From contig NZ_MSKS01000008.1 in the NCBI RefSeq assembly GCF_001937445.1, forward strand, positions 1-41,034: 41,034 bases of DNA, written 5' to 3'. This stretch comes from Actinomyces oris (GTDB lineage: Bacteria; Actinomycetota; Actinomycetes; Actinomycetales; Actinomycetaceae). Position 1 is the first letter of the stretch. Each line of letters opens with the position of its first letter. The notes under the pieces were generated by a model, which was not told where the DNA came from, ran no database searches, and saw nothing but the letters and a program-made list of their open reading frames with translations. Of this stretch, positions 1-41,034 are shown piece after piece. Made by a program: the position numbers and the translations under genes.

Positions 1-120
1 GGGGGGGGGGGACATTCCGCGCCTACGGGAACATCCCCTTCCCACCGGAGACACTCGCCTCCCACCGGGGACACTCCCTTTCCACCGGGGACATCCCGCG
101 CCTACGGAGACAGGAATCCT
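1..120. repeat. G run and degenerate ~20-bp tandem units at the window edge
   Basis: The window opens with a run of at least ten G, followed by about five degenerate units of 19-20 bp of the form GGGGACAyyCCsyTyCCACC (for example at 49-68, 69-88 and 89-107). I see no convincing gene here. The G run looks like a sequencing or assembly edge. The units could be the tail of a longer minisatellite that broke the assembly. Confidence 0.55.
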
Positions 121-244
121 GTCCCCGACGGCGCAGGATGCCCCCGGCCGGGGTGGCAGGCGCCCGCACGCGCAGGATGTCCCCGGCGTCGTCGAATGCC
201 TCCGGCGGCGTGGGACGCCCCTGTGGGCTGTGCCGCCCCAGATC

Positions 245-353
245 GAGGACGTACTTTTCGGTCGGGGACTGCGTTCTCCCACGGGAAGTGACGACCGGGC
301 CCCAGTCGTTTGGGGGAGAGGTACGTCCTGGGCGGAGAACGCAGTCCCCGATG
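245..353. repeat. Family-3 interleaved inverted-repeat element, copy A (109 bp)
   Basis: This aligns without gaps over 109 bp to 30786-30894, with about 73% identity counted by eye. It has four arms in the order A (GGACGTAC), B (GGGGACTGCGTTCTCC), A' (GGTACGTCC), B' (GGAGAACGCAGTCCCC). A is complementary to A', and B is perfectly complementary to B' over 16 bp, so the two pairings interleave as in an H-type pseudoknot. The arms are conserved between copies and the middle is not. No ORF fits the element. Confidence 0.8.
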
Positions 354-675
354 GGCCGGGTCGGCCGTGCGGCGCCGTCGTCGAGACTGGTCAGAGCCGG
401 CCACGAGCGTGTTGGTCCGCCTTGCCGATATGGGGGTGCGCCGCCCGGCGGGCCGGGCCTGCCGCGAGGCGCCGTCGTCGGGACCGATCAGGGCAGGTCA
501 GGGACGGCCGGCACAACCTCATGGCGGTCTCCACCACCGGCGGCGGAGCCTGCATCGACTGCCAGGACAGGCCGGCACGACTTCCCGGGGGCGTCTCCAC
601 CGCAGGGACGGGTGCTCGCTGCCCACGATGGGCTCGCCTGCCGGTCCCGGGGCACTCCGGCATAGGCTTCGCGCC
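354..675. other. Intergenic stretch with imperfect direct repeats
   Basis: I see no credible coding region before the ATG at 676. The stretch contains imperfect direct repeats: 371-400 and 468-497 match at about 25 of 30 bases (GGCGCCGTCGTCG core), and GGCCGGCAC recurs at 506 and 570, each time followed by a CGTCTCCACC or GGTCTCCACC tail. A TAGGCT box at 663-668 lies 7 nt before the ATG at 676 and could be the -10 of a leaderless transcript. Confidence 0.5.
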
Positions 676-1137
676 ATGGCTGCAAGACGACGCATCGACC
701 CCACCGCCGGCGCTCAGGCCCTGCGCCAGTGGGCCCAGGAGCAGGACACGTCCGGCGATGGAGCGGCCAACGCCCCTGAAGGACCTGCCGGCGCTGAAAG
801 AGCCGCCGGTGGCGCTGCCTCCGCCAGTCCCACCGACCGGGCCGCCCGACGTCGGGTGACCGCCACCGCCGTGCGCTACACCCTCGAAGAGCTCGCTGCC
901 TGCGCGCCCGGGCGCTCGGTCGAGGTGCGAGTCCCGCCCTTCGGCGTCACCCAGGCCGTCGCCGGCACCGTCCACCGGCGAGGCACCCCGCCCAGCGTCG
1001 TCGAGACCGACGCCCCCACCTGGCTGGCCCTGGCCACCGGCCGACTCACCTGGCAGGACGCCCTGGCCGGCGGCACCCTGCACGCCTCCGGCGAGCGCTG
1101 CGACCTGTCCGTCTACCTGCCGCTGGTCAAGCTCTGA
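676..1137 (+). CDS. Sterol carrier family (SCP2-like) protein
   Basis: This 153-aa protein resembles the SCP2-like 'sterol carrier family protein' found beside purine genes in many actinobacteria. The N-terminus (about 1-60) is basic then Ala/Gly/Pro-rich and probably disordered. The C-terminal part (about 65-153) starts with a YTLEELA segment and contains the WLALATGRLTWQDALAGGTL stretch typical of SCP2 lipid-binding folds, where the loop-helix packs on the sheet. I chose the ATG at 676 because the open frame upstream runs through repeat sequence. TAGGCT lies 7 nt upstream, which would suit a leaderless mRNA. The substrate is unknown; a hydrophobic ligand is only inferred from the family. 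It is followed by a family-1 repeat and then the RNB ribonuclease gene. Confidence 0.75.
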   Translation: MAARRRIDPTAGAQALRQWAQEQDTSGDGAANAPEGPAGAERAAGGAASASPTDRAARRRVTATAVRYTLEELAACAPGRSVEVRVPPFGVTQAVAGTVHRRGTPPSVVETDAPTWLALATGRLTWQDALAGGTLHASGERCDLSVYLPLVKL

Positions 1138-1280
1138 AAGCCTGTTGGACCGACCGGCGTTGGCATGGTCGCCGCTGTGTCGCCGCCGTGCCACCGCTCC
1201 GATCCTGACTGTTGCTCTGCGAACCGGGGCTGCTCCGCGGGCTCGTTGTGGTCGTCACCCCCATGTCCTGAGGACGAAAG

Positions 1281-1412
1281 TGTCACGGATGGCGACTTTT
1301 CAACGCGCGCTGTCGGGGCAGGCGTCAGGGCGCAAGGTCCTGACCAGCGTCAACACGTTCCGACTGGTCGTCTGCGGAGCGCACTCGGTCCTAAAAGTCG
1401 CCACCCGTGACA
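1281..1412. repeat. Family-1 inverted-repeat element, copy 1 (132 bp)
   Basis: The left end is TGTCACGGATGGCGACTTTT, and the reverse complement of the right end reads TGTCACGGGTGGCGACTTTT, so only one mismatch separates the 20-bp termini. A second copy of exactly the same length lies at 6312-6443. The interior differs between copies and has no transposase, so this is MITE-like or REP-like. It sits between the SCP2-like gene and the ribonuclease gene. Confidence 0.85.
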
Positions 1413-1470
1413 GATCGGGCCGATTCCGCCCCATCCGCCCGTTGGGCACTGCGCTGAGGGCCGGCGCCGG

Positions 1471-1476
1471 TAGGTT
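1471..1476 (+). promoter_or_regulatory. Possible -10 box (TAGGTT) of a leaderless transcript
   Basis: TAGGTT ends 6 nt before the ATG at 1483 and no Shine-Dalgarno is visible between them. That spacing would put the transcription start at or next to the start codon. The -35 region is weak, so this is a tentative call. Confidence 0.35.
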
Positions 1477-1482
1477 CGTCCC

Positions 1483-3138
1483 ATGAGTCGCACGCGCCTG
1501 AGCACCTACACCGCCCCGCCCGCCGAGGTCGCCCGGACCTTGGACGCGTTGCGCGCGCACTACGAGGTCCCCACCGCCTTCCCACCCGAGGCCCTCGCCG
1601 AGGCGGAGGCCGCCGCCGGCGCCTGGGCCCAGGACGGCCCCGTGCGTCTCCTGGCCGACGGCGCCCGCGATGCCCGCGACCTGGAACTGGTCACCATCGA
1701 CCCGCCGGGCTCCATGGACCTCGACCAGGCGGTGCTCCTGGAGCGCCTGCCCGCGCGGCCCCACCAGGCCGGCACGGCCGCGGGGAACGTCGGGGGCACC
1801 CCTGAGTCGGCGGCCGCTTACCGAGTTCGCTACGCCATTGCCTCCCTGGCCACCTTCGTCGCCCCCGGTGGCGCCCTGGATGCCGAGCTGCGCCGCCGCG
1901 GCGAGACCATCTACGCCCCCGACGCCGCCACACCCCTGCACCCCGAGGTCCTCTCCCACGGCGCCGCCTCCCTTCTTCAGGACGCCGAGCGCCCGGCCTG
2001 CCTGTGGACCATCGACCTCGACGAGCGCGGCGAGGTCGTCTCCACCCGGGTCGAGAGGGCCCTCGTGCGCTCGCGGGCGCGCCTCAGCTACGCCCAGGTC
2101 CAGGCCGCCATCGACGGGGAGGGAGCCCTGCCCCGTCAGGCGCCGGCCGACCTGCCCGAGCTCCTGGCCGAGATCGGCCGCCTGCGCCTGGAGCGCGAGG
2201 CCGCCCGCGGCGGCATCAGCATGACCACGCCCGAGCAGGTCGTCGAGGTGACTGAGGCGACTGCGGTCACCGAGACGGAGGAGACGGCGGAGCCGGCCGT
2301 CCCCGACGGACCGTCGAGCCCGGCCGGCTACCGGCTCGCCTACCGCGTGCCCGCGCCCGCCGAGCAGTACAACGCCCAGATCTCCCTGCTTACCGGCATG
2401 TGCGCCGCCCGGATCATGGTCGAGTGTGGCGTCGGCATCCTGCGTACCCTGCCTCCGGCGCGCCCCGAGGACTACGCCCGCCTGCGGCGCGTCGCCGCGG
2501 CCCTGGGCATCGACTGGCCGGCCGCCCAGCCCTACCCCGAGCTCGTGCGCAGCCTGGACCACGCCATCCCCGCCCACGCGGCCTTCCTGGAGCAGGCCAT
2601 GTCCCTCTTCCGCGGATCGGGTTACCTCGCCTTCGGGGTGGGCGGGGTCGGGGTCCCCGCCGACGACGAGGCCGCCGACTCCGAGGAGGCCGTCCACTCC
2701 GCGATCGCCGCCCGCTACGCCCACGTCACCGCGCCGCTGCGCCGACTCGTGGACCGCTACGGCGAGGAGGTCTGCATCGCTGCCTGCGCCCAGGGGCCTG
2801 TGCCCGAGTGGGTCCTCCAGGCGCTGCCGGATCTTCCTGGCGTCATGGAGCAGACCGGCAGGCGCGCCAGAGCCATCGGCCGTGGGGCACTGACCGCCCT
2901 GGAGGCCCTGGTCCTGCGCGGGCACGAGGGTGAGGTCTTCGACGGCGTCATCACCTCCGAGCGCGACGGCCGCGGCGAGCTCGTCCTGGCCGAGCCCGCC
3001 GTCGTCACCGAGATCCGCGCCGGCAAGAAGGCCTTGGACGGCGGCCTCCCGGTGGGTGAGCGCGTGCAGGTCCGCCTCCTGTCCGCCGACCCAGCCTCCG
3101 GCATCCGCTTCCAGCTCCTGCGCCAGGAGCGCCCCTGA
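1483..3138 (+). CDS. RNB-domain ribonuclease (RNase II/R family)
   Basis: This 551-aa protein is a 3'-5' exoribonuclease of the RNB (RNase II/R) family. The key evidence is IDPPGSMDLDQA at about residues 72-84, equivalent to the Asp-rich metal-binding motif of RNase II (IDxxxxxDxDDA). Also visible are YNAQISLLTG (about 296) and HVTAPLRRLVDRYG (about 412), which is the conserved RNB C-terminal motif. Residues about 485-551 look like a degenerate S1-type barrel. The N-terminal cold-shock domains of RNase R are absent, so this is the short actinobacterial form. A low-complexity insert of Thr/Glu/Val (about 250-268) interrupts the domain. The start is the ATG at 1483, with no SD and a TAGGTT box 6 nt upstream. 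purF begins 55 bp after the stop. Confidence 0.88.
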   Translation: MSRTRLSTYTAPPAEVARTLDALRAHYEVPTAFPPEALAEAEAAAGAWAQDGPVRLLADGARDARDLELVTIDPPGSMDLDQAVLLERLPARPHQAGTAAGNVGGTPESAAAYRVRYAIASLATFVAPGGALDAELRRRGETIYAPDAATPLHPEVLSHGAASLLQDAERPACLWTIDLDERGEVVSTRVERALVRSRARLSYAQVQAAIDGEGALPRQAPADLPELLAEIGRLRLEREAARGGISMTTPEQVVEVTEATAVTETEETAEPAVPDGPSSPAGYRLAYRVPAPAEQYNAQISLLTGMCAARIMVECGVGILRTLPPARPEDYARLRRVAAALGIDWPAAQPYPELVRSLDHAIPAHAAFLEQAMSLFRGSGYLAFGVGGVGVPADDEAADSEEAVHSAIAARYAHVTAPLRRLVDRYGEEVCIAACAQGPVPEWVLQALPDLPGVMEQTGRRARAIGRGALTALEALVLRGHEGEVFDGVITSERDGRGELVLAEPAVVTEIRAGKKALDGGLPVGERVQVRLLSADPASGIRFQLLRQERP

Positions 3139-3193
3139 GACGGGCCGGCTCCGGCGACCGCAATGGGCAGACGGCGCCCGGGCGTGACAGACT

Positions 3194-5047
3194 GTGCGTG
3201 TGCGCACCGGTGAGAACCCCTCGCAGATCACCTTCGACCATCCCGACGGCGCCCGCTCCACACCGCGGGCCGACTCCTCCGATCCCCTGGGGCGGCCCAG
3301 CCGACAGAGCCCGCCCGATCCGGCGACCCCCGGGGCTCCCGGGGCTCCCGCAGGGCCCGTCGTCGCCCCCGGCCTGAGCGCCCTGCCCGACGACCACACC
3401 GACGAGCTCGAGCCCTCGCCGCGCGAGGAGTGCGGCGTCTTCGGCGTGTGGGCCCCCGGTGAGGACGTCTCCCGCCTGACCTACTTCGGCCTGTACGCCC
3501 TCCAGCACCGCGGCCAGGAGTCGGCCGGCATCGCCACCTCCAACGGCTCCCAGATCCTCGTCTACAAGGACCTCGGCCTGGTCTCCCAGGTCTTCGACGA
3601 CCAGGCCCTGTCCAACCTCACCGGCCACATCGCCGTCGGCCACGTCCGCTACGCCACCCAAGGCGCCACCACCTGGGAGAACGCCCAGCCGATGCTCGGC
3701 CCGGCGGCCGGCTCCACCCTCGCCCTGGCCCACAACGGCAACCTCACCAACACCCGCGAGCTCATGGACGCCGTGCGCGCCACCTCCGGGGAGGACCTCA
3801 GCGGCGAGCTCGGCCGCGGTTCCTCCACCGACACCGCCGTCCTGGCCGCCCTGCTCAACCTCGTCTCCGAGCACGGCGCCCTGGAGGGCTGGGACTCGGC
3901 CGCTGACGTCCTCACCTCCGGCATCACCGACGACGCCGAGCTCGACGCCGCCTACTTAGCGCCGGCCCCCTTGAGCGTCCAACAGGCCGCCCACCGGGTC
4001 CTGCCCATGCTGCGCGGTGCCTTCTCCTTGGTCTTCATGGACGAGCGCACCCTCTATGCCGCCCGCGACCCCCACGGAGTGCGCCCCCTGGTGCTGGGGC
4101 GCCTGGGCAACGGGTGGGCCGTAGCCTCCGAGACCGCCGCCCTGGACATCATCGGCGCCGCCTTCGTGCGCGAGATCGAGCCCGGCGAGCTCATCGAGAT
4201 CGACGAGGACGGCGTGCGCTCCACCCGCTTCGCCACCGCCCGGCGGGCCGGCTGCGTCTTCGAGTACGTCTACCTGGCCCGCCCCGACACCCGCATCGCC
4301 GGACGCAGCGTCATCACCTCGCGCAACGAGATGGGCGCCGCCCTGGCCCGCGAGCACCCGGTGGAGGCCGACCTCGTCATTGCCACGCCCGAGTCGGGCA
4401 CCCCGGCCGCCATCGGCTACGCCCAGGCCTCCGGCATCCCCTACGGGCAGGGCCTGGTGAAGAACGCCTACGTGGGGCGCACCTTCATCCAGCCCACCCA
4501 GACCCTGCGCCAGCTCGGCATCCGACTCAAGCTCAACCCCCTGCGCGAGGTCATCGAGGGCAAGCGCCTCGTCGTCGTCGACGACTCCATTGTGCGCGGC
4601 AACACCCAACGGGCCCTGGTGCGGATGCTGCGCGAGGCCGGCGCCGCTGAGGTCCACGTGCGCATCTCCTCCCCACCGGTGATGTGGCCCTGCTTCTACG
4701 GCATCGACTTCGCCACCCGCGCCGAGCTCATCGCCACCGGCATGAGCGTGGAGGAGATTTGTCAGTCCATCGGAGCCGACTCCCTGGGCTTCCTGTCCGT
4801 CGAGGGCATGGTGGCCGCCAGCGGCCAGAAGGCCGACGAGCTGTGCATGGCCTGCTTCACCGGCGACTACCCGATCCCGCCGCCGGTGCGCAGCCTGACG
4901 GCCGCCGCCATCCCGGTGCGCCGCGTCCCGACCGCCTACCGCGGCCGGCGCCGCGAGGAGGCCGACCACGCCGACCGCACCGTGCCGCCGGGCAGCATCA
5001 CCCGCCCGGACCTGGCCTCCGGCAGCCCCCTGGGATCGACGACCTAG
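3194..5047 (+). CDS. purF: Amidophosphoribosyltransferase PurF
   Basis: PurF catalyses the first committed step of purine synthesis, PRPP plus glutamine to phosphoribosylamine. The N-terminal Ntn glutaminase domain begins at the nucleophile Cys80 in ECGVFGV and contains the HNGNLTN motif. The PRPP-binding motif RLVVVDDSIVRGNT lies at about 458-471. Four cysteines in the expected contexts (GCVFEYVY, WPCFYGID, ELCMACFTGDY) indicate the 4Fe-4S, oxygen-sensitive type seen in Bacillus subtilis. The 617-aa length is due to 79 residues ahead of Cys80, rich in Pro/Ala/Asp, which must be removed to free the catalytic cysteine. I kept the GTG at 3194. The GTG at 3200 is equally possible, because a CAGACT box would then sit 6 nt upstream, as in a leaderless gene. 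purM follows after 100 bp. Confidence 0.96.
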   Translation: MRVRTGENPSQITFDHPDGARSTPRADSSDPLGRPSRQSPPDPATPGAPGAPAGPVVAPGLSALPDDHTDELEPSPREECGVFGVWAPGEDVSRLTYFGLYALQHRGQESAGIATSNGSQILVYKDLGLVSQVFDDQALSNLTGHIAVGHVRYATQGATTWENAQPMLGPAAGSTLALAHNGNLTNTRELMDAVRATSGEDLSGELGRGSSTDTAVLAALLNLVSEHGALEGWDSAADVLTSGITDDAELDAAYLAPAPLSVQQAAHRVLPMLRGAFSLVFMDERTLYAARDPHGVRPLVLGRLGNGWAVASETAALDIIGAAFVREIEPGELIEIDEDGVRSTRFATARRAGCVFEYVYLARPDTRIAGRSVITSRNEMGAALAREHPVEADLVIATPESGTPAAIGYAQASGIPYGQGLVKNAYVGRTFIQPTQTLRQLGIRLKLNPLREVIEGKRLVVVDDSIVRGNTQRALVRMLREAGAAEVHVRISSPPVMWPCFYGIDFATRAELIATGMSVEEICQSIGADSLGFLSVEGMVAASGQKADELCMACFTGDYPIPPPVRSLTAAAIPVRRVPTAYRGRRREEADHADRTVPPGSITRPDLASGSPLGSTT

Positions 5048-5147
5048 CCCGGGCCCCGGCGCCCGCCGCGCCCCGGCCACCCGCTGCGCCTTCACCCCTT
5101 TCCGCCCACCACCGCACCTTCGACCCGAGTCCACAAGGAGCCCCCAC

Positions 5148-6299
5148 ATGACCCAGCAGCCCGAGCAGCCTGAGCAGCCCGCCCCCGCCATCACCTACGC
5201 CGACGCCGGCGTGGACACCGCCGCCGGGGACCGGGCCGTCGCGCTCATGAAGGACGCCGTGGCCTCCACCATGACCCCAGCCGTCGTCGGCGGCGTCGGG
5301 GGCTTCGCCGGGCTCGTGGACGTCTCCGCCCTGCGCGACTACCGCCGCCCCCTGCTGGCCACCTCCACCGACGGCGTGGGCACCAAGGTCGCCATCGCCC
5401 AGGCCCTCGACATCCACGACACCATCGGCCAGGACCTGGTGGGCATGGTCGTCGACGACATCGTCGTGGTCGGGGCCCGCCCCCTGCTCATGACCGACTA
5501 CATCGCCTGCGGGCACGTCGTCCCCGAGCGGATCGCCGACATCGTGCGCGGCATCGCCCAGGCCTGCGCCGCCATCGGCACCCCGCTGCTGGGCGGGGAG
5601 ACCGCCGAGCACCCCGGCCTCATGGCCCCCGACGAGTACGACGTCGCCGGGGCCGCCACCGGCGTCGTCGAGGCCGACCGGATGCTCGGCGCCGAGAAGG
5701 TGCGCGCCGGCGACGTCCTGGTCGCCCTGGGCTCCTCCGGGCTGCACTCCAACGGCTACTCCCTGGTGCGCCGCGTCATCGAGCACGCCGGCTGGGGCCT
5801 GGAGCGTGAGGTCCCCGAGTTCGGCCGCACCCTGGGCCAGGAGCTGCTCGAGCCCACGCGCCTGTACACCCGCGTGTGCCTGGCCATGCTGGAGACCCTG
5901 TCCTCGCCGGCCGCCCCAGCACCGGTCCACGCCCTGTCCCACATCACCGGTGGGGGGCTGGCCGCCAACGTCGCCCGGGTCCTGCCGGCCGGGCTCATCG
6001 CCGACGTCGACCGCTCCTCCTGGACGGTGCCGCCGGTCTTCACCACCGTGCGCGAGCTCGGCTCGGTGCCGTGGGAGGACCTCGAGGGCACCCTCAACAT
6101 GGGGGTGGGGATGGTCGCCGTTGTTGACCCGGGCGTGGTCGATGCCGTCCTGCGGGTCGCCGAGGGCTCCAACATCCCCGCCTGGGTGCTGGGAGAGGTG
6201 CATGAGGCCGGCAAGTACGAGGCCCGGGGGCGGGTGGTCGCCGGCACGAAGGGCGTCGACGGGGGCGCGGTCGACATTCACGGCACCTACACCGCCTGA
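5148..6299 (+). CDS. purM: Phosphoribosylformylglycinamidine cyclo-ligase PurM
   Basis: PurM (AIR synthetase) closes the imidazole ring, converting FGAM to AIR with ATP in de novo purine synthesis. The 383-aa protein shows STDGVGTKV (about 72-80), MVVDDIVVVGARPLLMTDYIACG (quoted here only by its start and end: MVVDDI to DYIACG) and the GGETAEHPG loop, all diagnostic of the PurM N-terminal ATP-binding fold. SHITGGGLAANVARVLP and the C-terminal GVGMV segment belong to the AIR synthetase C-terminal domain. The start is well supported: AAGGAG lies 8 nt before the ATG at 5148. It follows purF on the same strand, so the two probably share a transcript. A family-1 repeat begins 12 bp after the stop and may end transcription. 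Confidence 0.97.
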   Translation: MTQQPEQPEQPAPAITYADAGVDTAAGDRAVALMKDAVASTMTPAVVGGVGGFAGLVDVSALRDYRRPLLATSTDGVGTKVAIAQALDIHDTIGQDLVGMVVDDIVVVGARPLLMTDYIACGHVVPERIADIVRGIAQACAAIGTPLLGGETAEHPGLMAPDEYDVAGAATGVVEADRMLGAEKVRAGDVLVALGSSGLHSNGYSLVRRVIEHAGWGLEREVPEFGRTLGQELLEPTRLYTRVCLAMLETLSSPAAPAPVHALSHITGGGLAANVARVLPAGLIADVDRSSWTVPPVFTTVRELGSVPWEDLEGTLNMGVGMVAVVDPGVVDAVLRVAEGSNIPAWVLGEVHEAGKYEARGRVVAGTKGVDGGAVDIHGTYTA

Positions 6300-6311
6300 G
6301 CCATCGCGAGG

Positions 6312-6443
6312 TGTCACGGACGGCGACTATTCAATCCCCACCGGGCCGGTTCTGGAGCAACGAGTCAGGACAGCACCGCCCTGACCTGGGTCGATGCGAC
6401 ACAGGTGATTCGGTTCGGGAGTGAAAAGTCGCCGAGAGTGACA
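6312..6443. repeat. Family-1 inverted-repeat element, copy 2 (132 bp)
   Basis: The left end is TGTCACGGACGGCGACTATT. The reverse complement of the right end is TGTCACTCTCGGCGACTTTT. The length is identical to the copy at 1281-1412. It lies between the convergent purM and DUF3073 genes, where such a fold-back sequence could work as a bidirectional terminator. That role is an inference. Confidence 0.82.
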
Positions 6444-6491
6444 CGGATGGCTGCCCGACGGCCTCGACGCGCGCGTTCTTAGGCGCGCGGA

Positions 6492-6520
6492 AGGGCCGGC
6501 AGGTGCGTTCCTCCGGCCCT
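6492..6520. terminator. Hairpin between purM and the DUF3073 gene
   Basis: AGGGCCGG (6492-6499) and CCGGCCCT (6513-6520) form a perfect 8-bp stem with a 13-nt loop, 14 bp past the stop of the - strand DUF3073 gene. There is no U tract, which is common for actinobacterial terminators. Confidence 0.4.
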
Positions 6521-6533
6521 CGACTGGGATGGG

Positions 6534-6737
6534 CTACTTGCCGTCCTCGTCCCAGTCATCGTCGTCGACGGCATACTTGGCGGCCAGCTCCTCGTAGTCG
6601 ATCTCGTCGTCAGACTCGGATCCCGAGGACGCTGAGACGAGCTCCCGTTCCAGAGCCTTGTAATCGGTCTCCGGGCTGAAGTACTTGAGCTTACGGGCAA
6701 CCTTGGTTGCCTTGGCCTTCTGACGGCCGCGCCCCAT
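6534..6737 (-). CDS. DUF3073 family protein
   Basis: This 67-aa protein begins MGRGRQKAKATKVARKLKYF, the highly conserved opening of DUF3073 proteins of actinobacteria. It then has a DYKALERELV helix and a very acidic tail ending DDDDWDEDGK. I chose the ATG at 6737 because it matches the family start and has GGAGGGGG 8 nt upstream; a TTG codon 18 nt earlier would add six atypical residues. The basic head and acidic tail suggest a small nucleic-acid or protein-binding factor, but the function of the family is not known. It is often found next to purM in actinobacteria, as here, in convergent orientation. Confidence 0.88.
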   Translation of the reverse strand: MGRGRQKAKATKVARKLKYFSPETDYKALERELVSASSGSESDDEIDYEELAAKYAVDDDDWDEDGK

Positions 6738-7497
6738 AGGCTCGACCCCCTCCAACGTGTCACGGCGCGCACGTGGGCGCGCTCTTCCTGGTCAAATATG
6801 TCGTGGGGCAACCGTACAACGTCAATGGTCACGAACACCATTCGGACACCGGAGGAGAGTCGTGGTGACGCACACCCCACATGCTGGGCAGTAGGTCCGA
6901 GAGCCGCATAGCGATTGTCCAGGGAGCCTTCGAGAGGCCCTCAGTGAGCCTGCGGATGCTGCCCAATATCGGCCCGACGTTCCTCCAGACAGGTGGGGAT
7001 TCTCGGGGGCGGGGCTGCTGGCTCGGGCACTCCTAGGAAGGGGCGGGGGCTGCCTGGCGAGTGGGTCCGGCACTTCGCCGGGGGCGTACGCGGTGGGCCT
7101 GACGGACGCACGGGTGCGCTTTGTTCGTCGGCACTGGTCTCGTCCGTTCCGGCCGCGAGGAGGTGCCATGGGAGGGGGCGGATTTTGTCCAAATGGGACG
7201 ACTTTGAAGCCGCTGCGAGCGGGCTGGATGAAGTCGAATCACCCTGACCTGCGCATATACGAACGGATCTTGCAGGCTGTGGCGTCATAGTCGTCCCATT
7301 TGGACACTTTGACGCTGATGAGGCTCCCGGGGGCATTTGTTGCGGCCACCTGCCACGCGTGGACGCAGCTGAGGGGGCAAGAGCAGCTCCCCGGGGTGCA
7401 GTTCTCGAGACTGATGGTGTGTCCGTGGCGGGTAGGGGGTGGCGCCCGCGAGAGGACCGTGCGCTGACGTGCCGGAGGGTTCCCTAGAGGCAGTGGC
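6738..7497. other. Intergenic region between the core genes and the defence island
   Basis: About 760 bp lack a convincing gene. Short ORFs exist on both strands but none has an SD, a recognisable motif or consistent GC3 bias. The only structured item is the family-2 element at 7183-7312. Just upstream of the DUF3073 gene, a GTGTCACGG string at 6757-6765 matches one half-end of the family-1 repeat, possibly by chance. Confidence 0.5.
7183..7312. repeat. Family-2 inverted-repeat element, intact copy (130 bp)
   Basis: The ends carry the perfect inverted repeat TGTCCAAATGGGACGACT (left end, and as reverse complement near 7290-7306). The element aligns without gaps over 130 bp with the reconstructed copy at 29059-30573 after its IS is removed (about 66% identity by eye). 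It has no coding capacity. It lies 185 bp beyond the last gene of the defence island. Confidence 0.85.
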
Positions 7498-9987
7498 CTA
7501 CGGCACGAGGGCGGTGATGAGGGGGCTGGCCTCGCCGCTCCAGGAGATGGCGAGCTGGTCTCGGGCGCGGGTCGCGGCCACGTACAGCAGCGAACGCTCC
7601 CGTAGGAGGGCGTCGTCGTGGTCTGCGTCGGAGTACTGCTGGTCCCGCAGCGACCGAGGGATCGCGTTCCTCGAGACGTCGAAGAGCAGAACCTTGCGGA
7701 ACTCCAGGCCCTTGGCGCGGTGCATCGTCATGACCACTGGCCTGCCTCGACCGGCCGCCTCCCGGTCCACGGCACGCACCTCTATCCCGTGCTGCGCCAG
7801 ACCATTGACGACGGCGTCGCGCTGGTAGCGGTCACGCACGAGGATGGCGATGCTCTCCGGGGCGCTGTCCTCACTGTCTCGGTCCTGCTCCAGCCACACC
7901 GTCAGCAGCTCAGCGGCCTTGCTCAGCTCGTCGGCGCGGTCGGAGGCGTGCAGCAGCAGTGGCTCGGGTCCGGAGCGCGGTGAGACGTAGTGGTGCTCCT
8001 CGGCCTGCCCCTCCATGTCCTCATAGGTGCCGGAATCGAGGATCCCGAAGGCGACATCGAGGTTCTGACGGGTGGTGCGGTAGTTGCGCGTCAGCCGCCG
8101 CGACCTCCCGCGCACCTGGATCCCGTAGTGGCTCAGCGTGATCTTCTTGCCGTAGATCCGCTGGTGGGAGTCCTCAGCCAGGAACAGGTCATCCGGGCCA
8201 GGTTCCACCAGCGCCCGCAGCAGCTGCAGGTGAGCGGGCGTGAGGTCCTGCGCCTCATCGACGAGCACGTGCCGGAAAGGCCGGGGTGTGCCGAAGGCTG
8301 CCTCATGGTCGAGCCAGGCGGCGGCCAGCACGAGCTGTTCGTCAAAGGAGGTCACGCCCAGGTCGGCGCTGCGGTCCCGGTAGCGCTCCATCGCCTTCCA
8401 CACGGCGGCCCGCTTGGACCGGTCCAGGGCCACGCCCCGACCGGGGCGGCGCACGCGCAGGTACTGCTTGAGAGTCGTCACGCGCTGGGGCAGCACGATC
8501 AGCTCGTACTCGGACTCCAGGAAGTCGGCGGAGCGCAGCTTCTCGGGCAGCTCATCGCCCATGAGGGTGAGGACCTCCTGCCACACATTCTCCCTGGGGT
8601 AGGTGAGTACTCGCCCGCGCGGCTGGCCGATGACCTCCTGGGCGATGGGGGAGATCTTGGCCCCGGCGTGCTGGAGGATCATGCGCGCCACCCGGTCCAG
8701 GCCGCTGACCATGACTCCGGGCTCGCTCAGCTTCTCGGTGAAGGGCAGCCGTGGTTCGAGCTGGGCGACCTGGCGGCGCAGGTCGTCGGCGAGGTTGCGC
8801 GTGTAGGTCGTCAGCAGGATCCGCGGCTCCTGCCCGTCAGCCTTGTCCCGCTTGGCCAGCTCGACGGCGCGGTGCACGGCAATGACGGTCTTCCCGGTTC
8901 CGGCGCCGCCCGAGACACGCATGGGGCCGTTCGCGCGCCGCTCCACGAGGGCCCGCTGCTGGGGGTGCAGGAAGAGCTGCCACTTGGCGAAGCTGAGTCC
9001 CTCGATGGCGCGGCGCAGGTCCTCGTCACTTTCCAACCAGGTGAAGGTCGAGCGTGCCGCGCGAGTGCGCAGACCGGCGATGAGGTCGGCGTCGGTGGGC
9101 TCTGCGGCGACGTCACGCGAGGGCCGCAGCCCGAAGTCCTCACGGATCTCCTCGATCGTCGCCCCCGTGGCCAGGCTGAGCAGCGCCTCGCCCTGCCAGG
9201 ACACTCGGGCGGTGGAGGCCAGGTCGAGGAGCTGGGACTCGCGCTGCGCCGCCAGTGCCGCCGCGCCGAGTCGGACGTCAATGCCGAGCTCGTCGTGCAG
9301 CATCTCCACGGTGAGTCCGTCGGGCCACACCGGTGCCTGGTCCCGGCTGGGAACGACGACGGCGCCCGGCACAGCAGCGGCCCCGAGCGCCACTCCGGCA
9401 GCCGTTCCTCCTTCGCCCCGCTGGCCCCCCGTCCCAACCGGCTCGGTGCCAGCTGCCTGGGTGGACGCGGAACCGACGTCGACCCCTCTGGCGGCTTCCT
9501 CGTTGCGACGACGCGCCTCAGCGTTGGCGGCCTGGAGGCGGGCCGTCTCGCGGGCGAGCTCATCGGCCTCGCGCTGGGCGGCGGCGAGCTCGGCCTGGGC
9601 TGTGCGCCGCGCCTCCTCAACGGCACGGGGATCCAGGCCGATGAGGTCCCCGACGTTGACGACCTCGGTGATGCCGTTGCGGGGGTTGACGTGGACGGTG
9701 ACGGATTCGGCGATCTTGATGGCCTCGTCATGCGGCCAGATTCCGTGAATGACGTAGACGACCTCACCGTCGGCGGCGAGCTCGAACAGGACGGCCCGGT
9801 AGAAGTCGGTGACGCGCGCGGTGCGCACACGCCGGTCCCGCGATCCACGAATGGGCTCCAGGTGCAGCCCCGAGCTCGTGGTCATGGTGGACAGCTTGCT
9901 GATGAACGGCCCGATCTTCGCCCTGAGGGAGGGGTCCTTGGCGGTGGCGTCCTTCGTCTTGCTGCTGGGCAACAGGATCGTGGCCAT
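7498..9987 (-). CDS. UvrD/Rep-type superfamily 1 helicase with RelE-like N-terminal domain
   Basis: This 829-aa protein has an N-terminal RelE/ParE-like fold at about residues 40-105 (DRRVRTARVTDFYRAVLF, then YVIHGIWPHDEAIKIAE), a hinge rich in Ala/Glu, and an SF1 helicase core. The core shows Walker A GGAGTGKT (about 360), VDEAQDL (about 575), LTRNYRTT, MHRAKGLEF and YVAATRAR (about 805), i.e. motifs I, II, IV-VI of UvrD-like enzymes. The ATG at 9987 lies 1 nt after the stop of the 2191-aa gene, with GGAAGGAC about 8 nt upstream, so translation is probably coupled. It would act on DNA as an ATP-driven helicase. Whether the RelE-like part is an active nuclease or a sensor is unknown. It is the last gene of the island and is followed by a family-2 repeat. 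Confidence 0.85.
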   Translation of the reverse strand: MATILLPSSKTKDATAKDPSLRAKIGPFISKLSTMTTSSGLHLEPIRGSRDRRVRTARVTDFYRAVLFELAADGEVVYVIHGIWPHDEAIKIAESVTVHVNPRNGITEVVNVGDLIGLDPRAVEEARRTAQAELAAAQREADELARETARLQAANAEARRRNEEAARGVDVGSASTQAAGTEPVGTGGQRGEGGTAAGVALGAAAVPGAVVVPSRDQAPVWPDGLTVEMLHDELGIDVRLGAAALAAQRESQLLDLASTARVSWQGEALLSLATGATIEEIREDFGLRPSRDVAAEPTDADLIAGLRTRAARSTFTWLESDEDLRRAIEGLSFAKWQLFLHPQQRALVERRANGPMRVSGGAGTGKTVIAVHRAVELAKRDKADGQEPRILLTTYTRNLADDLRRQVAQLEPRLPFTEKLSEPGVMVSGLDRVARMILQHAGAKISPIAQEVIGQPRGRVLTYPRENVWQEVLTLMGDELPEKLRSADFLESEYELIVLPQRVTTLKQYLRVRRPGRGVALDRSKRAAVWKAMERYRDRSADLGVTSFDEQLVLAAAWLDHEAAFGTPRPFRHVLVDEAQDLTPAHLQLLRALVEPGPDDLFLAEDSHQRIYGKKITLSHYGIQVRGRSRRLTRNYRTTRQNLDVAFGILDSGTYEDMEGQAEEHHYVSPRSGPEPLLLHASDRADELSKAAELLTVWLEQDRDSEDSAPESIAILVRDRYQRDAVVNGLAQHGIEVRAVDREAAGRGRPVVMTMHRAKGLEFRKVLLFDVSRNAIPRSLRDQQYSDADHDDALLRERSLLYVAATRARDQLAISWSGEASPLITALVP

Positions 9988-9988
9988 G

Positions 9989-12900
9989 TCAGTGTCCTTC
10001 CAGGAGCTCGGGGATGAGCGCGCAGATATCGGTGGCGGTGCGGGCCGGATCGTCGCCGGTGACGATGACGCGCCAGCCGGCCGCCGTCAGGGCCTCCTCG
10101 TCGCCGTCCTGCGGCTCGGCGAGGACAGCAACCTTGGGCGCGGCCCAGGACAAGTCCGTCATGATGCCGCCGACCTCGACACCGTCGCCCTCGTGGGGGA
10201 GGCCGGCCGCGGCCAGGTGGGGCAGAAGGGTGAGGATCGGCTCGGGGGTGAGGTCCTGGTCGACGTCGTCCCAACCGAGATCGCTCATGGCGGCCGGGCT
10301 GCCGGCGACGTCGGCCACAGCGACCTCAGCCTGGGCGCGGGCGCGCAGCTCGGCCAGGGCCCGGCTGGTCGTGGTGATGTCCACGGGCACATGAGCCAGG
10401 GCGAGCACGTTGCTGAGCCGCAGCCAGGCCAGCCAGGCCTCCGGATGCTCGGGAGTCCCCAGGGCCTCATCGGAGTCGTCGAGCACGAGGGCCATCCCCG
10501 TGGTGGAGGAGCCGGTGAGCTGGACCGCCAGGGCAAGGTGGGGGATAGTAAAGACCGAACCGGAGCGCTTCGACGTCGCAAGAGCGCCTGCGACATCAGC
10601 AGCACCAGCCGGCTCGGGCAGCTCGGCCTCAGGCCGCAGCACCCGCAGCGCTTCCCACAGCGGATCCACCATGGTTCGTCTGGTGTCCTCTTCGGAATCA
10701 CTCTCTGGGACCAGGGAGCACTGCAGGGAGGCGGTCCTGCTTAAGGGTAAGTGGTGGTAGGCCCCGACGATGAGCGGCCCCCAGGCGGAGTCGGCCAGGG
10801 CCGCCAGGGCGGCGGTGGTCGGACTGGTCTCGGGGTCCTCGTTGTCATCGTTGAGCATCGTCTCCAGCAGCGCCATTGGCCCGCCGCGCCAGGCGTCAAT
10901 GGCCTGGTCGGTGACGCCGCCGGCGCGCGAGGCCCCCAGGGAGCCGTTCTTGAGCTGGGCGACGGTGGCCTCATTCAGCCAGGCCGGGTTCCACGGCCCG
11001 TCCAAGTCCTCGACGCTTACGGAGATGACCCGGTAGCCGGCGGCGCGCAGGCGTGCACGTTTGTCGGCGTCGTCGGTGAGGCGGTTGTTCCTGCGACTGG
11101 CGTGGAAATTGTGGCCGTCGGTGAAGATGGCGATGGGAGTGCGGCCGCCGGGGCGCAGGCAGGTGAAGTCGGGGCGGGTACCGCGGGCGTCGAGCTGGGG
11201 ACGGATCCGCCAGCGGCCCCCGTCGATCTCCAACGCGGGCGCGCCCGAGGGGTCGCTGGTGGTGCGCACGGCCATCTTCTTGCTCAGGAGGTCGGCGAGT
11301 GCGGCGCGGAAGCGCACCTCCAGGGGGCTCTCCCCGGTGCCGGCGCGTACGGCCTCGTCGGTGACTGTCCACTGGGGGAGGTCCGGGTCGAGCTCGGCGA
11401 ACATGCCCTCGGTGTCCTGGGCGCCGGTGGCCTCCCGTCCCAGGAGCTGGCCGATGGCGTGCAAAGCCGCGGCGCGGGTCACCTCAGCGGAGACGGCGTG
11501 GGGCCGCAGGCAGTCCGGGCACATGTCCTTGCCCTCGGCGCGGCACGGGCAGCTCTCCAGGTGCTGGCCGGTACGGATGAGGAGGTTCCAGAGCCGGCTG
11601 GAGTCGTCATGGTCGGTGAGGTAACCGGTGCCCCCGGGCACGGTGTCGTGCAGCAGGAGGGCGGGACGGGTCTCGCCGGGGGCGCCGCCGGCCACGGGGT
11701 GGGGGACGGAGGCGATGTTCAGGTGGTCGGGGGAGCCGCCAGTGGTGATCTCCAGCCCCAGGAGGATCGCGGAGGCCAGCGAGTCCACCCCCACCCGGTC
11801 GGTGGCGAAACCCAGCGGCAGGACAAAGGCGAGTGCCTCAGTGCTCAGCTCGCGCATGAGATCGACGGCGATCACGTGCTCGGCGGAGTCGCTGCGGTAG
11901 CGGCACCAGGGCCGGTGCTCGCGGGCGGAGGAGGCCCGCGTGTCCGTGTCGAGCTTGCCACAGGCCTCGCACATGCGGAAGTCCCGCGAGGAGAGGGCGT
12001 TGCCGGAGACCCGGTCGACGCTCTGGCCGGCCAGGGGCCGCCCGGTGTTGAGCCAGCGCAGGTTCATGCCACGGTAGCGGGTCACCCCGAACCCGGAGGC
12101 CTCCACGTTCCACTGGCGCACCGCGCGGGTGGGGTCGAAGTCAGCCAGGGGCAGGACCTCGAAGTGGGTGCGGAGCCGCTCGTCGCTGGAGTCCCCGATG
12201 CGGGCGTCGTCCTTGGAGACGTCGGCGAAGACCCGGCTCAGGCGCAGGACCCGCCGGGCGCGTCCAACCTCGGCAATGTCGGTGTCACGGCACCTGGGGC
12301 ACTCCGTGGGCGCGGCGGGCCGGGTCTCCTGCGGCTCACGCACGTCGATGTAGCCGCAGGCCTTGCAGCAGAACCACCACTGGGCCTGGTTGCTCAGGTC
12401 GGAGGCGTCAATACCCTCGATCTCCATCTCCAGGCCGCGGGTGTAGAAGGTGGCGCCGGGGGCGAACTCGTGCAAGGCGTGGACGGAGGCTCTCTCGACG
12501 TCGCAGGGCTCGGAGTGGAACTCCTCCTTGTCCGGGTCGCGCCAGGAGACGCGGGCGGACAGGCGCACGGAGTCGTCGATGAGGGTGTAGTTGGGCAGGA
12601 TGCCGTGGCGCTCCAGGGCCGAGACCCAGTGCTCACGGTCCAGGTCGAAGATCCGGGACTCGGCCGCCTTCCGGGCTCCTTCGGCGGAGCGATGGGCTCG
12701 TAGATCCTCCTCGGTGGCGTTGGGGCGCTCGGCGGCGACCTTGAGCTCGGGCAGGGCCTCACGGATCTGGCGCTCCTGACGGTGGAGCTGCTCGGACTCG
12801 GCGCGGTGCTCGGCCGCGGCCCGCTGAAGCATCTCGCGAGGCCCGGCACCGGCGTCCTGGGTCACCCAGGTGCTCAGGCGGTCGAGCGCCGGCGTGCGCT

Positions 12901-15900
12901 CCTGGAAGGCGTCGGTGAAGGCCTGCACCAGCAGGGCGCCGTCGCGCTCGATCCGCTCGCACAGTGTGGTGACGAGCGAGCCCTCGCCGGTGGCCCCCAG
13001 GGCGGTCTTCGCGGTGCCGCCGCCGTGGCCGCCGGAGGGGATGGCCGGGTGGTTCTCGCGGGCGAGGGTGTCGATGACGGAGGCCAGGAACTGGCGGCGC
13101 AGGATCTCCTCGGCCCCCAGGTAGGTCGACGGCGGCGCGACGGAGCCGTTGAGCAACCGATCCGGGGCCTCGAGGATCGGGAGCTGGCTGCGCCTGCCGG
13201 GAACGTAGGCCAGGGCGAGCGCCGAGCCGCTGCGGCGGCCCGCGCGGCCCACCCGCTGCACGTAGGAGGCGACGGTGGCCGGCAGGGAACCGAGCATGAC
13301 GGTGGACAGGTCCCCGATGTCGATACCCATCTCCAGGGTGGGGGTGGCCACGAGGACGTTGGGGTCACCGGGCACCTGCGTGGGGCGCTTGAACCCGGTC
13401 TCGACGTCGGCGCGCTCCTTGGCGTCGAGCAGGGAGGTGTGCTCATGGGAGTCGACCCGGCGCACGTGGGCCCCGGCGTACATGCTGCGGTAGAAGCTCT
13501 CGGTCGGGTGAGGCTGGGCCCTCAGGTGGCCGGGACAGGTGGCGGCCAGGCAGGGGGCGCCGTTGAGCTGGTCGACGGTGGCGATGGCGGCGGGCAGCTG
13601 GGTGCGGCAGGTGTCGCACACCAGGAGCAGGGCCTCGCGCGTGGTCTCGCGCAGCGGGGAGACGACGACGCGGCCGGCCGGCAGCCCGTAGACGGTGCCG
13701 CCGGAGTCGGTGGTGGTGACGCTGAGGATCCCGGCCTCGGCCAGGTGGGCCAGGAGCGCGCAGGCCAGGCGGGAGGCGTGGGTGGGCACGACTCCCAGGC
13801 ACTTACGGGCCCAGGTGGCGTACCAGGACTTCGAGGAGCTCACCGGCGTGAAGGCCGACTTGCGGGTGTCGAGGCCGCCGCCGACCTGGGGGAAGGCCGG
13901 GGCGGCGCGCCCGGTGGGGAAGGCCGGCTGGCCCTGATCGCGGTCGCGCTTGTACCAGATCCACAGGCGCTTGCCGTCGTCGCGCTTGTAGTGCGAGAGC
14001 CACTCGTGGTCGATGGCGCCCTCGCGGCGCATGTGCTCCAGGGTGCCGCGCACCCAGGCGAGCAGGGCCGCGTCGCTGGTGTCCTTGAAGCCGTCGAGGA
14101 CGCCCTGCTGGTCGGTGCCGAGGGCCTGACGGGCCAAAGCCACCAGGGCGTTGGCCCGCCCGGCGCTGACGTGGACGGTGACCGAGCCGGTGGCCTCCAG
14201 GGTGCGCCCGTAGGTGGACTGGAGCCCCACCTCCAGGGCGATGTCGAACAGGAGCCGACGGCGCACGTGCGGCTTGGCGCGGCTGCGCTTGGAGGCCGGG
14301 GCTTTCGGGTCCCAGTAGGGCTTGAAGCGCGGGTGCTCGGACAGGGCCGCGGGGACCAGCCGGTAGCGGTCGAAGGCGCTGGCCTGGGCGTCGTCGAGGG
14401 CGGCCTCGGCCCACTCCTCGATGGGCATCTCTGCTCGCAGCGCCCCGCGCAGGGCCGAGCGCAGGCTCATCGTGTGGGAGCGCTGGTTGACGTAGCCGGC
14501 GCGGTGGGCGGCGTCCTGCACGGAGTCGGTGAAGATGAGGGCGCGTTTCTCGGTGTTGTCGAGGGCGTCGTCGCCGAACAGGGTGGTCAGGGACACCGAC
14601 AGGAGGGTGGCGACGGCCGAGCCGAGGAAGCGGATGGAGTCCTTGGTCCCGCAGGAGGGGCAGACGTCGTTGGTGGAGTCCTCGGTGATGCTGCGCTCGT
14701 CCCCGGTGAGCATGAGAACCGGCAGGACGAGGCCCTCCTTGGCCTCGGTGCTCTCCTGGTCCGGGCGGCGGGTGAGGATCTCGCGGCTGTTGATGGAGTA
14801 CCAGCGCAGCCCGGGGTGGCGGGCCTCCAGGTTGATCTCGCCGGCCTCGGCGCGGGTGCGGTAGTCGGCGTCCTCCCCGGGGGCGTGCAGGAGAGCCCGG
14901 AAGCGGGGGTCGCCGGTCTTGCGGTCGCGGCGCACGTGGGTCTGGTCGTCCTTCTCCTTCTGGCCGGTGGGGGCCAGGACGATGCCCCAGCCGGAGCGCC
15001 CGCAGGAGCGGCAGTACAGGGCAGGGCGCGCGGGCTCCTCGACCTGCGTCTGCTCGGAGGCGGCATCGGCCCAGCGGAAGGAGGGCAGGGAACTCAGGGC
15101 CCGGTCGACGCGGGTGACCTCCCGGATCCACAGGGTGAGCTCCACGTTGACCGCGCTGCGGTCGGGTTTGCCGTCGAGTCCGGCGCGCACGACGGACAGG
15201 GCCGCCAGGATCGCGGAGAGGACCTGCCGAGCCAGACCCGACTCCGGGATAGGGCCCAGGAGGCCCCGGGCGAGATCGGCCAGCGACGTGGAGTTCTCGG
15301 CGGCGCGCACGAGGTCCAGGACGTCGGGGTGGGCCTGGAGGGCGGAGGCGAGGCCGGCGGCGTCGAGGGTGTCCTCCACTTCCTCGGGCAGGTCGTAGAG
15401 GTGAGCGACGACGCCGCGGAGCAGCTCCTCGGGGCTGGGGGAGCCGGTCTCGGCGAGGTGGGCCAGGGCCTGCAGGTTCTCACCGGGCAGGGAACGCAGG
15501 CGCAGGGCGCGGCCGGCCAGGCCCTTGGACTCGGCCACCTGCCGGTGCGTGGCGGCCCACTGGTCGAGGTCGGCTCGGGTCTCGGTGACGACGGCGCTGG
15601 TGGGCAGGTCGGTTCCAAAGACGTCGCGGGCGAAGGCGAGCATCTGGGAGGGGTCTGCCCCGTCGCCGAGGGTGGCGGAGGTGGCCACGGGGCACACGGG
15701 GCCGAGTGGGGCGGAGGCGAAGGCCTCCTGGCGGGGGTGGTCGGCGGGTAGGTGGGCGCGCAGGGTCAGGCCCAGGCGCCGCAGCAGCATGGCGACGTCG
15801 GTACCCTGGGCGCCGTCGTAGGTGTGGAACTCGTCGAGGACCAGGTAGGTGAGCGACCCGGCTGAGGCCCGCCACAGCTCGCGGTCCTCGGGGCGCAGGA

Positions 15901-16564
15901 GGAGCTGGTCGAGCATCTTGTAGTTGGTGAGCAGGATGTCCGGCGGGTTGTCGCGGATGACGTAGCGGTCGGTGATGAGGGAGTCGGCGGTGACGTGCTT
16001 GCGGGGGCTAGCGGAGGAGTCCCCGGTGTAGATGGCCGCGCGCACACCGGCCAGGGCGGGGTCACCAGTGATGAGGCTGGCGAGGCGGCTGGCCTGGTCG
16101 GAGGCCAGGGCGTTCATGGGGTAGAGGATGAGGGCCTTGATGCCGGTGACTCCCTGGGCGCGGGCGCGCAGGACGTGGTCGAGGACGGGGTGGAGGAAGG
16201 ACTCGGTCTTACCTGAACCGGTGCCGGTGGTGACGATGGTCGGCTCGGGGCGGTGACCGCCCTTGGTGGTCAGACGCCGGTAGGAGTCCTCCTGATGCTG
16301 GTAGGGGGTCAGGCCCGGGTCCCAGTCGAGGGGGCGGTCGGTGGGGTGGGCCGGGTCGCTTGTGCCGGGGCGGGCGCTCGCGGCCAGGTAGGGCAGACGC
16401 AGGCGGACGAAGGGGCCGACGAAAACTCCCTGCTTCTCGTCCTCCAGGAAGTCGGTGAGCACGCGCCGTGGCTCGGCGTCGGTGAGGGCGAAGGTCGTCG
16501 AGAGGTAGTCGACGATGGACCGACGGATGCGTTCGGCCTGGAGGCTAGGGAGAAGGAGCGTCAT
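9989..16564 (-). CDS. Giant DEAD/DEAH helicase with DUF1998 (DrmB-like) and Vsr-like nuclease regions
   Basis: This 2191-aa protein has, in order: an SF2 helicase core with Walker A TTGTGSGKTES (about 115), DEFH box (about 245) and SAT motif; cysteine pairs (CRSCGRSGW, later CPSCG and CKACG...CPRC) likely binding zinc; helicase C motifs GIDIGDLSTVMLG and QRVGRAGRR (about 1075-1110); a DUF1998/MZB-type region with DTVPGGTGYL (about 1640) and CPCRAEGKDMCPDCL; and a Vsr/DUF559-like nuclease segment (about 1770-1850: RPDF, IFTDGHNFHAS, KRARLRAAGYRVI). About 340 further residues are unassigned. DISARM splits helicase (DrmA) and DUF1998 (DrmB) into two proteins; here they look fused. The ATG at 16564 opens the recognisable domain, since the frame upstream runs antisense through the toxin-antitoxin genes. 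It is coupled to the UvrD gene. Confidence 0.85.
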   Translation of the reverse strand: MTLLLPSLQAERIRRSIVDYLSTTFALTDAEPRRVLTDFLEDEKQGVFVGPFVRLRLPYLAASARPGTSDPAHPTDRPLDWDPGLTPYQHQEDSYRRLTTKGGHRPEPTIVTTGTGSGKTESFLHPVLDHVLRARAQGVTGIKALILYPMNALASDQASRLASLITGDPALAGVRAAIYTGDSSASPRKHVTADSLITDRYVIRDNPPDILLTNYKMLDQLLLRPEDRELWRASAGSLTYLVLDEFHTYDGAQGTDVAMLLRRLGLTLRAHLPADHPRQEAFASAPLGPVCPVATSATLGDGADPSQMLAFARDVFGTDLPTSAVVTETRADLDQWAATHRQVAESKGLAGRALRLRSLPGENLQALAHLAETGSPSPEELLRGVVAHLYDLPEEVEDTLDAAGLASALQAHPDVLDLVRAAENSTSLADLARGLLGPIPESGLARQVLSAILAALSVVRAGLDGKPDRSAVNVELTLWIREVTRVDRALSSLPSFRWADAASEQTQVEEPARPALYCRSCGRSGWGIVLAPTGQKEKDDQTHVRRDRKTGDPRFRALLHAPGEDADYRTRAEAGEINLEARHPGLRWYSINSREILTRRPDQESTEAKEGLVLPVLMLTGDERSITEDSTNDVCPSCGTKDSIRFLGSAVATLLSVSLTTLFGDDALDNTEKRALIFTDSVQDAAHRAGYVNQRSHTMSLRSALRGALRAEMPIEEWAEAALDDAQASAFDRYRLVPAALSEHPRFKPYWDPKAPASKRSRAKPHVRRRLLFDIALEVGLQSTYGRTLEATGSVTVHVSAGRANALVALARQALGTDQQGVLDGFKDTSDAALLAWVRGTLEHMRREGAIDHEWLSHYKRDDGKRLWIWYKRDRDQGQPAFPTGRAAPAFPQVGGGLDTRKSAFTPVSSSKSWYATWARKCLGVVPTHASRLACALLAHLAEAGILSVTTTDSGGTVYGLPAGRVVVSPLRETTREALLLVCDTCRTQLPAAIATVDQLNGAPCLAATCPGHLRAQPHPTESFYRSMYAGAHVRRVDSHEHTSLLDAKERADVETGFKRPTQVPGDPNVLVATPTLEMGIDIGDLSTVMLGSLPATVASYVQRVGRAGRRSGSALALAYVPGRRSQLPILEAPDRLLNGSVAPPSTYLGAEEILRRQFLASVIDTLARENHPAIPSGGHGGGTAKTALGATGEGSLVTTLCERIERDGALLVQAFTDAFQERTPALDRLSTWVTQDAGAGPREMLQRAAAEHRAESEQLHRQERQIREALPELKVAAERPNATEEDLRAHRSAEGARKAAESRIFDLDREHWVSALERHGILPNYTLIDDSVRLSARVSWRDPDKEEFHSEPCDVERASVHALHEFAPGATFYTRGLEMEIEGIDASDLSNQAQWWFCCKACGYIDVREPQETRPAAPTECPRCRDTDIAEVGRARRVLRLSRVFADVSKDDARIGDSSDERLRTHFEVLPLADFDPTRAVRQWNVEASGFGVTRYRGMNLRWLNTGRPLAGQSVDRVSGNALSSRDFRMCEACGKLDTDTRASSAREHRPWCRYRSDSAEHVIAVDLMRELSTEALAFVLPLGFATDRVGVDSLASAILLGLEITTGGSPDHLNIASVPHPVAGGAPGETRPALLLHDTVPGGTGYLTDHDDSSRLWNLLIRTGQHLESCPCRAEGKDMCPDCLRPHAVSAEVTRAAALHAIGQLLGREATGAQDTEGMFAELDPDLPQWTVTDEAVRAGTGESPLEVRFRAALADLLSKKMAVRTTSDPSGAPALEIDGGRWRIRPQLDARGTRPDFTCLRPGGRTPIAIFTDGHNFHASRRNNRLTDDADKRARLRAAGYRVISVSVEDLDGPWNPAWLNEATVAQLKNGSLGASRAGGVTDQAIDAWRGGPMALLETMLNDDNEDPETSPTTAALAALADSAWGPLIVGAYHHLPLSRTASLQCSLVPESDSEEDTRRTMVDPLWEALRVLRPEAELPEPAGAADVAGALATSKRSGSVFTIPHLALAVQLTGSSTTGMALVLDDSDEALGTPEHPEAWLAWLRLSNVLALAHVPVDITTTSRALAELRARAQAEVAVADVAGSPAAMSDLGWDDVDQDLTPEPILTLLPHLAAAGLPHEGDGVEVGGIMTDLSWAAPKVAVLAEPQDGDEEALTAAGWRVIVTGDDPARTATDICALIPELLEGH

Positions 16565-16735
16565 AGCTGGAGCGTGGTGGTGATGGGTGGTGGGGTGGAT
16601 GGCGGCGAATGGTGTTCGGGAGTGGTGTCTGCCGGGGCCGGCGCCACCTCGTGCGGATCGTCGTTGTTCCGGGAGCGATCCCGCTGGTCCGAGGCTACCG
16701 CAGGCTACGTGAGGGGTGAGACGCTTGTTAGTAAC

Positions 16736-16749
16736 GGAATGTACATTCC
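16736..16749. promoter_or_regulatory. Perfect 14-bp palindrome, likely operator of the Phd/RelE pair
   Basis: GGAATGTACATTCC is perfectly self-complementary and overlaps the proposed -35 element (16740-16745) of the toxin-antitoxin promoter. Phd-type antitoxins usually repress their own promoter from such sites. A second inverted pair, CATAA/TTATG, spans 16763-16778 over the -10 box. Confidence 0.55.
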
Positions 16750-16768
16750 CGCACTTTTCGTCCATAAT
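16740..16768 (+). promoter_or_regulatory. Promoter of the toxin-antitoxin pair
   Basis: TGTACA (16740-16745), a 17-bp spacer and CATAAT (16763-16768) form a good sigma-70-type promoter. The start of transcription would fall at about 16775, right at the ATG at 16776, implying a leaderless mRNA. No SD is present. Confidence 0.5.
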
Positions 16769-16775
16769 GTCTGTT

Positions 16776-17036
16776 ATGACTGAAATGACTGTTACCGCTG
16801 CGCGCAACAGGCTCGCCGACGTCATCGACGACGCCCGGGTGACCCATGCGCCTGTGTTCCTCACCCGCAGGGGCCGCCGCGTGGCCGCGGTGATCGACGC
16901 GGATGACCTGGAGCGGCTTACCCAGGCGGCGGAGGATCTGGCGGACATTGAGGCTGCCGACGCCGCCCGAGCTGAGATCGCCGAGCACGGCACCATCCCC
17001 TGGGACGAGGTCAAGGCTGACCTCGGGCTCGCATGA
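16776..17036 (+). CDS. Phd/YefM-family antitoxin
   Basis: This is an 86-aa protein when started at the ATG at 16776. MTVTAARNRLADVIDDARVT, then PVFLTRRGRRVAAVIDADDLERL, is the classical Phd/YefM DNA-binding fold. The C-terminal part (about residues 55-86, rich in Ala, Asp and Glu) should be the toxin-binding tail. In-frame starts at 16767, 16776 and 16785 exist. I favour 16776 because the promoter geometry points to transcription beginning there. Earlier starts would read through the palindromic operator. The stop overlaps the toxin start by 4 bp (ATGA). It neutralises the downstream RelE toxin and probably autoregulates through the palindrome at 16736-16749. It is transcribed away from the 2191-aa helicase gene. 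Confidence 0.88.
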   Translation: MTEMTVTAARNRLADVIDDARVTHAPVFLTRRGRRVAAVIDADDLERLTQAAEDLADIEAADAARAEIAEHGTIPWDEVKADLGLA

Positions 17037-17296
17037 CCTACCAGATCCAGTTCAGCCCGGCCTCCGCCCGTCAGCTGCGCAAGTTGGACGGCCGCACCCA
17101 ACGCCGGATTCAAGCTGTCGTCGAGTTGCTTGCTCAGGAGCCCCGCCCAGCTGGCGCCAAGAAGCTCGTTGGAGGGCATGGTGAATGGCGTGTGCGCACC
17201 GGCAACTACCGCATCATTTACGAAATCGATGATGGAGTCTTGGTAGTTCTCGTCCTCGCCGTTGGTCACCGTCGTGAGGTCTATCGCCGAAGGTAG
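17033..17296 (+). CDS. RelE/ParE-family toxin
   Basis: This 87-aa protein has the family pattern: MTYQIQFSPASARQLRKLD at the N-terminus, a helical hairpin (RRIQAVVELLAQEPRPAGAKKL), then GEWRVRTGNYRIIYEIDDG and a strand ending VGHRREVYRR. The conserved WRvRxGxYRiiY core and the C-terminal HRxxvYR basic residues are those of RelE mRNA interferases. It overlaps the antitoxin gene by 4 bp, a standard type II arrangement. RelE members cleave ribosome-bound mRNA; the specific target here cannot be told. The pair lies inside the defence island, on the opposite strand to the rest, so it may be a guard module or simple hitchhiker. Confidence 0.9.
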   Translation: MTYQIQFSPASARQLRKLDGRTQRRIQAVVELLAQEPRPAGAKKLVGGHGEWRVRTGNYRIIYEIDDGVLVVLVLAVGHRREVYRRR

Positions 17297-17454
17297 CTAC
17301 GGGTGCCCCTCACTAGATCATCCGTCAGACTACTAGCGTCATTATCGTCGGACTCTTTCATCAGTCGTTTGCTCGAATTCCGCGCCAATAATAATGAAGA
17401 TTTTGCGCTTCGTGCTATGGTGGACGCGAGAAGTTCTTGAGGAGAAAGTGAAGT

Positions 17455-17676
17455 ATGAAGACCGTCGAAGAGATGCTTGACGAGATCGAAAACGCCAACA
17501 ACGGGGATGGCCCGGATCCTGTGGCTACGGTCGGCGATCCCGCTCTCGCGAGAATTGCGGTCGCGCAGATGCGCCTCTGTGCCGCCGAGCGTGCGCTCGA
17601 TGAGGCTGTGACGGACGCACGTGATGCCGGTCTGTCATATCAAGTGATCGGGGATGACTTGATAGGGGGTGAATAA
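17455..17676 (+). CDS. Short HTH-like protein, probably truncated
   Basis: This 73-aa ORF has GAGGAGA 9 nt before the ATG at 17455. Upstream, TTGCGC and TATGGT at about 17402-17427 make a plausible promoter. The middle reads AVAQMRLCAAERALDEAVTDARDAGLSYQVIGDDL, which resembles actinobacterial antitoxin-like or regulator proteins with a C-terminal helix-turn-helix (AGLSwqxIGxxLGVSRQA). The recognition helix expected after IGDxLG is missing; the frame ends GGE instead. The break coincides with the inverted repeat at 17638-17664. I therefore read it as a truncated or remnant HTH gene. A functional short peptide cannot be excluded. Confidence 0.5.
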   Translation: MKTVEEMLDEIENANNGDGPDPVATVGDPALARIAVAQMRLCAAERALDEAVTDARDAGLSYQVIGDDLIGGE

Positions 17677-17889
17677 GCGCCTCCAGGTCGCCTCCTCAAG
17701 TTCCGGCACGACGATGGCGTACAGGTCTGCTGTTTTGGCTGCGCGACCTGCGATCACGTCCAGCCGCCTGAGATGGCGTCGATCAAGCCCTGGGTGACTC
17801 GACCTGTCGAAGGAGCCGTCGACGATCAGAGTGTCCACCGCAGGCAGATCTGTGCCGCCTGACCTCGCAGAGATCCAGTACCATCGCAC
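17635..17889 (-). pseudogene. Possible gene fragment of unknown function
   Basis: An 84-codon open frame on the - strand contains VDTLIVDGSFDRSS and AAKTADLYAIVVPELEEATW, which look protein-like but which I do not recognise. There is no SD. It ends inside the inverted repeat at 17638-17664, where both strands read YQVI-x-D-x-LI, so it appears to abut the HTH fragment tail to tail. It could be a decayed gene or a chance frame. Confidence 0.25.
17638..17664. repeat. Inverted repeat at the junction of two gene fragments
   Basis: TATCAAGT (17638-17645) and ACTTGATA (17657-17664) are perfect 8-bp arms around an 11-bp spacer. The end of the HTH-like frame and the end of the opposing fragment both lie in it. 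Confidence 0.6.
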
Positions 17890-18014
17890 GTGCTCACGAC
17901 GGCCCGCAGAGCTCGCAGGCGGTTCTCAGCGAGGCACCGAACCCACTACACAGGCAGTCCTTAGTGGGTCTCGTCTCGCTGTGGACAGGGGTGAGCTGGG
18001 CCGGCCATAATGGT

Positions 18015-18059
18015 GGGGAGCCACCCGGGTGCCAGCCGGGCGACTCCCCTAGCAAGGGG
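18015..18059. terminator. Two mutually exclusive hairpins
   Basis: GGGGAG (18015-18020) can pair with CTCCCC (18044-18049), enclosing CCCGG/CCGGG. Alternatively TCCCC (18045-18049) pairs with GGGGA (18056-18060) across TAGCAA. Both use the same C run, so only one can form at a time. On the - strand the second hairpin comes 5 nt after the stop of the small ORF at 18065 and could be its terminator. Confidence 0.4.
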
Positions 18060-18064
18060 ACGGT

Positions 18065-18217
18065 CTAGCCGATCCACTTGCTGAGGGCATCCACAAGGAC
18101 ACCGACGGCCCGGACAAGGCGAGCGATCGAGTTCAGTATGTCGCTCACCTTTCGGGCCGTTACCTTGTCCTTGTGGACGTGTGCGCGTCGGCCTTTCGGC
18201 TTGGATACGGCCTTCAC
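18065..18217 (-). CDS. Small basic peptide with C-terminal amphipathic helix
   Basis: The 50-codon frame from the GTG at 18217 encodes a strongly basic head (SKPKGRRAHVHKDKVTARK) followed by a 27-residue amphipathic segment starting VSDILNSIARLVRAV and ending ALSKWIG. Hydrophobic residues recur every 3-4 positions and a single Trp lies near the end. AAGGAGGTGA, a near-perfect anti-SD complement, overlaps the GTG, so its exact use is unclear. An internal GTG at 18145 would give only the amphipathic 27-mer. The frame lies within the long hairpin at 18090-18177. I do not recognise the family. The pattern recalls small membrane-active peptides (type I toxins, phenol-soluble modulins, leaderless bacteriocins), but that is resemblance only. 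Confidence 0.35.
   Translation of the reverse strand: MKAVSKPKGRRAHVHKDKVTARKVSDILNSIARLVRAVGVLVDALSKWIG
18090..18177. ncRNA. Long three-part hairpin (possible structured RNA)
   Basis: TCCACAAGGACA (18090-18101) pairs perfectly with TGTCCTTGTGGA (18166-18177). ACGGCCCG (18105-18112) pairs with CGGGCCGT (18153-18160). GAGCGA (18121-18126) pairs with TCGCTC (18141-18146). The three helices are nested in one 88-bp fold with a 14-nt loop. Whether it is transcribed, and from which strand, is not known. It overlaps the small - strand ORF. Confidence 0.5.
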
Positions 18218-18419
18218 CTCCTTCCTAAGCCCTCCCTCCCCGGCAGGGAGAGCGGATGATCTGAGGAAGGATTTGGAAGAAGAGGCTAAAACTATTGCGC
18301 CTGCCATTTTGAGACGTCGTCACCAACCTCGCGAAGTTCTTAAAATAGTTGTCGAGAGGCGGTCGGTGCTGGAGTGCCGAATACTTTCGACCTGAAGGCT
18401 GGGGAGAGGAAAATCGTCA

Positions 18420-21017
18420 TCAATCCTCGGGAATGACTTTAGTTTGGCCAACAAGTTTTCCGGTCAAGCGGTTACGGAGGTCTGAAGGTAGAAGTTCAAA
18501 TCCTCGAAGTATCTGGGCGACAAGAGTTTGTAGATCGCCTGTGCTCATGCCGCTAATTCCAGTTAAAAGGCGTTTCCATGCGTTTTCTGTGTCGGCAGCG
18601 ATAGTTCTAATTGTGTCCGGATGTACAAGATAAACATCGTTGTGCGCGATGATGATGGCGTCACTATGTACACCGGGCTTTGGGGAAATTATGACGACTG
18701 CGCTGTCTGGCGGAATAGTTGAACAGTTACGATCATCGGCCAGTAGTTGTAGTTGTCCATTAGATTGACGAACATCTTTGATGGACAGTGTGCCGGCAGT
18801 ATTGTGTTCACTTTTGGCTTCAAGTGCAAGCCATAGTTCGTTATCCCAACACCATGTGGAGTCGCAGCGGCCATGCCGTGTCGGTTTCGATGCATCGGCC
18901 CCAAGCATATGACCGAGTGCTGTCAATCCTGCTTCGAATCTACCGGAATCCCGTTGAGAAAGATCGTCCCTCATACGGATTAGCTTGTCTCGATGGCGAT
19001 TTTCCTTGAGGTCTCCTCTGAGTATCGCCACGATACTATTAATGGCGACGTTGTCTGCTTGACTCATTGTTGGTGCCTCTGTCTCTGGAAACTGTGCCAT
19101 TCGATTGATCCATAGACACCTTCCGGCCATAGATGAGGCCTCAGATAGTAAGTTTCGAGATACAGATTTCAGCAGAGAGTCCCCGCTCTCTTCTGCAGCC
19201 ATATCGGTCCATGCTGCCTCCAGATATTTCCAGAATGCCTGATACTGTCGGGTTGCTTTACCTCCATTTCCAAGTATATTGCAGACGGAGTGAGCACTAT
19301 CGGCAGCATCTCGCCATGAACTCACTGACGCTGAATTCCATGCGTCGATCTCTTTGTCCACACAAGCGGATAGATAGTGGGAACCTGGCGAGGGGGATTG
19401 AACTGCCTCGCGCCTGTAATCGGTAAGTATTGGTTCCGCGTCTGATCTCCAAGTGTCATCGGTATCCTGATTTAAGAATGCACAAGTGTTTTCTAGTATG
19501 TCCTCTCTGGTTCGGTCTTGAGAATTCTCCAACCCAAAGCGAATTTCTGCTTGGAGTTCAGGAGAAAGGGGTAACCGTGTTTCTGGACGCGTCAAGTAGT
19601 GAGATAGTTCTCCCTTGACTAGAACAACCGCTGTATCCTTTGGGCCTCGAGTACAGCGTCCACTACCTTGAACAATCCGAGTACGGATGCGAGTCTCAAG
19701 GGCAACCCCGCCTTGCACGTTCTTCTGAAGGAAACGCTCCTGAAGATTCAGCTGGTCGGGTGTGCCGTCAAACACAATCAGCCGGCAGGCGTCTCCGGGA
19801 AGGTCGAGACCGTCATAGCGAGCGGCCAAGGCGCATACTGCATGTTCTGCGTCGATGAATGTCTGCATGCTCGTGGATACATCGTCGATGCCAAAGGTGC
19901 GCCATCCGTCTTGTGCTAGTTCCCTAGCGTCTTTCATGGCTACTTCGTTGCTCTGAGAGAGGATAAGGGCCTTCCCTGCTTGGGTGACAATGGCTTTACT
20001 CAGCTCTGCAGCTTCTTTTTTAGAGTTAGGAACGAACTCCGGGAATACAAAAAAGCGTCGTCCCGATCGTGGTGCAGTATTATCATCTAACTGATGTAGT
20101 CGCTCGATGGTGTGTCGACCGAACGCGCGTTCAAGTTCACCGCCGTCACCAAGTGTGGCTGACAGATAGATGCGCTGTCTCGCTTGTGTAAATAAAGAAT
20201 TTTGGTTTGTAGGCGGTATGTATGGGCGTATTAGTATTTCTGAGTATGAAACGTAAATTAGGCAGGACGCTATGCCCTGGTTAATCATTGAGTAGCGATA
20301 TGAATATGGCTCTCTGAACGTAGACAGCGTTTTAGTGAGTTCCCTTACCATTCCTGCCTGTCGCAACGGCACTACTAGACGAACTTCGCTTGTAATCGCC
20401 GGATCTGACTGGTCGGCCTTTAAACGCTCAAGGAATACTTTGTCAACTGCTGGACTTATGACCTCGAGGATCCGCTGATATTCGCTGGTGTCGTTGTATC
20501 TGTTAAGACTAAGACTGTACGCCTCTCCAACATACTGTTCTCCTGCATGGGCATCATCGAATAGTATGACTGATGGGTCTGCTAGCTTTGGGTGTGAATT
20601 GAATATACTGCTGTAAGTGGTGATACCAACGCGTTGAGCGGACTCGTAATGCATCTTGGAAATTGGGCTCCAGTTTGCATGAGAGCCGGTCAATAATGTT
20701 GTGTCGATACCTTCACGATTTGCAGAGTTATGAACTTGTTCTGCTAACTGCCGTGTCGGGCATGCGTATAGAACGCGTTGGTTGTGGTGTCGACGATTCC
20801 ATTCGGCGACGAGGAGGCCAATAAGCGTCTTTCCTGTACCTGTTGGCAGTTCGAGAGCAATGTCGGGATGGTTGGCTTTATCTGTGTATGCTTTGAGCAT
20901 TTCCGCCTGATGTGCCCATAAACCTTGAACTGCTCCGGGACGTTGTGGCAGGTCGCGATATAGTTCCCCGGGAGTGGCGTACCGTGTTGTCTTTCGAGCT
21001 GATCTTTTAAATGCCAT
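18420..21017 (-). CDS. SF2 helicase fused to a PD-(D/E)xK-like nuclease
   Basis: This 865-aa protein has Walker A ELPTGTGKTLIG (about 52-63), a variant DEAD box LFDDAH (about 151-156), motif III SATLGDG and motif VI QGSGRCTRGP (about 450), so it is an SF2 helicase. Near the C-terminus (about 715-755), DSTWCWDNELWLALEAKSEH followed by VRQSNGQLQLL matches the D...ExK plus Gln-helix pattern of restriction-type PD-(D/E)xK nucleases. The start at ATG 21017 has AAGGAA 8 nt upstream and lies 80 bp after the methyltransferase stop. It is the natural candidate for the cutting subunit of the island. Its GC is visibly lower than its neighbours, with many AT-ending codons, pointing to separate acquisition. 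Confidence 0.82.
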   Translation of the reverse strand: MAFKRSARKTTRYATPGELYRDLPQRPGAVQGLWAHQAEMLKAYTDKANHPDIALELPTGTGKTLIGLLVAEWNRRHHNQRVLYACPTRQLAEQVHNSANREGIDTTLLTGSHANWSPISKMHYESAQRVGITTYSSIFNSHPKLADPSVILFDDAHAGEQYVGEAYSLSLNRYNDTSEYQRILEVISPAVDKVFLERLKADQSDPAITSEVRLVVPLRQAGMVRELTKTLSTFREPYSYRYSMINQGIASCLIYVSYSEILIRPYIPPTNQNSLFTQARQRIYLSATLGDGGELERAFGRHTIERLHQLDDNTAPRSGRRFFVFPEFVPNSKKEAAELSKAIVTQAGKALILSQSNEVAMKDARELAQDGWRTFGIDDVSTSMQTFIDAEHAVCALAARYDGLDLPGDACRLIVFDGTPDQLNLQERFLQKNVQGGVALETRIRTRIVQGSGRCTRGPKDTAVVLVKGELSHYLTRPETRLPLSPELQAEIRFGLENSQDRTREDILENTCAFLNQDTDDTWRSDAEPILTDYRREAVQSPSPGSHYLSACVDKEIDAWNSASVSSWRDAADSAHSVCNILGNGGKATRQYQAFWKYLEAAWTDMAAEESGDSLLKSVSRNLLSEASSMAGRCLWINRMAQFPETEAPTMSQADNVAINSIVAILRGDLKENRHRDKLIRMRDDLSQRDSGRFEAGLTALGHMLGADASKPTRHGRCDSTWCWDNELWLALEAKSEHNTAGTLSIKDVRQSNGQLQLLADDRNCSTIPPDSAVVIISPKPGVHSDAIIIAHNDVYLVHPDTIRTIAADTENAWKRLLTGISGMSTGDLQTLVAQILRGFELLPSDLRNRLTGKLVGQTKVIPED

Positions 21018-21097
21018 GATTATTCCTTGTGGGGTAGGTACTTGGGAGACTGATGAAAAATGAGTTTCTATGGCCTTGTGCTGGGAAGAGTGGAAGT

Positions 21098-24000
21098 TTA
21101 TGCCTTTTCTCTATTTGAAAGGGCGGTGTGGATGCGGCGGAAGTCGGCTTCGCGGTCGCGGATGCGGAAGGGGAGGTCGTAGACGTAGGAGACGCCGGAG
21201 CCAGGGTGGGGGTGAGTGCGTTCTGATAGGGGCATGTCCTCGTTGGAGGTGGGGTACTTGCGCTTCTCCCAGGCCTGGCGGACCGGAGTCGGCAACTGTC
21301 GGCCATTCGCGTCATAGACGTAGGCACCCTGGCCGCGGCCATGGTCGTAGTCGTACAGTACCGCGAACTGGGTGCGGTATATCGTGCACAGGTCCTCGAT
21401 CGGCACGCCCAGCATCATCGCCACCATGACGTCAATCTCCGCCTGCGCATTGCGGCGATCCTCCGCCCGACGCAACGGCGTATCCGCGGTCCACTCCGGA
21501 CTGATCGGACGCTCATCATAACGCTCCAGAATCGGTGAATCATCCAAGAATGCCTCATCCCAACACTCCGTCCACAGATCAGAGTAGGCATCCGCGATGC
21601 AGTTGAGGCGAAGTGATCTTAGTGTGATTCGCTTTGCTAGAGGTGACCTGAGTGAAGGGAGTGGGAGACGACTTATTGCGCGCTCTCTAATATTAATACT
21701 CGCTCCGGCTCGGATTAACAAGTCGCTGAGCAGTGTTGACATAACGGCTGCTGCGAAGGTGACGTCCTGTTCTGAATTAGACGCCGCAGAGAAGAGTGCG
21801 TCGATATGGGTAGGCCCAGGAGGGATAAGTGCTGTTGCCAAAGTGCGTTCGCCGGTGAGGGGAGCCATTTTTCGCCAAGCGATGCGGTAGTGGTCGCGGG
21901 CGGAAGAGTCGTCCCAGTGGGTGTAGAGACGGTCGTAGGTGGTGCGGTCGCCCGAAGGCTTGTACTGGGTGACAGGTTCAGCGCTTGCGGGAAGGGCTTC
22001 CAGGTCGGTTGAGGTCCAGTCCAGATTGTGCTTCATGGACTCGTTAGGCTGCTTGTACAGCGGGGTTGAGACGTGGAGGTGAGGTCCTTGAAGGATGGCG
22101 TCGCCCCAGGATGCTGCGCCCCATTGTTTGGAGAATAGTCCTCTTTGGAAGTCTGTTGTTTCGTTCCAGCCAGTTGAAAAATGGAGGTCGAGGCTACCGA
22201 TGCGCGGTTGGGTGGCTAGTGTGGTGAGTGTACGTGCGGCAGCTGAGTTCACGGTGGAGACCATTGAGGTGGAACTCCAGTCGTCAGATTCCGTTACTGA
22301 TTGCCAGGTCTTCAGTGTGACTTCATCGATGGATTCGATGCGGGCTGCGTGCGGCCGTAAGTCCCAGGTTCCGGTGTGTGGATCTTTGAAGCCGGGCTCC
22401 TGTCCACTGCCATCGTGCATGAGAGAGCGCTGCACTGTCTCGGGGTGGTAGAGCGAGGCTGCGTGGATGAACGAGGGTGATCGCTCTGCGCCGTAGACGT
22501 GGATTCCGTACGCGTTGTGGTGATCGATGCCAAAGAGTTGAAGCTCGTTGATGAACTGCCAGTGTCGCCGCAGGTGCCGGTAGGCGGCGGCGCGGAGTCC
22601 TGGGGTCTTGGCGTCGGTGAAGTGGGTTTCCATGTGAATGAGTGAGGAGATGCCCTGCCCACTCTGGTGCTCCCAGACTTGGCACATGAAGGCTCGGTAG
22701 AGGTCGGGGCGTCCCTCCATGATGGGATAGACGGTCTGGTCGCTGATGAACTCAGCGAGGACCTCGGTCTCGGCGGCTCCGTCGAGCACTGTGGTGAGGA
22801 CGCCAGGACGTGCCAGAGTGCGCGGCAGGCGCTCCTGCCGCTTCGCAAGCGACGGCTTCTTCGTGAGCATCCACCAAGGGTCGCCGTCAGCGAGAAGCGT
22901 CTCGACCGAGACGTCAGGTCTCACCCACGGTGGGTTCCCTACCTGGAGGTCGAAGCCGCCTCGGGCGAAGACGGTGGCAAAGTCAAGCTCCCAGTGGAAG
23001 AAGCCCTGTGCCTCCGCTACCTCCCGGACCACGGTGAGCCATTCGTGCTCGTCAACAACCGACTGCACTTTGCGGGCCCCAGCGAGGCCCAGCTCAACCT
23101 CCTCCATGGTCTCCAGTTCCGCCCAGGAGGAAGCATCCACGAGAGTCCCATCGGTGCCCTTGGCGTCCTTGACCTGCTTGCCCAACAGCCCCTCTAGAGC
23201 ACCCAGCCACTCATCCAGGCTCGGCGGCGGCACATCCGTGGTCAACGGCCAGAACCACAGGGCGCACCACGCATCCATGACCAGCCGCAGCCGCCGGTAC
23301 GCCGAATCCGGTGCCGCCAGGTAGGCCTCAATGTCCTCACGGGACACCGTTGAACCGGAGCCCTCCTGCGCCTCACGACCCCACAGGTCGATGCGCCGCG
23401 AGGCCTCCGCCTCCGCCACCCGCAGGCGCCGCAGCGTCATTTCCCACAGGACCTCCACTCGCCGGGCCAAGGCCGTCAGCCGCAAGGCCTGAGTGGTGCT
23501 CAGCGCCTTCGTGATGTCCTTGCGCCAGGCCTTGAGGGCCTTGAGCTTCTCAGCATCAACCAGGTCCCGCACCTGCTTGGGAACCTCCACCGCGTTGCCC
23601 CACCCCTTGGCCGGCAACAGAAAATGATGGATGCTCCCCGAGATGTCCAGCGCCCCACCGATCCGGTGCCGGGAGGCGGCATCGGCGTCGTCGAGCACGG
23701 CCGCCACCTGGCTCAGCGGCTCAGCCACCGGCGCGGCCGACAGCCAAGCCCGCTTCTTCAGCTGAGAGGTGGAGTACAGGGCCCGGCGCGCCCCCACCAG
23801 CGAGTTACCGCGCCGCAGCCGCAGCCCGAACCACGGTGCCGCCAGCCCCTCCACCATCGTGTCCAACCACAAGGACACCTCCGCCAGCTCCACCGCCGTC
23901 GCATTGAGATCCACCCCATAGACCTGGTGTAGAGCGATAAAGGCCTTCACCTTCGCCAGCTCCCGGGGCCGCTCCTCAGGATCCACGCGCCGGCCCAGCT

Positions 24001-25828
24001 CGCGCTCACGCCGCGAGAGGTACTGCTCCGCCAGCTGGCGCACCGCCTCAATCGCGAAGGCCCCCGACCCCAGCGCCGGCTCACACACCGTCAGGTGCAG
24101 GATCTCCTCAGCGCTCGTCGTCCGCCCATCCTGATCCAGCAGCTCCTCCAGCGCCTGCTGCACCGTGAAACGCGTCAGCACCTCCGGGGTGTAGAAGGAG
24201 GCCGAGCGCTGCCGGTCCCGGCCAGAGAGCCGGTAGACGAACTGCCCCTTCTCATAGGTGACGTTGCGGCGCTCACCCGTCACCTCATCCTCCACCGTCA
24301 CGAAGTCCTTCTCCTCCAGGCCCTTCATGACGTCCTCGGGCACCACCCAGGAGCCCTTCGAGGCGTCCCCGCCCGGTGCCACCTCCCACAGGCGCTCGGT
24401 GGCGAAGGAACCCGAGTAGCTCATCAGCCCCTCGTAGACGGCACCCAGCTGGTTGATACCCAGCTCCACGTAGGAGATGAAGCCACGGCCGCTCTTGCTG
24501 TTCTCCTTAGTCAGCAGCAAGTGGCGCAGCACCCGCAGCAGCGCCCCGTTACCCAGGCCCACCTCGTCAATGAGGGCGGTCGCCACCGGGCGGAAAAGGT
24601 CGGCGCGCATCGGCCGGAAGACCAGGCCATCGAAGCTGCCCTCCTGCGCGGCCGGCACCTGCTCGTTGTGCCCCTCATCGACCAGATGGAACAGGCGGTC
24701 CAAGGACTCGTAAATGTGCGTGCCCGCCAGGGCCGACTCCTCATGCAGCTCCCGCAAGGCCAGCTCGCGCAGACGATCCAGGCCGTAGCCGGCGTCGTAC
24801 TCGGTGGCGCCCACCGGCAGGACCCCCAGCTCAGGGCTCGCCTCCGCATACAGCAGGAAGATGATCCGGTAGATGTAGCGCAGCGACTGCAGCGCCAGGT
24901 CCTGTGCCCGCTCCTGGGGCAGCGGCTCCAGCCCCCGCGCGGCGCGACGGCGCACCACCTCATTCGCAAGGATCTCAATCGAGGAGCGCACCCCCTCACG
25001 CAGATCCTTCGAGACCCCCACCGTGTGGGCCGCCGAGTCCTCCAAGGTGGCCGCCCACCACGTCTCGCCCTCCGCCGTCGGCAGCAGAGAGCGGGCATCC
25101 AGACAGGTCAGGGCCCGCTCCACCTCGCCGCCGCGCGTGGCCTCATGACGCTCGACGACGAGCTGCACGTTCACCGCCAGCCAGCGGCCCTCCGGCCATC
25201 GCTCCCGCTCCGCCACCAGCGCCCACTGGCCCGCCAGAACCAGGGCGAAGGCCGGGCCGTGAGCATCCGTCATGAGCGTCGACAGCGCCCGAGACACCGA
25301 TTCGATTGGCTCAGCCCCCTCCAGCACCGGTGCGTCGGGGTCCCCCAGGTCCACGGGCTGCCACGCCTCAGCGAGCGTGGAGGCGTCCTTGACCAGCAGG
25401 TCCTCCACCGTGGTCACCGGGCGGGCGCGCAGTAGCACCAACGGCGCCGGGCCCTCATCACCCACCGGCCTCACCAGGGTCACCGGGCCCCGCCCGGTCA
25501 GCCGGTACTCCGACGACGTGAAGCCCAGGATCTCGCGCAGGAGCTCATCGAGCTCGCCGGCCGCCTCCAGGGCCGCGCCGGTCAGGGAGCCTGCGTCGTC
25601 GGCGGGCAGGGCCGCCAGCAGCTCCTCCAGGCGGGAGCGCTCGGAACGGAACCGGGAACGAGGCGTCGGCGTCGGGGCGGTACCGGGATCGGCCGGCTTC
25701 TCCAGGGCCTCCCATTCCTTGCGGCGCTCCAGCACACGCGCCAGGAAGGACTCCTTGGTGGCGTCGGTCGTGAAGTAGTGCTCGCTGATCCAGTCCTCGC
25801 CGACGACCAGCGCATCCGACACCGCCAT
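21098..25828 (-). CDS. Large N6-type DNA methyltransferase (Eco57I/PglX/DrmMI-like)
   Basis: This 1576-aa protein has a long N-terminal region (about 1-520), FYTPEVLTRFTVQQALEELL (about 545), SAM motif I CEPALGSGAF (about 580), GVDLNATAVELAEVSLWLD and the catalytic NPPW (about 963). These mark an amino-methyltransferase that probably makes N6-methyladenine. Residues about 1000-1500 should hold target recognition. Within them, codons for about 1110-1420 (DNA 21560-22500) are clearly poorer in GC than both flanks. The ATG at 25828 shares one base with the TGA of the SNF2 gene (TGATG), so the two are coupled. In class 1 DISARM an SNF2 helicase and a large adenine methylase are likewise adjacent. 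A stand-alone type IIG-like enzyme is less likely, since I see no nuclease motif in its N-terminus. Confidence 0.86.
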   Translation of the reverse strand: MAVSDALVVGEDWISEHYFTTDATKESFLARVLERRKEWEALEKPADPGTAPTPTPRSRFRSERSRLEELLAALPADDAGSLTGAALEAAGELDELLREILGFTSSEYRLTGRGPVTLVRPVGDEGPAPLVLLRARPVTTVEDLLVKDASTLAEAWQPVDLGDPDAPVLEGAEPIESVSRALSTLMTDAHGPAFALVLAGQWALVAERERWPEGRWLAVNVQLVVERHEATRGGEVERALTCLDARSLLPTAEGETWWAATLEDSAAHTVGVSKDLREGVRSSIEILANEVVRRRAARGLEPLPQERAQDLALQSLRYIYRIIFLLYAEASPELGVLPVGATEYDAGYGLDRLRELALRELHEESALAGTHIYESLDRLFHLVDEGHNEQVPAAQEGSFDGLVFRPMRADLFRPVATALIDEVGLGNGALLRVLRHLLLTKENSKSGRGFISYVELGINQLGAVYEGLMSYSGSFATERLWEVAPGGDASKGSWVVPEDVMKGLEEKDFVTVEDEVTGERRNVTYEKGQFVYRLSGRDRQRSASFYTPEVLTRFTVQQALEELLDQDGRTTSAEEILHLTVCEPALGSGAFAIEAVRQLAEQYLSRRERELGRRVDPEERPRELAKVKAFIALHQVYGVDLNATAVELAEVSLWLDTMVEGLAAPWFGLRLRRGNSLVGARRALYSTSQLKKRAWLSAAPVAEPLSQVAAVLDDADAASRHRIGGALDISGSIHHFLLPAKGWGNAVEVPKQVRDLVDAEKLKALKAWRKDITKALSTTQALRLTALARRVEVLWEMTLRRLRVAEAEASRRIDLWGREAQEGSGSTVSREDIEAYLAAPDSAYRRLRLVMDAWCALWFWPLTTDVPPPSLDEWLGALEGLLGKQVKDAKGTDGTLVDASSWAELETMEEVELGLAGARKVQSVVDEHEWLTVVREVAEAQGFFHWELDFATVFARGGFDLQVGNPPWVRPDVSVETLLADGDPWWMLTKKPSLAKRQERLPRTLARPGVLTTVLDGAAETEVLAEFISDQTVYPIMEGRPDLYRAFMCQVWEHQSGQGISSLIHMETHFTDAKTPGLRAAAYRHLRRHWQFINELQLFGIDHHNAYGIHVYGAERSPSFIHAASLYHPETVQRSLMHDGSGQEPGFKDPHTGTWDLRPHAARIESIDEVTLKTWQSVTESDDWSSTSMVSTVNSAAARTLTTLATQPRIGSLDLHFSTGWNETTDFQRGLFSKQWGAASWGDAILQGPHLHVSTPLYKQPNESMKHNLDWTSTDLEALPASAEPVTQYKPSGDRTTYDRLYTHWDDSSARDHYRIAWRKMAPLTGERTLATALIPPGPTHIDALFSAASNSEQDVTFAAAVMSTLLSDLLIRAGASINIRERAISRLPLPSLRSPLAKRITLRSLRLNCIADAYSDLWTECWDEAFLDDSPILERYDERPISPEWTADTPLRRAEDRRNAQAEIDVMVAMMLGVPIEDLCTIYRTQFAVLYDYDHGRGQGAYVYDANGRQLPTPVRQAWEKRKYPTSNEDMPLSERTHPHPGSGVSYVYDLPFRIRDREADFRRIHTALSNREKA

Positions 25829-28800
25829 CAGAGATCCCCTTCCATCCCGAAGTCCTGAGGCACCACCACCAGCAGCGGGCGCACCAGCGTGTGTGCGGGC
25901 AGGTGCTGATCCATGAGCTCGCGCTCCTGAGCCACCGTGATCCGCTGCTCGCGCAGGTGGCGGTTCTGGATGAGACGACCGGCCTCGTCATCCCAGGCAT
26001 TCGCGTGCTCCGCCCAGGCGTCCACCCGAGCCTTCGCCTGTTCCTCCGCTGCGTCGAGGGTCAGTCTCATGTGGTCCTTAGCCGTATCCACCGCCGGGGG
26101 GATGAGTGCCTCCAGCAGGTTGGTCTGCGTCACCGGCCCGGAGTTCCGCAGCTCCCGGGAGATGCCCACTGTCTCGAACATGGCGGCGGGGGAGTCGTGC
26201 ACCTGCCCGATCGGCACCGCCTCGACTGGCCGGCCCGCATCCAGCTCCGACTGCGCGGCTGCCAGGTCCAGGTAGGGGAAGGCGATACTGACACACACCA
26301 TCGACACCGTCCGGCCCGCCTGGTTCGTCAGAGTCCCCAGCAACAGGACGGTCGGTGAGTCGACATCGCCGCGCACCGCGAACACTGAGGAGCGGCCGAG
26401 CTTGGCCAGCACCCGGTCGCCGGCCCAGTCCAGCACCGGGTGCAGCGGCCCCAGATAGTGGGCCTCCGGCCAGGAGGAGTCCGAGGAATCACTCAGGGCC
26501 TCCGCGAGAAGACGCGCGCCCTTTGTCTGCGTCGTCGCCAGCTTGAGGTGCTCCTGGACGCGGCGCTCACGCAGGTAGGACTGCGGCAGCACCGACAGGC
26601 GATGGCGCAGCCCCGCCGGAGGCACCATCTCCACCACGTGCTGCGTGCCGTGCTCGCGCCACGAGACGCCCCCGCCGCCGGTCTGGCGCTGCTCTGGTTC
26701 CTCGGGGCGCTCATAAAGCTCGGTGAGGGCCTGGCGCAGATAGTCCAGCTGGGTCTCGTACAGCGTCGACGTCGCCAGCGGGGCAGCGGGCTGGATGGGG
26801 GAGGCCGGACCGGCCGGGTCGCCGGGAGCGCTCGGATCAGCAGGGGAGACCTCGGCGCCGGTGGGGGCAGTGGCGCCGTTGCCCTTGGCCTCGGCCGTGC
26901 CCGTCAGTTTCGCGAACAGGGCCGCCATCGGATCCAGGTTGAGGGTGTCGTCGGCGTCGGCGTCGGGGACGACGTCGTCAATGTCCTGCCCGGCCGCGAG
27001 CGCCTGGCGGATCGCCTCCTCCTCCTTCTCGCCCGAGTACAGGCCCATGAGGGAGGCTGCGTCGCCCAGGGCCCGGTGCGCCTGGTCCTCCTTCTCCATC
27101 AGGCGCGTGAGCACGCGGACGTCGCCGGAGAAGCGCGGGTCCGACGGGCTCAGCAGCAGGGTCGTGATCTGCGGTGAGACGGACTGGCCGTAGCGGTCGA
27201 TGCGGCCGTTGCGCTGCTCGATGCGGATGAGCGACCAGGGGATGTCGTAGTGGATGAGCTCATGGCACTGGGCGTGCAGGTTGACGCCCTCCGAGGCGAT
27301 GTCGCCAGTCACCAGGACGCGCACCGGCGTGTGGGCCTGGCGGAACTGCTCGACGATCTCCTGCTGCTCCACGTCGGACAGGCCCCCGTGCATGACCCGC
27401 ACCGCGTCGGCGGGCAGGCGCAGGTCCTCGCGCAGGTGCTCGGCCAGCCAGGTGAGCGTCGTGATGCGCTCGGCGAAGACGACGACGCGCTCGGTCGACC
27501 TGGGGCCGATCCCGATGCGGCGCAGCTCGGTCAGCAGCGCCTGGTACTTGCCCGAGGCCGTTGTGTTGGCCTCCACGGCCAGCTCGCGCAGGCGGGTCAG
27601 GGCCTGGGACTGCTCTGAGGGTTCCGGGGTGGAGCCGGCTGCTGCTGCCCGGCTGCGACGTCGGGCCAGGCGCTCGTCGATCGTCTGGATGAGGGCCGCC
27701 GGCGAGGACAGGAAAGACTTGGCCAGGGTCCAGGCGAACAGGGAGTCGCCGCCGCGGGCGGAGGGTTTGCGGCCACCCGGTGCCGAGGCGCCGTCGGAAC
27801 GGTGTAGCCAGGTGCGTGACAGTTCGCCGGCCACCGCGTCCTCAGCCGGGGAGGGCTGCACCAGCTTGTTGACCGGAGTCAGGCGCTCCTTCCAGCGGCC
27901 GCCCACGACGTCGCGCACCTCGTCGGAGTGACGGTGACGGCGGATGACGAGGCGACGCACCGCCTCCTCGTCAGGCTCTCCGTTCGCTCGCACCGCCGTC
28001 GGCTCCAGCAGACGGATGAGTTCAGCGAAGGACTTCGGGTTGCCGTTGTGGGGCGTGGCTGAGGCCAGGATGAGCGCGTCGGTCTGACGGGCCAGGATGT
28101 CCGCGAGCCGGTTATTGAGCGTGCCCTTGTTGGTGACGTTGTGCGATTCGTCGATGACGACCGCGTCCCAGCGCTGCTTGCGCAGATGGTTGAGGTAGCG
28201 GTCCGACTTCAACGTGTCGATGGAGATGATCGCGCGGTGGAACACCGAGAACGGGTTGCGTGAGGCCGGTACCGAACGGCGCACCCGCTGGATGCCTACC
28301 GAGTCCAGGCGTACGAAGGGCAGCGCGAAGCGCGACCACATCTCATGCTGCATCTGCTCGAGCACGTGACGGGGCGTGACGATGAGGATACGGTCACCCC
28401 GGCCACGGCGCACGAGCTCGGCCAGAATCATGCCGATCTCCAGGGTCTTGCCCAGGCCCACGGTGTCAGCCAGGAGGATGCGCGGGCGCAGGTTCGCCGG
28501 ATCCAGGGCCTGGCGAACCGCCGTCAGCTGGTAGGCCAGCGGGTCGGCGAGGACGTCACCGACCACGGCCAGGTCAGTGGAGGTCGCCGGGAGCGCCGTC
28601 TTGCGCAGCGTCGCCTCCAGCCACAGGCGCGAGAGCCGGTGACGAGTGGAGGTGTCCGCGATGACCCGGGTTCGGCGCGGATCCACCGGGACGATGTGGT
28701 CAAGGCCGGCGGAGAACTGCGCCGTCGTGTCCCGAACCAGCTCGGACAGGCCCTGAACCGTCACCAGCATGCCGTCAGACGTGGTGGAGACCTGGGTGAC

Positions 28801-28914
28801 CAGCCAGTCCTCGTCGCGCACCCGGACCACAGAGCCCGGTGCGACATCAAGAGAAGGGAGGGAAGGGGCAGGATCCGTCACCGCATCCGGGGGAGTCGTG
28901 GGCGCCGTTGTCAC
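25828..28914 (-). CDS. SNF2/HepA-type helicase (DrmD-like)
   Basis: This is a 1028-aa protein from the GTG at 28914. It shows LLADTVGLGKTLEIGM (about 148-163, motif I), DESHNV (about 258, variant DEAH box), ASATPHNG (motif III), and helicase C motifs MHGGLSDVEQQEIVEQF, GDIASEGVNLH and QRNGRIDRYGQ (about 480-570), all typical of SNF2 ATPases of the HepA/DrmD kind. The N-terminal part (VVRVRDEDWLVT) resembles a small barrel. The rest of the C-terminus is unassigned, with a Gly/Ala/Pro-rich linker at about 670-715. TAAGAT lies 7 nt before GTG 28914, which fits leaderless expression. The longer open frame up to 29244 crosses the family-2 repeat and the IS end and is rejected. It heads the island and overlaps the methylase start by one base. 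Confidence 0.86.
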   Translation of the reverse strand: MTTAPTTPPDAVTDPAPSLPSLDVAPGSVVRVRDEDWLVTQVSTTSDGMLVTVQGLSELVRDTTAQFSAGLDHIVPVDPRRTRVIADTSTRHRLSRLWLEATLRKTALPATSTDLAVVGDVLADPLAYQLTAVRQALDPANLRPRILLADTVGLGKTLEIGMILAELVRRGRGDRILIVTPRHVLEQMQHEMWSRFALPFVRLDSVGIQRVRRSVPASRNPFSVFHRAIISIDTLKSDRYLNHLRKQRWDAVVIDESHNVTNKGTLNNRLADILARQTDALILASATPHNGNPKSFAELIRLLEPTAVRANGEPDEEAVRRLVIRRHRHSDEVRDVVGGRWKERLTPVNKLVQPSPAEDAVAGELSRTWLHRSDGASAPGGRKPSARGGDSLFAWTLAKSFLSSPAALIQTIDERLARRRSRAAAAGSTPEPSEQSQALTRLRELAVEANTTASGKYQALLTELRRIGIGPRSTERVVVFAERITTLTWLAEHLREDLRLPADAVRVMHGGLSDVEQQEIVEQFRQAHTPVRVLVTGDIASEGVNLHAQCHELIHYDIPWSLIRIEQRNGRIDRYGQSVSPQITTLLLSPSDPRFSGDVRVLTRLMEKEDQAHRALGDAASLMGLYSGEKEEEAIRQALAAGQDIDDVVPDADADDTLNLDPMAALFAKLTGTAEAKGNGATAPTGAEVSPADPSAPGDPAGPASPIQPAAPLATSTLYETQLDYLRQALTELYERPEEPEQRQTGGGGVSWREHGTQHVVEMVPPAGLRHRLSVLPQSYLRERRVQEHLKLATTQTKGARLLAEALSDSSDSSWPEAHYLGPLHPVLDWAGDRVLAKLGRSSVFAVRGDVDSPTVLLLGTLTNQAGRTVSMVCVSIAFPYLDLAAAQSELDAGRPVEAVPIGQVHDSPAAMFETVGISRELRNSGPVTQTNLLEALIPPAVDTAKDHMRLTLDAAEEQAKARVDAWAEHANAWDDEAGRLIQNRHLREQRITVAQERELMDQHLPAHTLVRPLLVVVPQDFGMEGDL

Positions 28915-28921
28915 GGAGACG

Positions 28922-28927
28922 ATCTTA
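28922..28927 (-). promoter_or_regulatory. Likely -10 box (TAAGAT) of the defence operon
   Basis: Read on the - strand, TAAGAT ends exactly 7 nt before the GTG start at 28914, and no SD lies between. TCGACC or TTGGTC farther upstream are weak -35 candidates. This would start the mRNA at or next to the initiation codon. Confidence 0.45.
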
Positions 28928-29108
28928 GGACGCCGGCGCAGGTGGTCGAGACCAATTCGGGCCGGTGACCGATCTGTGACCTGCGGGCCGCTGCGGGCCC
29001 AGGGCGAGGGGGCCTTGGGGCAGGTGCCGTGGGGCTGTACTAGGGGTGGGAAGACGGATTTTGTCCATGAGGGACGACTTTGAAACTGCCTCGGACGGGG
29101 CAAGCCGC

Positions 29109-30485
29109 GGTCAAGTCTCTTGATGTGGTGTAGAGGTCTTCGTGGAGTGTGGTCGTTAGCTGGTGAGAGAGGGGGTGTTGGGTAGGTTTCGGCTGCGGTT
29201 GAGAACGTCGAGGCTGAGGTAGCGGCGTCCTTCGGTCCACTCATCGGTCTGCTCTGCTAGGACGGCGCCAACCAGGCGGATAATGGCGTCCCTGTTGGGG
29301 AAGATCCCTACTGAGTCAGTGCGGCGACGGATCTCTCTGTTGAGACGTTCTTGGGGGTTGTTGGACCAGATCTGTCTCCATACCTCGACAGGGAAGGCGG
29401 TGAAGGCCAGCAGGTCGGCTCGTGCGGCCTCGAGGTGGTCGGCAGCCTCGGGCAGGATCGTGTGGACGTAGTCCAGGAGGCGGTCGAACTGAGCCTCGAC
29501 GGCTGCTGCGTCGGGCTGGTCGTAGACCGAGTGGAGCATGGCCTTGACCGCGGGCCACAGACTCTTAGGAACCACTGTCATCAGGTTAGCGGCGTAGTGG
29601 GTGCGACAGCGCTGCCAGGTCGCTCCGGGCAGGTTCGCGGCGATAGCCTCAACCAGACCCGTGTGGGCGTCAGAGGTGACAAGCCGTACCCCCGTAAGTC
29701 CCCGGGCCACCAGGTCGGCGAGCAGCCCGTTCCAGGCCGCCGAGCTCTCGGTGGTAGCTACCCGCAGTCCTAAGACCTCGCGATGTCCATCAGCGTTGAC
29801 CCCGGTAGCGGTCAGGACCACCGCACTGACCACACGACCACCTTCGCGGACCTTCATGGTCAGGGCATCGGCCGCCACGAAGGTGAATGGGCCTGCATCG
29901 CCCAGGGGCCGGTTACGGAAGGAGGCGACCTGCTCGTCGAGCTCAGCCGCCATACGTGAGACCTGCGACTTCGACAGCGAGTTGATGCCCAAAGTACCTA
30001 CCAGCTTGTCCATGCGCCGCGTGGACACCCCGGCCAGGTAGGCGTCGGCAACCACTGTGATCAGCGCGGACTCGGCCCGTTTACGGCGTTCAAGCAGCCA
30101 GTCGGGGAAGTACGAGCCAGTACGCAGCTTGGGGACGGCCACGTCAATCGTGCCGACCCGGGTGTCCAGGTCCCGGTGCCGATAGCCATTGCGCTGAACC
30201 CGGCGCTCGGGGCTGGCCTGACCGTACTCGGCACCGCACACCGCATCGGCCTCGGCGCTCAGCAGGGAGTTGATCACCGTCTGCAGCAGGCTACGCATCA
30301 GGTCCGGCGAGGCCTGAGAAAGAGCCTCGCCAAGAAGACGCTCAGGGTCGACAATATGAGGAGCGGTCATCGTGATGACTCCGTTCGAGTGGGTTGTAGG
30401 AGATTCCTCGGAGGATCACACGGTGACCGCGCTGCCACCAACAGCAGCCCAACCACCGCGCTACACCACACTACGGGGCACTACC
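29109..30485 (-). mobile_element. IS256-family insertion sequence (1377 bp)
   Basis: The element is flanked by the perfect 8-bp duplication CAAGCCGC (29101-29108 and 30486-30493), the size expected for IS256 transposition. The ends start GGT and share an inner TGTGGTGTAG (29124-29133 and, inverted, 30461-30470), giving imperfect 25-bp terminal repeats. It carries one intact transposase gene on the - strand. The boundaries are supported independently by the intact family-2 copy at 7183-7312. Confidence 0.88.
29156..30370 (-). CDS. IS256-family (mutator-type) transposase
   Basis: This 404-aa protein has the family's usual length. It shows RRVQRNGYRHRDLDTRVGTIDVAVPKLR at the N-terminus (by start RRVQRNGY and end VAVPKLR), the first catalytic Asp in VAADALTMKV, the second in LVTSDAHTGLVEAI with the downstream CRTHYAANLM, and the catalytic Glu in NPQERLNREIRRRTDSVGIF. 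All three DDE residues are present and the frame is uninterrupted, so it is probably active. The ATG at 30370 is preceded by GGAG about 10 nt upstream. It catalyses cut or copy transposition of the element in which it lies. Confidence 0.95.
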   Translation of the reverse strand: MTAPHIVDPERLLGEALSQASPDLMRSLLQTVINSLLSAEADAVCGAEYGQASPERRVQRNGYRHRDLDTRVGTIDVAVPKLRTGSYFPDWLLERRKRAESALITVVADAYLAGVSTRRMDKLVGTLGINSLSKSQVSRMAAELDEQVASFRNRPLGDAGPFTFVAADALTMKVREGGRVVSAVVLTATGVNADGHREVLGLRVATTESSAAWNGLLADLVARGLTGVRLVTSDAHTGLVEAIAANLPGATWQRCRTHYAANLMTVVPKSLWPAVKAMLHSVYDQPDAAAVEAQFDRLLDYVHTILPEAADHLEAARADLLAFTAFPVEVWRQIWSNNPQERLNREIRRRTDSVGIFPNRDAIIRLVGAVLAEQTDEWTEGRRYLSLDVLNRSRNLPNTPSLTS

Positions 30486-30573
30486 CAAGCCGCACCAAAT
30501 CGCTCTGACCAGTGCAGATGTAAGTGACGCTCGCAGGCCTTGTCGTTAAAGTCGTCCCTCCCGGACACTTTGA

Positions 30574-30949
30574 GGTTTATTCGGGGGATCCGCACTCGGA
30601 TCTGTTCTTCCCCTGCGGTGCGCATCGGACGCCGCCGCCCCTCTCGACAATCACCACGGCAGACTCGCGAGGTTCTCGAGACCCTGGCTCAGACATGTCG
30701 TTGCGGCTACGTGACGGGTGCTCGCATCTGGCCATCCGGGATGGCGCGGGTTGAGCGTTGGCCAACGCGGGCTGCGCTCTGTGTCGGGGACGTACTTTGT
30801 GGTCGAGGACTGCGTTTTCCTCCAGGTCACTGGGGTTTGGGCGCAGTCATCTGGGGGAGAAGTACGTCCTCGACGGACATCGCAGTTCCCGATGCGGGCC
30901 GGCTGGCTCCTAGCGCTGGAGTATGCCGGGGCGCCGGCGCTCGCTGGCC
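30574..30949. other. Intergenic region between the IS and the DUF3618 operon
   Basis: I see no gene here. The region holds the family-3 repeat copy B (30786-30894). The rest, 30574-30785, is ordinary high-GC sequence with no SD-led frame or clear structure. Confidence 0.5.
30786..30894. repeat. Family-3 interleaved inverted-repeat element, copy B (109 bp)
   Basis: This is collinear with 245-353 at the same length and orientation. Arms A (GGACGTACTT) and A' (AAGTACGTCC) pair perfectly over 10 bp. Arms B and B' (GAGGACTGCG / CGCAGTTCCC) pair less well than in copy A. It lies just past the 3' end of the DUF3618 gene at 30950. Confidence 0.8.
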
Positions 30950-31396
30950 TCAGCGGCGGGCGAGGCGGGTCAGGACGATGCCGGCGGTCACCACGCCTCC
31001 GGCGACGGCGGCCGCCTTGGCGAGTCGGGACGACGCCTCGGAGTCGCCCTGCTTGGCGCGCTCCCAGGTCTCCTCCGCCTGCTCGGCCCAGCGGCGGGCC
31101 CTCTCGCGCAGTCGGCCGGCGCCGGCCTCCGCCTGCTCTCGCAAACGACCGGCCCCGGCGACGGCCTGCTCACGCAGGTGCTCGGCCTTGGCGCTCGCCT
31201 GCTCGCGCAGATGTTCCCCGGCCTCCCTCGCTTGCGTGCGCGGGTCGACCCGGGAGGCGAACTCATCGACGCTCGCCGCCAGGGCCTCGCGCTGGGCGCG
31301 CAGCCGCTCCTCGATCTGCTCGGGGCTCAGTGGCCCGGACTCGGCGGTCCCGGCGGCCCCAGTGCCGGAGGCGCCGGCCTGCTGTCCGCTGGTCAT
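30950..31396 (-). CDS. DUF3618-type protein with helical repeats and membrane anchor
   Basis: This 148-aa protein has a disordered start, then LSPEQIEERLRAQREALAASVDEFASRVDPR, the DUF3618 signature (LEaeIertRaeLaatvdeLa...). Next come heptad-like repeats of HLREQA(S/V)AxA(E/G)RLREQA (about 65-105), and a C-terminal hydrophobic helix AAAVAGGVVTAGIVLTRLA ending in two Arg. It probably sits in the membrane with a coiled-coil stalk in the cytoplasm. The ATG overlaps the preceding stop by 4 bp (ATGA), so it is the third gene of the operon. The family has no established function, although it travels with DUF1469 proteins. Confidence 0.75.
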   Translation of the reverse strand: MTSGQQAGASGTGAAGTAESGPLSPEQIEERLRAQREALAASVDEFASRVDPRTQAREAGEHLREQASAKAEHLREQAVAGAGRLREQAEAGAGRLRERARRWAEQAEETWERAKQGDSEASSRLAKAAAVAGGVVTAGIVLTRLARR

Positions 31397-31905
31397 GCCC
31401 GACCTGCCCGGGCGCGCAAGGCCTTGACCGCGGCGACGGTCGCCGTCACGCTCAGACCCGCCAGGGCGAGCCCCGCAACCGTGACGATCCCCAAGGAGGC
31501 GGGGTCGCCGTCGCGGGCGTCGTCGAACAGGCGGGAGACGCGCTGGCCGAGGGTCAGCGTGCTGGGGTCGTAGGTGTCGACCCCGCCCTCGGGGTCGGTG
31601 CCGCCGCCGGCCAGGGTGGCCAGGCGGTTCTTGACCTGCCCGGCCGTGTCCTGGGCCTTGCTGACGGCCTGGCTGCGCAGCTCCTGGACCTTCTCACGGG
31701 CCTTGAGCTTGGCGACCTTGGCCAGGTTGTTCGGGGCCAGGCGCGCGGCGAGCTCGTCGACGTCGGCGGCCAGTGCCAGGCGCCGGGCCGCCAGGTCGGA
31801 CAGGACTTCGTCAGCCGACGGCGTGGCCTGCGTGGCCGGAGCGGCCTCCACGGCGGGCGCGGCCGGCGCGGCGGGAACGGGCGTGGGTGCGGCGTTGGTG
31901 CTCAC
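31393..31905 (-). CDS. DUF3618-type membrane protein
   Basis: This 170-aa protein starts at the GTG at 31905, which overlaps the stop of the upstream gene (GTGA). An Ala/Pro-rich start is followed by SADEVLSDLAARRLALAADVDELAARLAP, the DUF3618 pattern, then a charged helical stretch (VAKLKAREKVQELRSQAVSKAQDTAGQVK) similar to apolipoprotein-like repeats. A transmembrane helix (about 140-160, LGIVTVAGLALAGLSVTATVAAV) and a basic tail end the protein. A longer frame to 32514 exists but runs antisense-like through the neighbouring gene. Paired with the downstream DUF3618 gene, it probably forms part of one envelope-associated complex; that is inferred from the tight overlaps. Confidence 0.75.
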   Translation of the reverse strand: MSTNAAPTPVPAAPAAPAVEAAPATQATPSADEVLSDLAARRLALAADVDELAARLAPNNLAKVAKLKAREKVQELRSQAVSKAQDTAGQVKNRLATLAGGGTDPEGGVDTYDPSTLTLGQRVSRLFDDARDGDPASLGIVTVAGLALAGLSVTATVAAVKALRARAGRA

Positions 31906-32390
31906 CGGGCGTTCCCCCTCTGCAGGCCGGAGGTCACGGCCCCCTTGACGGCGTTGACGGACTCCTTCAGCCCCTCCTGTGGCGTCGGCGTGTCGGCCTT
32001 GGCGGCCTTGAGCCGCTTGACGCCGATCAGGGCCATCGGCACGGCGATGAGGGTGAGAATCAGCGCCACCACGAGGAAAGCGGCCCACAGCGGCATGACG
32101 TGGGACAGGCCGGTCGTCATGGCCCCCAGCACCAGTCCGAAGATGAACAGGGCCAGCACCCCGGCGGCGGCGAGCAGCCCGGCACCCAGTCCCATCTCCT
32201 TGGCCATGCGCTGGCCCTTGGCCTTGGCCAGGTCGATCTCGCCGCGCACCAGTGCGGAGATGTTCTCCGAGATGCGGGCGATGAGCTCGCCGAGCGTGGG
32301 CTGGGCGCTGCCGGCAGCCCTGCGAGGAGGCGTGGTGGAGGCCGACGACGTCGCCTGCGACGGCGGGGGAGGTGGCTGGTTGTTGGGCAT
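31902..32390 (-). CDS. Phage holin family / DUF1469 membrane protein
   Basis: This 162-aa protein contains TLGELIARISENISALVRGEIDLAKAK, the conserved start of the DUF1469 (actinobacterial 'holin superfamily 3') domain. Two close transmembrane helices follow (about 75-95, LLAAAGVLALFIFGLVLGAM, and about 102-125, AAFLVVALILTLIAVPMALIG), then a charged tail. Despite the holin name there are no lysis genes nearby, so a chromosomal envelope role is more likely. The start at ATG 32390 has AGAAGG 8 nt upstream. It is the first gene of an overlapping three-gene operon and has an 18-bp perfect palindrome 35 bp upstream. Confidence 0.82.
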   Translation of the reverse strand: MPNNQPPPPPSQATSSASTTPPRRAAGSAQPTLGELIARISENISALVRGEIDLAKAKGQRMAKEMGLGAGLLAAAGVLALFIFGLVLGAMTTGLSHVMPLWAAFLVVALILTLIAVPMALIGVKRLKAAKADTPTPQEGLKESVNAVKGAVTSGLQRGNAR

Positions 32391-32424
32391 GAACGAACCT
32401 TCTTGTGTGAGGCACGGCGTTAGA

Positions 32425-32442
32425 CGCAGTCAGCTGACTGCG
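32425..32442. promoter_or_regulatory. Perfect 18-bp palindrome upstream of the DUF1469 operon
   Basis: CGCAGTCAGCTGACTGCG is fully self-complementary and lies 35 bp before the start codon at 32390, about where a promoter should be. It looks like a dimeric repressor or activator site. The next bases hold a second inverted pair, GGCGGCGGG (32444-32452) and CCCGCCGCC (32471-32479). Confidence 0.5.
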
Positions 32443-32552
32443 AGGCGGCGGGATCGCGACAGTGGGACGACCCGCCGCCCTAAGAATCTCACAGCCTGCG
32501 CCTTCGTGGAACAACGCAGGCCCGAGCGGGTTTGTAGGTGTGGACGATAGGG

Positions 32553-32571
32553 GCCGGCTTTCGCCACCGGC
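32553..32571 (-). terminator. Hairpin after the ABC exporter genes
   Basis: GCCGG (32553-32557) and CCGGC (32567-32571) enclose a 9-nt loop about 43 bp past the stop at 32614. The stem is short and there is no U tract, so support is weak. Confidence 0.25.
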
Positions 32572-32613
32572 GATCTGTGAAGGGCCGCTGCCAGTATGGG
32601 GTGGGACGCCCGG

Positions 32614-34350
32614 CTACTCCTGGTTCCAGGCCTGCCAGAGGCTCGCGTACTCCTCGCCGAGGGCCACGAGCTCGTCGTGGCTGCCCAGCTCGACGATCCG
32701 CCCGTCCATGACGACGGCGACCCGGTCGGCGTCGGCGGCCGTGTAGAGGCGGTGGGCCACCTCGATGACGGTGCGCCCGGCCAGCGCCGTGGACAGGGTC
32801 CGCTCCAGGGTGCGGGCGGCGCGCGGGTCCAGCAGTGAGGTGGCCTCGTCCAGGATGAGCGTGTGCGGGTCCAGCAGCACCAGCCGGGCCAGCGCCACCT
32901 CCTGGGCCTGAGCGGGGCTGAGCTCGAGGTGCCCCGAGCCGACCATCGTGTTCATCCCCTCGGGCAGCGCGTCCACCCAGGCATCGGCCCCGATGGCCTC
33001 GATGGCCTCGCGGATCGTCTCATCGGAGGCGCCCGGGCGCCCCAGGCGCACGTTGTCCGCCACGGTGCCGACGAACACGTGGTGCTCCTGGGTCACCAGG
33101 GCCACGTGGCGGCGCAGCTCGTCCTCGGTCAGGTCCGTCAGCGACACCCCGCCCACGGTGACGCTCCCGGAGGTGGGCGGGTTGATGCCCGCCAGCATCC
33201 GCCCCAGCGTGGACTTGCCCGACCCCGAGGGCCCGACGACGGCCAGCCGCTCCCCGGGCACGAGCTCCAGGTCGATCCCGTGGAGCACCTCGACGCCCTC
33301 CCGGTAGGAGAAGCGCACGTCGTCGAGCACGATCCGCGTGCCTTGGGGCTCCTCGCCGGTGGGGGCGCGGTCGTCGGGGACCTCCTCCACCCCCAGGATG
33401 CGGGACAAGGATGCCTGGGCGATCTGGACCTGGTCGACCCAGAACATGAGCTGGCCCACCGGCTTGCGCAGCTCCATGGAGTAGAGGGCCACCGTGGTGA
33501 TCGCCCCCAGGGTCGCGTAGCCGCGGGCGGCCAGGAACCCGCCCCACAGGAGGATGACGACGACGGGCGCTCGCCAGGCGACGTCGAGCACCATGAACAG
33601 GCGCACCCGCAGCGCGGCCGTGTAGCGCTCCAGGGACCAGGCCTCCTTGATGGAGGCCATGATGGCCCGCTCGCGGCGCGCCCCGATGCCCAGGGCGTCC
33701 ACGGTCTCGGCGTGCTCAACCGTCTCGGAGACCGCCCCGTTGAGGCGGGCCTGGGCGGCCGACTCGGCCCGGTAGGCGGGGATGGAGATCGGCAGGTACC
33801 AGCGCATCATCGACCACACGGGCGGGGCGATGACGAGCAGCCCGAGCGCCAGGAGAGGGTCGGCGACGGCGGCGGCCAGGAGGGTGAAGACGATCGTCAC
33901 CACGCACACGAGGATCTGGGGGATCCCCACCCGCACGAGGAACTCGATGCGGGAGACGTCGGTGGTGGTGCGCCCCACGAGGTCGCCGGTGCCGGCGGAC
34001 TCCACGGCGCTCAGCGGCAGGTGCACCACCCGGTTCATCATGCGCTCGCGCAGCTCGGCGAAGACCGACTCGCCCAGGGTGCGGGCGTGCTTCTGGGCGA
34101 AGCGGTTGATGAGCGCCCCCACGAGCGTGACCGCGATGATGGTCAGCACGATCCGGTCCACGTAGCCGGCGTCGGCCCGCCCGGCCGAGACCCGCCCGAC
34201 CAGCCGCCCCAGCAGCTGCGGGGCCACGAGCGTGGACAGGACCGCCGTGATCTGGAGGACCAGGACGACGGCGAAGCGCCCCCGGTAGGAGGCCATGATG
34301 CGGAAGGTCTTGCGCAGGGCGACGGGCCCGGGCGCGACGGGAAGCGCCAT
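32614..34350 (-). CDS. ABC exporter half-transporter, catalytically complete ATP-binding half
   Basis: This 578-aa protein has an ABC exporter transmembrane domain (six helices, about 15-300) and a nucleotide-binding domain with Walker A GPSGSGKST (about 373), Walker B LILDEATSLLD (about 500) and the switch His in EVAHRLY (about 530). Its signature loop is LSPAQAQ instead of LSGGQ. In a heterodimer, its intact Walker A/B/His would face the partner's normal LSGGQ to make the working ATP site. Its poor signature faces the partner's dead Walker motifs. The ATG at 34350 shares one base with the partner's stop (TGATG), so the two proteins are made together. The substrate is unknown; such pairs usually export drugs, lipids or peptides. 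Confidence 0.9.
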   Translation of the reverse strand: MALPVAPGPVALRKTFRIMASYRGRFAVVLVLQITAVLSTLVAPQLLGRLVGRVSAGRADAGYVDRIVLTIIAVTLVGALINRFAQKHARTLGESVFAELRERMMNRVVHLPLSAVESAGTGDLVGRTTTDVSRIEFLVRVGIPQILVCVVTIVFTLLAAAVADPLLALGLLVIAPPVWSMMRWYLPISIPAYRAESAAQARLNGAVSETVEHAETVDALGIGARRERAIMASIKEAWSLERYTAALRVRLFMVLDVAWRAPVVVILLWGGFLAARGYATLGAITTVALYSMELRKPVGQLMFWVDQVQIAQASLSRILGVEEVPDDRAPTGEEPQGTRIVLDDVRFSYREGVEVLHGIDLELVPGERLAVVGPSGSGKSTLGRMLAGINPPTSGSVTVGGVSLTDLTEDELRRHVALVTQEHHVFVGTVADNVRLGRPGASDETIREAIEAIGADAWVDALPEGMNTMVGSGHLELSPAQAQEVALARLVLLDPHTLILDEATSLLDPRAARTLERTLSTALAGRTVIEVAHRLYTAADADRVAVVMDGRIVELGSHDELVALGEEYASLWQAWNQE

Positions 34351-36296
34351 CAGCAGCTCGCCTCCGCGTCCTCACCCATGGCCCGTGAGACGACGGCGCG
34401 GTAGTCGGCCGCCTGCGCGTGGCCGTCGCGGGCCATGGCCATGAGCTCGCGGTGCGTGGAGCGCAGCAGCTCGGCCCCGTCGGAGTCGAGGAAGGCGACC
34501 TCGTCGCAGGCCTCCAGGACCAGCGGCGAGGCGGTGACGACGACGGTCGTGCGCCCGGCGCGGGCCCGGTGCACCTGGGCGGCCACGCGGGCCTCGGTGT
34601 GGGAGTCCAGGGCGGAGGTCGGCTCGATGAGCACGAGCGTGGGCGCCTCGGTCAGCAGCGCCCGGGCCAGGGCCACGCGCTGGCGCTGCCCGCCGGACAG
34701 GGACCGGCCCTTCTCGGTGATCATCCCGGCCAGGCCCTCGCTCAGGGAGGTGAGGACATCGCCGGCGTCGGCGATCTCGATGGCCTCGATGAGCCGGTCG
34801 TCGCCGGGGGCCTCGCGCTCCTGGGGGCGGACCCGCTGGTCGACGTCGGCCCCGGTGGTGCGTTCGGCCTCGGCGCGCACGAGGTCCTCCAGGCCCGCCG
34901 GCTGCGGGTCGGGGCCGCCGCGCACGTCGAGGGCCTCGCGCAGGGTCCCGGTGAAGAGCTGGGCGGTGGCGCCGGAGACGACGACGCTGGCGCGCACCTG
35001 CTCCAGGGGCATGGTGGTCAGTGGCCGGCCCGCCAGGGTCACGGTGGGGCCGGCGTCGGTGAAGCGCCCCAGGCGCGTGGCCAGGTCGGCGGAGACCTGC
35101 GGGTCGGGGCACACGAGGGCCGTCATGCGGCCCTCCTTGAGGCGCAGGCCGCTGCCGGTGTCCACCAGGTCGCCGCTGACGGGGTGGGCGGCGGCCGGGT
35201 CGAGGCTGAGGCGCTCCACGAGGCTGCCGGCGGCCGGCGCCACCTCCAGCAGGCGGCTCAGGCGCCGGGCGCCGACGACGGCCCGGGTGTAGTCCTGCAC
35301 GGAGCTGGTGAACACCCACAGCGGCCAGGACAGGTAGGCGGTGTAGCCGTAGAAGGTGATGAGCCCGCCGGGGGTGAGGCTGCCGGCCACGGCCATGCGC
35401 GCCGCCACCCACACGACGATGGCGGCGAAGAGCCCGGGCAGCAGCACCTGGAGGGTCATGAGGGTGGCCTGGGAGGAGGCCACCTCGACGCCGCGGCGCC
35501 GCAGCTCCTGGGAGGCGTCCCGGTAGCGGCGGGCGAAGACGTCCTCCCCGCCGATGCCCCGCAGGATCCGCAGGCCCGCCACCGTGTCCGTGGTGATCGT
35601 GGTGACCGCGGACTGGGCCTCGCGCTGAACGGCCTGACGCTTCTGCAGGGGACGGATGACCAGGGTGACGATGGCCGCCACCAGCGGCATGCCCAGGATG
35701 ACGATGAGCCCCAGGCTCACCGAGGTGCGCAGCATGAGGACGGCCACGACGAGGAAGCTGGCCGCCGCCCCCAGCAGGGCCGGTAGGTGCTCGATGAGAT
35801 TGCCCAGGTAGTCGGCGTCGGAGGCGATGATGGTGGCGACCTCACCGGTGGAGACCTGCCGGGACAGGTCCTTGCCCGTGGCGGAGATCTGGCGGCCCAC
35901 GAGCCGGTCGACGTCGAAGCCGGTGCGCATCCAGGCCATCATCCCGAAGTAGGACAGCATCGTGTCTCCGACGGCGTAGACGACGAACAGCACCAGCAGC
36001 AGGGCGCCGATGCCCCAGACGCGGCCGTTGAGGCCGTTCTCGATGCCGGCGTCCAGGGCCTGCCCCAGGAAGGCCGGCACGATCGCCTGAATGATGTTGG
36101 AGGTGCAGGCCGCCAGGGTCGCCAGGGTGACCGGGACGGCGGCGCGTCGCAGCAGCCAGCGCAGAAGCGCCCCGGCCCCCAGGGACGGGGGATGGGGCAG
36201 TGGGGCGTCGGGAGTCATGGACTGCAGGGGCCGTGCAGTCAGGGCGGACAGCGCTGCCGGGACGGTCGGGAACGACCGGGAGGACGATTCGGGCAT
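34350..36296 (-). CDS. ABC exporter half-transporter with degenerate ATP site
   Basis: This 648-aa protein has an ABC transmembrane domain (about 45-340) and an ATP-binding domain that lacks key residues. Walker A is replaced by [12 protein letters not shown] (about 393-404), with no GKS/T. Walker B reads [10 protein letters not shown], where the expected Asp is Ile. The switch His is lost in VVVTASPL. The signature [16 protein letters not shown] (about 530) is perfect. This is the classic asymmetric heterodimer partner. An insert between Walker A and signature ([13 protein letters not shown]) adds length. I took the ATG at 36296; the ATG at 36218 would fit the domain equally well and neither has a clear SD. 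It precedes the second half-transporter with a one-base overlap. Confidence 0.88.
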
Positions 36297-36424
36297 GATC
36301 GCACGAGGCTATCGGAGGGGAAGCCTGCGCGGCAGAGGCAGAGGCGGTGACAAGGAAGATACCGGGCGCGGGAATACCCGCCGGGCATGGCTCGGGCGGC
36401 CGCCAGGCCGGGGTACGCGACGTG

Positions 36425-36471
36425 CCGGCGCCCCGGCCCGCCCCCGTCGCGGGGGTCGGCCGGGGCGCCGG
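36425..36471 (-). terminator. Strong hairpin terminator after the FtsX-type permease gene
   Basis: CCGGCGCCCCGGCC (36425-36438) pairs perfectly with GGCCGGGGCGCCGG (36458-36471). CCCCCG/CGGGGG adds an inner stem. It lies 30 bp past the stop at 36501 and before the next operon. There is no U tract, as usual in high-GC actinobacteria. Confidence 0.65.
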
Positions 36472-36500
36472 GCTTGCTCGGCATACTCGGCGAACGCTGC

Positions 36501-39083
36501 TCACTCGGTGGCGATGGCGTCCAGGACGGGAATCCGGGAGGCGCGCAGCGCCGGCCACAGGGCCGCGATGACGCCGACCACCACGGAGAGCACGAGCATG
36601 CCCACCATCTGGCCCCAGGGGATGCTGAGGCTCGTCAGTCCCTGATCCTCCAGGACCTCCTTGAGGGCGGCGGCCAGGACCACCCCGGTCGCCCCGCCCA
36701 GGACGGTGCCGTACAGGGAGGTGAGGACCGACTCGGTGATGATCTCCCCGGCCAGCTGGGCCTTGCCCAGGCCGACGGCGCGCATGAGCCCGATCTCGCG
36801 GGTGCGCTCGGAGACCGAGAGCACCAGGGTGTTGACGATGCCCAGGATGGCGATGGCGATGCTCAGTCCCAGCAGGCCGTAGAGGACGGCGAGCATCCGG
36901 TTGATCTGCTGGCCGACCTGGTCGGAGATCTCGTTGGCGTCGCGCACCGCGTACTGGTAGGTGTCGGCCACGATGTCGCGGGCCTTGCCCCGCACCGTGT
37001 CGAGGTCGGTGCCCTCCTTGAGGGTCAGGAGCATGCCCTGCGGCGAGTCCAGGACGTGGGCCGGGTCCGTGCTGGTGCTCGGCGAGTTCCAGGAGCCCAC
37101 TGCTGCCGCCAGCTCGGGGGAGACGTAATAGTTGCCGCCGGTTCCCTTCGGGTCGACGACGGCGCTGACCGTGGCCTCAACCGACCCGGTGGGGCCGGTG
37201 ACGGAGACCTTGTCCCCGAGCTTGAGGCCCTCGTCCTTCTTCGCGGCCACGTGGGTGGCGTCCAGGTCCTTCACGGACCCGGCGCTCGCGGAGACGTCGT
37301 AGGCCTTGGAGTAGGTGCCGGGATCGACGACGATGACGGTGGCGGCGGCGTTCTGGCTGCCGTCCGGCTTGGTGACGGAGTCGGCGTAGATGGAGTAGGA
37401 GGAGGTCTCCTTGACCCCGTCGATGGCGGCGATCTCCTTGGCCTTGTCGGCCGAGAGCCGGGTGCTCAAACTGCCGACGGTGGCGGGCTGGACCACGAGG
37501 TCGGCCTTGAGGGACTTGTCGATCTCGTCAGAGGTCGAGGACTGGAAGGAGGCGGCCAGCGTGGCGCCGGCGCACACCAGGGCCATGCCCACCATGAGGG
37601 CTCCGGAGGTGTTGGCCGTGCGGCGCGGGTTATGGACGATGTTGCGCACCGCCAGGCGCCCGGCGGGCCGCAGCAGCCGGAAGGGCAGACCCAGCACGGC
37701 CACCACCGGGCGGGCCAGGGTCGGGGAGACGATGAGCAGTCCCAGGACCGTGCCGCCCGCGCCCAGCCCCATGATGAGACCGCGCTGCGTCAGGTCCGCG
37801 TTCACCCACGCGGCGGCGATCGCGGCCGCTCCGGCCGCCAGCAGCAGCCCGCCCAGGATCGTGCGCAGCACCAGGGACTTCTCCCGGGATCCCGACACGC
37901 CGCGCATGGCCTCCACCGGGTGGGTCAGGGCGGCCTCCCGAGCCGGCAGCAGAGCACCGACGACGGTGACGGCCAGCCCCACCGCCAGCGAGATCGCGAT
38001 GATCGTCCCGCTCAGGCCCGTGCCCTCCAGCAGCGGCATGCCCGCGGCGTCGAGCAGCGCGGACAGCCCGGCCAGGAGGCCCGCGCCCGCGGCCACGCCC
38101 AGGGCGGAGCCGACGATGCCGATGACGACCGCCTGCAGGAACACCACGCCGAACACGGAGGCCGGCGAGGCCCCGACCGCCCGTAGGAGGGCGAACTCCT
38201 TGACCCGCTGACGCACGCTCATCGCGAAGGAGTTCATGATGATGAAGGAGCCCACGAACATCGCGACGACGACGAAGACCAGCAGGAAGACCTGGACGAA
38301 GCCCAGCTGCTCCTCAATGGTCTTGTTCTGCTCCTTGATGACCTCGGCGCGGGGCTGGACCTGGGCGCCGTCGGGAAGGATCTTGGTGATCTCGGACTTG
38401 ACCGTCTCCACCGAGGCGCCCTGGGCGACGTCGACGGAGATGTTCAATACCTTGCCGTTCGGGGCGGCGATGGGCATGAGCCAGCTCGGGTCCACGCCCA
38501 CGACCGTCGCGCTGGCCATGGAGGACTCGTAGTGGAACTCGCCGACCACGGTGACCTCGGTGGGTGAGCCCTGTACCACGATGTGTGTCTTGTCCCCGAC
38601 CTTGAGGCCGGAGTTCTTCAGGGCGTCGGACTCCAGGGTGATCTCACCGGCTCCTTGAGGCTTGTGGCCCTGGACCCAGGTCAGGCCCTTCTCGTTGTCG
38701 TACAGCGGTATGAAGATCGTGGGGGCTCCGGTGGTGGTGACCGGGGCGTTGTTGGCTCCCACGAGGACCCCGACCGTCTGGACGCCGGGGTTGGCGGTCT
38801 CGACGCCGTCGATCTGCTTGATCTGCTCGGTCAGGGAGCTGTCGATGGGCTGGGTGAGCAGGGACTTCGACGAGCTGTCGTCGCCGCTGCCGGCGAGCTT
38901 GGGGCCCTGGACGTACAGGTCGGAGGTGATGGTGGATGAGGTCAGCTTGGAGAAGGTCTCCGACATGGAGGCGCGCAGGGCGAGCGTGCCCGACAGGAAC
39001 GCCACCCCAAGCATGACGGCGAAGGTAGTCAGAAAGAACTGTTTGGCGTGGGCGCGCACGGAGCGCCAGGCGACTCGTCTCAC
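36501..39083 (-). CDS. MacB/FtsX-type ABC transporter permease
   Basis: This 860-aa protein has the duplicated FtsX layout. It has an N-terminal transmembrane helix (about 16-36) and an extracellular core (about 40-250). A three-helix FtsX block follows (about 262-390, with VRQRVKEFALLRAVGAS), then two central helices (about 410-460), a second core, and a final FtsX block (about 735-855, with SERTREIGLMRAVGLGKAQL). The GTG at 39083 lies 3 nt after the stop of the ATPase gene, so the two are coupled. The pair would be a mechanotransmission-type ABC system acting on lipids, lipoproteins or peptides at the cell surface. The substrate cannot be inferred. A strong hairpin follows the stop. Confidence 0.9.
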   Translation of the reverse strand: MRRVAWRSVRAHAKQFFLTTFAVMLGVAFLSGTLALRASMSETFSKLTSSTITSDLYVQGPKLAGSGDDSSSKSLLTQPIDSSLTEQIKQIDGVETANPGVQTVGVLVGANNAPVTTTGAPTIFIPLYDNEKGLTWVQGHKPQGAGEITLESDALKNSGLKVGDKTHIVVQGSPTEVTVVGEFHYESSMASATVVGVDPSWLMPIAAPNGKVLNISVDVAQGASVETVKSEITKILPDGAQVQPRAEVIKEQNKTIEEQLGFVQVFLLVFVVVAMFVGSFIIMNSFAMSVRQRVKEFALLRAVGASPASVFGVVFLQAVVIGIVGSALGVAAGAGLLAGLSALLDAAGMPLLEGTGLSGTIIAISLAVGLAVTVVGALLPAREAALTHPVEAMRGVSGSREKSLVLRTILGGLLLAAGAAAIAAAWVNADLTQRGLIMGLGAGGTVLGLLIVSPTLARPVVAVLGLPFRLLRPAGRLAVRNIVHNPRRTANTSGALMVGMALVCAGATLAASFQSSTSDEIDKSLKADLVVQPATVGSLSTRLSADKAKEIAAIDGVKETSSYSIYADSVTKPDGSQNAAATVIVVDPGTYSKAYDVSASAGSVKDLDATHVAAKKDEGLKLGDKVSVTGPTGSVEATVSAVVDPKGTGGNYYVSPELAAAVGSWNSPSTSTDPAHVLDSPQGMLLTLKEGTDLDTVRGKARDIVADTYQYAVRDANEISDQVGQQINRMLAVLYGLLGLSIAIAILGIVNTLVLSVSERTREIGLMRAVGLGKAQLAGEIITESVLTSLYGTVLGGATGVVLAAALKEVLEDQGLTSLSIPWGQMVGMLVLSVVVGVIAALWPALRASRIPVLDAIATE

Positions 39084-39086
39084 GGC

Positions 39087-39926
39087 TCAGGCCCCCTCGG
39101 CGGCCGAGCCGGCGCTCTGAGCGGTGGCTGCGGGGGCGGGCTCGGTCTCGCTCAGCTCGCGCAGGGCGTCCAGGACCCGGTCGCGGTCGGGCTCGTCCAG
39201 CTGGGCGACGACGTGCCCGTCGCGCAGGAAGATGACGGTGTCGGCCCAGGCGGCCGCCTCCGGCTCGTGGGTCACCATGACCACCGACTGCCGCAGGTCG
39301 TCGACGCTGCGGCGCAGGATCTCCAGGACCTGGTCGGTGGAGTGGGAGTCCAGGTTCCCGGTGGGCTCATCGGCGAAGACGACCGCAGGCTCGCCCACGA
39401 GCGCCCGGGCGCAGGCCACGCGCTGGACCTGGCCGCCGGAGAGCTCGGCGGGCCGGTGGGACAGGCGCTCCCTGAGGCCGACGGCGTCGATCACCTGGTC
39501 GAAACGCTGCGGGTTGACCTTCTTGCGGGCGATATCCAGGGGCAGGGTGATGTTCTCCGCCGCCGTGAGGGTGGGGACCAGGTTGAAGGACTGGAAGATG
39601 AAGCCGATGCGCTCGCGGCGCAGGCGGGTGAGGCGACGCTGGTTCATGGAGGAGACCATGTCGCCGTCGAGCATGATCTCCCCGGAGGTGATCGAGTCCA
39701 GGCCGGCCAGGCAGTGCATGAGCGTGGACTTGCCGGAGCCGGACGGCCCCATGATGGCGGTGAAGCGGGCTCGGGCGATGTCGACGTTGACGGAGTCGAG
39801 CGCTGTGACGGCGCCCGAGCCGCGGCCGTAGACCTTGGTGAGGTTGCGCGCGGAGACCACGGGGTCATCCACCGGCTGGTGGGGCGTGAGGACAGAGGAT
39901 ATGGCGACTGGGGTGGAGTTACTCAT
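39087..39926 (-). CDS. MacB/LolD-type ABC transporter ATP-binding protein
   Basis: This is a 279-aa protein from the ATG at 39926. It shows Walker A GPSGSGKST (about 60), Q-loop FIFQSFNLVPTLTAAENI, signature LSGGQVQRVACARAL (about 160), Walker B VVFADEPTGNLDS and the switch His in VMVTHEPEAA. The HCLAGLD and NLDSxST features place it in the MacB/LolD/FtsE group. The open frame extends to 40130, but the ATG at 39926 begins the conserved part (after a short Ser/Pro-rich tail). The upstream stretch is repeat-like GC-rich DNA. Its C-terminus ends in an Ala/Pro/Glu-rich tail of about 25 residues. It energises the downstream FtsX-type permease, and the intergenic gap is 3 nt. Confidence 0.92.
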   Translation of the reverse strand: MSNSTPVAISSVLTPHQPVDDPVVSARNLTKVYGRGSGAVTALDSVNVDIARARFTAIMGPSGSGKSTLMHCLAGLDSITSGEIMLDGDMVSSMNQRRLTRLRRERIGFIFQSFNLVPTLTAAENITLPLDIARKKVNPQRFDQVIDAVGLRERLSHRPAELSGGQVQRVACARALVGEPAVVFADEPTGNLDSHSTDQVLEILRRSVDDLRQSVVMVTHEPEAAAWADTVIFLRDGHVVAQLDEPDRDRVLDALRELSETEPAPAATAQSAGSAAEGA

Positions 39927-40099
39927 AGGTTCAGTCTGGCAGTGGTATGGGACGGGTGAATCCTCCTGGCGGAGGACCGTCCCCTGAGCGCGGGGCCGCT
40001 CGACCCTGACCCGGGGTCGGGGAGGTCCCTGACGTGAGGGCGGAAGGGGGTGCAGCGGCGTCGAGGATGAGAAGCGTTTCTCCTGGCTTGTTCCGTTTT

Positions 40100-40130
40100 T
40101 TGAACCTTGCAGCCGATTCATGGCTACCAT
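40100..40130 (+). promoter_or_regulatory. Possible promoter of the vLRR gene
   Basis: TTGAAC (40100-40105), a 19-bp gap and TACCAT (40125-40130) resemble a sigma-70 promoter with a long spacer, giving a leader of about 90 nt. Nearby, GAGAA/TTCTC arms (40069-40082) form a small inverted repeat between the divergent genes. Confidence 0.3.
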
Positions 40131-40225
40131 CGGGGATGATCGGAGCCTGGTGAAGGACCCGGGATGGGTTGGCTGTGTGCCCGATCAGTCGAGGTCACCC
40201 ATACGTTCTCCCGGAAAGGCCCTGC

Positions 40226-41034
40226 ATGGATCCGGTTCAGCTCATGATGGCGGCGCACCAGGCCAATGCGGCGGTCGCCGCTCAGACTCCGGACCAGGCT
40301 CTGCAGGCCGCGATTGCGCAGAGCCGGCCCGACCTGTGGGCGCCGCTGTCAACCAACCCGGCCGCCTATCCCGACCTGCTCGGCTGGCTGGCCAGTACCG
40401 GCAACGTCGAGGTCCTCGCCAACCTCCGTGCGCGCGGCTACCTGACCGACGACGCAGCCGCCAATGCTGCTGGTGGCGTGGGTGACGCGGGGGCTGTGGC
40501 TGCGCCTGATAGTGCGGCCGGCGAGCCCACCGTGGATCCTGCTCTCGCTCAGGAGGACCAGGCTGAGTCGGCGGGGCCGGTCGAGTCAGCAGAAGCGGCT
40601 GACGACGGCGTCGCGCCGGTGGACGAGGATCCTGCCGAGGACTCTGAGGACACCGAGGGCGCTGAGGATGCCGAGGCTGAGAGCCTGGCTTCGGAGGACC
40701 AGCACGTCGAGAACACCGCCGTCGACGAGTCTGCCGATGAGCACGGCGCGGAGCCCGCTGATGAGGCCGAGGAACCGGGGACTGATGAGCCTGCCGAGGA
40801 CGTCGCCGAGGAGGCCACGGATGCCGACGACTCTGGCGAGGCCGGTGACGAGCAGGAGGCAGAGGAGTCTACCGAGGCTGCCGATGAGGCTGAGGGCGAG
40901 GAAGCCGCGGAGTCGGCGGCTGAGGCTGCCACTGAGCCCGATACGGAGGACTCCGCCGAGGAGGCCACGGATGCCGACGACTCTGGCGAGGCCGGTGACG
41001 AGCAGGAGGCAGAGGAGTCTACCGAGGCTGCCGA
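40226..41034 (+). CDS. Variant leucine-rich repeat protein with acidic repeat tail (partial)
   Basis: The frame starts at ATG 40226 with GGAAAGG 6 nt upstream and stays open to the window end (269 codons seen). Residues about 1-75 (AAHQANAAVAAQTPDQALQAAIAQSRPDLW...NPAAYPDLLGWLASTGN, shown by fragments) match the variant leucine-rich-repeat (LRV-type) domain of actinobacterial proteins. Everything after about residue 95 is made of Glu, Asp, Ala, Ser and Thr and must be disordered. It includes an exact 27-codon repeat at 150-bp spacing. In this family a C-terminal membrane or DUF-type region may follow, but it is out of view. The function is unknown. The gene is divergent from the ABC operon. 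Confidence 0.8.
   Translation, partial: MDPVQLMMAAHQANAAVAAQTPDQALQAAIAQSRPDLWAPLSTNPAAYPDLLGWLASTGNVEVLANLRARGYLTDDAAANAAGGVGDAGAVAAPDSAAGEPTVDPALAQEDQAESAGPVESAEAADDGVAPVDEDPAEDSEDTEGAEDAEAESLASEDQHVENTAVDESADEHGAEPADEAEEPGTDEPAEDVAEEATDADDSGEAGDEQEAEESTEAADEAEGEEAAESAAEAATEPDTEDSAEEATDADDSGEAGDEQEAEESTEAA
40804..41034 (+). repeat. 150-bp period coding repeat cut by the window end
   Basis: The 81 bp at 40804-40884 recur exactly at 40954-41034, an offset of 150 bp (50 codons). The window stops inside the second copy, so more copies may follow. Confidence 0.85.

Follow-up and report, generated by a model that had tools for sequence, protein, structure and literature searches.

Background

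ARMADA type II is a recently described defence system that blocks phages in Escherichia coli (Bell et al., 2025; PMC12458937), with E. coli NCTC 12900 and ATCC 8739 as representatives. In E. coli its four genes suffice, and mutation of eight residues either abolished (six residues) or reduced (two residues) protection; for ArmD from E. coli, the N-terminal region was named RelE-like (PMC12458937). Hna from S. meliloti is an abortive-infection nuclease with solved structures (PDB entries 10UJ and 9YKJ; PMC13381803) that acts as an ATP-autoinhibited 3'-5' ssDNA exonuclease and is released by a phage single-strand-binding protein (SSB). Genes embedded in defence systems are a known idea: DarTG2 is embedded between hsdS and hsdR (PMC12255303), TgvAB lies inside a type I R-M operon (PMC11411939), nucleases are found inside BREX core loci (PMC12839542) and Payne et al. 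(2024) are cited for Hma-embedded candidates. The locus described here resembles these cases in that a second defence gene lies inside a multi-gene methylation-based system; it differs in having ARMADA type II as the host system and in that the same slot holds 11 kinds of cargo within one genus. The slot between armB and armC of ARMADA is the new part, and no report of it was found in the literature searched.

Gene calls and layout

The window (the whole stretch of 41,034 nucleotides of Actinomyces oris DNA analysed here) carries five minus-strand ORFs, all present and open, in agreement with the five same-orientation genes of the first-pass annotation. These are armA (25828–29244), encoding an SNF2/RapA-like (BrxHII/DrmD-like) helicase; armB (21098–25828), encoding a PglX/YeeA-like adenine methyltransferase; an Hna-family gene (18420–21017), the embedded cassette, encoding an SF2 helicase with a C-terminal PD-(D/E)xK nuclease; armC (9989–16564), encoding a YprA-family helicase of 2191 amino acids that carries DUF1998/MZB and, at its C-terminal end, a putative Vsr-like part; and armD (7498–9987), encoding a RelE-like domain fused to a GajB/UvrD-like helicase. 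The spacing given previously also held, with armA and armB overlapping by one base (25828) and armC and armD 1 nt apart. The five genes are nevertheless not one compact cluster: the Hna-family gene ends 1.86 kb before armC, and its GC content is 0.495 versus 0.722 for armC. Between them lie a frameshifted relic of the 5' end of armC (18348–18420, minus strand) and, on the plus strand, a Phd/RelB-like antitoxin ORF (16716–17036) and a RelE-like toxin ORF (17033–17296), both named by eye and running antisense to the operon.

The uncorrected ORF of the giant helicase spans 9989–17269 and is 235 codons too long; alignment with two relatives places the ArmC start at 16564. The two plus-strand ORFs (together 16716–17296) are antisense to the false extension. 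The armA ORF overlaps the gene of an IS256-family transposase upstream of it (29156–30370, minus strand; NCBIfam NF033543, 340 bits), so the true armA start is probably downstream of the ORF start, near 28914. Rfam and tRNA scans gave no matches. Four of the ten flanking ORFs had a Pfam match, to three ABC transporters and one FtsX-like permease.

Core genes

Four of the five genes match armA–armB–armC–armD of ARMADA type II in the published order. The assignment was based on gene order, domains, residues and similarity to E. coli ArmC (WP_000937974.1) and plasmid relatives: the same main domain fusions are present, and the window proteins retain each of the eight residues that were mutated in E. 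coli ARMADA. The one-strand order of SNF2 helicase, PglX-like methylase, YprA helicase and RelE–GajB helicase is kept with a single interruption, where armB and armC are split by the Hna-family gene, the armC relic and the RelE-type toxin–antitoxin pair; in the E. coli ARMADA copy (L159), by comparison, every junction is tight.

ArmA (Pfam SNF2-rel_dom and Helicase_C) shares 35% local identity with E. coli ArmA over 845 columns, with K266 and D365 conserved. ArmB (Pfam Eco57I) is 34% identical to its E. coli counterpart and has an NPPW motif from residue 965 and a SAM-motif glycine at 587; in the alignment, N965 and G587 correspond to N971 and G605, the residues mutated in E. coli. ArmC (DEAD, Helicase_C and MZB) was aligned with WP_000937974.1 over 1980 positions, with K119 and D244 conserved, and the fused DUF1998/MZB domain was matched at 1831–1921 of the giant ORF (39.3 bits, cutoff 24.2). 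The Vsr assignment of its C-terminal part is weak by profile (MTES_1575, 17.3 bits, cutoff 38.2); the RPDF and DGxxFH motifs fall in a stretch that aligns with the ArmC of an E. coli plasmid. In ArmD (Pfam UvrD), residues 24–112 match residues 28–114 of E. coli ArmD (1.8e-9), the region named RelE-like there, and K366 and D577 are conserved; a comparison of the RelE part alone with the PDB found no chain.

The Hna-family insert

As judged from its sequence, the gene between armB and armC is an Hna homologue. The protein matched PADLOC PDC-S28 with 341 bits, and a 46-sequence profile matched Hna (10UJ/9YKJ) at 5.8e-46 over positions 8–753; by phmmer the insert protein was a remote match (1.1e-29). 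Both proteins combine an SF2 helicase with a C-terminal PD-(D/E)xK nuclease at similar length. Residues D719, E733 and K735 align with Hna D713, E727 and K729; among the 46 aligned sequences D719 and K735 are invariant and E733 is conserved in at least 90%. The window homologue differs from Hna in being remote, in having a cysteine in place of P712 and in being embedded inside another defence system, and its activation by SSB is only predicted.

No Hna-family gene above 80 bits was found in the 80 public ARMADA-like loci. Of 48 other Actinomyces genomes, two contain a close copy, at 62 and 66%, which in each case lies in the armB/armC slot, and three contain only remote partial matches (28–30%) outside it. 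The five-gene set is rare because the content of the slot changes between species. The lower GC content of the 3' part of armB was rejected as a date for the insertion, since an A. oris with other cargo shares armB at 88%.

The armB/armC junction

The armB/armC boundary forms a slot that is repeatedly filled by different cargo genes, whereas the other junctions are nearly always tight. In Actinomyces, armB and armC are at least 2 kb apart in 17 of 18 loci. Outside this genus, 17 of 58 loci have an occupied junction and 41 an empty one (occupied junctions first counted as 19 of 60, before L022 and L045 were dropped), compared with 1 of 48 for armA–armB and 0 of 74 for armC–armD; the respective Fisher p values are 1.4e-4 and 1.8e-7, for loci that are not independent.

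The 11 kinds of Actinomyces cargo include Hna, GmrSD, reverse transcriptase UG33, GajA/GajB-like proteins, SLATT, PD-Lambda-5 and PDC-S59, and two of the kinds have no known family. No family was found for three of the 17 cargoes; cargo proteins of 1264 and 495 amino acids had none in the libraries scanned. Cargo is reversed in L125, L142, L135, L136 and L033, and that of L016 is a 5'-nucleotidase, which is not defence-like.

On the armB tree of the 17 Actinomyces loci, at least 12 changes of cargo state were counted. The three closest ArmC relatives of the window (95–96%) comprise G040, with Hna, and G019 and G022, with other cargo at the same place. A. oris and G022 share ArmC at 96% with unrelated cargo, and the window and G040 share ArmC at 96% and Hna at just 66%. 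In G019 and G013 the cargo is 90% alike versus 81% for ArmC, and in G029 and G003 the GajA-like cargo is 77% alike versus 61% for ArmC. Since different, mostly predicted defence genes occupy the same position in related bacteria, the junction is likely to be a dock for exchangeable back-up defences.

Alternatively, the junction may merely be a tolerated insertion site, with cargo gathered by chance in a defence island and functionally unlinked to ARMADA. We regard this as possible rather than probable. Several points would fit: genes embedded in operons are known from type I R-M, Hma and BREX, part of the cargo runs in reverse or does not resemble defence genes, and one slot (L022) contains an integrase gene; against it, the neighbouring junctions stay closed and the first cargo belongs to a defence or toxin-like family in 14 of the 17 Actinomyces slots.

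It is very unlikely that the locus is one five-component ARMADA subtype with the Hna-like protein as an obligatory effector working with ArmA–ArmD. In its favour, the arrangement is common to three Actinomyces species whose Hna genes are just 60–66% alike, and so does not stem from one recent insertion; in addition, the stop codon of the window Hna-family gene overlaps the ATG of the armC relic (TGATG) in the same way as armB overlaps armC in E. coli L159. This reading was rejected because relatives as close as G019 and G022 hold other cargo and the E. coli system needs four genes only (PMC12458937); on the eight plasmids inspected, moreover, Hna relatives occur with no ARMADA gene in the annotation listed, which is incomplete. 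With 41 of 58 slots empty outside Actinomyces and an E. coli system that works without cargo, the insert is not part of the ARMADA mechanism.

A divergent DISARM is scarcely credible. The locus does share an SNF2 helicase, an adenine methylase and a YprA-type helicase with DUF1998 with class 1 DISARM; ArmA scored 344 bits against NCBIfam DrmD (cutoff 610), 317 bits against a PADLOC DrmD model and 217 bits against one model named DrmA, and ArmB scored 195 bits against DrmMI. However, the helicase and DUF1998 are fused in one ORF in place of separate drmA and drmB genes, a RelE–UvrD helicase is present, and for the six proteins neither a PLD domain in the Pfam lists nor DrmC in the PADLOC families listed, up to 25 of them for four of the proteins, was seen. 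Two PLD-helicase profiles match ArmA in its helicase part only, and the giant protein scored 285 bits against DruE3 and 58 bits against DrmA. Druantia III was also rejected: the DruE3 model matches ArmC, but no DruH was seen beside it in the same PADLOC listings.

The first-pass annotation was right in seeing a DISARM-like island that lacks drmC, combines several helicases and an adenine methylase with a fused DUF1998–Vsr-like protein, and is not DISARM. Its proposal of a distinct system or divergent subtype did not survive, since four of the genes match the already named ARMADA type II; only the fifth, an Hna-family insert, keeps the set from matching that system in full. The idea of five genes as one new system likewise fell, as did the suggestion that the PD-(D/E)xK part replaces drmC, the helicase–nuclease being an Hna-family gene in a slot with changing content.

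The armC relic and the toxin–antitoxin pair

The window relic is identical to the armC 5' end in 53 of 73 aligned columns (score 64), a score reached in none of 300 dinucleotide shuffles (maximum 43). In a survey of 23 stretches with 20 shuffles each, a relic stood clear of the shuffles in the window, L126, L137 and L141, was only marginally above them in L120, L125, L130 and L132 and was not above them in the remaining 15; the relic was accordingly rejected as a mark of every cassette.

Full matches to the RelE-like ORF (78–97%) were found in eight other Actinomyces loci, six just upstream of armC and two (L129 and L135) about 4.5 kb upstream. Of the 23 Actinomyces loci in which armC has a start, the window among them, 14 carry a Phd/RelB-like match or fragment no more than about 0.7 kb upstream of armC. 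The position of this opposite-strand pair between the cassette and armC makes a single transcript through armC doubtful.

Proposed function

We consider the locus likely to be an ARMADA type II operon with an Hna-family gene inserted between armB and armC, forming a predicted two-layer defence. By analogy with published work on relatives, ArmB would mark self DNA, and ArmA, ArmC and ArmD would act against phage DNA that lacks the mark, with no abortive infection involved. ARMADA would block phage DNA directly as the first layer. Should it fail, the Hna-like protein, once phage SSB had lifted its ATP autoinhibition, would probably degrade DNA and bring about cell death. The function predicted from these sequences is a direct block with an exchangeable second layer. 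Exchange of cassettes may proceed by recombination with armB on one side and the 5' end of armC on the other, and selection may keep core and cassette together.

More tentatively, ARMADA type II may be a platform with a built-in cassette dock. Selection would keep the armB/armC junction open for second-line modules that are interchangeable and often suicidal, swapped by recombination with the armC 5' end as the right border; a direct, modification-sensing system would then travel together with a fail-safe adapted to the local phages.

Embedding has already proved itself as a finder of defence genes for other systems. If the dock is real, any gene between armB and armC in ARMADA type II would be a candidate for a so far unrecognised defence gene, and the Actinomyces cargo proteins of 1264 and 495 amino acids would be pointed out as such. 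Near-identical cores (95–96% in ArmC) with different partners would also offer a natural experiment on why defences are layered, in which synergy between core and partner could be measured by cassette swaps.

Core operon and gene boundaries

The window spans the whole of contig C8, from an Actinomyces genome of 3.23 Mb. The five minus-strand ORFs that the first-pass annotation had read as a DISARM-like island are present as it stated: the first pair overlaps by a single base and the last pair is 1 nt apart. Four of them were assigned to ARMADA type II: armA (SNF2 helicase), armB (PglX-like methylase), armC (YprA/DUF1998 giant helicase) and armD (RelE-UvrD helicase). In Bell et al. 2025 (PMC12458937), each of the four genes is required against phage HK022 and protection has no abortive appearance. 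The ArmC representative named there, WP_000937974.1, was found in a cattle E. coli genome within an ARMADA operon (L159). On alignment, the window proteins A, B, C and D share 38, 35, 32 and 36% identity, respectively, with those of L159, and 8/8 of the residues mutated in PMC12458937 are conserved. The putative Vsr part of ArmC, with one sub-threshold Pfam match and two motifs, is the weakest point of the core identity.

The giant ORF (armC) had been overcalled by 235 codons; the protein start was placed at 16564 by alignment with two plasmid relatives, one of them from E. coli. A Phd/RelB-like ORF and a RelE-like ORF, named from a by-eye reading of the sequence, occupy 16716–17296 on the plus strand, antisense to the operon. 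Of 23 Actinomyces loci, 14 carry a RelB match or fragment directly 5′ of armC. ArmD also contains a RelE-like domain. An IS256-family transposase gene (29156–30370, minus strand) adjoins armA upstream and overlaps the 5′ extension of the armA ORF.

The fifth gene

The fifth gene, hna (18420–21017, minus strand), lies between armB and armC. Its protein matches PADLOC PDC-S28 with 341 bits; PDC candidates are described as discovered by guilt-by-embedding (PMC12988326). A profile of 46 sequences (the query plus 45 of the 120 homologues listed, with 46–79% identity to the query) matched PDB entries 10UJ, 9YHN and 9YKJ at 5.8e-46. Entries 10UJ and 9YKJ are Hna, a 3′–5′ ssDNA exonuclease that is autoinhibited by ATP and freed by phage SSB, causing abortive infection (PMC13381803). 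Residues D719, E733 and K735 of the window protein align with the catalytic D713, E727 and K729 of Hna, whereas P712 of Hna is replaced by cysteine. The GC content is 0.495 in hna versus 0.722 in armC, and third-position GC is 0.442 versus 0.929. No Hna-like gene above 80 bits was found in the best 80 public loci by ArmC alignment (0/80). On actinobacterial plasmids, Hna/PDC-S28 homologues lie immediately 3′ of hsdR in L005 (12001–14577) and L006 (11977–14571); the annotation of six further plasmid neighbourhoods with such homologues contains no hsd gene.

The armB/armC junction in Actinomyces

Stretches were taken from 23 of 49 genus genomes besides the window. The armB–armC count left out L123, L129, L131 and L137 (contig end before armB), L140 (armC fragments only) and L141 (only a relic, a remnant of the armC 5′ end). 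Both genes lie on one stretch in 18 loci, the window included, and their BLAST matches are 2.5–13 kb apart in 17; the sole exception is the divergent lineage L139, at 0.5 kb. The armA and armB matches are at most 70 nt apart in the 17 of 18 loci that could be resolved (all but L139). The estimated gap between armC and armD does not exceed 239 nt in any of the 22 loci measured (with the window, without L110). In L138, armB is broken by about 1.7 kb (pieces at 3398–6628 and 8366–9874, reverse-complemented stretch); armC of the same genome (G042:C3) is split over two frames.

Among the 17 occupied slots, the first cargo gene is Hna in three (the window, G040 and G032), SLATT in three (two with a ThsB-like TIR gene alongside) and GajA/GajB-like in two. 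GmrSD/NsnA, PDC-S59, reverse transcriptase UG33, PD-Lambda-5, AAA_15 (AriA/OLD-like) and a caspase occur once each, a family-less 1264-aa protein twice and a family-less 495-aa protein once. Cargo was assigned by identity to another copy for Hna (G040, G032), the GajA/B-like pair (G003), TIR-SLATT (G042) and the 1264-aa protein (G013). The 1264-aa ORF runs on the opposite strand (L142, 3077–6871; L125, 13907–17701, reverse-complemented stretch), and Pfam and PADLOC scans of the L142 copy gave no match. The 495-aa protein (L136, 4110–5597) has no Pfam match at 0.001 and no PADLOC match at 1e-15. A single ORF in L124 (14380–16257) encodes a UG33 reverse transcriptase followed by a DDE transposase domain.

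Probable cargo exchange and armC relics

In pairs of Actinomyces loci, different cargo stands beside near-identical cores, and between some distant cores the cargo is more alike than ArmC; the 1264-aa protein is 90% alike between two species, versus 81% for their ArmC. On an ArmB tree of 17 loci, the 11 cargo states call for at least 12 changes (first 960 residues, quick search, SH-aLRT only; three of 14 inner branches open and one long branch). Between A. oris and the window, matching resumes piecewise from ~18250 down to armC, and a 73-column armC-start relic lies between ~18250 and hna, its ATG overlapping the hna stop (TGATG); together these bound the exchange unit of the window. In L126 a relic (10072–10224) follows the SLATT cargo and precedes a toxin–antitoxin pair. 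We infer that hna formerly adjoined an armC directly and that later recombination supplied the present armC start and the toxin–antitoxin pair together. Further relics lie in L137 (854–965) and L141 (9934–10053); the L141 genome has no long armC match.

The junction outside the genus

The best 80 public loci by ArmC alignment and three plasmid loci, excluding that of A. oris CCUG 34288 (L010), gave 82 loci. A junction was measured only where both genes could be placed, and was scored as occupied with at least 500 nt outside the downstream frame. The first count of occupied junctions was 1/49 for armA/armB (L016), 19/60 for armB/armC and 0/76 for armC/armD; the 22 loci outside the armB/armC count comprised 16 with a contig end within 10 kb and six with 10 kb of upstream DNA lacking armB. 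After removal of L022 (part of armB inverted) and L045 (Actinomyces israelii), armB/armC was occupied in 17/58, versus 1/48 and 0/74. Fisher tests of armB/armC gave p = 1.4e-4 against armA/armB and p = 1.8e-7 against armC/armD, values that are no more than indicative, since the loci are non-independent (L071 and L072 nearly duplicate each other). The first cargo ORF has the same direction and starts 2–82 nt past the armB stop in 13 of the 17 occupied slots; it is reversed in L033, L048 and L086, and doubtful (121 aa) in L062. In L022 a tyrosine integrase (2384–3235) lies immediately upstream of armC, with the inverted armB piece alongside; a recombinase may possibly have driven rearrangement at this slot.

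Cargo scans outside the genus (without L072 and L086) gave AbiU, GmrSD-type enzymes, Mokosh MkoA (1722 bits), PDC-M07A, Schlafen/AlbA, a macro domain, a helicase, a Sacsin-like protein, antitoxin-like SocA and AAA_15. A 5′-nucleotidase and family-less ORFs occur there as well.

Embedded defence and proposed mechanism

Published examples exist of one defence embedded within another in type I R-M and Hma (PMC12255303, PMC11411939), and of nucleases embedded in BREX core loci (PMC12839542). The passages searched in open-licence literature on ARMADA, embedded genes and PDC-S28, and in PMC12458937, yielded no mention of armB/armC cargo. We rate the embedding of defence genes as a known idea and the armB/armC cargo slot of ARMADA type II as the new part.

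The mechanism proposed here is carried over as a whole from relatives. Most likely, ArmB would put a self mark on DNA, a role suggested by its methylase homology, and ArmA, ArmC and ArmD would act against phage DNA that lacks the mark while leaving the cell alive. The Hna-like protein would most likely be held by ATP as a dimer and degrade ssDNA once phage SSB appears. ARMADA II and a neighbouring Druantia III are reported to act in synergy against some phages (PMC12458937), which makes it plausible that the ARMADA and Hna layers would help each other.
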